Shown in pieces: positions 1-64,000 of a DNA stretch of 64,000 bases. The position numbers and the translations under genes were made by a program. Each line of letters starts with the position of its first letter. The first letter of the stretch is position 1. Source of the stretch: Sulfurimonas sp. (lineage in GTDB: Bacteria > Campylobacterota > Campylobacteria > Campylobacterales > Sulfurimonadaceae). Below the pieces are notes generated by a model, which worked only from the letters and a program-made list of their open reading frames with translations, did not search any database and was not told the DNA's origin. Location of the stretch: NCBI GenBank assembly GCA_013791885.1, contig VMSZ01000056.1:23995-87994 (forward strand), in the 5' to 3' direction.

Positions 1-1
1 A

Positions 2-1192
2 CGCGACCACAGAAAACTTGGGAATGAATTGAAACTTTTTACATTTCGTGAAGAGGTTGGTGCAGGTTTTCCTATCTGGCTTCCGGCTGGTGGACGTTTA
101 CGTGCAAGATTAGAGTCTTTACTTTTTAAAGCACACCGTAAACGCGGATATGAGCCTGTTCGTGGGCCTGAAATGTTACGTTCAGACCTTTGGAAAACAT
201 CTGGTCACTACCAAAATTATGGTGAAAATATGTATTTCACGAACATTGATGAGATTGAGTTCGGTGTAAAACCAATGAACTGTGTCGGGCATATTAAAGT
301 ATACGAAGAGGATTTACACTCTTACAGAGATTTACCTCTAAAATACTTTGAGTATGGCGTTGTTCACCGTCATGAGATGACAGGAGCACTTCACGGACTT
401 TTCCGTGTTCGTGAATTTACTCAGGATGATGCGCATATTTTTTGTACAGCTGATCAAATTGAAGAGCAGATTATAGAAGTTGTGGATTTTGTTGACAAAA
501 TCATGTCGACTTTTGAATTTAACTACAAAATGATGATTTCTACAAAACCTGAAAAAGCAGTTGGTGATGATGCTGTTTGGGAAACATCAACGCAAGCACT
601 TAAAAACGCAATGGATAAAAATAACCTTGTGTATGAGATTGATGAAGGCGGCGGGGCATTTTATGGTCCTAAAATCGACATTAAAATCACAGATGCCATC
701 GGTCGTGAATGGCAGTGTGGAACAATCCAGCTCGACTTCAACCTTCCACAAAGATTTGAATTGGAATATAACGGCGAAGGCAATGAAAAGATCCAGCCGG
801 TTATGATTCACAGAGCGATTCTTGGTTCATTTGAGCGTTTTATAGGGATTTTAACTGAGCATTATGCCGGAGAATTCCCGATGTTTATTGCTCCTACTCA
901 AGTTGCAATTGTTCCTGTCGCAGAAAGCCATAAAGATTATGCTAAGGAATTATCAGATAAACTTATCGACATTGGTGCCGATAGTGAAATATTCGCTAAA
1001 AATGATTCTTTAAATAAAAGAGTTCGAACGGCAGAAAAAACGCGTGTTCCTATGATAGTTGTCATCGGCGATGAAGAAATACAGAATAAAACTGTAGCCA
1101 TCAGAGATAGAAGAACAAGAGAACAATACAATCTAAGCGAAAAGGATTTCTTGGCGCTTATACAAACTAAAATAAATGAGGTAAATTTTTGA
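2..1192 (+). CDS. thrS: Threonyl-tRNA synthetase, 3' part (5' end lies outside the window; the frame is open from base 2)
   Basis: Translated ORF carries class II ThrRS core and anticodon-binding domain ([14 protein letters not shown]..., [27 protein letters not shown]). The same frame continues upstream of the called TTG as [10 protein letters not shown]. Confidence 0.96.
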
Positions 1193-1707
1193 GTAAAAAC
1201 AAAGACCGTGTCATAATGAATGACGACATCCGTGTACCAGAGGTACGTTGTAATATTGATGGAGCTGAATCTTTAGGAGTGGTTTCTATTGATGTGGCTA
1301 TGGAAAAAGCAAATGAGTTGGGTTTAGATTTAGTTCTAATCGCTCCAGAAGCAAAACCGCCTGTCGCAAAGATTATGGATTACGGTAAGTTTAAATACCA
1401 AGAAGAGAAAAAACTCAAAGAGCAAAGAAAAAATCAGACAAAGATTGATGTAAAAGAGATTAAGCTGTCTGTGAAAATTGCTGAAAATGACATCAGTTAT
1501 AAAGTTAAACATGCAAGAGAGTTTTTGGCTGAAGGGAAGCACGTAAAATTCCGTGTATTTCTAAAAGGTCGTGAAATGGCTCACCCTCAAGCTGCTAAAG
1601 AAGTTCTTTTAAGAGTTTGGCCAATGATTGAAGATGTTGGTGTTATGGAAAAAGAACCATCATTTGAAGGCCGTTACTATAATATGTACGTAACTCCGCA
1701 GAAGTAA
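1189..1707 (+). CDS. infC: Translation initiation factor IF-3, TTG start overlapping the thrS stop
   Basis: IF-3 motifs ([49 protein letters not shown]); placed directly after thrS. Confidence 0.95.
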
Positions 1708-1724
1708 TATAATTTCTTCATTAA

Positions 1725-1755
1725 AATGACACCCACATTTAGTGGGCTTTGTCAT
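1725..1755. terminator. Inverted repeat between convergent infC and MCP genes
   Basis: ATGACAcCCACatttaGTGGgctttGTCAT hairpin in the convergent intergenic region. Confidence 0.5.
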
Positions 1756-3192
1756 CTATTTTATCTCTCTACGACTCTTTTCTAACATATCATCCATCAT
1801 CTTATGTAGCTCTGTACTATTTTCTTCCATAACTTTAAAATTTTCTATAATCTCGTTTTTATGTTCTAAAACTTTATTATCTGGGTAGATATATGAAATG
1901 TTTTTGTTAACAAGGCGATGGATTTCTTGGTGCGGTTTATCAATTGCTTTGTACGATGCACAGTGACCGAATTTTTCTTTCGCCGAACCTGCATACCATT
2001 TACCTAAGCTACATGTCGTAGGTGAAGGAAATTCAATGCGTTTTTGTCTTCTAAATACTGAAGAGTAGGCATTTGATTTATAGATTGTATGATCAATTTT
2101 GGCTAAAACAACAAATATCATGTTCTCTAAAGCATAAGCATAGCTAGATGCAAGTTTTGCATCATGCCTAAAACCCTCGAGTGTGTTTGTAAATTTATCA
2201 ATTGTTTCGCTTGATTTTTCTGTAATTTTTATCATAGATAAGGAATCATCTTGAAGATCAGAGGCATCTTGTTGAAAAGTTTGAATTGAGATAGAAATTT
2301 CACCCGTCGCTTTTTGGGTTCTCTCTGCGAGTTTTCTCACTTCATCGGCAACTACAGCAAATCCACGACCATGCTCACCTGCACGGGCAGCTTCTATTGC
2401 TGCATTGAGAGCAAGCAGATTGGTTTGATCAGCGATATCTTTTATTAAATCTACTATAGAATTGATATCTGATGTTTTTTGGTTAAGCTCATCAATCTTC
2501 TGAGAAGAATGATGCACACCAACTATAAGTTGATGCAGGTTTTCGCTTACATTGTCTATGGCTTCGCTGCTTGCTAAAACTGATTCTTCTGTGCATTTAC
2601 TGATTTTTACAATTTGCTCTATACTTGATAGTGATCTTGTAAGATCATCTTGCAATAGAGTAAGCTCCCCGATTACACCTTGACCAATATGTGAGATAGC
2701 AGCATTTAGTTCCGAATTTTCAATTTGTGTTGTATCTGTTTGCATACTTGCTATGGCATTATTCGTAATACTGATATTTTCTAAAAATTGGCCGGAAAAT
2801 TCATCTTCATGGATTTTTGGGTAAGCAGCTTTGGTGCTTGCTTGCGTAATCGAGGAAGATACGGATGTTACAAAAGCATTTAACTGTAGCATTAACGAGT
2901 TAAAACTTTTTCGGAGATCTTCAAGTTCTCCGCCATCTTTATAATTTATATTATTGTTCTCAAGAATTCCCGATTCTGCTTTGACCATAGCATCGCTAAA
3001 CAATCTCATATTTGCTTGAATTCTTCTAATATTAATAAACATATACCACGCTAAGGCAAAGTTTGTGATATTCACAACTCTCATTACGTCGAATCCATAA
3101 TGATATATTTCTATAAATAACATGATGGTAAATATACATAGAGAAACAACATTTGCACGCTGTATTTTTGTTAAAGATGAGACATTTAGCAT
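1756..3192 (-). CDS. Methyl-accepting chemotaxis protein with C-terminal CZB (zinc-binding) domain
   Basis: Canonical MCP hairpin tip ([38 protein letters not shown]) followed by CZB-like TCSLGKWY...H...H..H. Confidence 0.92.
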
Positions 3193-3325
3193 TTTAGTCC
3201 TCGGGTGTGTAAAATTAATTTTATAAAGTATAACATTTAATTATTATAAAAATTGTGATTATATAGCTAATAGGAGGCTAAAAGAGTTAGTAAACGCCAA
3301 TAATTTATATCGGCGTTTATGACGG

Positions 3326-4651
3326 TTACTTAGAAATTTTTGATGCGAGTTCTTCTTCGTTTATATCTTTTGACGAATATTTAATTACAACTAAGTTTTC
3401 AGTTTCATTGATATACCATTCAGCAATATGTTCACTCTCTAATGCATTCAATTTATCAAAGTCCACATTTTCATGAGAAATATACATATGAGAATACTTT
3501 GTAGGATTCTGAAGCTTTAAAGTTGTCCAGGCTAACCAGGCAATAATAATAACAGAGATAGCAAGAGCCAACTCTCCTCTGTTACTTATTTCCAAGTAGA
3601 GCCCGGCAAGTGTTCCCCCAAGAAATGTAGCAAAATATGCAGAAGAGTTTGAAATTCCAAGTGCGGCACCTTTTTGGTGTACTTTTGCAAATTTACTTAT
3701 CATAGACTGAACCAGTGGTTCCATCATATTAAACGCAACAAAGAAAAGCACAACGCCAACTACAAAGATAACGCTCGATGTTGTAAAGCCCATAATTAAA
3801 AATGAGATTAAAAAGAGAATAATTGAGAGTATAAATATCTGTTTAGGAATATTTTTCTTTTCTCCAAATACTGCCGCTGGGCCCATAGCAACAAGCCCTG
3901 CAATCATTGCTGGAACGTAAGCCATCCAGAGTTCAGATTTTTCCCAAGAAAAACCATATTCCGGTTTTGTTAAAATGATTGGAATAAGTACAAACGCAAC
4001 AGTCATAAGACCTTTTTGCAGGGTATTGATTATAATCATATTTAAAAGATTATTGTCTTTTAAAATATCTAAAGTTTTTGCATCTTCGTGATAGATGTGT
4101 TTTATTTTTGGAGGCGTTGGAACTTTAGTAAAAAGAACTATAATAGCGATAACGGCTAAAACAGCTGTTATTAAAAAGATAGTGCTCATTCCAAATTGTG
4201 AAGCTAAAACAGGACCAAGTCCCATAGCAAGTGCAAAACTTAGAGCGATAAAACCACCCATGATAGCCATTGCTTTACCGCGAGTTTCTTCTTCAACCAA
4301 GTCAGCTATCATTGCTGTAACAACAGAGCCTATAGCCCCGGCACCTTGTAGGAAACGGCCAATCATAAGGGTGTAAATATCAGTAGAGTAGGCACACATA
4401 ATAGAGCCGACAAGAAACACAAGAAGACCAAATAAAATAGTCGGTTTTCGTCCTATTTTGTCACTCATAGTTCCAAAGGGAACTTGAAAAATTGCTTGCG
4501 TTAGTGCGTAACCACCAACAATGACACCAACGAGAAAAGGAGTTGCTCCATCGAGTTCAAGTGCATAAACAGAGAGAACAGGAAGAACCAAAAACAATCC
4601 TAAAAAGCGTAAGAATAGAATTGAAGAAAGGGGGAAAACTTTTTTGAACAT
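3326..4651 (-). CDS. Major facilitator superfamily transporter with a hydrophilic C-terminal extension
   Basis: 12-TM-like hydrophobic pattern; MFS motif GTMSDKIGRKPTI; about 50 non-membrane residues at the C-terminus. Confidence 0.88.
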   Translation of the reverse strand: MFKKVFPLSSILFLRFLGLFLVLPVLSVYALELDGATPFLVGVIVGGYALTQAIFQVPFGTMSDKIGRKPTILFGLLVFLVGSIMCAYSTDIYTLMIGRFLQGAGAIGSVVTAMIADLVEEETRGKAMAIMGGFIALSFALAMGLGPVLASQFGMSTIFLITAVLAVIAIIVLFTKVPTPPKIKHIYHEDAKTLDILKDNNLLNMIIINTLQKGLMTVAFVLIPIILTKPEYGFSWEKSELWMAYVPAMIAGLVAMGPAAVFGEKKNIPKQIFILSIILFLISFLIMGFTTSSVIFVVGVVLFFVAFNMMEPLVQSMISKFAKVHQKGAALGISNSSAYFATFLGGTLAGLYLEISNRGELALAISVIIIAWLAWTTLKLQNPTKYSHMYISHENVDFDKLNALESEHIAEWYINETENLVVIKYSSKDINEEELASKISK

Positions 4652-4765
4652 AGGTAGCCTTATTGATTTTAGTATATAATCCTGAAATTATAATCAAAAA
4701 AGCATTCATAAAACTTCAGTAGAGATATGAAAAAATTGGTAAAGATAAGTATAAGGAAATAGACT

Positions 4766-5353
4766 TTGAAATTAGTTTTAGCAACGTCCAATAAGGGCAA
4801 AGTAAAAGAGATACAGGCTCTGTGTAAGGATTTTGAAGTTGTTCCCTACTCCGAACTTATAGAAGAATTTGAAATAGTGGAAGATGCTGATACATTTAAA
4901 GAGAACGCGCTCATTAAAGCAAGAGCAGTTTTTGCAGCACTTCAAGATAAAGATGTTGTGGTTATGGCTGATGACAGCGGCATCAGTGTGGATATTCTTG
5001 ATGGTGCGCCCGGAATCTACAGTGCAAGATACGCAGGGGTGGGTTCAGGAGATAAAGACAATCTTTACAAACTCATAGAAGCTATAAAAGACAAAGGTGC
5101 TTCCTCATCACCTGCACATTACACGGCGGCTATTGCTATAGTAACAAAAGATGCCGAGTACAGCGTTCATGGCTGGATGTATGGCACTGCGTTTAGTGAG
5201 GCAAGAGGAGAGGGCGGTTTTGGATATGACCCTATGTTTATCCCTGAGGGGTATGAAAAAACTTTAGGTGAACTTGATGATGAAATAAAGAAAAAACTCT
5301 CTCACCGTGCCAAAGCACTTTCTTTAGCAAAAATAATTTTACACACACTCTAA
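4766..5353 (+). CDS. rdgB: XTP/dITP pyrophosphatase (Ham1/RdgB family), TTG start
   Basis: [55 protein letters not shown] motifs. Confidence 0.95.
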
Positions 5354-5361
5354 GTGCGTGT

Positions 5362-6132
5362 TTAAGAGAACATAATGAGTAGAATCGCTCCAAAAAGTAT
5401 CCTGTAAATACCAAACGCAACGAAGGTGAATTTTTCTAAAAACTTCATAAAGAGTTTGATGGTGAGATACGCAACTATAAATGAAACAACAAAGCCAATT
5501 CCAAGAGTAATAAGATTTGCATCACTAAACTCCTTGTAATGTTTGAGTAAATCATATGCTGATACAGCGCTCATAACAGGGATGGCAAGTAAAAAGCTAA
5601 ATTCGGCACTTGCTTTTCTGCTAAGACCGACAAGCAAAGCTCCTATAATGGTTGAACCGGCACGGCTTGTTCCGGGAATGAGAGCTAAAACTTGCGCAAG
5701 GCCTATAAATATAGATTGCTTCATGGTGACTTGCTCAACGTCATCCTGAAGTTTTGACTCATCTTTTAAGAAAAATTTCTCGACTATTAAAAAGACGATA
5801 CCGCCTAGAATGAACATAATAGCGACAATCTCTATGCTGAAAAGTTCTTTTATCTGTGAGGAAAAAAGATAGCCGACTGCTCCAAGAGGCAAAAACGCAA
5901 CAAAGACTTTTGTCCATAAATCTATTTTTTGAAATGTGAATTTATCTTTGTAATTCATTACAACTGCAAGAATCGCGGCAAACTGTATGATGACTTCATA
6001 CGCTTTAGTAGCCGCATTTTGATTAAGCCCTAAAAAATGGCTCGCTACAATGAGATGGCCGGTAGAAGAGATGGGTAGAAACTCAGTAAAACCTTCAATA
6101 ATACCTAAAATAATTGAATCAAAAATAGTCAT
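5362..6132 (-). CDS. uppP: Undecaprenyl-diphosphatase (BacA/UppP)
   Basis: [20 protein letters not shown] and [10 protein letters not shown] motifs. Confidence 0.95.
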
Positions 6133-6267
6133 TACTATCCTTTATTTAAAAAAAATGAATAGTAGCACAGCATGGCTTTGAATATCTTCTCCAAAGCCTA
6201 TTTAAACTTTTTTAGATATAATACGAGGTTTTTTAATTACGATATTACCTTATATAGGAATTTTTAT

Positions 6268-7383
6268 ATGTTACTTTTTACTCCTGGTCCTACTCCAGTA
6301 CCCCAAAATGTTCGTAACGCGATGAGTGATGAGACAATGCATCACCGTACTCCAGAATTTGAAGCTATTTTTGAAAAAACAAGAAAACATCTTTTTTCTC
6401 TTTTTGGAAGCGATGAAGTAATTATGCTCTCTTCAAGCGGAACGGGTGCCATGGAAGCGGCTGTAACAAATCTATGCCATAACACTTTACTGAATGTAAA
6501 CTCAGGGAAGTTTGGTGAACGATTTGGAAAAATTGCACTTGCAAGCGGTTTGAAAAATGTAGAGATAAAGAATGAGTGGGACACTCCTGTAAGTGTAGAA
6601 GCAATTGTAGAAGCAATTAAAAATAATGCAGATATTGATGCAATAGCAGTACAGATTAGTGAATCTGCAGGCGGTCTTCGTCATCCGGTTGAAGCAATTG
6701 CAAAAGCAGTCAAAGAGATTAACCCGAATATTATGATTATTGCTGATGGCATTACTGCTGTTGGTGTTGAACCTATAGAAATAACTAATATAGATTGTCT
6801 TATTGCTGGAAGCCAAAAAGCTTTAATGCTTCCTCCAGGGCTTGCTATTTTAGGCCTTAGCAATAACGCAATTGAGAAAATTGGCAAAGGAAAAGGCTAC
6901 TACTTTAACCTTGCAACCGAGATAAAAAACCAAAGACAAAACACAACGGCTTGGACTGCTGCTACGACTTTAATTATTGGTTTACTAGAAGTTTTGGAAA
7001 CAATTGAAAAAGATGGCGGAATGTCTAAACTATATGAAAAAACCGCTACAAGAGCAGAGGCAATAAATGCAGCCCTTCAAGCACTTGGACTTCACATTTA
7101 TCCAAAAACTCCGGCAAAATCTATGACGACAGTTGATGACGCGGATGCTTCAAAAATAAGAAAAGTACTTGAGCAAAAATTCAGTGTAAATGTTGCAGGC
7201 GGTCAAGACCATTTAAAAGGAAAAATTTTCCGTATTAACCAAATGGGACTTATTCCGGATTATGAAGCTGCTTGGGTTGTAAACGCAGTAGAATTAACGC
7301 TTGATATGCTAGGCCGCCGCAAGTATGATGGAACAGCAAATAAAATTTTTAACGAAATTACTTTTCAAAATAGAGCATTGTAA
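6268..7383 (+). CDS. Class V aminotransferase (alanine-glyoxylate/serine-pyruvate aminotransferase family)
   Basis: MLLFTPGPTPVPQNV start with AGGA upstream; PLP lysine region GSQKALMLPPGLA. The ORF track starts upstream at 6172; the homologous start is 6268. Confidence 0.9.
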   Translation: MLLFTPGPTPVPQNVRNAMSDETMHHRTPEFEAIFEKTRKHLFSLFGSDEVIMLSSSGTGAMEAAVTNLCHNTLLNVNSGKFGERFGKIALASGLKNVEIKNEWDTPVSVEAIVEAIKNNADIDAIAVQISESAGGLRHPVEAIAKAVKEINPNIMIIADGITAVGVEPIEITNIDCLIAGSQKALMLPPGLAILGLSNNAIEKIGKGKGYYFNLATEIKNQRQNTTAWTAATTLIIGLLEVLETIEKDGGMSKLYEKTATRAEAINAALQALGLHIYPKTPAKSMTTVDDADASKIRKVLEQKFSVNVAGGQDHLKGKIFRINQMGLIPDYEAAWVVNAVELTLDMLGRRKYDGTANKIFNEITFQNRAL

Positions 7384-8231
7384 TGATTTTGGAGCATGAA
7401 ATTCCAAACGGGACAAAACTCTATTTTGGTGAGAATGCTAAAGTAAAAAGAAAGATAGAAAATATTGCAAGTGAAGTATTGTATGCAAATGGTTTTGAAG
7501 AGATAGTAACACCTGTTTTTTCGTACCATCAGCATTTGAGTGTGGCGGATGATAAAGAGCTTATCAGAGTAAACGATGCAAAAAACAATTCTCTTTCTCT
7601 ACGCGCGGACTCGACGATTGATGTTGTAAGAATTATTGACAAAAGATTGGGGCGTAACACTGAACATAAAAAGTGGTTTTACATTCAACCGGTATTTCGT
7701 TACCCGACAGAAGAACAGTATCAGGTCGGAGTTGAATATATGGGGCAAAAGAAGCTCTCGTCTGTTTTAAGTCTTGCAATGAATATATTTGGAAAGCTTG
7801 AGTTGCAGCCTCTTGTTCAAATTTCAAACATCAAAATACCAAAACTTTTAGTGAAGATGTTTGATGAGCTGAGTTTAGAAGATTTTCGTCATATTAACAT
7901 AGATAAATTTTTGAGTTTAAATGTAGAGTGGCTAACAAAGTTAGTTTATTTACAGTACATTCACCAAATAGATGAAGTCATAGCATTAGCACCGGAAAAA
8001 ATAAAAGTAGAGCTGAAAAAAATGCAGGATTTATGTTCTGAAATGTCTTGCGAGAAAAGCGTTTTAGCACCTTTGTATTATGCAGAAATGCTTTATTATG
8101 ATGAGTTATTTTTTAGAGTGATAGATAAAAATGAAGTTTATGCCAAAGGCGGAAGATATAAGAGTGATGAACTCACTTCCGTTGGATTTGCAATATATAC
8201 AGACGCACTATGCGACACATTAAGTAAGTAG
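7383..8231 (+). CDS. hisZ: HisS-like ATP phosphoribosyltransferase regulatory subunit
   Basis: Class II aaRS-like core without anticodon domain, 282 aa, ([20 protein letters not shown]), adjacent to purA. Confidence 0.7.
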
Positions 8232-8247
8232 AAAAGGGAATAATATA

Positions 8248-9498
8248 ATGAAAGCAGATTTAATCGTAGGAATACAGTGGGGAGACGAAGGAAAAGGTAA
8301 AATAGTTGACAGACTTGCAAAAGAGTATGACATGGTTTGCAGAAGCCAAGGCGGTCATAATGCGGGGCACACTATCTGGGTTGATGGCGTAAAGTATGCG
8401 CTTCACCTTATCCCTTCTGGCGTTTTAAATCCAAAAGCTATTAATGTAGTCGGTAACGGCGTTGTTTTATCTCCAGAGTCAATCATTAAAGAAATGGTTC
8501 AATTTGAAGGCTTGGAAGGGCGTCTTTTTATCTCTGATAAAGCGCACTTAAATCTTTCATATCACTCTTTAATTGACCAGGCGCGTGAAAAACTCAAAGG
8601 CGATAAAGCTATCGGTACAACAGGAAAAGGTATTGGGCCTGCATATTCAGATAAGATTAATCGTGTTGGAATGAGAGTCGGCGAATTGTTAAACCCTGAA
8701 AAACTTTGTGCGTCTATTCTAGAATATTTTAAACAAAATAGAGAAATTTTTGATATTCTTGACATTAAAACTCCAAACGCAGCAGAACTTTTAAGTGAAC
8801 TTGAAGGCTTTAAAGAAAAACTTGCTCCATTCATTACGGATACAACGCAGATGGTTTGGCGAGCTCTTGACAGTGAAAATAAAAGAGTTTTACTTGAAGG
8901 CGCACAGGGAACAATGCTTGACATTGATCATGGGACATATCCGTATGTTACTTCAAGCTCGACTGTAAGTGCCGGTGCTTGTACAGGTTTAGGCATTAAT
9001 CCTAAAGACATTGGTAAAGTGACAGGAATTGTGAAAGCTTATTGTACTCGCGTTGGAAATGGACCATTTCCAAGTGAAGATTTAGGTGAAGACGGTGCAA
9101 GACTTGGTAAACAAGGGCATGAGTTTGGAACTACAACGGGACGTGCAAGAAGATGTGGCTGGTTTGATGCCATTGCTACAAAATATGCAAGCCGTTTGAA
9201 TGGCTGTGATGAACTAGCACTTATGAAACTTGATGTTCTAGATGGATTTAAAGAAGTTAAAGTTTGTATAGCGTATGAGCTTAACGGTGTAGAGATAGAC
9301 TATCTTCCTGCAAATCTTGAAGATGTAACACCAATTTACAAATCTTTCAAAGGCTGGGATAAATCTGTAGGTGCCAGAACTTTAGAAGAGTTGCCTCAAG
9401 AAGCAAGAGATTACATCAAGGCTATTGAAGAGATTACGAAAACAAAAGTTGGTATAATCTCAACATCACCCGAAAGAGAAGACACAATTATTCTTTAG
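8248..9498 (+). CDS. purA: Adenylosuccinate synthetase
   Basis: [49 protein letters not shown] motifs. Confidence 0.97.
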
Positions 9499-9526
9499 TC
9501 TATCTCCTCTTTTATAAGGATAGAAA

Positions 9527-9958
9527 ATGAACACTCGCTTTAGTTCTCTTGTTACTCTCAAAAAGAATAAAATGGAGCAGAGTGAGCGTTTAGTTCAGCG
9601 AGCAAACGCAGACTTGAACACAGCCTCTTCACAACTTCAAGCCTCTTATAACTCTTTAGCTGAAGTAGAATCGCCACAACGTGGCAGTATCTCAAAATTT
9701 TTAGCTTCCCGTACTCTTCTTTCAACAGCACGTAGTGCAATAGAGCATAATAAAGAGTGGGTAGGATTTGCAAAAAAACAAGTACACTTAGCAAGAGAAA
9801 ATCTAAAATCTGATATGATTGAGCATGAAAAATTTAAATATTTAGAGCTTGAAGAGATTAAAAAAATCCTTTTAAAACAAAAACGCCAAGAGGCAAAAGA
9901 CTTAGATGAAGTTGCGTTAATGACGTACTCAAAACCAGAATCAAATATCAAGGGATGA
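9527..9958 (+). CDS. fliJ: FliJ-like coiled-coil flagellar protein
   Basis: 143-aa charged coiled coil with FliJ-like N-terminus; immediately upstream of a MotE-like gene. Confidence 0.55.
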   Translation: MNTRFSSLVTLKKNKMEQSERLVQRANADLNTASSQLQASYNSLAEVESPQRGSISKFLASRTLLSTARSAIEHNKEWVGFAKKQVHLARENLKSDMIEHEKFKYLELEEIKKILLKQKRQEAKDLDEVALMTYSKPESNIKG

Positions 9959-9959
9959 G

Positions 9960-10469
9960 ATGAAATATTTACTACTTTTCAGTCTGCTTTTTTCACAACT
10001 TTTTTCATTGCAGACAAGTGAAAAACTGTTTGAATGTACACAAATATTTAAAGAAAGAAAAAGTGAACTTCTTGTTGAACTCGAACGAATAGATGAACAG
10101 AAACAGGCGCTGAGTGCTTTAAAAATAGCAACAGAAGAGTTATTGAAAAAAAAAGAGGCGAACCTTACTTTAAAAGAGGAAGAGGTAAACGCAAAACTTG
10201 AGCAGATAACGCAAAAAGAGCAAGAGACAAAAGCAATGCTTGAGAAAAATGAAAAGATTTTAAAAGAGATAACAGATATAAAAATGAATAATGTTGCCGA
10301 AACATATGCAAAAATGAAAGCAGGCGCTGCTGCTCAGATACTTGAAAAAATGGACAATAATGAATCTGCTGCCATCTTGCAATCCTTAAAACCAAAAACT
10401 GTAGGACAGATTTTGACAAAAATGAATCCAGATAAAGCCTCTGAATTGACGGGACTCTTGAGCAAATAA
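9960..10469 (+). CDS. MotE-like periplasmic protein (MgtE_N-type C-terminal fold)
   Basis: Signal-like N-terminus, long coiled coil, C-terminal YAKMKAGAAAQILEKMDNNESAAILQSLKPKTVGQILTKMNPDKASELTGLL. Confidence 0.65.
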   Translation: MKYLLLFSLLFSQLFSLQTSEKLFECTQIFKERKSELLVELERIDEQKQALSALKIATEELLKKKEANLTLKEEEVNAKLEQITQKEQETKAMLEKNEKILKEITDIKMNNVAETYAKMKAGAAAQILEKMDNNESAAILQSLKPKTVGQILTKMNPDKASELTGLLSK

Positions 10470-10529
10470 TCAAACTTTTACCTTATATAGTGTAAAATAC
10501 ACAAACAATTTAACAACTAGGCTCATATA

Positions 10530-11081
10530 ATGAAAATATCATTAAAAACAATTCCTCATATATCTAGCAGAATAGCAATCGATTTGAACAAGAGCGGTGT
10601 TGCAAAGATGACAAAAGGACTTGAGCCTGTATCTCAAGAGGCTGAAAAAATATTGACAGCCAATGTAAAAAGAGAAGAAGCTTTAGAAGAAAAAGCAAGA
10701 GAGATTTGTGAAGCGAATGAAGAAGAGATAGAATTTATGCTTGCTGATGAGAGACAGCTTTTCTATATGATTAAGAAGAAACTTGCGCCAGAGTACGGAA
10801 TTATCTTAAATTATGAAGAGAGATATTCAGATCTTTCACACAAAATTCTTGATGAACTTTACGAAGAAGATTTGATTCATTTTGAAGTAACTGAAAATAG
10901 AATTAAAAACATTATATACAACTCAATTACATCATTTATTTCTGAGGCTTCTCAAGTGGAAGATGCAGTCATGGACAAGATAAGATCTTATAAGAAAAGA
11001 TACATTCCCGGAACAGATGAATTTGATATTTTACACGAAAAATTATACAGAGAAGAACTAATGAAAAGGGGTATGGAGTAA
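10530..11081 (+). CDS. DUF507 family protein
   Basis: Two DUF507-like halves (VKREEALEEKAREICEANEEEIEFM..., DERQLFYMIKKKLAPEYGI...) typical of Campylobacterota; overlaps the carA start. Confidence 0.7.
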   Translation: MKISLKTIPHISSRIAIDLNKSGVAKMTKGLEPVSQEAEKILTANVKREEALEEKAREICEANEEEIEFMLADERQLFYMIKKKLAPEYGIILNYEERYSDLSHKILDELYEEDLIHFEVTENRIKNIIYNSITSFISEASQVEDAVMDKIRSYKKRYIPGTDEFDILHEKLYREELMKRGME

Positions 11082-12214
11082 TGCAAATGAAGAAAGCTTG
11101 GATATATCTTGAGAATGGAACATATTTAGAAGCTAATAGTTTTGGCGCTGACGATACAAGTGTTGGAGAAATAGTTTTCAATACTTCTATGAGCGGTTAT
11201 CAAGAAATTATGTCTGATCCGTCATACGCTGGACAATTTGTAACATTTACTATGCCGGAAATTGGTAACGTCGGTGTGAATGACGAAGATATGGAAAGCA
11301 AAAAAGCCCATGCAAAAGGGATGCTTGTTAGAAAATATCAGGGCAGATACTCAAACTTCAGAGCGGAGACTTCACTCAGTGACTTTTTAGAAAAACACAA
11401 TATTATGGGTATCTGTAATATCGATACAAGATTTTTAACAAAAATGATTCGCAGCGAAGGTGCTATGATGATGGTAGCATCAAGCAAAATCAGTGATAAA
11501 GCCGAACTGAAAAAGATTTTAGAAGCTTCACCTAGAATTGAAGATGTAAATTACATAGAACAAGTAAGTACGCAAGAGTCTTATTTGCATACTAGCGGTA
11601 CATATGCTGATAGAGAGTTTAAATATGAGGATGCTCCGGCACCTCAGGCAAAAGTTGCTGTTATTGATTTTGGTGTAAAAAGAAACATACTTAATGAATT
11701 GGTTCAAGCAAATATTGCTGTTGAAGTATTACCTAACAGTTTTTTAGCAGAAGATTTAATAAATAAATACAACACTAAAGAGATTGATGGTGTTTTTCTC
11801 TCAAATGGTCCTGGCGATCCGCTTGTACTAAAAAAAGAACAGGAACAAATAAAGAAGTTAATTGCTGCAAAAATTCCTATGTTTGGAATATGTTTAGGAC
11901 ATCAGCTTCTTTCCATTTCTCATGGTTATGACACTTTTAAACTCAAATTTGGTCACCATGGCGGAAATCACCCGGTAAAAAACTTAAAAACAGGCCTAGT
12001 GGAAATTACAGCACAAAATCATAATTACAATGTACCTGACAATATTGTTGAAATTGCAGATGTAACGCACGTCAATCTTTTTGATAATACTATTGAAGGA
12101 TTGAAATATAAAAATGCACCTATTTTTTCTGTGCAGCATCACCCAGAGTCGAGCCCTGGACCAAAAGAAAGCAGATATATTTTTAATGAATTTCTCTCAC
12201 TTATCAAACGTTAA
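11081..12214 (+). CDS. carA: Carbamoyl-phosphate synthase small subunit
   Basis: FNTSMSGYQEIMSDPSYAGQ, FGICLGHQL, VQHHPESSPGP motifs. Confidence 0.96.
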   Translation: MQMKKAWIYLENGTYLEANSFGADDTSVGEIVFNTSMSGYQEIMSDPSYAGQFVTFTMPEIGNVGVNDEDMESKKAHAKGMLVRKYQGRYSNFRAETSLSDFLEKHNIMGICNIDTRFLTKMIRSEGAMMMVASSKISDKAELKKILEASPRIEDVNYIEQVSTQESYLHTSGTYADREFKYEDAPAPQAKVAVIDFGVKRNILNELVQANIAVEVLPNSFLAEDLINKYNTKEIDGVFLSNGPGDPLVLKKEQEQIKKLIAAKIPMFGICLGHQLLSISHGYDTFKLKFGHHGGNHPVKNLKTGLVEITAQNHNYNVPDNIVEIADVTHVNLFDNTIEGLKYKNAPIFSVQHHPESSPGPKESRYIFNEFLSLIKR

Positions 12215-12433
12215 AAAGTAGTGTAGTAAACACTGCTTTCTACACCATCTGACATTTTCCTCACCTTAAATTAAAATAAAATTCCAAAAGTAAACAAAAA
12301 TCTAATAAATCTTCAATATTAATTCATAATTAAGATTATTTAAACATTTCAATTGATATTATGTGACGTTAATTAGTTTAATAAGTAAAACTTTATTAAA
12401 TATAATTGCTTTGAATCTTTAAGGAGGCTATAT

Positions 12434-13930
12434 ATGGAGAATCGTCCATTAGAGTACGACTACACGGTTGCAAAGATGTTCATGCTTACGACAATTCTAT
12501 TAGGAATTGTTGGTATGCTCATCGGTGTAATCTTAGCATTTCAACTTGCATTTCCAGAGGTTAATACAATCTTAGGAAGTGGTTTGGCTGAATATACTAA
12601 CTTTAGTCGTCTTCGTCCACTGCACACTGATGCGGTTATTTTCGGGTTTACTTTAAGTGGTATTTTTGCTACTTGGTATTATGTTGGTCAACGTGTACTA
12701 AAGGTGTCAATGGCTGAATCAGGCTTTTTGATGTTTATTGGTAAATTACACTTTTGGTTATACTTAGTTGGTGTTGTAGCGGTTGTTGTTACACTTTTCA
12801 TGGGTATTACTACTTCAAAAGAGTACGCTGAATTCGAATGGCCAATAGATATTGCTATTGTTGTTGTTTGGGTACTTTTTGGTATCAGTTTGTTTGGTCT
12901 TATCGGTATTCGCCGTGAGAAGTCACTCTACATTTCTGTTTGGTATTACATTGCTACTTTCTTAGGTATAGCTATGCTTTATCTATTTAATAACATGGAA
13001 ATTCCAACGATGTTAGCTACTGCACCAGATGGTTCAGCAGTTGGTGGTTCTTGGATGCATTCAGTTTCTATGTATGCCGGTACTAATGATGCACTAGTTC
13101 AATGGTGGTACGGTCACAACGCAGTTGCGTTTGGTTTTACAGTGCCTATTGTTGCTATGATTTACTACTTTTTACCAAAAGAGTCTGGTCAAGCTATCTA
13201 CTCATATAAATTATCATTACTTTCTTTCTGGGGATTAATGTTTGTTTACTTATGGGCTGGCGGACACCACTTATTATTCTCAACTGTTCCTGACTGGATG
13301 CAAACTATGGGTTCAATTTTCTCTGTAATCCTTATTTTACCATCATGGGGTTCAGCGATCAATATGCTTCTTACAATGAAGGGTGAATGGCAACAAGTTG
13401 CAGCATCTCCATTAATTAAGTTTATGGTTCTTGGTTCTACATTCTATATGTTCTCAACATTAGAAGGTCCTATTCAGGCTATTAAATCTGTTAATGCAAT
13501 TGCTCACTTTACTGACTGGATTGTTGGTCACGTACATGATGGTGTTCTTGGATGGGTTGGCTTTATGATTATGGCTGCACTTTATCACATGGCTCCACGT
13601 GTATTCAAAAAAGAGATTTATTCTAAATCTTTAATGGCTACACAATTTTGGATCCAAACTTTAGGTGTTGTTTTATACTTCACTTCTATGTGGATTGCTG
13701 GTATTACTCAAGGTATGATGTGGCGTGCTCACGATGAATTTGGTAACTTAGCTTACTCATTTATCGATACGGTTACAGTTTTACATCCTTACTACACTAT
13801 TCGTGGTGTTGGTGGATTATTATACTTAGTTGGTTTCTTAATGTTTGCTTATAACATCTACAAAACTATGACTTCTGGTCGTAAAGTAGAAGAATCTGAG
13901 CTTCAAAATGCATCGCCTATGGGCGCTTAA
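12434..13930 (+). CDS. ccoN: cbb3-type cytochrome c oxidase subunit I
   Basis: Haem-copper oxidase subunit I motifs (RPLHTDAVIFGF, WWYGHNAVAFGFT, AGGHHLLFSTVPDWMQ). Confidence 0.97.
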   Translation: MENRPLEYDYTVAKMFMLTTILLGIVGMLIGVILAFQLAFPEVNTILGSGLAEYTNFSRLRPLHTDAVIFGFTLSGIFATWYYVGQRVLKVSMAESGFLMFIGKLHFWLYLVGVVAVVVTLFMGITTSKEYAEFEWPIDIAIVVVWVLFGISLFGLIGIRREKSLYISVWYYIATFLGIAMLYLFNNMEIPTMLATAPDGSAVGGSWMHSVSMYAGTNDALVQWWYGHNAVAFGFTVPIVAMIYYFLPKESGQAIYSYKLSLLSFWGLMFVYLWAGGHHLLFSTVPDWMQTMGSIFSVILILPSWGSAINMLLTMKGEWQQVAASPLIKFMVLGSTFYMFSTLEGPIQAIKSVNAIAHFTDWIVGHVHDGVLGWVGFMIMAALYHMAPRVFKKEIYSKSLMATQFWIQTLGVVLYFTSMWIAGITQGMMWRAHDEFGNLAYSFIDTVTVLHPYYTIRGVGGLLYLVGFLMFAYNIYKTMTSGRKVEESELQNASPMGA

Positions 13931-13945
13931 TAGAAAGGATTAATT

Positions 13946-14638
13946 ATGTTTCATTGGTTAGAAAAACATCCGTTCTTTTTTGCGGTAGGTGTATTCTTAG
14001 TGATTTCTTTTGCAGGTTTGATTGAAATAGTTCCAAACTTTGCTCAAGCGTCTCGTCCTGTAATCGGGACAGCTCCATACTCTACTTTAGAGTTAGCGGG
14101 TCGTCACGTTTATATTAAAAATAGCTGTAATGCTTGTCACTCACAATTAGTGCGTCCATTTAAATCAGAAACTGACCGTTATGGTCACTACTCTTTAAGT
14201 GGTGAGTATGCTTATGATCGTCCATTCCTATGGGGTTCTAAAAGAACTGGTCCAGACTTGATGCGTGTAGGTAACTACCGTACAACTGACTGGCATGAAA
14301 ACCATATGAAAGCTCCTGCTGATGTTGTTCCAGGTTCGATTATGCCTGCTTACACATGGATGTTTACGAATTTAGCTGATATCAATACTGCATATGCAGA
14401 ACAGTTAACAGTTGCACAGTTCTTTTCAACTCCTTACAACAAACCAGTTCCTATGAAAGATGGGTCTACTAAAGTTGTAGCAATGGGTAATAATGTAACT
14501 GAAGCGAATGCTATGGCTTTAGAAGAAGCAAAACTTATCGCAGCAGATATGAAAGATCAAGATGTTAAAGATGCAGTTGCTAACGGTCAGATTCCTGAAA
14601 TCGTTGCTTTAATTGCATACATGAACAGTCTTAAGTAG
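13946..14638 (+). CDS. ccoO: cbb3-type cytochrome c oxidase subunit II (monohaem)
   Basis: CNACHSQLVRPFKSETDRYGHYS. Confidence 0.97.
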   Translation: MFHWLEKHPFFFAVGVFLVISFAGLIEIVPNFAQASRPVIGTAPYSTLELAGRHVYIKNSCNACHSQLVRPFKSETDRYGHYSLSGEYAYDRPFLWGSKRTGPDLMRVGNYRTTDWHENHMKAPADVVPGSIMPAYTWMFTNLADINTAYAEQLTVAQFFSTPYNKPVPMKDGSTKVVAMGNNVTEANAMALEEAKLIAADMKDQDVKDAVANGQIPEIVALIAYMNSLK

Positions 14639-14650
14639 TAAAGGTTTAAA

Positions 14651-14854
14651 GTGAATATTGCTGAATTACAAGCTTATGGTTATTTTGCACTGACTGCTAT
14701 TTTAGTAGTTGTGCTTTACGGGTATATATATCATTTGTACTCTAAAAGAGAAGATGCAAATGGACATGATTACGAGGAATATAGCAATATAGCACTTAAG
14801 GATGATATAACTGATGCACCTGTGTCAGCTATATCAGATGACAAAGAGAAATAG
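14651..14854 (+). CDS. ccoQ: cbb3 oxidase subunit CcoQ, GTG start
   Basis: 67-aa single-TM protein between ccoO and ccoP. Confidence 0.85.
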   Translation: MNIAELQAYGYFALTAILVVVLYGYIYHLYSKREDANGHDYEEYSNIALKDDITDAPVSAISDDKEK

Positions 14855-14863
14855 GAGAGATAT

Positions 14864-15787
14864 ATGAATAAGCTTTATCTTGGGGGAGCTATTTTTACCA
14901 TTCTTATGTTAGCGTTTACATACATATCTGTAGGCGGTTCTGAGGGTGGTTTAAATGGCGATATCGTCAATATGCTTGCTGTTGCAGGTGCGGTTGCACT
15001 TGTAATAATTACAGTTTTTGTTGTAATCAAGTATGTTCGTCAAATGCAAACTGACACGGCTGACGGCGAGTTAGCTGATGAGAGTTGGGATAACATTGGT
15101 GAGTATAAAAATCCGGTTCCAATGGGCTGGGCTATTATGTTCTTAGGTACAATGATCTGGGGTATGTGGTATTTTTTAATTGGTTATCCAGTAAACGCAT
15201 ATTCACAAATTGGTGAGTACAATGAAGACACTGCAGCACATAATGAAAAATTCAATGCACAATATGAATCTATCACTGGTGATAGATTAGTAGAAATGGG
15301 TGAATCAGTATTTTTGGCTGAGTGTAAAGTTTGTCACGGTTTAGCTGCTGATGGTATTGACGGCAAGGCTGCAAATCTTAAAGTAAGACTTGAAGCAAAA
15401 ACTGTTAAGCATGTTGTAGAGAATGGTTCAAACAATCAATTATTAGGTACTGAAATGCCTATGCCGGATCGTAACGGATTATTTAACAACAATACAGGTG
15501 CGCTAATCACTGATGCTGAAATTGACGCTGTTGCTGCTTATGTGGCAAATGGTATGAGCGGTGCTGGTGCTGATGTGTTTGCTGGAGCTTGTGCTTCTTG
15601 TCACGGTGAAGACGGTCAAGGTATGGAGTATGTTGCTCCAAATGTTGCTGCGTTTACACCTGAACTTGTTGCAAATGTTCTTAATCATGGTAAAAAAGGC
15701 GTAATCGGTACTATGCCTGCGTTTGACAGATTAAATGCAAAACAAAAAGAGGCTGTTGGTGCTTACATCACTAGTCTAAGTAAATAA
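14864..15787 (+). CDS. ccoP: cbb3 oxidase subunit III, dihaem cytochrome c
   Basis: Two CXXCH motifs (CKVCHG, CASCHG) and a CcoP N-terminal TM region. Confidence 0.96.
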   Translation: MNKLYLGGAIFTILMLAFTYISVGGSEGGLNGDIVNMLAVAGAVALVIITVFVVIKYVRQMQTDTADGELADESWDNIGEYKNPVPMGWAIMFLGTMIWGMWYFLIGYPVNAYSQIGEYNEDTAAHNEKFNAQYESITGDRLVEMGESVFLAECKVCHGLAADGIDGKAANLKVRLEAKTVKHVVENGSNNQLLGTEMPMPDRNGLFNNNTGALITDAEIDAVAAYVANGMSGAGADVFAGACASCHGEDGQGMEYVAPNVAAFTPELVANVLNHGKKGVIGTMPAFDRLNAKQKEAVGAYITSLSK

Positions 15788-15797
15788 GGAGTCAGGT

Positions 15798-16007
15798 ATG
15801 AACGAAAATAGAAGCGTATTTGCTCTTGACGGTGTAACTGGTATGTTAATTGCGACAGTTTTGTTATTAGCCATTCTTGTATTCTTAACAATTCAAGCAC
15901 TTGGTGTTCAAAATGCTCAAGCAAGTAACTATTATGATATTAAAGATGAATCTTCAATTCAAATGAGAAGCGTTGATAACGCTAAACATTTGGTTGACGT
16001 GAAGTAA
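15798..16007 (+). CDS. DUF4006 family small membrane protein of the cco operon
   Basis: MNENRSVFALDGVTGMLIATVLLLAILVFLTIQALGVQNAQASNYYDIKD; position directly after ccoP. Confidence 0.8.
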   Translation: MNENRSVFALDGVTGMLIATVLLLAILVFLTIQALGVQNAQASNYYDIKDESSIQMRSVDNAKHLVDVK

Positions 16008-16019
16008 GGAGAATTAATT

Positions 16020-16109
16020 ATGGAAAAAATAATTGCAATAGGCCTAGTTATTATGGCTGCTTACACACTTTTCGCGGTAGTTACTCCAAACCACCTTTAT
16101 ATCGGTTAG
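16020..16109 (+). CDS. 29-aa single-TM miniprotein in the cco operon (absent from the ORF track)
   Basis: ATG GAA AAA ... ATC GGT TAG = MEKIIAIGLVIMAAYTLFAVVTPNHLYIG; AAGGAG about 8 nt upstream; tight spacing to both neighbours. Confidence 0.72.
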   Translation: MEKIIAIGLVIMAAYTLFAVVTPNHLYIG

Positions 16110-16118
16110 GGAATTTCA

Positions 16119-16823
16119 TTGAAATTTTCACGAGGGCTTGCGGCCCTCACCCTTCTTTTATTCTTTCAATCACAATTAGTAGCAGAATATTTATATAAAG
16201 ATGAAGTAATCCATAACCCAAACTTTACTGCACAGGTAGAAAAAGTCGGGAGTGAGCTTTATGCCAAAACAGGCATATCACTTAGACTGATTATGATACG
16301 AGAACTTCCAAATGAGATGAATGTTGTTGAATATCAACAAGAAGTTCTAAAAGATTTTAGTGAACCTACTATTTTACTCACATTTTCAGAGCTCAATTCC
16401 AAGGTAGACATCTCAGTAAATGACGCATCTTTATACGAATATTTTGATAAAAAACAAGTTTTAAGTCCTGTTGCTTCACAAGTGCAGGCAATTATTATGG
16501 CGATGATGTACAGTAACAGCTGGGAACATTTTAAGTACATGGCAAATGATTATGGCGGAACCATTCTGCCTCTTATCTCCGGAAAATCAAAACCAGAGCA
16601 GCAGCTTGGTAAATATTCCGGTTCAATGTTTAATGGATATATTGACATTGCAGAGCAAATTGCAGTAAGTAAAGGTGTTGTTTTAGAGAGTGCAGCCGGG
16701 AATGCAAATAAAAATAGTATCCTGGTTCTAAAGTTAGTCTTCTATGGTTTTATTATTTATGCTATATTTGTGTTCTTTAAAAGAAAAATTACCAATAAAA
16801 GGCTGAAAAGTGAGCAAAAATAG
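16119..16823 (+). CDS. Uncharacterised membrane-anchored protein (possibly TPM-domain-like) in the cco operon, TTG start
   Basis: Signal-like N-terminus, C-terminal TM helix; coupled to the downstream FixH-like ORF. Confidence 0.6.
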   Translation: MKFSRGLAALTLLLFFQSQLVAEYLYKDEVIHNPNFTAQVEKVGSELYAKTGISLRLIMIRELPNEMNVVEYQQEVLKDFSEPTILLTFSELNSKVDISVNDASLYEYFDKKQVLSPVASQVQAIIMAMMYSNSWEHFKYMANDYGGTILPLISGKSKPEQQLGKYSGSMFNGYIDIAEQIAVSKGVVLESAAGNANKNSILVLKLVFYGFIIYAIFVFFKRKITNKRLKSEQK

Positions 16824-17316
16824 TGGGAGAATATGGCCTTATGCCATAGGTGCATCTATTGTACTTGTATTTGGAGCTTGTGTAGCAACAATAGTTATAA
16901 CAAGCAAGATGCCTGTTGAGAAAAGTGATACCTACATGATGGGCTATCATGAAGCGGATGCAAGTGTAAATGAAATAATTGAAGCTCGTATTGCCTTTGA
17001 TAAAAAATATAAGATAGAGTACAAAACTGACTCACTCAGTCTAGAGAGCTCAGAGATTAAATATAAAATTACAGACACGGATGGAAATGCGGTGGACAAT
17101 GCAACACTCAAAGTTGTAGTAACTAGACCAAACAACCATAAACATGATCAAGAGTTAGTTAATCCATCGGTAAGTGAAGGTGTTTACAGTTTTGCACCTA
17201 TTAAACTTCCAGAAGCGGGTCGATGGGACATTATGGCAAAAGTTGACATTGGTGAAAATCAAAGATTTTACAATCTTAAAGCAGATACAAGAGCCAAAGA
17301 GGCATTTGAATACTAA
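16810..17316 (+). CDS. fixH: FixH family protein (cbb3 oxidase maturation), GTG start
   Basis: IWPYAIGASIVLVFGACVATIVITSKMPVEKSDTYMMGYHEADASVN...; location in the cco operon. Confidence 0.7.
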   Translation: MSKNSGRIWPYAIGASIVLVFGACVATIVITSKMPVEKSDTYMMGYHEADASVNEIIEARIAFDKKYKIEYKTDSLSLESSEIKYKITDTDGNAVDNATLKVVVTRPNNHKHDQELVNPSVSEGVYSFAPIKLPEAGRWDIMAKVDIGENQRFYNLKADTRAKEAFEY

Positions 17317-17392
17317 TGTATTTGTGTGCTTCGACAGAAGCTTTGTTTAGCCTTTTCGGGGCTAACAATATAAACAACTTGCGTAAAATTTT

Positions 17393-19741
17393 ATGAATGA
17401 AAAAACTATAGTTTTACCTTCTGCCAGAGCGATACGCAATGAGCAACTAAAAATAGAAAATCCGACACTTTTTCTTCCAAATTACATAACTATGAGCGAT
17501 TTTGTCTCCAAGCTTTGCATCGTAAAAGATTTAAAAATGCATGATGAAGACAGCAGGGTCCTTTTGCTGCTAGAAGCTGCAGATTTCAAAGAGTTTTCAC
17601 AGCTTCAAATAGAGCGAAATTTTTTTACTTTCACAAAAAATTCTTCCTATATATTTAAATTTTTTGAAGAGTTAAGTGCTGAGATGTATGACATTCAAGA
17701 GCTTGATACTTCAGATATTTATGCAGAGTATGAAGAGCACATAAGCATTCTTCAGGAACTTCACAAACGTTATGAGAAAATCTGTGCCCAGCGGAAGGTT
17801 CTCGATAGAATATTTTTGCCCAAACTCTATATTTTTCATAAAGAATATGCCCTAACGCATAAAAAAATCGAGATACACGCAGAGGGACATCTTACAAATT
17901 TTGAACTTGAGCTTCTACAAAAATGCTGCGTGTATTCAGAAGTAAACATTCATCTAAATACTACAAAGTTCAATACTAAAATGCAAAAGAAATTTTTGGA
18001 TTTGGGTATTGAACTTGAGAAGGATTACTCTTATATTATCTCACTAAACGCAGCGAAAATTGTGAGTAAAGAAGAGAGTAAAAAAAACAAAAAAATCCAC
18101 TGCGAATCTTTAAGTGAGTCTCTCTTGCAAGTTGCGTTTGTGAAGACGAAACTCTATGAGTTTATACAAAAAGGCTACGAAGCGCAAAATATAGCGGTTA
18201 TTTTGCCAGATGAAAAGTTCGCGGAGCTTCTGAAGGTATTTGATGAAAAATCAAACTTTAACTTTGCCATGGGCGATGCATTTTCTAAAAGTAAAATCTA
18301 TCAAAAACTAGATGCAACAATGCAGGCCATAGAGAGCGACACGAAAGAAAATGAGGCAAGACTAGAACGCGTTGGGGAGGAGATATACTTAGAGCTTTTT
18401 TCCATTTACTACAAGAGCGCAAAAGAGGTAAATATTTTGGAATACTTTGCCAAATATAAAGAGTTCATAGGCAGCAAAGTCGAGCTAAAAATTTTTGAAG
18501 AAGAGATGTATAACTTTAAAAACATTCTCCCTTTTATGAGTGAAATGAGCGTAAAGTCTCTGTTGCATCTTTTCCTGCAGAGAATATCGCAAAGAACACT
18601 CGATGACGTGCGCGGAGGAAAAATAACTGTTATGGGAGTTTTAGAAACCAGAGCAGTTGCGTTTGATGCGGTTATAATAGTAGATTTCAGTGACTCAAAT
18701 GTCCCGCGAAAAAGCGATAAAGATATGTTCTTAAATACAAAAATCCGTACAATAGCCGGCTTACCGACTATGAATGACAGAGAGAATCTGCAAAAGCATT
18801 ACTATGAAAGATTGATTAACTCAAGTAAAGAAGTCGCGATTTGTTACGTCGAATCAAGCCAAAGCTCTGCTTCGCGTTTTCTCAAACAGTTGCATATTAA
18901 GCAAATAAAGAGTCACTCTGAACAGGACTATGCTCAGATACTTTTTCATAAACGCAGTCTTGTTAAAAAAGAAGATGAAAAAATTGTGGGAGAGTATAGT
19001 TTTAAAGAGCATAAACTCTCAAACACAAAACTAAAAACTTTTTTGACCTGCAAAAGAAAATTTTATTACAGATATATCAAGCACATAAACGCCCATGAAA
19101 TCCCAAAAGATATGCCAAAAGAGTGGGAAATAGGGATTGATGTACATAGTGCGCTTAAAGAGCTTTACAGTAAAAAAAATAGCTACACAAACGCAGTTGA
19201 ACTCAAACGCGACCTGCAAAAAGAACTCGACAATGTTTGTGGGAGAAGTGAGCTGGAAAAATATCTCATCAGTATGTATAAAAAAAGTTTAGATGCATTT
19301 TGTGAAAATGAGATAGTAAGATTTCAAGAAGGATGGAAAGTCCTCAGTTGTGAAGAGAACTTTGAATGTGACTTTGCGGGGGTAAAGCTTATCGGGCAGA
19401 TTGACAGAATTGACCAAAGAGAAGATGAGATTTTTGTGCTTGACTACAAAACAGGTTCTTATCCGCTCTATAACTCTAAAAACTTCACCGAAGCGACAGA
19501 TTTTCAATTAGAGTTTTATTATCTCTTAACAAAAAAATTAGCAGGCCAAACGCAGTGCGGATACTACGATTTAAAAGAGTCCAAAATTGTAAACGAACTG
19601 TTTTTAGAGGAAAAACTCGGCGTTTTGGAGTCCAACATCAAAGACATTCTAATGCACGAAACACATGAGTTTGACAAGTGTGATGACTTGAAAAATTGTA
19701 TTTACTGTGAATTTTCCACTATGTGCCAAAGAGAAAAATGA
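17393..19741 (+). CDS. addB: AddB-like subunit: degenerate helicase plus PD-(D/E)XK nuclease with Fe-S-type cysteines
   Basis: GQIDRI...FVLDYKTGSYP nuclease motif; TCKRKFYYRYI ... NCIYCEFSTMC cysteine arrangement; no recognisable Walker A. Confidence 0.82.
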   Translation: MNEKTIVLPSARAIRNEQLKIENPTLFLPNYITMSDFVSKLCIVKDLKMHDEDSRVLLLLEAADFKEFSQLQIERNFFTFTKNSSYIFKFFEELSAEMYDIQELDTSDIYAEYEEHISILQELHKRYEKICAQRKVLDRIFLPKLYIFHKEYALTHKKIEIHAEGHLTNFELELLQKCCVYSEVNIHLNTTKFNTKMQKKFLDLGIELEKDYSYIISLNAAKIVSKEESKKNKKIHCESLSESLLQVAFVKTKLYEFIQKGYEAQNIAVILPDEKFAELLKVFDEKSNFNFAMGDAFSKSKIYQKLDATMQAIESDTKENEARLERVGEEIYLELFSIYYKSAKEVNILEYFAKYKEFIGSKVELKIFEEEMYNFKNILPFMSEMSVKSLLHLFLQRISQRTLDDVRGGKITVMGVLETRAVAFDAVIIVDFSDSNVPRKSDKDMFLNTKIRTIAGLPTMNDRENLQKHYYERLINSSKEVAICYVESSQSSASRFLKQLHIKQIKSHSEQDYAQILFHKRSLVKKEDEKIVGEYSFKEHKLSNTKLKTFLTCKRKFYYRYIKHINAHEIPKDMPKEWEIGIDVHSALKELYSKKNSYTNAVELKRDLQKELDNVCGRSELEKYLISMYKKSLDAFCENEIVRFQEGWKVLSCEENFECDFAGVKLIGQIDRIDQREDEIFVLDYKTGSYPLYNSKNFTEATDFQLEFYYLLTKKLAGQTQCGYYDLKESKIVNELFLEEKLGVLESNIKDILMHETHEFDKCDDLKNCIYCEFSTMCQREK

Positions 19742-22485
19742 TGTTTGTAGATAATTTGGCCTACGAAGCGAGTGCAGGAAGCGGGAAAACTTTTATGCTG
19801 GTTGTGCGTTATTTGAGCCTGCTTTTTAAAGGCGCAGACGCGAGTAAAATCTTGGCGCTCACCTTTACCAACAAAGCGGCTCATGAGATGCAGGAACGTG
19901 TTGTTTTAACGCTTGAAGAGTTGGAGAATCGCGGGGAACTGGTAGAGATAGCAAAAGTAACCGGACTCAGCCAAGAAGAGTTGCTGCTCAACCGTAAAAG
20001 AATTTTAGACGAGTTTTTAAATTCTAACACGAAGATTATGACGATAGATAAATTTTTTACGCAGATTTTACGAAAATTTTCGCTTTACGCTTCTTTAATG
20101 CCTGATTTTACGACTATGAATTCCCAACATGAGCTCAAATTGCTTTCGCGTTTTTTAAAAGAGGTGAGCGTTGCTGGGAAAAAAGAAACACTCATTAACC
20201 TCTCTTTACAATCAAAAAAAAGACTTGAGAGTATTTTTACACTTCTGGATGAGTTTTACATTAAACAAAAAGAGCTCTCCCACCTGAGTTTTACAAAAGA
20301 AGAACCGTACAAATATGAAGAGTTGGCAATGCACAGCTCTGCTGAACTACAAAAGATGGTACGTTTGTGTGATAGCGCTTCTTCAACTGTGTTAAACGCA
20401 GTGGATGCAGAAAATTTTGAAGAGCTGCGTTTAAAGAGCTGGGTTGGAAGAGAGACGCTTGAATACAGAACCTTTTCTAAATGTTTCATCCCTGAGATGG
20501 ACAGATATCTTTTAGAGATAAACGCAGCCATTACCAAGCATAACAGGGCCAAAGAGCAGAATTTTTTTCATGCGCTTAGCGAACTTGCAGATATTTATGT
20601 CAAAGCTAAAAGAGCACTCTATACGGACGATAGTGAGCTAAGTTTTAGCGATGTCAGTGTTTTGGTTTATTATCTGCTGCAAGAGAGAGTTGACAGCGAA
20701 TTTTTGTATTTTAGACTCGATGCGCAGATTGAGCATATGCTGCTTGATGAGTTTCAGGACACGAGCATTTTACAGTATGCGATTTTAAAACCGCTGATTG
20801 ATGAGATTCTCTCAGGCAATGGTTCCTTTGAGAACGGAAGTTTCTTTTTCGTAGGTGATGTGAAGCAGTCTATTTACAGATTTCGCGGTGGGGTGAGTGC
20901 GCTTTTTGGCAGAGTCCAAGAGATGCATGAGACAAAACTTGAAGCGCTTTTGACAAACTACCGTTCGCAAAAAGAGGTAGTAGAGTTTGTAAACGCAGTC
21001 TTTGACGAGAAGATAAAAAACTACGCGCCGCAAAATGTAAAAGCAGAGGCAAATGGCGGTTATGTTCAAGTTTTAGAGAGTGAAACACCAGAACAAGAAG
21101 CACTTGAGCAGGTGAAAAAACTGATATCTCTCGGAGCTGATTTAAACGAGATTGCTATTTTGTGTGCGACAAACGGTGATGGTGAAGTCATTAAACAGAT
21201 ACTTCAGGACGAGCATATAGAAGTGGTGACAGAGACTACAACGAAACTTATCAACCAAAAGAGTGTCAAAGCTGTTTTAGAGTACTTGAAGTACTTGTAT
21301 TTTGGGGAAGAGATTTACAGATACAACTTTTTTTCTTTGATAGAGTCAGAAGTAAAGCCGATTGCAAAAGTCGATTTTAACAGAGTTTCTCTTTTAAATA
21401 TTGTCAAAAAAGTCATCAGCGAATATGAACTTTTTAACGGAGATTTTCACCTTATACGCTTTTTGGATGTGCTTGCAAAACAGACAAATATTGAAGCCCT
21501 TTTGTTTGAGTATGAGAGAATTGACGCGAGCGCAGCTGCCTCTGACTTGAGCGGTGTGCGCGTTTTGACTGTGCACAAATCCAAAGGTTTGGAGTATGAA
21601 CACGTCATCGTCATGGACAGACTCAAAAAAGCGCCGCCCTCAAGAGATGCCATCATTTATGAGTATGAGGGTATTCATCTGCAAAATGTTTATCTTCGCA
21701 TGAGCGGCAGAGAAACACTTGATAAAGAGTATGAAAACGCAATAAACAAAGAGAAGATTTTAGAAAGAGAAGACAATCTTAATGCTTTGTACGTTGCGTT
21801 TACTCGGGCAAAAGAAAATCTTTTTATTGTCATGAAACCCAAAGATTCTATGTTTGATATTTTAGATCTGAGTGCTTCTCAAAGAGGAGTGCTTGTGTGC
21901 AGAAAAACGCAGCATACAGAGCAGCAAAGCCTTAAAACTTTAGAATATAAAGAACTATATTATGGAATGCAAAGTGATCTTTTAGAGCTTCAAAAAGAAA
22001 AAGAAGAAGATTTACAGGCCATTAATTTTGGTTTGGGACTTCATTATATGTTGGAGATGCTCGCTGCGTTTGAACCGCAAAACATAGAAGACGCTAAAAA
22101 TGCTCTCATTAACAAATACGGCTACATTTTAGAAGAGAGCGAGATTGAAGATATAATACAAAGAGTCAGCAGACTTCTTGAAGAGACTGCGTTTAGAGAG
22201 CTAATACAGGGCGAGTGTTACAGAGAAAAGGCGATTAAATACAAAAATAATCTTCGCTATATTGACCTACTGGTTAAAAGCGACTCTTCTGATACGGATA
22301 GATACTCTCTTTTTAGCCAACAAAACTGGAATGTTATTGACTACAAAAGTTCTCTCTCTTACGCAAAAGAGCATGAAAAACAAGTAAAATACTACATAAA
22401 CGCAGTCCAAGAGATTACAGGGGATGCGGTTAAAGGCTACATTTGTTATCTGCTTCAAGATACAATAAAAATAGTTAAAATATAA
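19738..22485 (+). CDS. addA: AddA/RecB-like UvrD-family helicase-nuclease
   Basis: YEASAGSGKTFMLVVRYLSLL, LTFTNKAAHEMQERV, DEFQDTS, VGDVKQSIYRFRGG, VHKSKGLEYEHVIV, YVAFTRA; C-terminal YIDLLV...VIDYKSS. ATG at 19738 overlaps the addB stop. Confidence 0.88.
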   Translation: MMFVDNLAYEASAGSGKTFMLVVRYLSLLFKGADASKILALTFTNKAAHEMQERVVLTLEELENRGELVEIAKVTGLSQEELLLNRKRILDEFLNSNTKIMTIDKFFTQILRKFSLYASLMPDFTTMNSQHELKLLSRFLKEVSVAGKKETLINLSLQSKKRLESIFTLLDEFYIKQKELSHLSFTKEEPYKYEELAMHSSAELQKMVRLCDSASSTVLNAVDAENFEELRLKSWVGRETLEYRTFSKCFIPEMDRYLLEINAAITKHNRAKEQNFFHALSELADIYVKAKRALYTDDSELSFSDVSVLVYYLLQERVDSEFLYFRLDAQIEHMLLDEFQDTSILQYAILKPLIDEILSGNGSFENGSFFFVGDVKQSIYRFRGGVSALFGRVQEMHETKLEALLTNYRSQKEVVEFVNAVFDEKIKNYAPQNVKAEANGGYVQVLESETPEQEALEQVKKLISLGADLNEIAILCATNGDGEVIKQILQDEHIEVVTETTTKLINQKSVKAVLEYLKYLYFGEEIYRYNFFSLIESEVKPIAKVDFNRVSLLNIVKKVISEYELFNGDFHLIRFLDVLAKQTNIEALLFEYERIDASAAASDLSGVRVLTVHKSKGLEYEHVIVMDRLKKAPPSRDAIIYEYEGIHLQNVYLRMSGRETLDKEYENAINKEKILEREDNLNALYVAFTRAKENLFIVMKPKDSMFDILDLSASQRGVLVCRKTQHTEQQSLKTLEYKELYYGMQSDLLELQKEKEEDLQAINFGLGLHYMLEMLAAFEPQNIEDAKNALINKYGYILEESEIEDIIQRVSRLLEETAFRELIQGECYREKAIKYKNNLRYIDLLVKSDSSDTDRYSLFSQQNWNVIDYKSSLSYAKEHEKQVKYYINAVQEITGDAVKGYICYLLQDTIKIVKI

Positions 22486-22598
22486 ACCTTAAATAAACCA
22501 TAAATTAAGCTAATTATAAGTTTATACAGATATACTTTCGCCACTCAAATAAGCATTATAAAATGTTTTGATAAAAAATTTACTTGAAGGGTTCAAGA

Positions 22599-23021
22599 AT
22601 GAAATTTACTAAAATTGCAACTTCTGAACAAATCGATCAAAAATGGGTTTTGATTGATGCTGAGGGAAAAACATTTGGTCGTATCATTACAGAAGTAGCT
22701 ACATTACTTCGTGGTAAGAACAAAACTTGTTATACTCCAAACATTGACTGTGGTGATTACGTTGTAATCGTTAACGCTTCTAAAGCAAAACTTAACGGTC
22801 TTGGTAAAATTGCTAACAAAGAGTATTTCTCATATTCAGGATACTTTGGTAGTACAAAAAGTGTTAAGATGACTGAACTTTTAGCGAAAAATCCAGAGAA
22901 ACTATTCAGATTAGCTACTCGCGGTATGCTTCCTAAAACTAAGCTTGGCGCTAAAATGATTAAAAAATTAAAAATTTATGCAGGTGCTGAGCATCCTCAC
23001 ACTGCACAACTTGCTAAGTAA
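22599..23021 (+). CDS. rplM: 50S ribosomal protein L13
   Basis: MKFTKIATSEQIDQKWVLIDAEGKTFGRIITEVATLLRGKNK; the ORF track adds 5 residues upstream. Confidence 0.97.
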   Translation: MKFTKIATSEQIDQKWVLIDAEGKTFGRIITEVATLLRGKNKTCYTPNIDCGDYVVIVNASKAKLNGLGKIANKEYFSYSGYFGSTKSVKMTELLAKNPEKLFRLATRGMLPKTKLGAKMIKKLKIYAGAEHPHTAQLAK

Positions 23022-23031
23022 GGATTGATTT

Positions 23032-23421
23032 ATGGCAAAAATATATGCAACAGGTCGTCGTAAAGCGTCAATAGCAAAAGTATGGTTAACTCCAGGAACA
23101 GGTGCAATGACAATCAATGGTCTTTCATTAGACGCATGGTTGGGTGGTCTTGAGGCTAAAAAGCTTCGTGTTAAACAACCACTTGTATTAACTAAACAAG
23201 ATACTTCAGTTGATATCGTTGCTACTACTTTAGGTGGTGGTTTCGGCGGTCAAGCTGATGCACTTCGTCATGGTATTTCTCGTGCTTTAGTAAGATTTAA
23301 CCCAGAGTTAAAAGCTATACTAAAACCAGAAGGTATGATGACTCGTGATTCACGTATTGTTGAACGTAAGAAGCCAGGTAAGCGTAAAGCTCGTCGTTCT
23401 CGTCAGTTCTCTAAACGTTAA
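23032..23421 (+). CDS. rpsI: 30S ribosomal protein S9
   Basis: [18 protein letters not shown] ... [18 protein letters not shown]. Confidence 0.98.
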
Positions 23422-23433
23422 TCGTTTCTCTTT

Positions 23434-23470
23434 CTTTTACCACTGCCTTGGGGCTTTGGTAAAAGCTTTT
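23434..23470 (+). terminator. Rho-independent-like terminator after rpsI
   Basis: CTTTTACCA ctgccttggggctt TGGTAAAAG CTTTT. Confidence 0.75.
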
Positions 23471-23553
23471 ATCTTTAAACTTCAAAAACAAAATAATCCT
23501 CCCTTAAATCTTATTTCTATATAATCCCTTTACAAATAAAAAAGGCTTTTTAT

Positions 23554-24933
23554 ATGAAAAAACTTCTCGCTCTTCTTTTTGTTCTTGTCTTGCTGGCAGC
23601 AGCCATTCCCGTAGTTGGAAATAAACTTGTAGAAAATACCCTCAATGAGAAAATAGAGCTTTTAAGTGCTCATGGTATAGAAGTAAAAAGCGAAAATATA
23701 GATGCCTCGTATCTCCAAACAAAAAAACATTATGAATTTTTACTCAAAGACAGCGAGAAGTTTTTAGCCTATTTAAATCAGAACTCTCATAGGGAAATAC
23801 CGCCTTATGTAAATGAGATGGTAGATGGTATTTTACTTGGAGCTGATGTTGAATATAATAACATACCCTTTGTGATGAACGCCATTGAGGCTGATGTGTA
23901 TGTTATGTCACTCTCTAAGAATATGATGCAAGAAATGAAAAATGAGGATGCTGAGTTTTATGCATTTGTAAACTCTTTTTTTGAGAAGAAAGGGATTCTT
24001 TATCATTTGCAATACGATGTTATCACGAGAGATTTTAACGGCTATATTAAAGATATCCGTGAACAGTACACTCTAAAAGATGACACCAATGTGAGCATAG
24101 ATTTTTCAGGGATGAACTACAAAGGAAGCGGGGATTTACTTGCTCCAAATATTATTAGTTCCAATGTCGAGCGTATCTCTCTTATAGCTTTAAAAGATAC
24201 AACAGAGCTCAGATTCGATTTAGCGGGATTTTCTTCGGCATCAGAATTTGAATCAAAAAGCAGATACTCGAGTTCTGCAAGTTTAGAGAATATCGCTCTT
24301 ATTATCAAAGGCGAAGAGAATATTGCGATGTATTCAAAAGATTTAAAAATGAGTCTTTCTTCGGACACTCAAGAGAGTTTTGCAAAAATGTATGCAAAAA
24401 GTAACTTTAAAGAGTTCGGTATAAATACAAGAGAACTCAATGTAAAAGTGTATGATTTAAACTATGACATCTCTTTGAGTGACTTGGACAAAGATGCACT
24501 TGAAGAGCTTCAAGATGTAGTCACGCAGGCGAAACAATCGCCATCTAACAGTCTGGAGCTACAGGTAAGAGAGAGCCTTATTAAACTTCTTTCCCGCGGT
24601 CTGGTTTTAGGTATAGATGATTTGTCATTTAAAAAACTGCTTTTAGATGACACCAAAGATCTCCAGGGAATTTCAATTCACTCTCAGATTTTTTTCAAAG
24701 AAGATGCTGCTTTGGCAAATAAGCTTCTGTATACGCCGGTTTTACTCATTCAAAATCTCGATAGCGATATTAAAATAAAAATTTCAAAAGAGATTTTTAA
24801 CAAGATAAATGAAAATGCTCCAATGACAACACTTGCTATGGAATATGCAAAAGTTGAAGGAGAAAATTATGTTTTTGAAATTTCCTTTCATAATGGGGAA
24901 CTTTTGGTCAACGGCAGAGTACTTAAGAGCTAA
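23554..24933 (+). CDS. DUF945/YdgA-like periplasmic or membrane-anchored protein
   Basis: Hydrophobic N-terminus (KKLLALLFVLVLLAAAIPVVGNKLVENTLNEKI), long beta-rich remainder. Confidence 0.5.
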   Translation: MKKLLALLFVLVLLAAAIPVVGNKLVENTLNEKIELLSAHGIEVKSENIDASYLQTKKHYEFLLKDSEKFLAYLNQNSHREIPPYVNEMVDGILLGADVEYNNIPFVMNAIEADVYVMSLSKNMMQEMKNEDAEFYAFVNSFFEKKGILYHLQYDVITRDFNGYIKDIREQYTLKDDTNVSIDFSGMNYKGSGDLLAPNIISSNVERISLIALKDTTELRFDLAGFSSASEFESKSRYSSSASLENIALIIKGEENIAMYSKDLKMSLSSDTQESFAKMYAKSNFKEFGINTRELNVKVYDLNYDISLSDLDKDALEELQDVVTQAKQSPSNSLELQVRESLIKLLSRGLVLGIDDLSFKKLLLDDTKDLQGISIHSQIFFKEDAALANKLLYTPVLLIQNLDSDIKIKISKEIFNKINENAPMTTLAMEYAKVEGENYVFEISFHNGELLVNGRVLKS

Positions 24934-26442
24934 ATGCGCACCTTTGTACTTCTTCTATTCTCGCTTCATCTTTTTGCCTCAACTTTGCATTTGGCAACAT
25001 CTGCAAATCCGTCGCGTTTAAACCCAATACTTGCGACAGATTCAAGCTCTTCCGAAATAGCCGGATTTTTATTTAACGGACTTTTAAAGTATGACAAAGA
25101 TTCTTCAACAATCATTGGTGATTTGGCGGAAGATTTTTATTTTCAAGATAATAGAACGGTAATCTTCAAACTTCGTAAAAATGTCACATGGCACGATGGA
25201 GTAAAGTTCACAGCAAAAGATGTTATTTTTACTTATGAGACGCTGATGTCTCCAAAAATAGTCTCTCCATACACCGCTAATTTTCGCTTTGTAGAAAGTG
25301 TGAAAGCTTTGGATGAATTTACCTGCGAAGTAAAATATACCAAGCCCTATTTTAAAGCACTGGAAACTTGGATGATGGGAATTCTTCCCGAGCATATTTT
25401 ACAAAATGATGAAAACCTTATGAATTCAGAGTTCAATACTAATCCTATAGGAACAGGTCCCTATAAACTCTATCAGCTTGAGCATTCAAAAAATATTATT
25501 TTAGTTGCATATGAGGATTACTTTGAAGGAAAGTCAAAGATTGAACGTATTGCGTTTCATGTTATTGCTGACCCGATGACACGTTTCTTGATGCTAAAAT
25601 CTTCAGCCCTGGATATTGGCAATATTGAACCAATGGAATTTGAGAGACAGCTGAGTAAAGATTTCTTCAAAAAGTTTGATGTCTATGAAGAGATAAGCCG
25701 TTCCTACACCTATCTTGGATTTAACCTAAGAAGAGAAAAATTTAAAAATCCAAAAGTAAGAGAAGCCCTTTCTTTAGCCATAGACAGAGAACAAATAGTG
25801 AAGATACTTTTTTTCAAACATGCTAAAGTATGCACGGGACCATTTTTGCCTACCACAAAAGCTTTTAACGAAGATGTCAAAGCACCAAAGCAAAATATAA
25901 AAAAGGCCAAAGAACTGTTACAAGAGGCCGGTTATGATGAAAATAATCCTTTTGAATTTGAGATAGCAACATCTAATTCAAGTTCCATTCGCCCCTATGC
26001 AGCTGAGATACTACAACATCAGCTCAAAGAGGCAGGTGTTGTAGTCAAACTGCGTGTTATGGAGTGGCAGGCATTTTTAAATATGGTTGTATTTCCAAAT
26101 GATTTTGATACGGTACTCCTTGGTTGGGGTCTCTCTCCTATGCCTGACCCTTATATGTTTTGGCATACACAGAGCGATAAAAAAGGGGGTTTCAATCTTG
26201 TCGGTTATAATAATCCGCTTATAGATAAAATGATAGAAGAGTCTCAAGAAATTATTGATAAACCAAAATTGGATGCTCTTTTTAGAGAGATGTTTAAAAT
26301 TATTGTTAATGACAATCCTTATCTTTTTTTGTATATACCAAATTCAATTACTGCCACGAGTAAAAATATAAAAAATATTCAACCAAGCCCAAGCGGTATC
26401 TGGCATAATTATATAGAGTGGGAAAAGGAAGAGATACAATGA
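24934..26442 (+). CDS. ABC transporter substrate-binding protein, family 5 (peptide/OppA-like)
   Basis: SBP_bac_5 features (NPILATDSSSSEIAGFLFNGLLKYD, WHDGVKFTAKDVIFTYE, NPIGTGPYKL, PKVREALSLAIDREQIV). Confidence 0.9.
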   Translation: MRTFVLLLFSLHLFASTLHLATSANPSRLNPILATDSSSSEIAGFLFNGLLKYDKDSSTIIGDLAEDFYFQDNRTVIFKLRKNVTWHDGVKFTAKDVIFTYETLMSPKIVSPYTANFRFVESVKALDEFTCEVKYTKPYFKALETWMMGILPEHILQNDENLMNSEFNTNPIGTGPYKLYQLEHSKNIILVAYEDYFEGKSKIERIAFHVIADPMTRFLMLKSSALDIGNIEPMEFERQLSKDFFKKFDVYEEISRSYTYLGFNLRREKFKNPKVREALSLAIDREQIVKILFFKHAKVCTGPFLPTTKAFNEDVKAPKQNIKKAKELLQEAGYDENNPFEFEIATSNSSSIRPYAAEILQHQLKEAGVVVKLRVMEWQAFLNMVVFPNDFDTVLLGWGLSPMPDPYMFWHTQSDKKGGFNLVGYNNPLIDKMIEESQEIIDKPKLDALFREMFKIIVNDNPYLFLYIPNSITATSKNIKNIQPSPSGIWHNYIEWEKEEIQ

Positions 26443-27086
26443 TAATTTTATTTGATTTAGACGGAACATTAATTGACTCCACAGAAGCAATTCTGGAAAG
26501 TTTTCATCAAACTTATAAGATGCATAGTTGTCTGCAGCCGACAGATGAAGCTATTGTAGCATTGATAGGGTACCCCCTGGATATCATGTTTGCAGAACTT
26601 GGTATTGAAAGAGAAAAAGTTTGGGATTTTGTAGAAACTTATAAAGAACATTACCGCAAAATTTCCACTCAAAAAACTGTTTTACTCTCGCGTGCAAAGG
26701 AAGCTGTTGAAGAAGCAAGTAAATTTGCAACGCTTGGAATTGTAACAACTAAAACAGGAGTATATTCACAGATACTTTTAGAACATTTTGGTTTGATGCA
26801 CTATTTTGAAGTCCTAATAGGACGGGAACACGTAGAACAGCCTAAGCCGCATGCAGAGCCAATTTTAACAGCTTTGAAAGCTTTAAACAGTGCTGAAAAA
26901 GAGATATGGATGATAGGTGACACAAAGCTAGATCTTCTTTGTGCAAAAAATGCAGAAGTAAATTCCATAGGAGTGTTAAGTGGATATGATAACTATAAAA
27001 CACTAAAAATATTTACAGATATTATCGTGGATGATGCTCTTGAGGCAGTAAGATACTTACAGAGAAGGAAGATATCACACATATAA
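26439..27086 (+). CDS. HAD-family hydrolase, phosphoglycolate-phosphatase-like
   Basis: MIILFDLDGTLIDSTEAI, TTKTGVYS, GDTKLDLLCAKNAEV. Confidence 0.88.
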   Translation: MIILFDLDGTLIDSTEAILESFHQTYKMHSCLQPTDEAIVALIGYPLDIMFAELGIEREKVWDFVETYKEHYRKISTQKTVLLSRAKEAVEEASKFATLGIVTTKTGVYSQILLEHFGLMHYFEVLIGREHVEQPKPHAEPILTALKALNSAEKEIWMIGDTKLDLLCAKNAEVNSIGVLSGYDNYKTLKIFTDIIVDDALEAVRYLQRRKISHI

Positions 27087-27204
27087 CTTAGTTATATAAA
27101 AAGTATAAATCTATCAAGCTATATTTAAGAGCAACTTGCCTAAAATACATTATATTAGAACTGGTAGAAAATTTTTTAAATTTCTTGAAAACAAAGGAGA
27201 ATGA

Positions 27205-27762
27205 ATGCTAGAAATTAGATGGCATAGTCGTGCTGGACAAGGGGCAGTAACTGGAGCTAAGGGTTTGGCGGATGTTATTTCTACTACAGGCAAACATGTT
27301 CAGGCATTTGCATTTTACGGCTCGGCAAAACGTGGGGCTGCTATGACAGCATATAATCGTGTTGATGATAAGATGATTATGAATCACGAGAAGTATATGG
27401 AACCAGATTTTGTTTTCGTAATTGACCCGGCATTAGTTTTTACATCTGATGTTACAATCAATCACAGAGAAGATACAGTATATATTATAACTACTCACAT
27501 GAGCACTAAAGAGCTTGTTGCTGCTCAACCAAAATTGGAGGGCAAGAAAGTTTATACAGTTGACTGTATGACTATAGCTCAGGAGACAATTGGAAAACCA
27601 ATTCCAAATACACCGATGCTTGGTGCATTTATGAAAGTTTCGGGAATGTATGACATAGAGTTTTTTAAAGAGAGTATGGTGAGAATTCTTGGAAAATTAC
27701 CTCAAAAAATAATCGATGCTAATATGATTGCTATTCAGCGCGCATATGACGAAGTGAAATAA
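27205..27762 (+). CDS. porC: Pyruvate/2-oxoacid:ferredoxin (flavodoxin) oxidoreductase gamma subunit
   Basis: MLEIRWHSRAGQGAVTGAKGLADVI; gamma-delta-alpha-beta gene order. Confidence 0.9.
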   Translation: MLEIRWHSRAGQGAVTGAKGLADVISTTGKHVQAFAFYGSAKRGAAMTAYNRVDDKMIMNHEKYMEPDFVFVIDPALVFTSDVTINHREDTVYIITTHMSTKELVAAQPKLEGKKVYTVDCMTIAQETIGKPIPNTPMLGAFMKVSGMYDIEFFKESMVRILGKLPQKIIDANMIAIQRAYDEVK

Positions 27763-27771
27763 GGAGTTACA

Positions 27772-28167
27772 ATGGCAAATAGAGGATGGGACGAATTTGA
27801 AATCGGAGCTATGCTTCGTTCATTTGACGGTGTATCAAATGATATAGCTACTACGCAACAGGAAGATCGTAATTACTCTCAAAGCAATTCGTTTGTTGCT
27901 AGTGTTGCAGACTGGAGAATAGAAAAGCCAATATTTGCAAAAGATTTTTGTATAGATTGTCAATTTTGCTGGATTTATTGTCCGGATATGTCAATTATTG
28001 CTAGAGATAAAAAAATGATTGGTGTTGATATGGATCACTGTAAAGGGTGTGGAATTTGTGTTGAGGTTTGTCCTACAAACCCTAAATCACTTTTAATGTT
28101 CCCAGAACATGCAGATGAAGAAGCAGAGTTAGCAAAATGGCCTGCTAAAGAAAGTAAGGAAAAATAA
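27772..28167 (+). CDS. porD: Pyruvate/2-oxoacid oxidoreductase delta subunit (2x[4Fe-4S])
   Basis: CIDCQFCWIYCPD and CKGCGICVEVCPTNP. Confidence 0.92.
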   Translation: MANRGWDEFEIGAMLRSFDGVSNDIATTQQEDRNYSQSNSFVASVADWRIEKPIFAKDFCIDCQFCWIYCPDMSIIARDKKMIGVDMDHCKGCGICVEVCPTNPKSLLMFPEHADEEAELAKWPAKESKEK

Positions 28168-29390
28168 TGGCATTTGATAAAATGGAATTAAGAGACATTG
28201 AAGTATGGGATGGAAATCACGCTGCTGCACAAGCTTTAAGACAGTGTCAAATTGACGTTGTTGCTGCGTATCCGATTACTCCATCTACTCCTATTGTTGA
28301 GGGTTATGCAAAGTTCTTAGCAGATGGTTATGTTGAAGGTGAATTTGTACTAGTTGAGTCTGAACATGCTGCAATGTCAGGATGTATCGGTGCTGCTGCT
28401 GCTGGTGGACGTGTTGCAACTGCAACTTCTTCTCAGGGTTATGCACTTATGGTTGAAACACTGTATCAAGCTTCAGGTATGCGTTTACCGATAGTTTTAA
28501 ATGTTGTTAACCGTGCTCTTGCTGCTCCACTGAATGTTAATGGTGACCACTCAGATATGTATCTCGGTCGTGACAGCGGTTGGATTCAATTGAATGCATA
28601 TTGCCCTCAAGATGCTTATGATTTAAATTTTATTGCATTTAGAGTTGCTGAGGATCATGGAGTGAGACTTCCATGTATGGTTCATCAAGATGGTTTCATG
28701 ACTTCACATACAGCGCAAGGTGTAAAAACTATGACTGATGATGTTGCATATAGCTTTGTAGGTGATTTTAAACCTATGAATGACATGCTTGACTTTGAAC
28801 ATCCTGTAACACATGGTGTACAAACTGAAGAAGATTGGCACTTTGAACATAAAGCTCGTCAGCATAATGATCTTATGACAAAAGTTATGCCAAAAGTTCA
28901 AGCTGCGTTTGATGATTTTGAAAAACTTACAGGTCGTAAATATAACATAGTTGAAAAATATGATATGGACGATGCAGATGTTGCAGTTGTTTGTATGGGT
29001 ACTTCGGTTGAAACAGCTCGTGAAGTGGCAACTGAGATGAGAGCAAAAGGTATTAAAGCTGGTGTAGTCGGTATACGTGTAATACGTCCATTCCCATTCT
29101 TTGAAATCCAAGAAGCTCTTAAAGGTGCTAAAGCAATAGCAACACTTGATCGTTCAGCTCCAGGCGGTGCTCCGGGTATGTTATTTAATGAGATGGCAGG
29201 TTGTCTTTTCAATCTTGATAAACGTCCTTTACTTTCTGGAAAAATTTATGGCCTTGGCGGTCGTGACTTGACAAAGAAACATTTAGTAGATTTATATACT
29301 GAACTTCAAGCTAACGTTGATGCTGGTAAAGTATTGACTCCATTACAACAGTTTATCGGTGTTCGTGGACCGAAACTATCATTTTTATAA
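28167..29390 (+). CDS. porA: Pyruvate/2-oxoacid oxidoreductase alpha subunit
   Basis: AAYPITPSTPIVEGYAKF, ESEHAAMSGCIGAAAAGGRVATATSSQG. Confidence 0.93.
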   Translation: MAFDKMELRDIEVWDGNHAAAQALRQCQIDVVAAYPITPSTPIVEGYAKFLADGYVEGEFVLVESEHAAMSGCIGAAAAGGRVATATSSQGYALMVETLYQASGMRLPIVLNVVNRALAAPLNVNGDHSDMYLGRDSGWIQLNAYCPQDAYDLNFIAFRVAEDHGVRLPCMVHQDGFMTSHTAQGVKTMTDDVAYSFVGDFKPMNDMLDFEHPVTHGVQTEEDWHFEHKARQHNDLMTKVMPKVQAAFDDFEKLTGRKYNIVEKYDMDDADVAVVCMGTSVETAREVATEMRAKGIKAGVVGIRVIRPFPFFEIQEALKGAKAIATLDRSAPGGAPGMLFNEMAGCLFNLDKRPLLSGKIYGLGGRDLTKKHLVDLYTELQANVDAGKVLTPLQQFIGVRGPKLSFL

Positions 29391-29400
29391 GGAGAAAACT

Positions 29401-30357
29401 ATGAGTGAAATGAAAAAAATAAAAAACTTAAAAGAGTTTTCTACATCAGCTGACCGTTTTGAAGGTGCGAACCTTCTTTGCCCTGGTTGTGCGCACTCTA
29501 TTATCGTTCGCGAGGTTTTAAACGCTACGAATGATGATTTAGTACTTTCAGCGTCAACTGGTTGTCTCGAAGTTTGTACTGCGGTTTATCCGTATACTTC
29601 TTGGGATGCTTCTTGGATTCATATCGGCTTTGAAAATGGTTCAACTGCTGTTGCTGGTGCAGAATCTATGTATAAAGCCCTTAAAACTAAAGGTCGCCTA
29701 AAGCAGCCAGATCGTAATCCTAAGTTTGTATCTTTTGCGGGTGACGGTGCTTCTTACGACATCGGTTTCCAATGGATTTCTGGTTGTATGGAACGTGGTC
29801 ATAATATTATGCACGTTGTTCTTGACAATGAAGTATATGCAAATACGGGTGGACAACGTTCATCTTCAACACCAATCGGTGGTAGTAACACTACAACACC
29901 GGCTGGACGTGTATCTTACGGTGAGAAGAAAACTAAAAAAGACATGGTATCTATCATGGCTTCTCATGGTATCCCGTATTCAGCTCAAGTTGCACCAAAT
30001 AAATGGAAAGACATGGTGAAGAAAATTCAACATGGTTTTTCAGTAGACGGACCGGTGTTTATTAATGCTGTTTCTCCATGTACTACCGAGTGGAAATTTG
30101 ACCCTAAAGACACTATGATGTTAACGGATCTTTCTACTGATTCATTAGTGTTTCCACTGTATGAAATCATTGACGGTCATGAGCTAAACATTACGTACAG
30201 ACCAAAAACAGTTGTTCCTGTTGAAGAGTACTTAGCTGCGCAAGGTCGTTTTAAACACCTATTTAAAGATGAGTACAAATACCTCATTAAAGAGTGGCAA
30301 GAACGTGTAGATGCGCAGTGGGCGTACTTAAACCGTCGCGAAGAAGCTCGCGTATAG
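29401..30357 (+). CDS. porB: Pyruvate/2-oxoacid oxidoreductase beta subunit
   Basis: CPGCAHSIIVREV, TPP motif GDGASYDIGFQWISGCMERGHNIMHVVLDNEVYANTGGQ. The ORF track extends upstream into porA. Confidence 0.93.
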   Translation: MSEMKKIKNLKEFSTSADRFEGANLLCPGCAHSIIVREVLNATNDDLVLSASTGCLEVCTAVYPYTSWDASWIHIGFENGSTAVAGAESMYKALKTKGRLKQPDRNPKFVSFAGDGASYDIGFQWISGCMERGHNIMHVVLDNEVYANTGGQRSSSTPIGGSNTTTPAGRVSYGEKKTKKDMVSIMASHGIPYSAQVAPNKWKDMVKKIQHGFSVDGPVFINAVSPCTTEWKFDPKDTMMLTDLSTDSLVFPLYEIIDGHELNITYRPKTVVPVEEYLAAQGRFKHLFKDEYKYLIKEWQERVDAQWAYLNRREEARV

Positions 30358-30550
30358 GCGAAACTTCTGCTTCGGCAAATCTTTCGCCCGAGAAGTAAAC
30401 GGCAGACATTATGTCTAGCCTTTTTACTCCTCAGGCAAAATCTTCACCAAATCAAAATTTTCTTTTTTTCTTTTTCAATCATTTAAATTTCATTTATTCT
30501 CATTTACAAAAATCGCATTATAATATTTCAGATACTTTGGAGGAGATGTT

Positions 30551-31123
30551 ATGCTTGATAAAGTTTTATTACGAATTGCCAAGAGTTCAATCTTAAGTCA
30601 GTTTGATTCTTCGTACAAAATAGACAGAGAGAAATTGATTCGTGACTTCCCATATTTGGCAAAAAATGGGGCTGCGTTTGTTACGCTTCATTATGATCAT
30701 AAGCTGCGAGGTTGCATCGGTTCTATCATTGCGCATCAAAGTTTACTCGGTGACATTATTGCCAATGCGCGTTCTGCTGCGTTTAGAGATCCAAGGTTCC
30801 AACCGCTTACTACTGATGAGTTTTCCTATCTAAATCTTGAAGTTTCAGTATTAAGCGAGCCGGAGCTTTTAGAATATGAAGATTATGCTGATTTACTCAC
30901 AAAGGTGAGACCAAAAGTCGATGGACTTATAGTGAAACACGGTGCGTACCAAGGCACATTTTTACCGCAAGTTTGGGAAGAGCTGCAAACGCCTCAAGAA
31001 TTTTTAGAACATTTGAGCTACAAAGCCGGCGCAAATCCCTCACTATATCAACAGCATCCCACAATTTACAGATACACAGTAGATGCAATAGAGGAGAAAT
31101 TCGATGAAATATTACCGTTATAA
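30551..31123 (+). CDS. amrA: AmmeMemoRadiSam system protein A (AMMECR1 family)
   Basis: KLRGCIGSI, ARSAAFRDPRFQPLTTDEF, LEVSVLSEPE motifs. Confidence 0.9.
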   Translation: MLDKVLLRIAKSSILSQFDSSYKIDREKLIRDFPYLAKNGAAFVTLHYDHKLRGCIGSIIAHQSLLGDIIANARSAAFRDPRFQPLTTDEFSYLNLEVSVLSEPELLEYEDYADLLTKVRPKVDGLIVKHGAYQGTFLPQVWEELQTPQEFLEHLSYKAGANPSLYQQHPTIYRYTVDAIEEKFDEILPL

Positions 31124-32093
31124 AGATGAACACTCCATAGTCTGCCTTTTGTGCAAGCATTACTGCACACTCAAAGAAGATAAAAGCGGGATTTGCGGCA
31201 TAAATTTTAATGAAAATGGAGAGCTTGTCAATAGAACTTACGCACATCCGAGTGCTGTACATATTGATCCCATAGAAAAAAAACCGCTCTACCATTTTCA
31301 ACCTTTTTCAAAGTCTTTTTCTTTAGGAACGGTCGGCTGTAATTTTCGCTGTCCATTCTGTCAAAACTACACTATTTCGCAAACGACAAACATAGACACG
31401 TCAGTCGTTTATATGCCCGAAGATATCGTGCGTTTGGCACTCGAACACAAAACACAGAGTATCAGTTACACCTACAATGAGCCGACAATTTGGTATCCGT
31501 ATGCAAAAGACATTGGAGTCCTTGCAAAAGAGCAGGGCCTTAAAAATGTTTTTGTCTCCAGCGGCTATGAGTCCCATGAAGTGCTTGAAGACATGAAGTC
31601 TTGGCTTGATGCGGCCAATATTGACCTCAAGAGTTTTTCTCATGACTACTACAAAAAAGTGCTCAAAACAAATTTGGACGGCGTTTTGGAGTCATTAATT
31701 GAGTTTGCTAAGAGCAATATTTGGCTGGAAATTACAACGCTTCTCATTCCGGGAGTTAACGACTCTGAAGAAGAAATTCACCAAATGGCTGCTTTTATTT
31801 CAAGTAAATTGGGACTTGAGATTCCGTGGCATTTCTCTGCGTTTCATCCCGATTATAAGATGTTGGACACACCAAGCACACCTTATGAAACGCTCCTAAA
31901 AGCCAGAGAAATTGCACATGGTTATGGCATAAAATATGTTTATCTTGGCAATGTAAGAACTGACAGTAACACCTACTGTCCAAAGTGTCAAGCGAAACTC
32001 GTTGATAGAAACAATTTCACCATCGGAGCACTTGATGTCAGAAGCGGCAGTTGTGAAGTTTGCGGAGAATCCATTAAAGGAGTTTGGTTATGA
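31104..32093 (+). CDS. amrS: AmmeMemoRadiSam system radical SAM enzyme
   Basis: CNFRCPFCQNY (CxxxCxxC), SYTYNEPTIWYPYA, N-terminal CLLCKHYCTLKEDKSGICGIN; overlaps both neighbours. Confidence 0.93.
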   Translation: MKYYRYKDEHSIVCLLCKHYCTLKEDKSGICGINFNENGELVNRTYAHPSAVHIDPIEKKPLYHFQPFSKSFSLGTVGCNFRCPFCQNYTISQTTNIDTSVVYMPEDIVRLALEHKTQSISYTYNEPTIWYPYAKDIGVLAKEQGLKNVFVSSGYESHEVLEDMKSWLDAANIDLKSFSHDYYKKVLKTNLDGVLESLIEFAKSNIWLEITTLLIPGVNDSEEEIHQMAAFISSKLGLEIPWHFSAFHPDYKMLDTPSTPYETLLKAREIAHGYGIKYVYLGNVRTDSNTYCPKCQAKLVDRNNFTIGALDVRSGSCEVCGESIKGVWL

Positions 32094-32878
32094 GACGGGA
32101 AATGAGTGTTGCAGGGAGTTTTTATCCGGCAAGAGCGAGTGAAATTGAGCGTTATTTTGAGCATTTTAGTAAAATTTATGATGAAAACTCTCAAATTCCA
32201 AAGACAAAAGCGAGGGCTTTAATTGTTCCTCATGCAGGGTATGTCTACTCCGGTTATACGGCAAATTGTGCTTATAGAGTTTTACAAAATTCGGGTGTAA
32301 AAAACATACTGGTTGTGGGGCCTTCTCACAGAATAGGTTTTTATGGTTCAAGTCTTGGGGATTACAAATATTATAAAACTCCTTTTGGCGAAATAGGGCA
32401 GAGTGAAAAAATTCATAAAATGCTGCAAGAACAATTTAACCTTCCTTTTATGCCCCAAGCACATGCGGAACACAGTACAGAGGTACAGTTTCCGTTTATT
32501 AAGCACTATCTCGGAGAGTGTGAGATTGTTGAACTTGTATACTCAAGCGAGAAAGCTGAAGCTATTTCAGAAATCATAGATTTCGTATTGGATCAAGAGG
32601 ATTGCGCAGTTGTGATTAGTACAGATTTGAGCCATTTTTATACTCTTAAAAACGCGAATGAATTAGACAATGTATGCCTAAACGCAATTGAAAATCTAGA
32701 TGTCGGTATGCTGGGAGAGGGATGTGAAGCCTGCGGTATGATAGGCGTAGAAGCAATGATACGCAGTGCTAAAAAACTGGGGCTTCATTCACATATATTG
32801 GACTATAGAACAAGTGCAGACAGCAGTGGCGATGAGAGTCGCGTTGTGGGATATGTCAGCGCATATTTTACAGAGTAA
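32090..32878 (+). CDS. amrB: AmmeMemoRadiSam system protein B (MEMO1 family)
   Basis: SVAGSFYPA, IVPHAGYVYSGYTA, VVGPSHRIGFYG, EHSTEVQFPF, STDLSHF. Confidence 0.92.
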   Translation: MRREMSVAGSFYPARASEIERYFEHFSKIYDENSQIPKTKARALIVPHAGYVYSGYTANCAYRVLQNSGVKNILVVGPSHRIGFYGSSLGDYKYYKTPFGEIGQSEKIHKMLQEQFNLPFMPQAHAEHSTEVQFPFIKHYLGECEIVELVYSSEKAEAISEIIDFVLDQEDCAVVISTDLSHFYTLKNANELDNVCLNAIENLDVGMLGEGCEACGMIGVEAMIRSAKKLGLHSHILDYRTSADSSGDESRVVGYVSAYFTE

Positions 32879-32963
32879 TTGTACTTAAGAATTTTTCATA
32901 AAAGTGCGTGTCAATCTTTATGATTCTAGAAAAACAAAGTTTTTCGTAGCTTTAGGGGGTTGT

Positions 32964-33006
32964 AGGGACATTTGTCCCTGCCATTTAAACGGACGAGTTC
33001 GTTTAA
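32964..33006. promoter_or_regulatory. Two consecutive hairpins upstream of luxS
   Basis: AGGGACA tt TGTCCCT (32964-32979) then TTAAACG gacgagtt CGTTTAA (32985-33006), no strong U-run. Confidence 0.5.
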
Positions 33007-33061
33007 GTGTGTAAAATGTTAAACACGATAAAATGCACCAAAATATATTAAGGAAATAACT

Positions 33062-33565
33062 ATGCCATTATTAGACTCTTTTACCGTTGACCATACAATC
33101 ATGCCGGCACCGGCAGTTCGCCGCGCTAAAGGGATGAAAACGCCATCGGGTGACGAAATTACTGTTTTTGATTTACGTTTTGTAAGACCAAATGAAGAGA
33201 TACTTTCTCAAGAGGGGATTCACACCTTGGAACACCTCTTTGCCGGGTTCATGCGAGACCATTTAAACTCAAAAGATACCGAAATTATCGATTTGTCGCC
33301 TATGGGTTGCCGCACAGGATTTTATATGAGTGTCATTGGAAATCCTAGTGAGCAGAAGGTCGTCGAAGCTTGGGAAGCTTCCATGAAAGATGTATTGAAT
33401 GTGCAATCTCAAAGCGATATTCCGGAATTAAACATTTACCAGTGCGGAACTTATAAAATGCACTCTCTTGAAGATGCAAAGCAGATAGCGTCAAATGTGC
33501 TCAGAAAAGATATAGACATCATGGACAACGAAGCATTAAAACTTGACATAAGCAAGGTGGACTAA
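33062..33565 (+). CDS. luxS: S-ribosylhomocysteine lyase
   Basis: [39 protein letters not shown]. Confidence 0.97.
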
Positions 33566-33868
33566 ATGTATTTACTATTACCAATGGACAGCACGGATGT
33601 TCAAGAAGCAGAGCTTACAAAAGTTAGTGATGCTAAAGTATGGGCACAGGTTTTAGTTGAAGAGGGCGAGGTTGTAGAAATTCTTCACAGTGAAACTTAT
33701 GACGGTTTTGAAAACTGGTCTGAGGCTGTTATTCTTGTAGGAGAGTCTGAAAATATCATGCCTTTTATGGAGATGAACATGATGCCTCTTGTAGCACACA
33801 CACAAAGAAGCATTGACGATATCGTAGAAGCGTATCTCTTTAGAGAATTGCACGATTTCGCGTATTAG
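33566..33868 (+). CDS. Conserved hypothetical protein (100 aa)
   Basis: Abuts luxS with no gap; no family recognised. Confidence 0.7.
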   Translation: MYLLLPMDSTDVQEAELTKVSDAKVWAQVLVEEGEVVEILHSETYDGFENWSEAVILVGESENIMPFMEMNMMPLVAHTQRSIDDIVEAYLFRELHDFAY

Positions 33869-33878
33869 AAGGTGAACT

Positions 33879-34376
33879 TTGCCAGATTTAAAGCAGTTTT
33901 TAGAGCTATTTAATCCTCTTCCGGGGAATCACTACATTCAAGTAACAACTTGTACGGATGAGACTACTGATGCCTTGTATAAGCTTATGCAAAATGCAGG
34001 GGGAGAGTTGCGTTTGGCACTTTACACAGATACCTCTATTGAAGATATTCAAAGAAGGTATCCGGAGGCAAAAACACAGCAGATTAGAAACTTTGTCCAT
34101 CCGTTTCGAGCCTTACCGCGTGACAATGACTTGGTGATTTTGAAGGATGTTTTTCATCTCCACCAAAATAAGTCCGTAATATTAAAAACCGCATACACGA
34201 CATTGTCAAACGCAACAGAGTTGATAATAATGCAAGAAAAAGGAACTATGGATATAGAAGCGATGAAAGAACTTCTTGAAGAGTATGAATTTCGCAGCCC
34301 GAATTATATAGACGTTTTAGAGAATTATGATTTGATTACAGCAAGGAAAATGCATATGTGGGGTAATGGGCTTTAA
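33879..34376 (+). CDS. Conserved hypothetical protein (165 aa), TTG start
   Basis: Compact operon spacing between neighbours; no family recognised. Confidence 0.65.
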   Translation: MPDLKQFLELFNPLPGNHYIQVTTCTDETTDALYKLMQNAGGELRLALYTDTSIEDIQRRYPEAKTQQIRNFVHPFRALPRDNDLVILKDVFHLHQNKSVILKTAYTTLSNATELIIMQEKGTMDIEAMKELLEEYEFRSPNYIDVLENYDLITARKMHMWGNGL

Positions 34377-35122
34377 TGTTTAATGACGAACTTCACACGA
34401 TGACGCTGAGTGAGGATGGAAGTTTTACGGCTTACTCAAAAGAGTATGAAGAGCACTATCATTCAACAAAAGACGGAGCGCTCAATGAGTCGCTTGTAAA
34501 GCATGTTATGCCCGCGTTTAGAGTCAAAAAAAATCAAGAAGAACTGCATATTTTAGATATTTGCTATGGTCTTGGGTTTAACACGCTTGCAACCCTGCTT
34601 CACCATAGACAAAACGCAATGACGAACAAGCTTTTCATCTATTCTCCGGAACTTGACGGTTCTCTTATAAAGTCTTTGAAAAATTTTACCTATCCGGCAG
34701 AGTTTGAAGAGTTTAGGGGGATGATTAATAAACTCTCCCAAGATGGCGTTTGGGATGATGGGCAGTTTCATATAGAGATTTTTATAGGCGATGCGAGAGA
34801 GTATGTCAGACAATTTGACAATAAATTTGACATCGTTTATCAGGATGCGTTTTCTCCAAAAGCAAACCCTATGCTTTGGACGCGAGAGTATTTTAGCGAC
34901 ATAAAAAACGCAATGAAGAACGATGGCATTTTAACAACGTACTCTATCTCTTTACCGACAAGATTGGCTCTGCATGAAAACGGATTTCAAATTTATCTTA
35001 ACCGTGGCGAAGGCTACAGAGATGCGACCATAGCTGCGTTTACAGGCTTGGAATATTTCGAAAGGGTAGATATGGCGCACAAAATAGCCTGTAACCCAAA
35101 CGCAGTGTCACTCAGAGACTAG
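34376..35122 (+). CDS. MnmC-like tRNA-modification methyltransferase (methyltransferase domain only)
   Basis: LHILDICYGLGFNTLATL, FDIVYQDAFSPKANPMLWTREYFSDI, typical MnmD/MnmC1 motifs. Confidence 0.85.
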   Translation: MFNDELHTMTLSEDGSFTAYSKEYEEHYHSTKDGALNESLVKHVMPAFRVKKNQEELHILDICYGLGFNTLATLLHHRQNAMTNKLFIYSPELDGSLIKSLKNFTYPAEFEEFRGMINKLSQDGVWDDGQFHIEIFIGDAREYVRQFDNKFDIVYQDAFSPKANPMLWTREYFSDIKNAMKNDGILTTYSISLPTRLALHENGFQIYLNRGEGYRDATIAAFTGLEYFERVDMAHKIACNPNAVSLRD

Positions 35123-36909
35123 TTGTTAATCACCTCTAAAAATACTTCACCGTACTGCTCGTATTTTTTCTCACCAACCCCGTTGACTTCAAGCATACTT
35201 ATTTTGTCATGAGGTTTGAGTGAGGCCAAATGTTTGAGTGTTTTGTCTGAGAAAATAATGTAGGCAGGCACTCCAAGTTCCAAGGCAAGTTCACTGCGTT
35301 TTTCTCGCAGTTGAGAAAACAACTCTTCATCATAATCAAAATCTTCTGCGAGTTTGACCCTTTTTTCTTTGGTGTTAATTTCAAGTCGTGAGGATTTAAT
35401 GTCAACACTTTTTTGAGACTTTAAAATCTCAACGGCGCTTGGTGCGAGTTGCAGTACGCTATACTCTCCCATAGTAATTATTTTAAGTTCAACAAGCCTC
35501 TCTAAAATGACAAACCACTCTTTTTTGCTGATGTAGCTGCCAATGTTGTAGACCGACAACTCGTTGGCTTTATTGCTTAAAAGTTTTTGCTCTTTGGAAC
35601 CTCGTAAAATATCTATAATATAATTTTTTCCAAAACTCTGCTGCGTTTTATAGATGGCACTTAGAGCCATTTGCGCCTCTTTTGTGATATCTTTTCTTGC
35701 ATCATCAGAGTTAAGGCAGTTCTCGCACTGTGTTTTACACTCATCTAAATTATCGTCAAAGTAGTTCGCAAGTTGGACATGAAAACAGAGCTCGCTCGTA
35801 GCAAACTTATAGATGCCGTCTATTTTTTTATCTAAATGTTCTTTGTACTCAGGATTTGTAATGTCGTTTAAAAACATTTTTTGCTGCAAAATATCTGCTG
35901 AGTTAAAAAGCAAAAGTGTTTCGCTCTCTTCTCCGTCACGTCCGGCACGGCCTATTTCCTGATAATAGTTTTCCAAAGATTTCGGCAGAGACATATGTGC
36001 CACAAAACGGATGTCGCTTTTGTCAATTCCCATCCCAAACGCAATGGTGGCAACCATGATATTGACTTTGTCATTGACAAATATTTTGAAGTTTTGCTCA
36101 CGGATGTGCTGTGGCAATCCTGCGTGATATACCAAAGAACTGTAGCCGCTCATGTTGAGGTGAGCACTGAGTTCTTCGGCTTTTTTTCTGGAACTTACAT
36201 AGATGATTCCACTCTCATTCTGGTGACGTTGGAGAAAGTTTTTAAGCTGTGCATATCCGTTTGAAAGACGTCTTTGCACGGAGACAAAGATGTTTTTACG
36301 AAATACTTTGCCTTTAAGAAGCAGAGGGTTTTCAAGTCTGAGTTCATGCAGGATGTCCTCGGTGACCAGATTTGTTGAGGTAGCCGTAAAGGCGCAGATA
36401 CTTGTGTTTGGAAAGTGGGCTTTTAAATTACCTAAAGCTCTGTAATCATCCCGAAACTCATGTCCCCAAGCCGAAATACAGTGCGCTTCATCAACAACAA
36501 AAAAGTTGATGTTAAGACTTTTAAGCAGCTCAAGCGTGGCATGGGTGTTGAGACGCTCTGGAGAGAGATACAAAAATTTTAGCACACCGTTTTTTGCGAG
36601 GTGAACAATTGTTTCACACTCATCCTGCGTTTGTGCACTTGAGAGCATCGCTGCGTTTATCTTCTGCGCTTGAAGTGCGGCAACCTGGTCTTGCATAAGC
36701 GCAATGAGCGGAGAAATAACGACACTGATTCCATCTTTTATGAGCGTCGGAAGTTGATAAACAAGAGATTTTCCTCCACCTGTTGGGAGTATCATAAGAA
36801 GGTCTCGATTTTTTAAGACGGCATCAACACCCTCTTCTTGAAACTCTCGAAAGCTATTGTGTCCAAAGACATCTTTGAGGACTTTATGTTTGATGGTTTC
36901 TGACCTTAT
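35119..36909 (-). CDS. recQ: RecQ-family ATP-dependent DNA helicase; conserved N-terminus extends past the tracked ATG but lacks ATG/GTG/TTG
   Basis: MILPTGGGKSLVYQLP, DEAHCISAWGHEFRDDY, YQEIGRAGRDG, HRDC-like C-terminus. Upstream in-frame sequence reads ..SETIKHKVLKDVFGHNSFREFQEEGVDAVLKNRDLL before the tracked Met. Confidence 0.85.
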   Translation of the reverse strand: MRSETIKHKVLKDVFGHNSFREFQEEGVDAVLKNRDLLMILPTGGGKSLVYQLPTLIKDGISVVISPLIALMQDQVAALQAQKINAAMLSSAQTQDECETIVHLAKNGVLKFLYLSPERLNTHATLELLKSLNINFFVVDEAHCISAWGHEFRDDYRALGNLKAHFPNTSICAFTATSTNLVTEDILHELRLENPLLLKGKVFRKNIFVSVQRRLSNGYAQLKNFLQRHQNESGIIYVSSRKKAEELSAHLNMSGYSSLVYHAGLPQHIREQNFKIFVNDKVNIMVATIAFGMGIDKSDIRFVAHMSLPKSLENYYQEIGRAGRDGEESETLLLFNSADILQQKMFLNDITNPEYKEHLDKKIDGIYKFATSELCFHVQLANYFDDNLDECKTQCENCLNSDDARKDITKEAQMALSAIYKTQQSFGKNYIIDILRGSKEQKLLSNKANELSVYNIGSYISKKEWFVILERLVELKIITMGEYSVLQLAPSAVEILKSQKSVDIKSSRLEINTKEKRVKLAEDFDYDEELFSQLREKRSELALELGVPAYIIFSDKTLKHLASLKPHDKISMLEVNGVGEKKYEQYGEVFLEVINN

Positions 36910-37169
36910 TGTTCTTTAAATTTTTTTTCGTTTTTCATCAGCCAGATGAAGACTTCAACTACACTTTGGTAAAGTTCTGAGGGAATTTGCGCGTCGACTT
37001 CCAGGTCTATAAGCGAGTTGACAAGCGCTTCATTGGCAAAGATTGGAACACCGAATTCTTCAGCTTTTTGGATGATTCTTTTTGCAAGTTCACCTTTACC
37101 GCTGGCAACAACAGTTGGAGCGGTTCCGCTTGTTTTATCATATTTGAGTGCGGCGGCTTTTTCGCTCAT
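36906..37169 (-). CDS. Stand-alone FlhB C-terminal-domain-like protein (FlhX-like)
   Basis: KAAALKYDKTSGTAPTVVASGKGELAKRIIQKAEEFGVPIFANEALVNSLIDLEVDAQIPSELYQSVVEVFIWL resembles the FlhB cytoplasmic C-domain. Confidence 0.8.
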   Translation of the reverse strand: MSEKAAALKYDKTSGTAPTVVASGKGELAKRIIQKAEEFGVPIFANEALVNSLIDLEVDAQIPSELYQSVVEVFIWLMKNEKKFKEQ

Positions 37170-37171
37170 GT

Positions 37172-37786
37172 TTAGTAGCGGGCAGAGATACTGTCCACAT
37201 CATCCCAGCTCAGAGGTGCGTTTTTCTGATGTGACAAAATATGTGAAACATAACGGGCGAACATATCGGTCTCAACGTTTACTTTAGAGCCTTTTTTATA
37301 GTTTTTAAAAAGTGTCTCTTTCATAGTATGTGGAATGATTGTAAGCCTAAACGCAGCTGCGTTTACGTCGTTTACAGTCAGACTGACACCGTCTATGGTA
37401 ATGGAGCCTTTTGGAACTATATAGGCCATATATTTTTGAGGAACTTCTATGAAAACATCGTAAGAGTTACCGTTGTTTTTTATCTCTTTGATAATGCCGA
37501 GCGTATCTACATGCCCTTGAACCACATGTCCTTCAAATCTGTCGCCCATCATCATGGCCGGTTCAATGTGTACTTCGTTTTTATAGTTTTCCATGGCAAG
37601 AAGTTTTTGGCTCTCAGGAGAGAGTTCAACACTGAACCCGTCGGGTAGAACTTTTACAACCGTCAGACATGCGCCGTTTATAGCAATAGAATCTCCAAGC
37701 TTAGCCTTATGTTTTGCGCGGATACTCAAAGTGCTTCCGGCCAAGCTTTTAACATGAGCAATTTCTCTAATTAGTCCTGTGAACAA
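37172..37786 (-). CDS. ribE: Riboflavin synthase alpha chain, probable TTG start at LFTGLI
   Basis: FTGLIREIAHV, GDSIAINGACLTV, GSITIDGVSLTVNDV. GGAG lies 5' of the TTG; the tracked extension to 37885 runs through repeat sequence. Confidence 0.9.
   Translation of the reverse strand: MFTGLIREIAHVKSLAGSTLSIRAKHKAKLGDSIAINGACLTVVKVLPDGFSVELSPESQKLLAMENYKNEVHIEPAMMMGDRFEGHVVQGHVDTLGIIKEIKNNGNSYDVFIEVPQKYMAYIVPKGSITIDGVSLTVNDVNAAAFRLTIIPHTMKETLFKNYKKGSKVNVETDMFARYVSHILSHQKNAPLSWDDVDSISARY
37348..37365. repeat. Perfect 18-bp palindrome TAAACGCAGCTGCGTTTA made of two head-to-head AAACGCAG motifs, inside ribE
   Basis: Direct reading of the sequence. Confidence 0.95.
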
Positions 37787-37804
37787 TTGTTCTCCTTTTT
37801 TCTC

Positions 37805-37819
37805 TGCCTCAAAGAGGCA
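37805..37819 (-). repeat. TGAAGCTTG-stem-CAGAGA family element, hairpin part (copy 3, minus strand)
   Basis: TGCCTC aaa GAGGCA; reverse complement reads TGAAGCTTGCCTCTTTGAGGCAGAGA. Confidence 0.7.
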
Positions 37820-37830
37820 AGCTTCACTCG

Positions 37831-37851
37831 TTCCCATCGTCCCGATGGGAA
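37831..37851. repeat. REP-like palindrome (copy A)
   Basis: CTCG-TTCCCATCG tcc CGATGGGAA-TGCA. Confidence 0.7.
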
Positions 37852-37896
37852 TGCATATAACTAAATCTATGTGGTAAATTCGCAATCACTATATTT

Positions 37897-37921
37897 ACGC
37901 TCCCACGCAGAGCATGGGAGC
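37897..37921. repeat. REP-like palindrome (copy B)
   Basis: ACGCTCCCACGCAGAGCATGGGAGC, identical 25-mer to 61542-61566. Confidence 0.85.
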
Positions 37922-37939
37922 GAGAAAAATTGTATCACA

Positions 37940-38629
37940 CTAGAATACAATTTTTCCATCTTCTTGCAAGCCTTTGATGATTTCTCTTGCTTTTACATGA
38001 CCCTTGTATGCGGCTTTGCGGCAGTAGTCGAGTGCAGTGTCGTTGTTCATGTCACAGCCTATTCCTTGGTCGTACAAAAGTCCAAGATTGTAAAGTCCCT
38101 CAGCCAAACCGCCATCAGCAGCACGCTTAAAACAGATGAAACATCTTGCGTCATCCTGTATGACACCATGACCATCTTTATATAAAACACCAAGGTTGTT
38201 AAAAGCCTCCAAATGACCGCGTTTAGCTGCTTCTTCATACCAAAATGCAGCTTCGGAGTAGTTTTGCATACAGCCAAGACCGCGTTCAAGCATAAGGGCA
38301 ACTTCATACATTGCAGGAGGCACTTCACGTGTAGCCGCTTCCATGTGCAGTTCATGCGCCTTAAACTGGTCATGAGCAACCCCGCCAATGCCGTTTTCGT
38401 AAAGAATTGCTAAGTTAAAGAGCGCATACGGCTGTTTTGCTTCTGCCGCTTTTGTGTAAAGTTCTAGCGTTTTTGCTTCGTCTTTTTCACACCCTTGAGC
38501 GTTTTGGTACATGTAGGCAAGTGAAGTCTGCGCGTCTGCGTTTCCTTCTTGCGAGAGCTCTGTGTAGAGTGTAAACGCAGTTGCGAAATCTTTTGCGTTA
38601 TAGGCTGTGTGTGCTTCTTGAAGTTTCAT
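37940..38629 (-). CDS. Sel1-like repeat protein
   Basis: Multiple SLR units (AQTSLAYMYQNAQGCEKDEAKTLELYTKAAE..., YNLGLLYDQGIGCDMNNDTALDYCRKAA). Confidence 0.9.
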   Translation of the reverse strand: MKLQEAHTAYNAKDFATAFTLYTELSQEGNADAQTSLAYMYQNAQGCEKDEAKTLELYTKAAEAKQPYALFNLAILYENGIGGVAHDQFKAHELHMEAATREVPPAMYEVALMLERGLGCMQNYSEAAFWYEEAAKRGHLEAFNNLGVLYKDGHGVIQDDARCFICFKRAADGGLAEGLYNLGLLYDQGIGCDMNNDTALDYCRKAAYKGHVKAREIIKGLQEDGKIVF

Positions 38630-39000
38630 TATTGTTCATTTTCCGTTCGTATATTTTGTCTAAAAGTGGTTTGATTTGATTTTCTTGCCGCTTTGGCAAG
38701 GCGTACTTTTTCTATGAGAGCTGCTTTTGTGTTGAGATGATTGTCTCTGATTTTATGCTCGTCACTGCCGTCTATTTTTGGATTGTACTGCAAAATTTCC
38801 GGCTTATAATCTGCAAACATCTCAGCAGCTGGAACCGTTATAACGTACTTTTCATAAACTTTGACTTCTTCTTTGGAGGAGCTACTGCCAGTTTTCTCTT
38901 TTTTAGGCGGTTTAGCATCCACCATAGGGTCATACTCTACAACTTCAGGCACATAATCTTTAAATAAATCTTTAGCAGATATTTTTTTCTCTTCACTCAT
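38629..39000 (-). CDS. Hypothetical protein with two related repeats
   Basis: Internal repeat FKDYVPEVVEYDPMVDA / FADYKPEILQYNPKIDG. Confidence 0.65.
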   Translation of the reverse strand: MSEEKKISAKDLFKDYVPEVVEYDPMVDAKPPKKEKTGSSSSKEEVKVYEKYVITVPAAEMFADYKPEILQYNPKIDGSDEHKIRDNHLNTKAALIEKVRLAKAARKSNQTTFRQNIRTENEQ

Positions 39001-39119
39001 CTTAAAAACCTTAATTAATTAAGTTTATATTATGCTAATAATACTAAAAAATGATAAAATTCGCCTAAATAATATATTTAATATAAGTATATACACAAAT
39101 ATAAACGAATGGAATAGCT

Positions 39120-40997
39120 ATGAATTATGATGTAATAGTAGTGGGTGGCGGTCATGCTGGCGTTGAAGCAGCATTGGCTGCTGCGAGAATGGGCAATAAA
39201 ACTCTAATGATTTCAATGTTGGCTGAAAATGTAGGTGCAACAAGTTGTAACCCTGCTGTGGGCGGTTTAGCCAAAGGGCATTTGGTTCGTGAACTTGACG
39301 CTTTAGGCGGAGAGATGGGACTTATAACGGATGCTGCGGGTATTCAGTTTCGCATACTCAACCATACAAAAGGACCGGCAGTTCGCGGAAGTCGCGCACA
39401 AATTGATATGGACAGATATAGAGTCATAGCAAGAAATACAGTTTTACAAACTCCGAATCTTGATTTAGCTCAGGAAATGGTTGAGCGAATACTTGTAGAA
39501 GATGGCAAAGTTACCGGAGTTACGACAGACCTTTTAAATGAGTACCGTGCAAAAAAAGTCATCATTACAAGCGGAACTTTCTTAAACGGGATTATTCACG
39601 TGGGTGAAGTACAACAGCAAGGCGGACGCTTTGGCGAGCAAAGAAGTGTCGGACTCAGCGCTTCACTTAAAGAAGATTGCGGTCTTGATATGGCACGACT
39701 TAAAACGGGAACTTGTGCGAGAATTGACAGTTCAAGTATTGATTTTTCTGTCATGGAAGAGCAGGGTGGCGACGAGCTTCCAAGCCCTTTTAGTTTTAGA
39801 ACAGATAGAGAAGAGTTCCGTGCGACGAAAAAACAGCTTCCTTGCTACATCGCTTACACAAATGAAGAAACACACCACATCATCTCTTCAAACTTTTACA
39901 GAGCGCCTCTTTTTACGGGACAAATTGCCGGGAAAAGCCCGCGTTACTGTCCGAGCATTGAAGATAAAGTCAGTAAATTTGCCGAAAAAGAGAGACACCA
40001 TCTTTTTATAGAGCCTCAAACGATGGAAAACACTGAGTGCTACATAAACGGTATGAGTACATCTCTGCCTCCAGAAGTTCAACGTCAGATGATTCACTCG
40101 GTTGCGGGAATGGAAAACGCGAAGATTGTGCGTTACGGCTATGCAATAGAGTACGATTTTGTGGACCCGCGAGAACTTAAACACTCTCTTGAGACAAAAA
40201 AGATAAGCGGACTTTACCTCGCTGGACAAATTAACGGCACAACTGGTTATGAAGAAGCAGCCGCTCAAGGAATCATGGCGGGTATAAACGCAGGACTCAG
40301 TTTACAAGGTAAAGAGCCTTTAGTCCTTCGCCGCGATGAAGCGTACATCGGCGTTTTGATAGACGATTTAGTTACAAAAGGAACAAATGAGCCTTACCGT
40401 ATGTTTACTTCCCGTGCAGAGTACAGACTGCTTTTACGTGAAGAGTCGGCAGATACAAGACTCAGTCACTACGGACATGAGCTTGGTCTAATCAGCGACG
40501 AGATTTATGCAAAAGTAAAACTTAAAGATGAGCAGATTAAGTATGGTGCACAGCTTTTAGAGGATGTAAAATTTACACCAAACAAAGAGTTTAACGCACT
40601 GCTTGAGTCAATAGACGAGCAGCCTCTTAAAGATGTTTCAACGGCACAACAGCTTGTGGCTAGAAAAACTTTCGATGTAGAAAAAATGCTGATGATAGTT
40701 CCTGAACTTAAAGAGTATGACCCTTATATTCAAGAGGAAATTCTTGTAGAAGGTAAATATGCGCGCTATATTGACAAACAAAGCGAAGAGATAGAACGCA
40801 TGAAAAAATATCTTAAAGTCAGTATTCCTGAAAATTTTGATTTTAGAATAATCAGCGGACTGAGTAAAGAGATAGTTGAAAAGCTGGAACAATTCACACC
40901 TCCGACACTGCAAGCGGCGATGAACATCAGCGGAATTACCCCTGCGGCGATAGAGATTATTCATATTTATATACGCATGGCACAAAAAAAGAAATAG
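39120..40997 (+). CDS. mnmG: tRNA uridine-5-carboxymethylaminomethyl modification enzyme
   Basis: [44 protein letters not shown]. Confidence 0.97.
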
Positions 40998-41004
40998 GAA
41001 AAGC

Positions 41005-41871
41005 ATGAAAACTTTTTATTATGTACACACAGGACACCGCATAGGGCTTGACAGATTCCGTCGTGCTGCTGCAATCATCAGAGCACTTGGAGATGTGGAT
41101 ATTACACTTTTGTGTTCAGATTTTCGTATAGCGCAAGTGGCAAGAGATTTTGGTGTTTCTAAAAGCGTGGGCATAGATGTAGTAAGAAATATTCCGCAAA
41201 TAGCGCATCATGGAGACCAGCTTATTTTTGACTCAGAAGAAGCTAATCCTATTATGCTTGAAGATATGCGAGGCTATTTTTCTAAATTTATTCGTGTAAG
41301 CGATGACGCGAACGACGTAAAAGCTTCAAATGAGCTCATGATATCTCCTTATTTAGAGGGCGAAGGAATTTGTACTGCCTATGCAGTTGGAGATGAGTTT
41401 TTTAAACATGAGCCAAAAACAATCAAAATTTCTTACTTTTTCGGTGATGATGATTATGAAAAAGATTTAGAAAAAAGCATTGGCTTTGTCGAAGATTTGA
41501 ATCCGGACTTACAACTTGGCTTTTACTACTTTTTAGATTATGAAGATGCTCTTAAGAAAAAATTCAGAAATCATCATGAATTTGAAGAATATGAAGCAAT
41601 GATTAAAAAAACAGACATTCTTATTACGGCTTCTCCTCAAGCAGTTTTAGAATCTTTGGCTTCGGGAGGACGACCCATTTATGTCCAGAGAGCCGATTAT
41701 ACGACAAATTTTAACAAATTATTTATGAGTTTTAACGTTCCAGTTGTAGATATTCTTGACCTAGGTCAAATTGCTAGCATAATAAATACAATAGATGGCA
41801 ATAAGTATTACAAAATAGAACACTTAAGTGGGAAAATTAGTAAATTTATAAAGGAAAACTTAAATTTATAA
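41005..41871 (+). CDS. Hypothetical protein, possible GT-B/PseG-like nucleotide-sugar fold
   Basis: ILITASPQAVLESLASGGRPIYVQRADYTTNF resembles a GT-B C-terminal motif; otherwise unrecognised. Confidence 0.5.
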   Translation: MKTFYYVHTGHRIGLDRFRRAAAIIRALGDVDITLLCSDFRIAQVARDFGVSKSVGIDVVRNIPQIAHHGDQLIFDSEEANPIMLEDMRGYFSKFIRVSDDANDVKASNELMISPYLEGEGICTAYAVGDEFFKHEPKTIKISYFFGDDDYEKDLEKSIGFVEDLNPDLQLGFYYFLDYEDALKKKFRNHHEFEEYEAMIKKTDILITASPQAVLESLASGGRPIYVQRADYTTNFNKLFMSFNVPVVDILDLGQIASIINTIDGNKYYKIEHLSGKISKFIKENLNL

Positions 41872-41934
41872 TTAATTAAAACTTATTTAGTATATAATGA
41901 ACACTTTAAAAATTCACACATAAAGTGAGCAAAC

Positions 41935-42465
41935 ATGGAAAATAATAGCCGTAGAGGTTTTATGGGGAAAGCATTTGGTGCCGTTGCAGCTGTTGGCGCA
42001 ATCGGTTCTCTCTTTGCTATGAAGAAATCTTGGGATCCACTTCCAAGTGTTCGTTCTGCAGGTTTCACAACTCTAGATATGTCTACATATGAAGAGGGTG
42101 TCATGATAACAGAAAAATGGAGAGGGAAACCAATCTTCGTTTTAAAGAAAACTGCTGAAATGATAAAAGCTGAAGAAAGCGATGAAGCTGCTAAAGTAAG
42201 AAATATCAAAATTGGTAATGACAATTTTATGGTTGCTATTGGATTATGTACACACTTGGGTTGTATTCCAGCATTTAGAAAAGAACAAAATGATTTCTTA
42301 TGTGCATGTCATGGCGGTCAGTTCAATGCCTCTGGTAATGTAACAAAAGTACCACCACCACGTGGTTTTGATATACCACCATTCAAAATTGACGGAAACA
42401 AGCTTGTGCTTGGTGAAGTTGGTCCAGAATGGCAATCTATGAAAGATAATGGCGTTACGCTATAG
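41935..42465 (+). CDS. petA: Ubiquinol-cytochrome c reductase Rieske Fe-S subunit
   Basis: CTHLGCIP and CACHGGQFNASG; TAT-like N-terminus SRRGFMGKAFG. Confidence 0.96.
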   Translation: MENNSRRGFMGKAFGAVAAVGAIGSLFAMKKSWDPLPSVRSAGFTTLDMSTYEEGVMITEKWRGKPIFVLKKTAEMIKAEESDEAAKVRNIKIGNDNFMVAIGLCTHLGCIPAFRKEQNDFLCACHGGQFNASGNVTKVPPPRGFDIPPFKIDGNKLVLGEVGPEWQSMKDNGVTL

Positions 42466-42479
42466 AAAGGGGAAAGTAA

Positions 42480-43694
42480 ATGGCACATTTTACAAAGGCG
42501 ACAAGTGTTAAAGATTGGTTGAACCAGCGTTTAGCAATTGATAAAGTAGAAAAAGTAATGATGTCGGAGTATTGGATTCCGAAAAATATTAACTTTTTGT
42601 GGGCAATGGGTATGGTTCTTGTAATAACTTTCGCATTGCTTGTGGTTTCTGGTATATTTTTATTAATGTACTATGTACCGACTGTTGAAGAAGCATTCTA
42701 CAGTGTAAACTACACTATTATGAGAGAAGTTGATTTTGGTTGGTTATGGAGACATGTACACGGTGTTGCGGCATCTGTAGTATTCCTTATTATATATATT
42801 CACATGTTTACGGGTATTTACTACGGTTCTTACAAAAAAGGCCGTGAGTTGATTTGGGTTTCAGGGATGCTTCTTTTTGTTGCGTTTTCTGCTGAAGCAT
42901 TTTCTGGCTATATGTTACCATGGGGACAAATGTCTTACTGGGCCGGTATGGTTATTACTAACCTCTTTTCTGGCGGTTCATTACATGCAGATGGTTTAGT
43001 TGAATGGATTCGTGGGGATTATGTTCCTGCTCAAGCATTTTTGGGTCGTTTCTTTATGCTTCACGTTTTACTTATTCCTTTAGCTATATTAGGTCTTATC
43101 GGCTTACACTTTGGGGCACTTCGTATTCCACACGTAAACAACCAAGACGGTGAAGAGATTGACTTTGACAAAGAAGCTAAAAAATATTTGGCAGGCGACA
43201 AAGCAGGCTCTAAAGTTATGAGATTTGCAAATGATTTTATGTCTAAAGATATGATGGTAGTGGGAATCTTTTTAGTTTTCTTCTTTTATCTTGTTTTCTG
43301 GAACTACGGTTTTGCTATGGACCCTGTTAACTTTGATCCTGCAGATGGCTTGAAAACTCCGGCACACATTTACCCTGAGTGGTATTTCTTGTGGTCATAT
43401 GAAATTTTACGTCCGTTCTCTGTAGATATCGGTCTTATTGCATTTGCATTTGCTCAGGTTATTTTTGTACTTCTTCCATGGTTAGACAGAAGTCCAAACG
43501 CAGTTCCTGCAAACCGTCGTGGACTCTTTGCTATCTGGTTCTGGGTAATGTTAGTTAACTTGATAGTGCTGACAGCTATGGGTAAACTTCCTCCTGAAGG
43601 TATGTTTAGTCAAATAGGCTTTGTCTCTGCGATTCTGTTTATAGTTCAGTGGTTATTGCTTCCAATAATTACAATGTTTGAAAAAAAAGTATAA
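42480..43694 (+). CDS. petB: Cytochrome b (bc1 complex)
   Basis: WRHVHGVAASVVFLIIYIHMF, GYMLPWGQMSYW, PEWYFLWSYEILR. Confidence 0.96.
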   Translation: MAHFTKATSVKDWLNQRLAIDKVEKVMMSEYWIPKNINFLWAMGMVLVITFALLVVSGIFLLMYYVPTVEEAFYSVNYTIMREVDFGWLWRHVHGVAASVVFLIIYIHMFTGIYYGSYKKGRELIWVSGMLLFVAFSAEAFSGYMLPWGQMSYWAGMVITNLFSGGSLHADGLVEWIRGDYVPAQAFLGRFFMLHVLLIPLAILGLIGLHFGALRIPHVNNQDGEEIDFDKEAKKYLAGDKAGSKVMRFANDFMSKDMMVVGIFLVFFFYLVFWNYGFAMDPVNFDPADGLKTPAHIYPEWYFLWSYEILRPFSVDIGLIAFAFAQVIFVLLPWLDRSPNAVPANRRGLFAIWFWVMLVNLIVLTAMGKLPPEGMFSQIGFVSAILFIVQWLLLPIITMFEKKV

Positions 43695-43703
43695 GGGGAT
43701 AAT

Positions 43704-44651
43704 ATGAAAAATAAAGAACCATTAATATTGGCAGTTGTTGTAATTTTTTCACTTATAACTTACTATCTTGTTGAGCCGTATGCTCACCATGTAATGCACA
43801 AACATGTAGAGAGTGAGCATTTTGCTTATGCTGATTTGCCGGCACTAACACCGGGCGGTGATGCTGCTCGTGGTCAAGAGTTGGTTATGGGCGCTGGCGC
43901 TTGTACGGGTTGTCACTCAATTGAAGCTGCAGGTGTGCCTGCTGCAATGGAACCTCAAATGGCAGCAGCAAGTTATGGTGTAAATCCACCGGACTTAAGT
44001 AATGCAGGTGTTGTATATGATGAGAGATTTTTAGCGGACCTTATCAAAAATCCTACGCATGCTCTTAAAGTTGAACATAAGTACACAGAAGAGTCTGGAA
44101 AAACACATCCAATGGCACAATTTTTTGGCGCAGGCGGAGACATAGATTTAGAAGCAGCGGATATGGTTGCATACTTAAAATCTATTGCGGTTAAAGCAGA
44201 AGATTTGACTCCTAAAATGGCATATGAAAATGCTTGCGGAAGATGTCATGCTATGAGTTATGAAAACTGGACTCAAATCGGTGAGAAAGGAAGCTTTAAA
44301 TTCAAAAAAGACGAACTTGCATTTAACATTAAAGTGTTAGAGTATGAAGATTCATTAAAAGCTTATATGGGGAAATTACCACCAGATTTAAGTATGTATA
44401 TCCGTTCTCGTGGAGAGCACTTCGTAAGCACATTTGTGGAAAATCCACAAAGTCAGCTTGAAGGTACTGCTATGCCACGCGTTGGTGTAACTGCAGAAGC
44501 AGCTGAGAAAGTGATCGAGCACATGAAAGATGCCGGAGATACTAAACGCGATGAGAGAGAATCAATTGGTATGAATGTTATGATTTACATCGTAATCTTC
44601 GCTATTTTTGCACTTCTTTGGAAAAAACAAGTGTGGAGAGACTTACACTAA
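43704..44651 (+). CDS. petC: Dihaem cytochrome c (c1-type subunit)
   Basis: CTGCHS and CGRCHA CXXCH motifs; C-terminal TM anchor. Confidence 0.93.
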   Translation: MKNKEPLILAVVVIFSLITYYLVEPYAHHVMHKHVESEHFAYADLPALTPGGDAARGQELVMGAGACTGCHSIEAAGVPAAMEPQMAAASYGVNPPDLSNAGVVYDERFLADLIKNPTHALKVEHKYTEESGKTHPMAQFFGAGGDIDLEAADMVAYLKSIAVKAEDLTPKMAYENACGRCHAMSYENWTQIGEKGSFKFKKDELAFNIKVLEYEDSLKAYMGKLPPDLSMYIRSRGEHFVSTFVENPQSQLEGTAMPRVGVTAEAAEKVIEHMKDAGDTKRDERESIGMNVMIYIVIFAIFALLWKKQVWRDLH

Positions 44652-44659
44652 TTTGTAAC

Positions 44660-44683
44660 GATAAAGGAACACGTTCCTTTATC
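44660..44683 (+). terminator. Perfect hairpin after petABC
   Basis: GATAAAGGAAC ac GTTCCTTTATC (11-bp stem). Confidence 0.7.
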
Positions 44684-44692
44684 TTCGCTTAC

Positions 44693-44737
44693 GCCGCTAT
44701 GGCGACTGAAGCTTGACGCTCTTTCGGAGCGTCAGAG
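44693..44737 (+). repeat. TGAAGCTTG-stem-CAGAGA family element (copy 1), two hairpins
   Basis: GCCgctatGGC then ACTGAAGCT-TGACGCTC tttcg GAGCGTCA-GAGA. Confidence 0.75.
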
Positions 44738-44763
44738 AGATTGAGTCCTATGGGCTTTCCTCG

Positions 44764-44784
44764 TTCCGATGCTCTGCGTCGGAA
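44764..44784. repeat. REP-like palindrome (copy C)
   Basis: CTCG-TTCCGATGC tct GCGTCGGAA-TGCAGAC. Confidence 0.8.
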
Positions 44785-44835
44785 TGCAGACCTAAACTCA
44801 ACAAATCCTAAAACACCATCTGCTATAATCTTCCC

Positions 44836-45309
44836 ATGAGATTCAGAAACCTAAAAAAAATAACAAAAAATAATCAAAAAATATCAGAACAAAATAAAAC
44901 AAAAAGTAATGCGCTATTGCCAAAATATACAGACAGAATAAAAGCATTCATTACAGATATGTTTATGATATATATTCCCATACTCTACATAATAGCTTAT
45001 GTAGCACTCAGCGGGAAAGATGAGTTTCAGGCATCTAGCTTGGCGCAGTTTAGCGGCGTGGCAATTTATGCTACAATTTATGCGCTATTTTTGAGTAAAA
45101 CAGGACAAACTCCTGGAAAGAAAGCTTATGGAATAAAGGTAGTTGATGCTAAAAGCGAAGATAATCTCTCTTTTTTACAGGCAATGTGGCGTTTTGTGTC
45201 ATTTTTGATCTCAGCAACAACACTTATAGGTCTGCTGTTACCTCTTTATAGAAAAGACAAAAAATCTTTACATGACATTATGAGTTCAAGTAAGGTTATA
45301 GTACTGTAA
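44836..45309 (+). CDS. RDD family membrane protein
   Basis: RIKAFITDMFMIYIPILYII, KTGQTPGKKAYGIKVVDAK, SLHDIMSSSKVIVL. Confidence 0.85.
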   Translation: MRFRNLKKITKNNQKISEQNKTKSNALLPKYTDRIKAFITDMFMIYIPILYIIAYVALSGKDEFQASSLAQFSGVAIYATIYALFLSKTGQTPGKKAYGIKVVDAKSEDNLSFLQAMWRFVSFLISATTLIGLLLPLYRKDKKSLHDIMSSSKVIVL

Positions 45310-45542
45310 ACAGCGTGAAATAAGGGCTTTAAATAAGAAACTCCTCCTAGCTTGAAAAGATCACAAATTATTTAGAGTCAACTTTAAAATCCCCTCAAAC
45401 AAATTATAAGCAAACGAAATACTACAATTTGATTACCCATATGCCAACATAGTTAACAAAATGTAAATAAAGCTCTTCGTTTAAACTTAGATTAAATTTT
45501 GCAACTATATAATGACAGGGTAAAATAATTTATCACATTATC

Positions 45543-45590
45543 AGAAGTGATAGTAGAACGGGTGTTTTGGCCTTTTTTATTATCACTTCT
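45543..45590 (+). promoter_or_regulatory. Long hairpin in the putative 5' UTR of the porin gene
   Basis: AGAAGTGATA (45543-45552) and TATCACTTCT (45581-45590), perfect 10-bp inverted repeat. Confidence 0.6.
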
Positions 45591-45625
45591 ATAGTAGTGG
45601 TAAGTTAAAAAAACAGGAGAAATGA

Positions 45626-46867
45626 ATGAAAAAAATTATACTATCGGTTGCTGTTGCAACAATGGCTCTTTCTACAGTTGCAAGCGCACTCGAAGATATC
45701 AAAGTTAGCGGTCAGGCTAAATTATGGTATGAAACGAATGATAAAGTTGATAATGAATTATTTCGTAATGATTCATCATATGGTGAGACAGTATTTAAAG
45801 TTGGTGTGACTGGTAAACAAGGAAATGTTGGTGCAGGTATTACTCTATACCAAACTTCAACTATGGGTCTTGAAGGTACTGTAGTAAGTAATGTACGTTC
45901 AGCTGATGAAATTAACACAGCTCCATTCCTTGGTGAAGCATATATTACTGCTCCACTTATAGCTAGCACTATTATGAAGTTTGGTAAACAAGAATTAGAT
46001 ACTCCTTTAGCATTTACTGAGACATGGAATTCAGTTCCAAATACTTTTAATGCTGCTGTTTTAGTAAATAGCTCTGTTGACAACTTAACTTTGATTGCTG
46101 CTTATATCGGCCAAAGCACTGGTTCTACAATGGCTGGTAACTTTGATGAAGGCTTAGGCGGTTCACAATATTTTGGTGGTGGCTACGCTGTAGCAGGTTT
46201 ATATAAATCTGATGCATTAGCTGCTAATTTATGGGCTTATCAAGTAAACAACGTATTATCTGATGGTATTACTTGGTATACTAATGGTGGTTCAGGTGTT
46301 TCAGTAAATGCTTTATGGGCTGATGCTTCTATGAAAGCAGGTGTTGTTAACTTGACTGGTACTGCTGCATATGTAACTCATGATGGTGATGAAGCTGATG
46401 CAACATCTGCATTTGCATTAAGTGCAGATACTAAAGTATCTGATGTAACATTATTTGCTGCTGCTTCTACAGTTTCAGAAGGTGATTTACCGGTAGCAAA
46501 TACTGCAACAGGTTTCAAAAAATCAAAACTACCAACTGAAGGTGTTTACACTGACGGTCTTTATGTGGCACAACCGGGCGCAACTGCGTTTAAACTTAAA
46601 GCATCTGGTAAACTTGGTACAACTGGTTTAGCACTTCAAGGTGTAATGAATAAAAACAGCCATGATGATACTGACACGGTAGGCGCACTTAATTTAAGTG
46701 GTTTTGCACCAGCTCATGAAACTACTGAAGTTGACTTAATCATCTCTCAAAAACTTGGTGATTTCAATCTTAAAGGTATCTTAATGAACCGTTCATTTGC
46801 TGATTCAGCTACTGATGATGCTCTTGGTGGTAACTACGTACGTGTTATCGCTTCTGTAAACTTCTAA
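45626..46867 (+). CDS. Outer-membrane porin (epsilonproteobacterial major OMP type)
   Basis: Signal peptide MKKIILSVAVATMALSTVASA, beta-rich repeats, terminal aromatic (VRVIASVNF). Confidence 0.85.
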   Translation: MKKIILSVAVATMALSTVASALEDIKVSGQAKLWYETNDKVDNELFRNDSSYGETVFKVGVTGKQGNVGAGITLYQTSTMGLEGTVVSNVRSADEINTAPFLGEAYITAPLIASTIMKFGKQELDTPLAFTETWNSVPNTFNAAVLVNSSVDNLTLIAAYIGQSTGSTMAGNFDEGLGGSQYFGGGYAVAGLYKSDALAANLWAYQVNNVLSDGITWYTNGGSGVSVNALWADASMKAGVVNLTGTAAYVTHDGDEADATSAFALSADTKVSDVTLFAAASTVSEGDLPVANTATGFKKSKLPTEGVYTDGLYVAQPGATAFKLKASGKLGTTGLALQGVMNKNSHDDTDTVGALNLSGFAPAHETTEVDLIISQKLGDFNLKGILMNRSFADSATDDALGGNYVRVIASVNF

Positions 46868-46897
46868 GAAATTCTTTCTTTCAAGCTTACTTACTCG

Positions 46898-46918
46898 TTC
46901 CCACGCTCTGCGTGGGAA
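46898..46918. repeat. REP-like palindrome (copy D)
   Basis: CTCG-TTCCCACGC tct GCGTGGGAA-TGCAGAC downstream of the porin. Confidence 0.85.
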
Positions 46919-47034
46919 TGCAGACATCACTTTTTTCACCAAAAACACAACGAACTCTCCCAAAAACTCTTTTTTTAGCTCACATTTAAACAATTTTTGT
47001 ATAATCTAGCACACAATTACAAAAGAGAGAAAAA

Positions 47035-47664
47035 ATGAAAAAAGTACTTCTAATTTTAACAACAATCGTCCTCAGTATGCTTTTTATGGCATGTAGCAAA
47101 GTTGCTTTTGAAAAGCAGCCCCCAAAAGAAAACGCAGCACTTGTGTATGTGTATGTAGATACAGATAGCGGCGTAAATATGACAAGCAGAGTCTCTTTGT
47201 ATAAAGTCGGTATTAACGGTAAAAAAACAGAAGGTTACCTTAAAGTAGGTGAGTACAAAGCTTACGATCTTAAGCCGGGAATGCTGACTATCTCAGCTTA
47301 TAGAGGTGATTTGGAAGAGCAAAAAATTAATCTTGACCTTGCTGCGGGCAAAACATACTACTTAAGAGTAAAAAGTTTCGCAGATGATTTTGGAAAATTT
47401 GAAATAACAAGAGTAAATTCAAGTGTAGCGTATGAAGAGTTGCAACATACAACTTTGGCAGGTGAATATGTAAAACAAGATAACATAATCTCTGAGTTGA
47501 TTACTCCTAAAGAGGAAGCTGTAGCTGCACCTGTAGTGACTCAGCAAGTTGTCTACACAAAATCAAAAACAGAAGAGCTTCAAAACGCAGCTGCTTTAAA
47601 ACAACAAGGTATTTTGACAGAAGAAGAGTTCTCTAAACTCAAAGCAGAAATTCTCTCCAAATAA
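47035..47664 (+). CDS. DUF2846-like lipoprotein with C-terminal SHOCT-like domain
   Basis: Lipobox LFMACSK; C-terminal EELQNAAALKQQGILTEEEFSKLKAEILSK. Confidence 0.75.
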   Translation: MKKVLLILTTIVLSMLFMACSKVAFEKQPPKENAALVYVYVDTDSGVNMTSRVSLYKVGINGKKTEGYLKVGEYKAYDLKPGMLTISAYRGDLEEQKINLDLAAGKTYYLRVKSFADDFGKFEITRVNSSVAYEELQHTTLAGEYVKQDNIISELITPKEEAVAAPVVTQQVVYTKSKTEELQNAAALKQQGILTEEEFSKLKAEILSK

Positions 47665-47692
47665 TAAACTTTGCGCTTGACGCAAGGTTTAT
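47663..47692 (+). terminator. Terminator-like hairpin
   Basis: AAACTTTGCG cttga CGCAAGGTTT. Confidence 0.6.
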
Positions 47693-47786
47693 CTCACGCT
47701 TAATAGAATTGCTTTATGACTTGCATCAACCTATATTTTAACTCCAAAAGATATAATACACTCAATAAAATACAACAGGATAACTA

Positions 47787-48752
47787 ATGCTTATTGACAG
47801 TTATGAGAGAGTAGTGGATTATTTGAGAGTCTCAGTGACAGAGAGATGCAATTTCAGATGCCAGTACTGTATGCCTGAAAAGCCTTTTTCTTGGGTTCCA
47901 AAAGAAAATCTTCTCTCTTTTGAAGAGCTTTTTGAGTTTATGAAAGTGGCTATAGACGAGGGTATCAAAAAAATTCGCATTACAGGCGGTGAGCCGCTTT
48001 TACGTGAAGATTTAGACAAATTTATCAAGATGATTTATGATTACGAGCCAAGCATAGATTTAGCCATGACGACAAACGCTTTTTTACTTAAAGGCACAGC
48101 GCAAAGACTCAAGGACGCTGGGCTTAAACGCATTAATGTAAGCATTGATACACTTATTCCTAGTGTAGCTCAGGAGATTGCAGGCAAGGATGTTTTAAAA
48201 AATGTTCTTGAAGGCGTAGAAGAAGCACTGAAAGTCGGGTTAAAAGTAAAAGTAAATATGGTTCCAATGAAGAATGTAAACGCAAATGAGATAGCCGATG
48301 TTTTAGAGTTTTGTAAAGCACGTAGTATGAGTGTTCGTTTTATAGAGTACATGGAAAACTCACATGCAAAAAAAGAGATACAAGGGCTTAAATCTCCTGA
48401 ACTTTTGGCTATTTTAAGAGAGCATTATGAGTTTGAAGATGAAGGTTTTGACGGTTCTTCCCCCTCTCATTACTACAAAATGAGCGACGGCTACAGATTT
48501 GGTATTATTGAACCATATGAAGATGACTTTTGTAAAAAATGTAACCGTATAAGACTTACAGCAGAGGGACAACTCATTCCGTGTCTTTATTTTGATGAGG
48601 CCATGAGCATCGCGGAGTCAATCAAACGTGGAGATATTAAAGGTGCGGCACTTGTGCTCAAAGAAGTTGTGCGAACAAAACCCGAGAAAAACCGCTGGGG
48701 CGGAGAAGATAGTGAGATTTCTAAACGTGCATTTTATGAGACGGGCGGCTGA
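47787..48752 (+). CDS. moaA: GTP 3',8-cyclase
   Basis: [35 protein letters not shown]-terminal [23 protein letters not shown]. Confidence 0.97.
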
Positions 48753-49510
48753 TGGTATATTTGGTTGAACATTTCTACTCCATACAAGGTGAAGGCCGCT
48801 ACACAGGTTCTCCTTCACTTTTTTTTCGTTTTGGCGGATGCAATATGAAATGTGAAGGTTTTGGCTGTGAAGAAGTTGCGGCAGACGGAACGAAAGTTCT
48901 TGGCTGCGATACTGTGTACGCTGTAAACAAAGAGCATTTCGCACACTCTTGGATTCCTATAAAAAGCGAAAATGAACTCTTAAATGTTTTAGACTTGTAT
49001 GAATTACCTGAGGGTGTGGATGTCGTTTTAACGGGTGGAGAGCCGCTTATTTATGCCAATGACACGATTTTTGTTGCGTTTTTAGAAGCTTTGGACGAGC
49101 GAGGCCATACAATAACTTTTGAGACAAATGGCTCTTTAGCGGTTGATTTTGAAAAATATGCAATTTACAAAAAATGTATTTTTGCCCTCTCTGTAAAGCT
49201 GAGTAATTCGGGAGAGAATGAGAGTAAACGCATTCGTGGTGACACTATAAACGCCATCGCACTAAACGCAAGAGAAGCTTTTTTTAAATTTTCTATTGAC
49301 GCAGAGTCTATCAATCTTGGGCTTGAAGATGAGATTGAAGAGATTCAAACACATGCACCTAAACTCAAAGTGTATTGTATGCCTCTTGGTGGAAGCAGAC
49401 TTGAGGTTGAAAAAAATACCGAGCCGCTTATAGAGTTTTGCAAAGAAAAAGGGTATAACTTTAGCGACAGACTGCATATAAGAATTTGGGATCAAAACAA
49501 GGGAGTGTAA
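48752..49510 (+). CDS. queE: 7-carboxy-7-deazaguanine synthase
   Basis: EHFYSIQGEGRYTGSPSLFFRFGGCNMKCEGFGC; adjacent to queD. Confidence 0.92.
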   Translation: MVYLVEHFYSIQGEGRYTGSPSLFFRFGGCNMKCEGFGCEEVAADGTKVLGCDTVYAVNKEHFAHSWIPIKSENELLNVLDLYELPEGVDVVLTGGEPLIYANDTIFVAFLEALDERGHTITFETNGSLAVDFEKYAIYKKCIFALSVKLSNSGENESKRIRGDTINAIALNAREAFFKFSIDAESINLGLEDEIEEIQTHAPKLKVYCMPLGGSRLEVEKNTEPLIEFCKEKGYNFSDRLHIRIWDQNKGV

Positions 49511-49511
49511 G

Positions 49512-50093
49512 ATGATAATACGTAAAATGTTCAAATTTGAAAATGCTCATATTGTGCGAGGATGTTCAAGCGTGAAGTGTAGAAGTTCACTGCATGGACA
49601 CTCTTACAAAATCGAGCTCCTTTTTGAATCCAACTTTTTAGATAATGGACAGATGGTCTATGATTTTGGTCTTATGAAACAAAACATGAAAGCCCTTGTG
49701 GAGAGTTTTGACCACGCTGTAGCCATCTGGAGCGGGGACGATAAAGAGTATGTGAGTGATATGAAAAAACACTCTCTTAGATGGGTGGAGTTGCCTGTTT
49801 CTCCTTCTGCTGAGCAGTTTTCACGCGTTATATTCATTATGATAGATAAACTGCTGCGTTTGACTTCAAGTGTTAACGGTGAAAAAGAGGTGAAACTTAA
49901 CAGCGTCATAGTTCACGAAACAGACACAGGGTATGCGCAATGTTTTGAGTCGGATGCCTATTCGTTAAATATGGGTGAGATTAAACTTGATGAAATTATT
50001 TTCTCTGAAGAAGTGCAAAACGACTGGGCAGATAAAGCACTTTGGGAGAAGATAAAACGCAGTGAGAGATTTGTAAATCCAACCTGCGTTTAG
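49512..50093 (+). CDS. queD: 6-carboxy-5,6,7,8-tetrahydropterin synthase
   Basis: FKFENAHIVRGC, SLHGHSYKIEL, YDFGLMKQNMKALVESFDHA. Confidence 0.92.
   Translation: MIIRKMFKFENAHIVRGCSSVKCRSSLHGHSYKIELLFESNFLDNGQMVYDFGLMKQNMKALVESFDHAVAIWSGDDKEYVSDMKKHSLRWVELPVSPSAEQFSRVIFIMIDKLLRLTSSVNGEKEVKLNSVIVHETDTGYAQCFESDAYSLNMGEIKLDEIIFSEEVQNDWADKALWEKIKRSERFVNPTCV
50055..50091. repeat. Inverted pair of AAACGCAG motifs at the convergent queD/moeA ends
   Basis: AAACGCAG (50055-50062), 21-nt spacer, CTGCGTTT (50084-50091). Confidence 0.9.
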
Positions 50094-51307
50094 AGTGTTA
50101 TAAGGCTTCTGATGTGATTGGAAGTAAAACGAAATTTGGTCGGAATAATTTTTACGACTGCGTTTTGTGCCAAATGTGCGCATGATTCATCTATCATAAT
50201 GTAGGCATTTGCGTAGGCTAGAGGCGATATCATCCCCGGAGCGAATTTTTCACATACTTGAAAATGCTCTCCGTCAAAAAAGCCGGGAATGAGTGAACGT
50301 CGTCCTTTTCTCACTTCAAAATCTTCTTTCATCTTTGCGTTTATGCTGCTTAAAAATCTTGACTTGTCTCCACTGAGAGCTAAAATCATACTCTGTCCGA
50401 AAAGCTCAAAGTTGAGTGCCGCTGCAAGAGGATTCCCTGGTAAATTTAAAACAAAAGTATCTTTAATCCGTCCAAAAGTTGTAGGTTTACCCGGCTTAAT
50501 TTCTATCTTTTCAAAATAATTTTGTGCTCCGAGACTCTCAAAAGCCTCTTTGGTAAAATCTGCATCACCGACACTGACACCGCCTGAAGTAATGATCAAG
50601 TCACTATCAAGAGCACTTTTAATATGCTCTTTAATGTCTTCTAGCGTGTCATTTGCCGTACCGATAAAATTCACTTCGCAGCCAAACTCAAGAGCACGAG
50701 AGAGAAGCATAGGCGTGTTTGTATTGTAAAGCTGGTATGATTCAACTTGTTCAAAATGCATCTTCAGCTCATTGCCCGAAGCAAAAAGAGAGACGCGCGG
50801 CTTTTTAAACACTTTGACGTGCGTAATTCCCTGAGACGCCAAAAGTGTAATGGAATAAGCGTTAATTCTCTCGCCTTTTTCAAGAAGTTTTGTCTCTTTT
50901 TTAATATCTTCTCCGCTGAGGCGTATGTGTTTGGAGAGAGTCAGATTTTGCGGTAATAAAACGCCATCTTCGCACGTTTGTGTTTCTTCAACAGGAACGA
51001 TGCACTGAGTTCCAAGAGGTATTTTGGCTCCGGTCATAATCTTGATTGCGTTTTCATGCTGGAGCTCTTCATTAAAATCATCGCCGGCAAAAATTGTGTG
51101 CGTTACCTTTACGCATTTTCCGCCGTCTTCTATTTTTACAGCATAGCCGTCCATGGCTGAGTTGTCATAAGGAGGCAGGTTGTGCGTGGCAATAATATCT
51201 TCGCCTAAAACATAGCCTAGCGTCTCTTCAATCGGTAAAATTTTGAGTGATTTTGTTTGTATATTTGTATAAATAATTTCTAATGCTTCTTCTACTGTTA
51301 CAGCCAT
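50090..51307 (-). CDS. moeA: Molybdopterin molybdotransferase
   Basis: LPPYDNSAMDGYAVK, IMTGAKIPLGTQCIVPVEE, TSGGVSVGDADFTKEA, LPGNPLAA. Confidence 0.96.
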   Translation of the reverse strand: MAVTVEEALEIIYTNIQTKSLKILPIEETLGYVLGEDIIATHNLPPYDNSAMDGYAVKIEDGGKCVKVTHTIFAGDDFNEELQHENAIKIMTGAKIPLGTQCIVPVEETQTCEDGVLLPQNLTLSKHIRLSGEDIKKETKLLEKGERINAYSITLLASQGITHVKVFKKPRVSLFASGNELKMHFEQVESYQLYNTNTPMLLSRALEFGCEVNFIGTANDTLEDIKEHIKSALDSDLIITSGGVSVGDADFTKEAFESLGAQNYFEKIEIKPGKPTTFGRIKDTFVLNLPGNPLAAALNFELFGQSMILALSGDKSRFLSSINAKMKEDFEVRKGRRSLIPGFFDGEHFQVCEKFAPGMISPLAYANAYIMIDESCAHLAQNAVVKIIPTKFRFTSNHIRSLITL

Positions 51308-51352
51308 TGGTCGCCTCTTGTTAAAAAATTATAATTAGTATAAAATTTCACT

Positions 51353-51760
51353 ATGAATGAAATGTATGATATGAGTATTGTAACACATAACTTCGGTGTT
51401 ATTGGAATTTTGATTGTTGTTTTAATAAATCTGGTTTTCTTGTTTAGTGCCACAGATGTAAGGAAATATAAGAGGGCTATGAGTCTTTTTACGCCAATTG
51501 GCTCTCTTGCAATCGGTACGGTTATTTTTACCGGCGTGGTCATGATGGCGGCGAAACATCTTGAGTTTAGTGTTGAAAATATTACTATGATAATTTTTGC
51601 TGTAAGTATTATTTTTCTCGAAGTTTCTCGAGCGAGAACACTCAAAAGATTAAGTGTATTGCAAGAGAATGCATTGGCTGATTTTAAAGTTTTTGCGACA
51701 AGAGTGCTTTTGCTTGAAGTGCTCATTACTCTGCTAATGTCAGCGTGGATGTGGCTATGA
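51353..51760 (+). CDS. Hypothetical 4-TM-like membrane protein
   Basis: Strongly hydrophobic helices; compact with the downstream rsmE. Confidence 0.65.
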   Translation: MNEMYDMSIVTHNFGVIGILIVVLINLVFLFSATDVRKYKRAMSLFTPIGSLAIGTVIFTGVVMMAAKHLEFSVENITMIIFAVSIIFLEVSRARTLKRLSVLQENALADFKVFATRVLLLEVLITLLMSAWMWL

Positions 51761-52428
51761 TTTATATTTTTGATGAAGATGCTTCAAAAGAGTTCCTCAG
51801 TATTCGCGGTGAAACGCATAAATATCTTGTAAAAGTCCGCCGTCATAAAGTGGGAGATGTGATTAACTTTAGAAATAAAGAAGATTTACAGATGCTCTAC
51901 ACTTATGAAATTACGGAACTTGACGGAAGAAGTTTGGAGTTAAAACTTGTTTCATCTGCGTTTGAAGAAGTGAAAAGTACAAAAGCGCTTCACATAGGCT
52001 GGTGCGTTATTGACATGAAGTCAATAGAAAAAGTATTGCCTTCACTCAGTGAAATAGGCGTGAGTAAAATTTCTTTTATCTCCTGTGAACGCAGCCAGAA
52101 TAATTTTAAACTCGATTTCAACCGCTTTGAAAGAATTTTAGAAGCTTCTATGCAGCAGTCAGGGCGTAGTACATTTATTGAATTTGAAACATATAAAAAC
52201 GTCAAAGAGTTTATCAAGGCCTACCCGCAGACGAAAGTTTTTGACTTTTGTGAAAATGTTTTAAAAGATGGTTCGAATATAGAAACCGTACTTATAGGCT
52301 GCGAAGGCGGTTTTTCCAAAGAAGAGAGAACAATTTTAAGTACTCAAGATAACTTTAGACTAAACACTCCAATGGTTTTGCGCTCCGAGAGTGCAGTATT
52401 GGCAGTTGCCAGTAAAGTGTTACTTTAA
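51757..52428 (+). CDS. rsmE: 16S rRNA (uracil1498-N3)-methyltransferase
   Basis: SLSEIGVSKISFISCERSQ, IGCEGGFSKEE, LNTPMVLRSESAVLAVASK. Confidence 0.92.
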   Translation: MIYIFDEDASKEFLSIRGETHKYLVKVRRHKVGDVINFRNKEDLQMLYTYEITELDGRSLELKLVSSAFEEVKSTKALHIGWCVIDMKSIEKVLPSLSEIGVSKISFISCERSQNNFKLDFNRFERILEASMQQSGRSTFIEFETYKNVKEFIKAYPQTKVFDFCENVLKDGSNIETVLIGCEGGFSKEERTILSTQDNFRLNTPMVLRSESAVLAVASKVLL

Positions 52429-52467
52429 TTAGAACGACAATTGAGCTAAGCCCAATTGTCTACGCTA

Positions 52468-52507
52468 GCCGCTTAGGCACTGAAGCTTGCCTCATTCGAG
52501 GCAGAGA
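52468..52507 (+). repeat. TGAAGCTTG-stem-CAGAGA family element (copy 2), two hairpins
   Basis: GCCgcttaGGC-ACTGAAGCT-TGCCTC attc GAGGCA-GAGA; preceded by hairpin GACAATTG...CAATTGTC (52436-52460). Confidence 0.75.
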
Positions 52508-52621
52508 CTTTGTTGTAAATTAAAAATTATTTAGATATAATTGCGTTTCAAAAATCCGCCCCCATACGGATTCAAAAAATATATAGATATTCGCAAATTA
52601 CCGAGTATCAAAAGGCAAATT

Positions 52622-52825
52622 ATGAAAAAGAATCTTCACCCAGAATTAGTTACTTGTACAGTTTCATGTGCATGTGGAAACACGTTTGAGACACAAGGTA
52701 AAAACAGCGAATTACGTATTGACATCTGTAATGAATGTCACCCGTTTTTTACAGGTTCTGAGAGAATGGTAGATACGGCTGGCCGTATCGAGAAATTTAA
52801 CGCACGTTACGCTAAAAAAGCATAA
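52622..52825 (+). CDS. rpmE: 50S ribosomal protein L31
   Basis: [26 protein letters not shown]...[12 protein letters not shown]; zinc-type cysteines. The ORF track extends 27 codons upstream. Confidence 0.96.
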
Positions 52826-52826
52826 T

Positions 52827-53642
52827 TTGCTCCTTCTCGTTCCAACTCCGATTGGAAACATCGGTGATTTATCTTTAAGAGCAATAGATGCTTTTAAAGA
52901 AGCCGACATACTTCTTTGTGAAGACACCCGCGTTACAAAAAAACTCATTCACATCATCAAAGAACGTTACTCCATCGAATTTAAAGAAAATCAAGAGTTT
53001 ATCTCTTTGCATTCCCATAACGAACAAGCTTTTGTTGAAAAATTAGAACCCTCTTTTTTTGAGCAAAATGTTGTTTATGCAAGTGATGCCGGGATGCCCG
53101 GCATTAGTGACCCCGGACAGATTTTGGTACGTTTTTGCATTGACAATAAAATCAAGTATGACATATTGCCTGGAGCAAACGCAGTGCTTACCGCGTTTGT
53201 CGCAAGCGGATTTGTGCAGACAAAAATGCTGTTTTTAGGCTTTTTAGATCACAAGGGAACTTCTAGAAGTCATGGTCTTCAAGAAGCAATGTACAACGGC
53301 TACACAACTATTTTATACGAATCTCCGCACAGACTTGACAAGCTTCTTTTAGAAATTGATAAAGAAGACCCGACAAGAAGAATCTTTTTAGCTAAAGAAC
53401 TCACAAAAAAATATCAAAACTATTTTCATGGAACTGCGAAAGAAATATTTGATACTTTAAATGAAAATTATAAGGGTGAATGGGTTGTTGCTATTGAAGC
53501 TGCAGAGTCTCAAAACGAAAGTGCAGTGACACAAAATGACATCTTAGAGTTAGATTTGCCAAAAAAAGTACAGGCCAAACTCATTAGTAAAATAACCGGC
53601 GAAAATATAAAAGCATGTTACAACAGGCTCTTAAATCTTTAA
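52827..53642 (+). CDS. rsmI: 16S rRNA (cytidine1402-2'-O)-methyltransferase, TTG start
   Basis: LLLVPTPIGNIGDLSLRAI, LCEDTRVTKKLI, YASDAGMPGISDPG. Confidence 0.96.
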   Translation: MLLLVPTPIGNIGDLSLRAIDAFKEADILLCEDTRVTKKLIHIIKERYSIEFKENQEFISLHSHNEQAFVEKLEPSFFEQNVVYASDAGMPGISDPGQILVRFCIDNKIKYDILPGANAVLTAFVASGFVQTKMLFLGFLDHKGTSRSHGLQEAMYNGYTTILYESPHRLDKLLLEIDKEDPTRRIFLAKELTKKYQNYFHGTAKEIFDTLNENYKGEWVVAIEAAESQNESAVTQNDILELDLPKKVQAKLISKITGENIKACYNRLLNL

Positions 53643-53707
53643 GGACTTTTCCAAAATCTTTCCCATAACCTTACTCTAACGTAATTTTTTTTAGATAAAA
53701 TACATTT

Positions 53708-54388
53708 ATGTTAATTTATGCAAAACAACCAATATATTATGTAATAGAGAATTACCCAAACAAAATTAAAACCTTGTATCTCGCTAAAGAGTTAGAGAAA
53801 AAAGAGTACTCGCGTTTAATGAAGATGGGTTTTGAAATAAAGAGGATTCCCGCTGAGGCCGCTTCAAAAATGTGTAAAAACGCAAACCATCAAGGCTTTT
53901 TAGCTGAGGTCGATGACTACGAATTACACTCTTTTAAATCATTTTTAAATAAAGATTTTGTACTAGTTTTATCAAACATAACTGATGTTGGAAACATCGG
54001 AGCAATTGTTCGAAGTGCGTATGCGCTTGGAGTAGAAGCTATTGTTGTTTGCGGTCTTAAAAATCTTGCAATAGAACCAATTCTAAGAACAAGTACGGGG
54101 GCGCTTTTTGATATGCCTTTAGCACTTGAACACAATATTCATGATGTGCTCAACGACTTAAAAATGTCTGGTCTGATACTTTATGGAGCCGATATGAGCG
54201 GTGAAGATATTCGTGATGCCAGAATATATGAAAGAAGAGCTTTAGTTCTAGGCGGCGAAGGAGAAGGTCTGACTCCAAGAGTTCTTTCAAAGCTTGATAA
54301 GGTTGTCAGTATAAAGATGTCGCATAATTTCGATTCACTTAACGTGAGTGTTGCCGGAGCGATATTAATGGATAGGATGCGAGTATGA
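53708..54388 (+). CDS. SpoU/TrmH-family RNA 2'-O-methyltransferase (RlmB-like)
   Basis: NITDVGNIGAIVRSAYALGVEAIVV, LVLGGEGEGLTPRVL, SLNVSVAGAILMDRM. Confidence 0.92.
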   Translation: MLIYAKQPIYYVIENYPNKIKTLYLAKELEKKEYSRLMKMGFEIKRIPAEAASKMCKNANHQGFLAEVDDYELHSFKSFLNKDFVLVLSNITDVGNIGAIVRSAYALGVEAIVVCGLKNLAIEPILRTSTGALFDMPLALEHNIHDVLNDLKMSGLILYGADMSGEDIRDARIYERRALVLGGEGEGLTPRVLSKLDKVVSIKMSHNFDSLNVSVAGAILMDRMRV

Positions 54389-55212
54389 GTGAAAATTTTA
54401 CAAAATTAAAAGAGATCGGTTTAGCAGAAATCTCTGAGCAGACGCATATTTCCAAGCAACATATAGAAGCACTTATTCAAGAAAATTTTAAGGCCTTGAA
54501 AAAAGTGCAGTTTTTAGGGTTTTTATCGATTCTTGAAAGAGATTATCAACTTGATTTGAGTGAGTTAAAAGAGCGCGGCCTTAAATTTTACAGTGATGCT
54601 GAGTCAGTGAAACCGGCAAGCGTTTTTGTGGAAAAAAGATCTAAAAAAAGCTCTAAGGGCATTTATGTACTAATAGCATTAATTATTTTTATTTTGGCTA
54701 TATATTACAGCCTCGGCTCAGATAAAACTGATATTGAAGTAAATGCGACGCAAGTTCAAAGTGTGACGCAAGAAATAGAAGTCTTGGTTGAAGACAATAT
54801 TTCAGAGAAAAACAGCTCTGCGTTTGAGAATAATACAAGCTCTGAATTCACGCAAGAGACAGATGTAAACGCAACATCTGAAACTATTCAAGCAGAGCTT
54901 GATTTGTCAGCTCAAGAGATGAAAAGCATGACAAATTCTTTGAAAATTATTGCTAATAGTAAACTTTGGTTTGGTTACATCGAACTTGGCACAGAGAACA
55001 AGACTCAAAAAGTATTTTCCGGAGATCTTGATTTAGATGCAAGTAAAAACTTACTCCTTCTTTTTGGACATAATAATGTAGAAGTTGAATTGAATGGAGA
55101 AAAACAAGAATTTGAAAAAAATAAAAATTTGCAGTTCTTATATAAAGATGGGAAACTCACTCAAATTAGCTTAGATGAGTTTAAAAAACTTAATAAGGGC
55201 AACAAATGGTAA
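54385..55212 (+). CDS. RodZ-like membrane protein (cytoplasmic HTH-like region, one TM, periplasmic domain)
   Basis: ISEQTHISKQHIEALIQENFKALKKVQFLGFLSILERDYQLDLSEL then TM GIYVLIALIIFILAIYYSLG. Confidence 0.55.
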   Translation: MSENFTKLKEIGLAEISEQTHISKQHIEALIQENFKALKKVQFLGFLSILERDYQLDLSELKERGLKFYSDAESVKPASVFVEKRSKKSSKGIYVLIALIIFILAIYYSLGSDKTDIEVNATQVQSVTQEIEVLVEDNISEKNSSAFENNTSSEFTQETDVNATSETIQAELDLSAQEMKSMTNSLKIIANSKLWFGYIELGTENKTQKVFSGDLDLDASKNLLLLFGHNNVEVELNGEKQEFEKNKNLQFLYKDGKLTQISLDEFKKLNKGNKW

Positions 55213-56036
55213 AACTTTTTCTATCTTTATTTTTTCTGTGTTCACTCTCTTTCGCAGGAGAACAGAATTATGATTTGGACGATAAGATACAATCTTTAAT
55301 GGATTCAGGAAGTTATGAAAAAAACAGGGATTACATTAAAATTTTATTTTCTCCAAAATCTTCTTTTTATAATAAAGATAGAGTAAATGTTTTGAAAGTC
55401 GTACAGACTTTAGAAGAAAACGGTCTGTTAAATCTCCATTTTAAATCTCCAAGAGAGTTGCATTTAAACTTTCAAACAAGCGGATCGCCTCTATTTTTTG
55501 TAAAAATGATCAGTGATTCTCTCCGCGATATAGGCTATTACCGTTATGTGACAGAAGCTTCTAATCTTGATGAATCAGAGTTTACTTGGAGTATTGCACT
55601 TACTTCTGAATATGCTGCTAATCCAATGCTTCTTCAAAGAGAGCTGGATAAAAAAGGGTGCAAAATAATTGACGTTGTAAAACGCTCTTCAACAGATTGG
55701 ACATATGTTATAGATATGAGTGAAGGTTTTTTAAATATAGACGCCCTCAGTAGCAATGAAAATGTTATTTTAAAACGCTCTTTATATTCCCACTGGCTTA
55801 ATGTCTCAAAGGTACAACATATTACCATCAAAAGTTCATCACGAAATGATTGGTATCCTTATATTGTTTTTTATGACAAATCACTTCATCTTTTAGAATT
55901 AGTAAAAAAAGACGCCATACAGTCACAAATAACGCTTGAAGTTCCAAAATATGCAAAGTATATGAAAGTTTCAGATATGTATAGTTTAAAAAATATTAAA
56001 GATGACCTTTCTGTAGAACCGACAGGCAGTAGGTGA
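55206..56036 (+). CDS. Secreted/periplasmic hypothetical protein
   Basis: Signal peptide [19 protein letters not shown]; overlaps the upstream gene. Confidence 0.7.
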   Translation: MVKLFLSLFFLCSLSFAGEQNYDLDDKIQSLMDSGSYEKNRDYIKILFSPKSSFYNKDRVNVLKVVQTLEENGLLNLHFKSPRELHLNFQTSGSPLFFVKMISDSLRDIGYYRYVTEASNLDESEFTWSIALTSEYAANPMLLQRELDKKGCKIIDVVKRSSTDWTYVIDMSEGFLNIDALSSNENVILKRSLYSHWLNVSKVQHITIKSSSRNDWYPYIVFYDKSLHLLELVKKDAIQSQITLEVPKYAKYMKVSDMYSLKNIKDDLSVEPTGSR

Positions 56037-56129
56037 AAATAAAATTTACTATTCAATTGTAGATTTTTTTTGCTAAAATACCGCTAATAATTTTAGGGCT
56101 TTTAAAAAGGCCCATGAGCAGGAAAATAA

Positions 56130-57362
56130 ATGTTTGATGAAATACATTTTGATAGAATGAGTAGACTTCCTAAGTACGTTTTCGCAGAGGTTAACGACCT
56201 TAAAATGGCAGAACGTCGCGCGGGCGAAGATGTTATAGATTTTTCTATGGGAAATCCAGATGGCGATACGCCGGAACATATACGTGAAAAACTTATAGAA
56301 TCAGCCCAAAAAACAAAAACACATGGTTATTCTACATCAAAAGGTATTCCTAAACTTCTTATGGCAATCGCAGATTGGTATAAACGCCGTTACGGGGTTG
56401 ATTTAGACCCTATGACAGAATGTGTCGCAACTATGGGCTCAAAAGAAGGGTATGCTCACTTGGCGTATGCTATTACAAATCCTGGTGATACAACAGTTGT
56501 GCCTGACCCTACGTATCCTATTCACTCGTATGCTTTCATTTTAGCCGGTGGAAATGTTGTGAAATTCGGTTTAGAATTTGATGAAGATTACAAAGTGGAC
56601 GAACCGAAATTTTTTGAAAACTTAGAGAGGGTTTTTAAAGAGACTTCACCAAGACCAAAATATGTTCTCGTAAACTTTCCACATAACCCATCAACTGCAA
56701 CGGTAACGCAAGACTTTTATGTCAAACTTGTAGCTATGGCTAAAAAAGAACGTTTTTATATTATCTCAGACATTGCATATGGAGACATCACTTTTGGCGG
56801 CTATGTAACACCTTCAATTATGAGTGTTCCAGGTGCGAAAGATGTGGCTGTTGAGAGTTTTACCCTTTCAAAAAGTTACAACATGGCCGGATGGCGTGTC
56901 GGTTTCTTTGTAGGAAACAAAAAACTTATCGGTGCACTTCAAAAAATTAAGTCTTGGTTGGATTACGGTATGTTTACTCCTATCCAAGTTGCTGCTACAA
57001 TCGCACTTAACGGCGATCAGCAATGCGTAAAAGATATTGTAGATAAATATGACCACCGTCAGGATATTTTAGTAGATGCGTTTAACCGTATTGGCTGGCC
57101 GGTAAGAAAAAATCAGGCGAGTATGTTTGTCTGGGCAAAAATTCCTAAGTGTGCAGAACATTTGGGCTCTTTAGAATTTTCAAAAAAACTTTTACGTGAG
57201 GCTCACGTTGCTGTTGCTCCTGGTATTGGTTTTGGTGAGTACGGCGAAGGGTATGTTCGTATAGCACTGATTGAAAATGACAATAGAATCCGTCAAGCGG
57301 CAAGAAATATAAAAGACTTTTTAAAACAGTTTAACTGTCAAGAGGGCAGTACTAGTAACTAA
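56130..57362 (+). CDS. Class I/II PLP aminotransferase (AlaA/LL-diaminopimelate aminotransferase-like)
   Basis: IDFSMGNPDGDTPEHI, VPDPTYPIHSYAF, FTLSKSYNMAGWRVGF. Confidence 0.9.
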   Translation: MFDEIHFDRMSRLPKYVFAEVNDLKMAERRAGEDVIDFSMGNPDGDTPEHIREKLIESAQKTKTHGYSTSKGIPKLLMAIADWYKRRYGVDLDPMTECVATMGSKEGYAHLAYAITNPGDTTVVPDPTYPIHSYAFILAGGNVVKFGLEFDEDYKVDEPKFFENLERVFKETSPRPKYVLVNFPHNPSTATVTQDFYVKLVAMAKKERFYIISDIAYGDITFGGYVTPSIMSVPGAKDVAVESFTLSKSYNMAGWRVGFFVGNKKLIGALQKIKSWLDYGMFTPIQVAATIALNGDQQCVKDIVDKYDHRQDILVDAFNRIGWPVRKNQASMFVWAKIPKCAEHLGSLEFSKKLLREAHVAVAPGIGFGEYGEGYVRIALIENDNRIRQAARNIKDFLKQFNCQEGSTSN

Positions 57363-57389
57363 AAGTTAGTAAGATAGTAAAGGACAGAA

Positions 57390-58649
57390 ATGATCAAAGT
57401 AGGAATTATAGGCGTTGGTACGGTTGGAACAAGTGTCGCACAAATTTTAAAAGACAATGCTGATGTAATTTCTGCCCGTGCGGGTGTTGCAATTGAAGTT
57501 AAGAGCGGTGTAGTAAAGAACCTTAATAAAGTAAGAGATTTAGACATTCACCTGAGTGACAATGTAGATGATGTCCTTGATGATGAAGAGATTGACATTG
57601 TTGTAGAACTCATGGGCGGTGTAGATGATGCTTTTGAAGTTGTAAAAAAAGCATTGCTTAAAGGCAAAGCAGTAGTAACTGCGAACAAGGCATTGCTAGC
57701 CTATCACCGTTACGAGCTTCAAGACCTTGCAAAAGATATTGCTTTTGAATACGAGGCGAGTGTAGCCGGCGGTATTCCGATTATAAACGCACTTCGTGAC
57801 GGTCTTTCCGCAAACCATATAGAATCAATTATGGGTATTATGAACGGTACTTGTAACTATATGCTTACAAAGATGACAAACGAGGGTGTTGCTTACAGAG
57901 ATATTCTCAAAGAAGCGCAAAGACTCGGTTATGCAGAATCAGATCCTACTTTTGATGTGGGTGGATATGACGCTGCACACAAGCTCCTTATTCTTGCAAG
58001 TATTGCTTATGGGATTGATGCAAAACCTGAGGATATACTTATTGAAGGGATTCAAGACATCACGCAAGAAGATATTGCGTTTGCTAAAGAGTTTGGTTAT
58101 GCAATCAAACTTTTGGGAATTGCAAAAAAAGACGGCAACGATGTAGAGCTTCGCGTTCATGCAGCGCTTATACGCAAAGAGAAAATGATTGCTAAAATAG
58201 ACGGTGTTATGAACGGTATTTCAGTAGTCGGTGACAAAGTCGGTGAAACACTTTATTATGGTCCTGGAGCCGGTGGAGATGCGACTGCGAGCGCTGTTGT
58301 TGCCAACATCATAGACATAGCGAGAGCTGGAAAAAAAGCGCCGATGCTTGGATTTGATAAACCTTTGGAGGGTGAATTAAAACTCAAGGCTACAGATGAT
58401 ATTAATTCAAAATATTACCTGCGAATCAATGTTTCAGACCGTACTGGCGTTTTGGCAAAAATCACGAAAATTTTTGAAAACCATAATATTTCCGTAGAAA
58501 CTATGCTGCAGCGTCCATCTTCTGAGTCTTCGGCAAATTTGCTTATCTCTACACATATAGCTCTGGAGAAAGATATCCAAGATATGATTAAAGAACTTAA
58601 TTCATTGGATTTCATAAAAGCCGATACGGTAATGATTAGGATAGTCTAA
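57390..58649 (+). CDS. hom: Homoserine dehydrogenase with C-terminal ACT domain
   Basis: VGIIGVGTVGTSVAQIL, TANKALLAYH, GIMNGTCNYMLTKM, YLRINVSDRTGVLAKITKIF. Confidence 0.96.
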   Translation: MIKVGIIGVGTVGTSVAQILKDNADVISARAGVAIEVKSGVVKNLNKVRDLDIHLSDNVDDVLDDEEIDIVVELMGGVDDAFEVVKKALLKGKAVVTANKALLAYHRYELQDLAKDIAFEYEASVAGGIPIINALRDGLSANHIESIMGIMNGTCNYMLTKMTNEGVAYRDILKEAQRLGYAESDPTFDVGGYDAAHKLLILASIAYGIDAKPEDILIEGIQDITQEDIAFAKEFGYAIKLLGIAKKDGNDVELRVHAALIRKEKMIAKIDGVMNGISVVGDKVGETLYYGPGAGGDATASAVVANIIDIARAGKKAPMLGFDKPLEGELKLKATDDINSKYYLRINVSDRTGVLAKITKIFENHNISVETMLQRPSSESSANLLISTHIALEKDIQDMIKELNSLDFIKADTVMIRIV

Positions 58650-58657
58650 GGCTCACT

Positions 58658-59389
58658 TTGAGAATCTTTATTACCGGTGCAAGTAGTGGCTTAGGCGAAG
58701 AGTTTGCACGCCAATACGCGAGTAGTGAAGTTGAACTTATATTGCTCGCAAGACGAAAAGACAAACTTCAAAAACTCCAATTAGAATTGACTCCCAAGTG
58801 TAAAAGTGTTGAAATTATAATCGCTGACGTTACTGCGTTTGATGAACTGCAAGAAAAAATGAAACTTCTCGGTGCTGTCGATATTGTCATTCTAAACGCA
58901 GGTATCTCTCTTGGGCACTCTGCCGATATTACTCCATTCTCAGAGTTTAAAAAGTTATATGATGTCAACTTGCTCGCCAATCATGCAATTTTAGAGATTT
59001 TACTCCCGCGTTTTGTGGAGCAAAAATCTGGAAAAATAGTCTTTATCTCTTCACTTGCTTCTCTTATTTCTATGCCTAGTGCAAAAGCTTATTCGTCATC
59101 TAAACGGGCATTAAATGCATATGCCGAAGCAATCAGATATAAATATAAAAAAGAGGGTATTAAAGTTATAAATATTCTTCCCGGGTTTATACAAAGCGAG
59201 CTTACAGATAAAAATACGTTTTACATGCCATTTTTGCTGAGTGCGCAAGAGGGTGTAAAACGTATGAAAAACGCAATTGAAAAAAATAGACGTTTGTACG
59301 CATTTCCGCTTAGATTTAATTTAATCATTTTAGCTTTAAACTTACTTCCGAACTTTTTAAGAGAGAAAATTGTAGACTTTCTGAATTAA
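58658..59389 (+). CDS. Short-chain dehydrogenase/reductase, TTG start
   Basis: IFITGASSGLGEEFARQYA, ILNAGISLG, YSSSKRALNAYAEA. Confidence 0.92.
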   Translation: MRIFITGASSGLGEEFARQYASSEVELILLARRKDKLQKLQLELTPKCKSVEIIIADVTAFDELQEKMKLLGAVDIVILNAGISLGHSADITPFSEFKKLYDVNLLANHAILEILLPRFVEQKSGKIVFISSLASLISMPSAKAYSSSKRALNAYAEAIRYKYKKEGIKVINILPGFIQSELTDKNTFYMPFLLSAQEGVKRMKNAIEKNRRLYAFPLRFNLIILALNLLPNFLREKIVDFLN

Positions 59390-59461
59390 TTTATACGTCA
59401 AATGAAATTGCTGCCATGGCACCAATCTAGCCTGTAAAAAGGCATAAAAAAGGGTTTTTAA

Positions 59462-61531
59462 ATGGAACATATGAAAGTTATAGACAGCGTTTGTACGTAT
59501 TGTGGGACTGGTTGCGATATCGCGGCAAATGTGAACGTTCAAGAGAATAAGATTGAAAGTATCTTCGCTCATCCGGATGGAGTAGTTTCTCAAGGCAAGC
59601 TTTGTATAAAAGGCAAGTACGGTTTTGATTTTGTTGATGCGGAGGACAGACTTCGTATTCCCCGTATTCGTAAAAGCTTCTTAGAAAAAAATCCTGCCAT
59701 TAAAGAGGCTGTTGCTTCAACTTTGGTTGATTTGGATGCAACTTGGTATGAGACAAACTTAGAGAGTGCGACCACTGCATGTGCTATGAAACTCAAAGAA
59801 ATTCAAGCAAAGCACGGTAGAAAAAGTGTCTGTTCTATCGGCGGAGCGAGAACCTCTTGTGAGAGTTCGTACCTTTTTCAAAAATTTACACGCCACACAT
59901 TGAACTCTCCGCATGTAGATAATTGCGCGAGAGTTTGCCACTCTCCTTCACTTTCTGGAATGCGTAAAACTATTGGTGAAGGCGCTGCAACTAACCCTTA
60001 CAATGACATCTATAACTGCGAATTTATGATAGTTATAGGCTCAAATACGACGGAAGCACACCCAATTATTTCTAACCGTATAATTGATGTTGCCCGTGAG
60101 CATGACAATTTGGCTGTGTTTGATGTGCGTGAAATAAAATTGCACAGATTCTCAAAGTACAAGGGAATTATGCCTCATGAAGCGAATCTTCTTGTGCTTA
60201 ATATGCTTGCCTATGTCATCATCGACGAAGAGCTATATGATGAAAATTTTATAGCAGACAGAACAAAAGGTTTCCTTGATTTTAAAGCAAAAATTTTAGC
60301 GGATGAATACGCTAATCCGGACTATTTTCAGAAGATAGAGGGGTATGAGTATCTTTCTAAAATGATTCGCAAAGTTGCCCGTGAGTATGCGCTTAAAAAA
60401 TCTATGATTTTTTGGGGTCTGGGAATCACAGAACATATTGACGGTTCATACGCGGTTATGGCAATGACGCACTTGGCTCTTATGACTGGGAACATTGGAA
60501 AGAGCGGTGCCGGACTTATGCCTCTGCGTGGACAAAATAATGTTCAGGGGACATGTGACATGGGAATGCTTCCATATTATGACCCTGATTATCAGGTACC
60601 AAAAGAGATTGGACTAATGACGCCTCAGCTTGTCGATGCAATGCTCGAAGATGAGATAAAAGCGGTGCTCAATATCGGCGAAGATATTACGCATATTCAT
60701 CCAAATCTAAACAAAATAGACAGAGCTTTTGAAAAACTGGAACTTCTTTTTGTGCAAGAGCTGTTTATGACGGATGTCGCAAATCGTGCAGATATTGTAG
60801 TAGGAGTAAAATCAGCGTATGAGAAAACAGGTGTTTATGTAAACGCAATGCGTCGTTTGCACCTTTCTCAACCTCTTGTGAAATCAGACTTACCGGATGA
60901 CTGGGAAGTCCTTCAGATGCTTGATAATAAAATGGGCGGAAGTTATAACTACAAAAATTCCAACGAAGTATGGGATGAAGTAAGAGAAGTAGCCTACAGA
61001 CGTTTTAGCGGTGCCTCGTATGTCAGACTTGAACGCCATAGAAAACGCGGTCTTCAATGGCCTGTGCATACAGAAGATACGCCTATTTTACACCAACTCG
61101 ATTTTAGAACAGATGACGGCTTGGGCGAGTTTCATTATCATCAGTATAAACTCCGCGGTATGGTAGAAGAGATTTTAAATAAAACTCTGACGGGCTATCA
61201 TCTGACAACAGGAAGAACAATTGCTCATTACAATAATGCGGCACAGACTAAGCGTTCACCAAACCTTAACAAGCGTTATGATGAAGATGTTTTACTTGTA
61301 TATGAAGGTGACGCACATGAGTTCACGAGTGAGAAAGTTATACTCAAAAGTGAATTCGGTCAGACAAATCCACTCACTATAAAAATCACAGATAAGGTAC
61401 AGCCTAAAACATTGTTTTCGACTTTTCATCATGCAAGCTCGAAGATAAACAATCTTTTTGGGGACAAAAGTGATGAAGTGATTATGACGGCTGCGTTTAA
61501 GTCGATAAAAGTAGAAGTAATTAACTGTTAA
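59462..61531 (+). CDS. Formate dehydrogenase-like molybdopterin oxidoreductase, Cys at the Sec-equivalent position
   Basis: VCTYCGTGCDIA...KLCIKGKYG 4Fe-4S motif, DNCARVCHSPSLSGMRKTIGEGAATNPYND, GLGITEHIDGSYAVMAMTHLALMTGNIGK. Confidence 0.88.
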   Translation: MEHMKVIDSVCTYCGTGCDIAANVNVQENKIESIFAHPDGVVSQGKLCIKGKYGFDFVDAEDRLRIPRIRKSFLEKNPAIKEAVASTLVDLDATWYETNLESATTACAMKLKEIQAKHGRKSVCSIGGARTSCESSYLFQKFTRHTLNSPHVDNCARVCHSPSLSGMRKTIGEGAATNPYNDIYNCEFMIVIGSNTTEAHPIISNRIIDVAREHDNLAVFDVREIKLHRFSKYKGIMPHEANLLVLNMLAYVIIDEELYDENFIADRTKGFLDFKAKILADEYANPDYFQKIEGYEYLSKMIRKVAREYALKKSMIFWGLGITEHIDGSYAVMAMTHLALMTGNIGKSGAGLMPLRGQNNVQGTCDMGMLPYYDPDYQVPKEIGLMTPQLVDAMLEDEIKAVLNIGEDITHIHPNLNKIDRAFEKLELLFVQELFMTDVANRADIVVGVKSAYEKTGVYVNAMRRLHLSQPLVKSDLPDDWEVLQMLDNKMGGSYNYKNSNEVWDEVREVAYRRFSGASYVRLERHRKRGLQWPVHTEDTPILHQLDFRTDDGLGEFHYHQYKLRGMVEEILNKTLTGYHLTTGRTIAHYNNAAQTKRSPNLNKRYDEDVLLVYEGDAHEFTSEKVILKSEFGQTNPLTIKITDKVQPKTLFSTFHHASSKINNLFGDKSDEVIMTAAFKSIKVEVINC

Positions 61532-61541
61532 TTGTACATAT

Positions 61542-61566
61542 ACGCTCCCACGCAGAGCATGGGAGC
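61542..61566. repeat. REP-like palindrome (copy E)
   Basis: ACGCTCCCACGCAGAGCATGGGAGC, identical to copy B. Confidence 0.85.
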
Positions 61567-61570
61567 CAGA

Positions 61571-61598
61571 GAAGCTGTGCGAAGATGCACAGCTTTTT
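61571..61598. terminator. Terminator between convergent genes
   Basis: AAGCTGTGC gaagat GCACAGCTTTTT. Confidence 0.75.
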
Positions 61599-63999
61599 AT
61601 GCTTTGGAAGAAGCTTTCTCAATAACTCTCATAATCATTGCCGAAACATACGGAACACTCTGTACTAAAAGTGTTGAAGCAAAAACATATACTTCTACAA
61701 TCTCCTGCGTATTTGTCATAACCAGTGCAGTGAATGAACCAATTAATAAGAGTGCTAAAATAATTTCCTGATGAGAATTGTCTCCTGCAGCTTTTTTCGT
61801 GTTTCCGCCTTTTTCTGTACGTTTGAATGGAAGTGAATCTTTTACAAATCCGTCATATACCGCTTTAAAAATTGTAAGCTGTAAGCTCATAGCTGCAAGT
61901 GCACCTAAAAGAGAGTGGTAAAAGTTTGCTTTAACTCTTGTTCTGTAAAGTACAAACGCATGAATAACATTCACTAAAAACGCAGTTAAAATAGGCACGG
62001 TAAGTGCAATGGTAGGAATAGTTACTCCTACAAATATAATAACCGGAACCCAGACAATATTGAGCACTGCCGTTACTGGCCCAAGAGCGTCAGAGAGCCA
62101 GAAAAACCATCCTGTAATAAAGTGGTGCTTTTGGGCTTTTGTCAGCGTTTTAGACGATGGCATAAAATGCGCCCAATGTTTTTTAAGAATTTGAATTGCT
62201 CCATAAGCCCAACGGTGACGCTGCGTTTTAAAGGCTTCCATTGTGTCCGGAAGTAAGCCGTGACCATATCTTCTGTTTGTATAATGAGCACTGTATCCTG
62301 CCTCAAAAAGGCGAAGCCCAAGTTCGCTGTCTTCAACGATTGTATCTGTATTCCACTGACCGACTTCATCAAAGGCAGATTTGCGAATTAAGAGCATTGT
62401 GCCATGAGCTACAATAGCATTTTCTTCGTTACGCTCAACCATACCAATATCAAAAAATCCTGCATATTCTGCATTCATAGCAGTTTTTAAAAGAGACTCT
62501 TTTCCGTCTCTATGGTCTTGAGGCGCTTGAACCATTGCCACTTTTGTATCTTCAAAAATAGGTACCAAATCAACAAGCCAATTTGGAGAGATAACATAAT
62601 CAGCGTCTATTACAGCTAAAATTTCTGTCTCAGGATCCGCATACGGAAGGGCTTTATTCAATGCACCTGCTTTAAAGCCTTCACACTGAATGTCTAGATA
62701 GACAAATCTTTTACCTAGTTTTTCACATAACTCTTTGATAGGTGCTTTATAATAATCTTCAGGAGTATTGTTAATAATAACAAGTACTTCATAGTTTGTA
62801 TAATTAAGGTTTGAAAGAGCAACAAGTGTATCTTTAAGAACATGAGGCTGCTCTTTGTATGCCGGAACATGAATACTTACTAAAGGGACATGATTTGACT
62901 GGAGGTCAAGAGGAATAAGTCTTTTAGGGCGTCTTCCAAGAGTACATTTAAATAGTTCATTTGCTTTTGCAAGCGTAATAACGGTGAGAGGTATCATAAG
63001 TAAAGAACCCATTCCCCACATGACCCACATACCAAAGTTCATGTAGTGAATAAATGGATAAATAGCAGACATTACAATACCAAATGAGATACCTTGTGCC
63101 GCTAAACCGTAAGTCATTGCATGTAAAAAGTTCATACGCTGGTTACGTAGACCAAAGAAAGTGAGAAGTGCACCTATAAACGCAGCCGCACTCATTTGCA
63201 TAAACCAGTATGGCTCTATAAGAACGGCGCCTTGGAGTTCAAATTTTTGATTGCGGTCGGCATCAAAAATACCCCAGTACTGTCCCACGTTTCCTTCATG
63301 AATACCTTTCCAGGGTTGATCAAAAGCTTCAAGAAGGTTGTATTGAAAGCTCTCTTCTTTGGCTAAAATTAAAAATCTTCTGACAACTGTTGCCTGATTT
63401 TCCGCACTTGCAACTGAGCCCTGATTATTATAGCCTTGACTTGGCCAGCCAAACTCCCCAATAGTTACACGCTTGTCCGGAAATGCATTAACAACGTTAT
63501 GGTAAATATTTTTAAAGTAAGGAACAAACTCTTCAGCCTTAATTTTTTCCCAATACGGAAGCACGTGAATATTAATAAAATCAACTTCTTTTGCAAGTTC
63601 CGGATTGTCTATCCATAAGTTCCAAATTTCCGCAGTTGTTACACGTGGCTGGTGGTATTTTATAGGTGTTTTTTTCTCAACGACAGCAATAAATTGTTTA
63701 AAGTCACGAATAATCGCAATAAGCTCATCTACTGTCAAATCTCCGCGTAGCAGAACCTCATTCCCTACTATAATCGAGGAAATTGTGGCGTAGTACTCTG
63801 GAATAAGCTGCTTTGCTATCTCAATTTCTCTTTTATTATTCTCAGGATCACCTGAGAGCCACATTCCGTAATGCACTTGCATATTGAGTTTTTTGGCCTC
63901 CGGTAAAACAGCCTGAGCATCTTCAGAAGAGTAAACACGAATTTTTTTAGTAAACTTGCTGATAATTGTCAGATCTTTTAAAATCTCTTTTCCGCTGAG
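61597..63999 (-). CDS. Fusion of GH17-like beta-1,3-glucanase/transferase domain (N-term) and GT2 glycosyltransferase (C-term); 5' end beyond window
   Basis: GH17-like IGEFGWPSQGYNNQGSVASAENQA, NLLEAFDQPWKG; GT2 VSIHVPAYKEQPHVLKDTL, DADYVISPNWL, EDSELGLRLFEAGY, QRHRWAYGA. The frame stays open from the tracked Met to the window edge. Confidence 0.88.
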   Translation of the reverse strand, partial: LSGKEILKDLTIISKFTKKIRVYSSEDAQAVLPEAKKLNMQVHYGMWLSGDPENNKREIEIAKQLIPEYYATISSIIVGNEVLLRGDLTVDELIAIIRDFKQFIAVVEKKTPIKYHQPRVTTAEIWNLWIDNPELAKEVDFINIHVLPYWEKIKAEEFVPYFKNIYHNVVNAFPDKRVTIGEFGWPSQGYNNQGSVASAENQATVVRRFLILAKEESFQYNLLEAFDQPWKGIHEGNVGQYWGIFDADRNQKFELQGAVLIEPYWFMQMSAAAFIGALLTFFGLRNQRMNFLHAMTYGLAAQGISFGIVMSAIYPFIHYMNFGMWVMWGMGSLLMIPLTVITLAKANELFKCTLGRRPKRLIPLDLQSNHVPLVSIHVPAYKEQPHVLKDTLVALSNLNYTNYEVLVIINNTPEDYYKAPIKELCEKLGKRFVYLDIQCEGFKAGALNKALPYADPETEILAVIDADYVISPNWLVDLVPIFEDTKVAMVQAPQDHRDGKESLLKTAMNAEYAGFFDIGMVERNEENAIVAHGTMLLIRKSAFDEVGQWNTDTIVEDSELGLRLFEAGYSAHYTNRRYGHGLLPDTMEAFKTQRHRWAYGAIQILKKHWAHFMPSSKTLTKAQKHHFITGWFFWLSDALGPVTAVLNIVWVPVIIFVGVTIPTIALTVPILTAFLVNVIHAFVLYRTRVKANFYHSLLGALAAMSLQLTIFKAVYDGFVKDSLPFKRTEKGGNTKKAAGDNSHQEIILALLLIGSFTALVMTNTQEIVEVYVFASTLLVQSVPYVSAMIMRVIEKASSKA

Positions 64000-64000
64000 C

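Follow-up and report, generated by a model that had tools for sequence, protein, structure and literature searches.

A genome-wide octamer in Sulfurimonas is a likely DNA uptake sequence whose dialect follows a pilin gene beside the rRNA operon

We consider it quite likely that the octamer AAACGCAG, together with a weaker form, AAACGCAA, is the DNA uptake sequence of the sulfur-oxidizing Sulfurimonas species (Campylobacterota) that carries the window studied here (the whole 64-kb stretch of DNA that was analyzed), and that its dialect is probably set by a candidate pilin encoded next to the 16S rRNA gene. A role of the word in uptake, its binding by the pilin, and the direction of the dialect switch are inferred from the comparisons below.

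The word occurs in the window as 50 exact copies, 24 on the forward and 26 on the reverse strand (Table 1), and is the most frequent 8-mer there. An earlier tally had listed 49 positions, all of which proved correct; the overlooked copy lies at 18950 on the forward strand. Markov models of orders 1 to 3 predict 2.6 to 4.8 copies over both strands and a model of order 4 predicts 13, in agreement with the initial annotation, which had held that composition alone would yield only a few copies. Every site lies entirely inside an open reading frame, mostly in one preferred frame per orientation (xxA-AAC-GCA-Gxx in 20 of 28 sense sites, xCT-GCG-TTT in 19 of 22 antisense sites), as might be expected if the word were a by-product of codon, dicodon, or amino acid bias. 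However, 200 synonymous shuffles, which kept each protein and its own codon usage, produced a mean coding count of only 4.8 and a maximum of 13. Given that the word is also read in several frames, a single dicodon is not a sufficient explanation. The reversed word is rare, and most congeners lack AAACGCAG altogether. We therefore give a bias of this kind almost no credence, and here, too, the initial annotation had judged correctly.

Table 1. Candidate uptake sites and the addB-addA gene pair in the window
Feature	Position	Strand	Evidence
AAACGCAG uptake-sequence candidate	5187..5194	-	exact match
AAACGCAG uptake-sequence candidate	7281..7288	+	exact match
AAACGCAG uptake-sequence candidate	8775..8782	+	exact match
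AAACGCAG uptake-sequence candidate	9604..9611	+	exact match
AAACGCAG uptake-sequence candidate	15648..15655	-	exact match
AAACGCAG uptake-sequence candidate	15717..15724	-	exact match
addB-addA recombination helicase-nuclease pair	17393..22485	+	PDDEXK_1; UvrD helicase
AAACGCAG uptake-sequence candidate, in addB	18046..18053	+	exact match
AAACGCAG uptake-sequence candidate, in addB (absent from earlier tally)	18950..18957	+	exact match
AAACGCAG uptake-sequence candidate, in addB	19189..19196	+	exact match
AAACGCAG uptake-sequence candidate, in addB	19548..19555	+	exact match
AAACGCAG uptake-sequence candidate, in addA	20394..20401	+	exact match
AAACGCAG uptake-sequence candidate, in addA, inverted pair with 20394	20425..20432	-	exact match
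AAACGCAG uptake-sequence candidate, in addA	20520..20527	+	exact match
AAACGCAG uptake-sequence candidate, in addA	20991..20998	+	exact match
AAACGCAG uptake-sequence candidate, in addA	21905..21912	+	exact match
AAACGCAG uptake-sequence candidate, in addA	22064..22071	-	exact match
AAACGCAG uptake-sequence candidate, in addA	22187..22194	-	exact match
AAACGCAG uptake-sequence candidate, in addA	22398..22405	+	exact match
AAACGCAG uptake-sequence candidate	28903..28910	-	exact match
AAACGCAG uptake-sequence candidate	30672..30679	-	exact match
AAACGCAG uptake-sequence candidate	30777..30784	-	exact match
AAACGCAG uptake-sequence candidate	31837..31844	-	exact match
AAACGCAG uptake-sequence candidate	35034..35041	-	exact match
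AAACGCAG uptake-sequence candidate	35098..35105	+	exact match
AAACGCAG uptake-sequence candidate	35294..35301	-	exact match
AAACGCAG uptake-sequence candidate	35641..35648	-	exact match
AAACGCAG uptake-sequence candidate	36625..36632	-	exact match
AAACGCAG uptake-sequence candidate	36651..36658	-	exact match
AAACGCAG uptake-sequence candidate, adjoins 37357 to form a perfect 16-base palindrome	37349..37356	+	exact match
AAACGCAG uptake-sequence candidate	37357..37364	-	exact match
AAACGCAG uptake-sequence candidate	38536..38543	-	exact match
AAACGCAG uptake-sequence candidate	38573..38580	+	exact match
AAACGCAG uptake-sequence candidate	40286..40293	+	exact match
AAACGCAG uptake-sequence candidate	43496..43503	+	exact match
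AAACGCAG uptake-sequence candidate	46584..46591	-	exact match
AAACGCAG uptake-sequence candidate	47130..47137	+	exact match
AAACGCAG uptake-sequence candidate	47583..47590	+	exact match
AAACGCAG uptake-sequence candidate	49854..49861	-	exact match
AAACGCAG uptake-sequence candidate, inverted pair with 50084	50055..50062	+	exact match
AAACGCAG uptake-sequence candidate	50084..50091	-	exact match
AAACGCAG uptake-sequence candidate	50158..50165	-	exact match
AAACGCAG uptake-sequence candidate	51956..51963	-	exact match
AAACGCAG uptake-sequence candidate	53177..53184	+	exact match
AAACGCAG uptake-sequence candidate	54818..54825	-	exact match
AAACGCAG uptake-sequence candidate	58833..58840	-	exact match
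AAACGCAG uptake-sequence candidate	58894..58901	+	exact match
AAACGCAG uptake-sequence candidate	61491..61498	-	exact match
AAACGCAG uptake-sequence candidate	61978..61985	+	exact match
AAACGCAG uptake-sequence candidate	62221..62228	-	exact match
AAACGCAG uptake-sequence candidate	63178..63185	+	exact match

The excess extends to the whole 2.52-Mb source genome, where AAACGCAG occurs 1,698 times (~0.67 per kb) and, as had been proposed from the window, almost equally on the two strands (833 forward, 865 reverse), compared to 62 occurrences of the same word read backwards (35 forward, 27 reverse). In 752 kb of this genome it ranks first among all 8-mers under Markov orders 2, 3, and 4, with 515 copies observed versus 31, 53, and 166 expected, and AAACGCAA is likewise enriched (366 versus 62). 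The first six letters are rigid in these 752 kb, and the flanks show only weak preferences (not G at -1, C at +1), with no extended consensus found. Copies of AAACGCAG with one mismatch stand at about background; the exceptions are a G-to-A change at position 8 and, more mildly, other changes at positions 7 and 8. Drive should surround the word with a halo of mutated copies, and this halo is narrow, which counts against an uptake sequence. We also glimpsed a depletion of the word in mobile DNA.

Related genomes replace AAACGCAG with different words at similar density: AAACGCCA, CACATGCC, ACATGTAG, CTCACGCA, and AGATGC, the last observed in ~20 kb per genome. In genome-wide counts over 100 congeners these dialect words were nearly mutually exclusive between genomes, and reversed controls were low. 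The per-genome maximum was 1,822 for AAACGCAG, 1,081 for CACATGCC, 993 for ACATGTAG, 693 for AAACGCCA, and 436 for TCACGCAA. When aligned by eye, all dialect words have an A-Y-G-Y core in common, and some are palindromic (CTACATGTAG and TTACATGTAA). Two further candidates in some congeners, CGTCATTC and CGTGGGAA, were rejected as dialects because they resemble longer dispersed repeats.

The placement of the words differs between dialects. Within 50 bp of each other, CACATGCC sites occur as inverted pairs in 10 cases, where ~1 would be expected, and never as direct pairs; all 10 are intergenic and resemble terminators in arrangement. AAACGCAG is instead depleted between genes, with 33 of its 515 sites in the 752 kb outside genes and 15 intergenic sites versus 29.5 expected in pooled dialect-1 loci; neither of these two samples showed terminator-like intergenic inverted pairs of AAACGCAG. 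The pairs in one dialect speak against a highly iterated word of the kind represented by cyanobacterial HIP1, kept by replication, repair, or methylation and having no role in uptake. The palindromic dialects, the rigid first six letters, and the missing extended consensus would fit such a word, but AAACGCAG itself is not palindromic and the dialect tracks a gene of surface-pilin type across species (see below), and we regard this explanation as improbable.

A second alternative is that the word is a Chi-type site, at which the recombination nuclease AddAB would switch from degrading DNA to repairing it. Chi sites, too, are 8-mers of about this size that occur in excess; addAB is present in the window, and these genes are themselves rich in sites, with 12 in 5.1 kb versus 3.3 expected from the remaining window (Poisson P = 1.6e-4, for a region picked after the fact). 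The Chi sites of Escherichia coli are strongly biased to one replication strand. When we compared word orientation with local GC skew in five dialects (171:124, 18:23, 38:34, 40:53, and 24:50), we found no consistent leading-strand bias: AAACGCAG lay on the G-rich strand in 58% of cases, equal to its own coding-strand excess, the other dialects were neutral or reversed, and two dialects deviated weakly with opposite signs. This argues against a Chi role, as do the replacement of the word by others inside a single genus, the intergenic inverted pairs, which resemble those of uptake sequences and are not known for Chi, and the fact that the dialect follows a pilin gene. Such a role therefore appears very improbable to us. 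The initial annotation had left the choice between an uptake and a Chi-like signal open; the Chi part is not supported, given the strand data and the replacement within the genus, whereas density, strand use, dialects, inverted pairs, comEC, and the pilin all favor the uptake part.

If the word is an uptake sequence, these bacteria should possess a machine that takes up DNA. We found comEC in all 61 near-complete genomes, pilins in all 10 genomes tested, and a secretin in most. Neither natural transformation or uptake specificity in Sulfurimonas nor uptake sequences in Campylobacterota turned up in our literature search. As the uptake machine, the type II secretion operon of the source genome (G000:C42) was rejected because about half of the genus lacks its secretin, among them all CTCACGCA genomes and several of the ACATGTAG genomes. 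Pilins adjoining priA and comEC were rejected as the receptor, as they showed no dialect association (P = 0.62 and 0.45), and those of the window's species are closest to the copies of a CACATGCC species. ComEC itself was associated with dialect overall, although the window's species and its sister did not share in this association.

A different pilin does follow the dialect. This minor-pilin-like protein of ~215 to 240 residues is encoded directly upstream of 16S rRNA, a position that held in all six well-assembled genomes examined. On marker genes (a species tree of seven comEC-linked proteins), the window's species and its sister are surrounded by species that use other dialects, whereas in this pilin the two fall with distant species of the same dialect family. 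In the pilin tree, for groups named after a first tree had been seen, the ACGC-dialect copies formed one group against the other labeled rows (85/91; 0 of 500 shuffles). The pilin data rejected a species-like grouping (p-AU = 2e-4 and 1.3e-4) and the marker genes rejected the ACGC clade (p-AU = 3.6e-5), while an ACGC pilin group that included genome G090 was not rejected (p-AU = 0.35). Dialect also predicted pilin identity after species distance was taken into account (permutation P = 0.0002). Since the dialect follows this pilin across species, the pilin is pointed to as the candidate reader of the word.

It is possible, though we lean against it, that the words are uptake sequences read by another minor pilin or by a non-pilin receptor, with the rRNA-linked pilin hitchhiking or acting as a co-factor. 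Two genomes do not fit: G063 has weak dialect 1 and a pilin outside the ACGC clade, and G090 has another dialect and a pilin inside it. Further minor pilins, from an operon encoding proteins of 191, 310, and 160 residues, may also be candidates. In addition, many assemblies that carry a word lack the pilin, with no full-length copy in nine ACGC-dialect genomes (G014, G054, G057, G010, G023, G060, G097, G003, and G085) or in three CTCACGCA genomes (G007, G020, and G022). Given that the gene adjoins 16S rRNA and that, among 43 mostly fragmented genomes, 38 have it no more than 300 bp from a contig end, these absences are likely, but not proven, to be assembly gaps beside the rRNA operon. Against another receptor stand the incongruence of this pilin with the marker genes, which runs in the direction of the dialect, and the lack of dialect association of the pilins near priA and comEC.

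By its sequence, the rRNA-linked pilin is predicted to belong to the type IV prepilin superfamily, with a class III signal peptide and a hydrophobic N-terminal helix. N_methyl matched all but one of the 15 members (E ≤ 0.1), TIGR02532 scored above its cut-off, and a PDB profile search returned only pilin N termini and chance matches. Sequence searches detected no relation to known families past the N terminus. We also considered membership in GspH/FimT. FimT, from Legionella and other Gammaproteobacteria, is a minor pilin that binds DNA (PMC8897410), albeit one described as not sequence-specific (PMC12616744). Both proteins have a class III prepilin N terminus and a single C-terminal domain in a comparable size class, and the Sulfurimonas pilins have an invariant GRP. 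However, this is not the C-terminal GRxR, none of the 15 members matched PF12019 (GspH/FimT) at E 0.1, and the NCBIfam gspH model gave 20.6 bits, below its cut-off of 80, so membership is not supported.

To our knowledge, Neisseriaceae and Pasteurellaceae are the only groups in which uptake sequences have been established. The USS of Pasteurellaceae is an extended motif with AT-rich flanks, which differs from the Sulfurimonas word and its lack of extended consensus. The two are alike in density, use of both strands, dialects, and a predicted minor-pilin reader; for USS this is ComN/PpdA, a prediction also backed by co-evolution (PMC12616744, PMC7811141). The DUS of Neisseriaceae is read by the minor pilin ComP (PMC3630211, PMC3868556) and has ~1,900 copies in N. 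meningitidis and N. gonorrhoeae (PMC3630211), similar in number and density to the Sulfurimonas word. Both are short words found about once per 1 to 2 kb on both strands, with species-group dialects built on a common core (CTG in Neisseriaceae, A-Y-G-Y in Sulfurimonas), intergenic inverted pairs (in one Sulfurimonas dialect), and a minor pilin or minor-pilin-like candidate as reader. Nevertheless, the words and phyla are unrelated, the dialect of the window is depleted between genes, and the Sulfurimonas pilin showed no relationship to ComP in the sequence searches made. Within the same phylum, transformation of Campylobacter jejuni discriminates self from non-self, although by methylation of a common site and not by an over-represented word.

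As an uptake sequence, AAACGCAG would mark DNA as self, and the minor-pilin-like protein of a competence pilus would bind it at the cell surface. Fragments that contain it would be preferentially taken up and recombined, and such bias would build the word up genome-wide on both strands through molecular drive. The lineage leading to the window's species probably obtained its pilin gene from a distant congener, or had it converted by one, and the word across the genome would have followed this change.

We are evenly divided on the broadest claim: that Campylobacterota hold a third, independently evolved uptake-sequence system, in which a minor pilin of a new family beside the rRNA operon sets the dialect, and its horizontal replacement switches the self-label, after which the genome is rewritten. 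Pilin transfer seems to switch dialect, and the question of the receptor is open to single-gene swaps. A genus of free-living bacteria with many dialects and a candidate reader offers a natural experiment on the origin and change of such systems and on how they keep gene pools apart.

An exact count of the window gave 24 copies of AAACGCAG, its most frequent 8-mer, and 26 of the same word read on the reverse strand, CTGCGTTT. The initial annotation had tallied these sites by eye and overlooked only one, at position 18950. The excess that it described also held against null models: the word tops all 8-mers relative to Markov expectation, and synonymous shuffles, which keep both protein and codon usage, give a mean of only 4.8 copies and a maximum of 13. 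Throughout the window's own genome (G000; 2.52 Mb, 75 contigs), we counted 833 forward and 865 reverse copies; the reversed word, as a control, gave 35 and 27. By ThrS, the closest relatives, with 97% identity, are metagenome assemblies of Sulfurimonas. Within 752 kb of G000, AAACGCAG ranks first among 8-mers at Markov orders 2, 3, and 4. Its first six letters are rigid, with variants there near background, while A is tolerated as the last letter (366 copies versus 62 expected) and other changes at positions 7 and 8 are mildly tolerated. The flanks in these 752 kb held no extended consensus, except that G is avoided at -1 and C is slightly preferred at +1.

Among 100 genomes of the genus, AAACGCAG is patchy, exceeding 800 copies in seven, reaching intermediate counts in about a dozen, and staying at background in most. 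Comparison with relatives, as the initial annotation had proposed, revealed that many congeners without AAACGCAG carry other words, which we call dialects. Found de novo in stretches of ~20 kb and then counted over whole genomes, these words reach up to 1,081 (CACATGCC), 436 (TCACGCAA), 993 (ACATGTAG), and 693 (AAACGCCA) copies per genome, with strands about equal and reversed controls far lower; AGATGC, followed by T or A, is strong in a further congener group (~20 kb per genome). The dialects are nearly exclusive. The exception is a graded co-occurrence of AAACGCAG and AAACGCCA (409 and 636 copies in G009, for example), as expected if one word turns into the other. Aligned by eye, all dialect words fit xxAYGYxx, much as the neisserial DUS dialects have the core CTG in common (PMC3630211).

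Several further observations concern word usage. One congener, G069 (L128, L279), has moderate CACATGCC (337 copies) and a pilin closest to that of G040, an ACATGTAG species, and is perhaps a lineage in mid-switch. Another, G108, has 111 forward but only 30 reverse copies of AAACGCAG, unlike other genomes, perhaps reflecting a repeat array. The AGATGC excess in L176 suggests a dialect whose core is very short, and CYTTACATGTAAGG in L065 is possibly the densest dialect seen. Genome counts showed no clear enrichment of AAACGCAG in other genera of the phylum; in three genomes from other families (G337, G253, and G359) it occurs at ~2x the reversed control, so related words possibly exist elsewhere in the phylum.

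The initial annotation had left the choice between an uptake signal and a Chi-like one. A Chi site is not supported, since orientation has no consistent bias relative to local GC skew over five dialects (171:124, 18:23, 38:34, 40:53, and 24:50). The first ratio matches the coding-strand excess of the word (165:115), the other four are neutral or reversed, and GC skew is positive throughout the window, where the two orientations are balanced. The uptake half of the proposal gained support from the genus dialects, from pilin co-variation, and from intergenic pairs of CACATGCC. Of 72 CACATGCC sites, 26 are intergenic versus 7.9 expected, a threefold excess, and ten inverted pairs within 50 bases (for example, TTCCACATGCCAAGCTTGGCATGTGGAA), all intergenic, compare with one expected and 0 direct pairs. 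Uptake sequences of Neisseria and Haemophilus similarly form terminator-type inverted pairs. An intergenic excess and inverted pairs of this kind were not seen for AAACGCAG. The recombination genes addB-addA, a region picked afterwards, hold 12 sites versus 3.3 expected, reminiscent of the DUS enrichment reported in genome-maintenance genes. Site-poor stretches of G000 are only suggestive: one, with 4 sites in 20 kb, carries surface-sugar genes, Fic, RhuM, and an integrase-type transposase, and the other, a chemotaxis cluster, has 0 sites in 8.9 kb.

The first gene found whose similarity tracked dialect is rRNA-linked and encodes a pilin-like protein, about 215 to 240 residues long. The best matches to the window species' copy come from AAACGCAG genomes (G096, 68%; G016, 65%; G087, 65%), and the next mostly from AAACGCCA or mixed genomes. 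A marker tree of seven comEC-linked proteins (3,071 columns, 93 genomes) makes the window's species and G016 sisters among CACATGCC and ACATGTAG species, and a clade of the ACGC dialect, the family of the window's word, is rejected on these markers (p-AU 3.6e-5). In the pilin tree (50 rows), the window's copy pairs with that of G096 (99/91) and the G016 copy with that of G087 (88/87), and a branch separates ten ACGC copies from the other labelled rows (85/91; 0/500 shuffles). An ACGC pilin group plus the unlabelled G090 is not rejected (p-AU 0.35), and the pilin data reject grouping the window's species and G016 with their species-tree kin (p-AU 2e-4; 1.3e-4 with G075 alone). Corrected for species distance, same-dialect genomes share 5.8 points more pilin identity (permutation p 0.0002); the same test found no such excess for two other pilins, encoded near priA and comEC (p 0.62 and 0.45). 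ComEC is associated with dialect overall, but the association does not extend to the window's species or its sister. The fit is imperfect for G063, a weak user of the window's dialect, and for G090, which has AAACGCAG only at background level and yet a pilin inside the ACGC clade. In the window's species, the first of the pilins upstream of priA is nearly identical to its counterpart in G045, which uses CACATGCC.

No member of the candidate reader family among 15 matched the Pfam GspH/FimT family at E 0.1, 14 of the 15 matched the prepilin N-terminus only, and a PDB profile search returned pilin N-termini and chance matches. Thus, judged by sequence, the candidate reader is a type IV prepilin-like protein outside the named families. 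Its aligned members have an N-helix, one domain, an invariant FD-x-x-GRP, and two invariant cysteines, and for this build alone we call it FimT-like. FimT binds DNA, with no word preference reported (PMC8897410, PMC12616744). Of the wider machinery, comEC is present in 61/61 near-complete genomes and pilins in 10/10 genomes tested. About half of the genus has a type II secretion operon, distributed without relation to dialects.

The main weakness of the reader proposal is that nine ACGC genomes yielded no pilin, even by profile search. The gene lies directly upstream of 16S rRNA in 6/6 well-assembled genomes and ≤300 bases from a contig end in 38 of 43 mostly fragmented ones. A gene so placed will systematically fall at contig ends or go missing in metagenome assemblies, which probably explains the nine.

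Locations of the features discussed
Feature	Location	Remarks
addB-addA	window, 17393..22485 (+)	
rRNA-linked variable minor-pilin-like gene	G000:C14:74744-75427 (L190:8745-9431); L269, L275, L278, L290, L291, L296	candidate reader
Pilins upstream of priA	L115:5360-6709 and corresponding loci	two or three, fast-changing, mosaic between species
Type II secretion operon	L188 (G000:C42:26000-45999)	four pseudopilins
AGATGC	L176 (G086:C1:1865000-1884900)	46 to 47 copies versus about 13 expected
CGGTG-containing words (CGGTGAA, CGGTGTGA)	L179 (G090:C163)	enriched, 28 in 11 kb
Palindrome CYTTACATGTAAGG	L065 (whole locus, relative)	~1 per 1.2 kb
Dispersed inverted-repeat elements (congeners)	L153, L169 (CGTCATTC/AATGACGA); L144, L198 (CGTGGGAA pairs)	REP-type in look

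We conclude that the window's word most likely serves as a DNA uptake sequence and belongs to a set of dialects found across the genus. The best candidate reader is the pilin encoded beside the rRNA genes; uptake itself, DNA binding by this pilin, and the direction of dialect switching are what we infer from these patterns.
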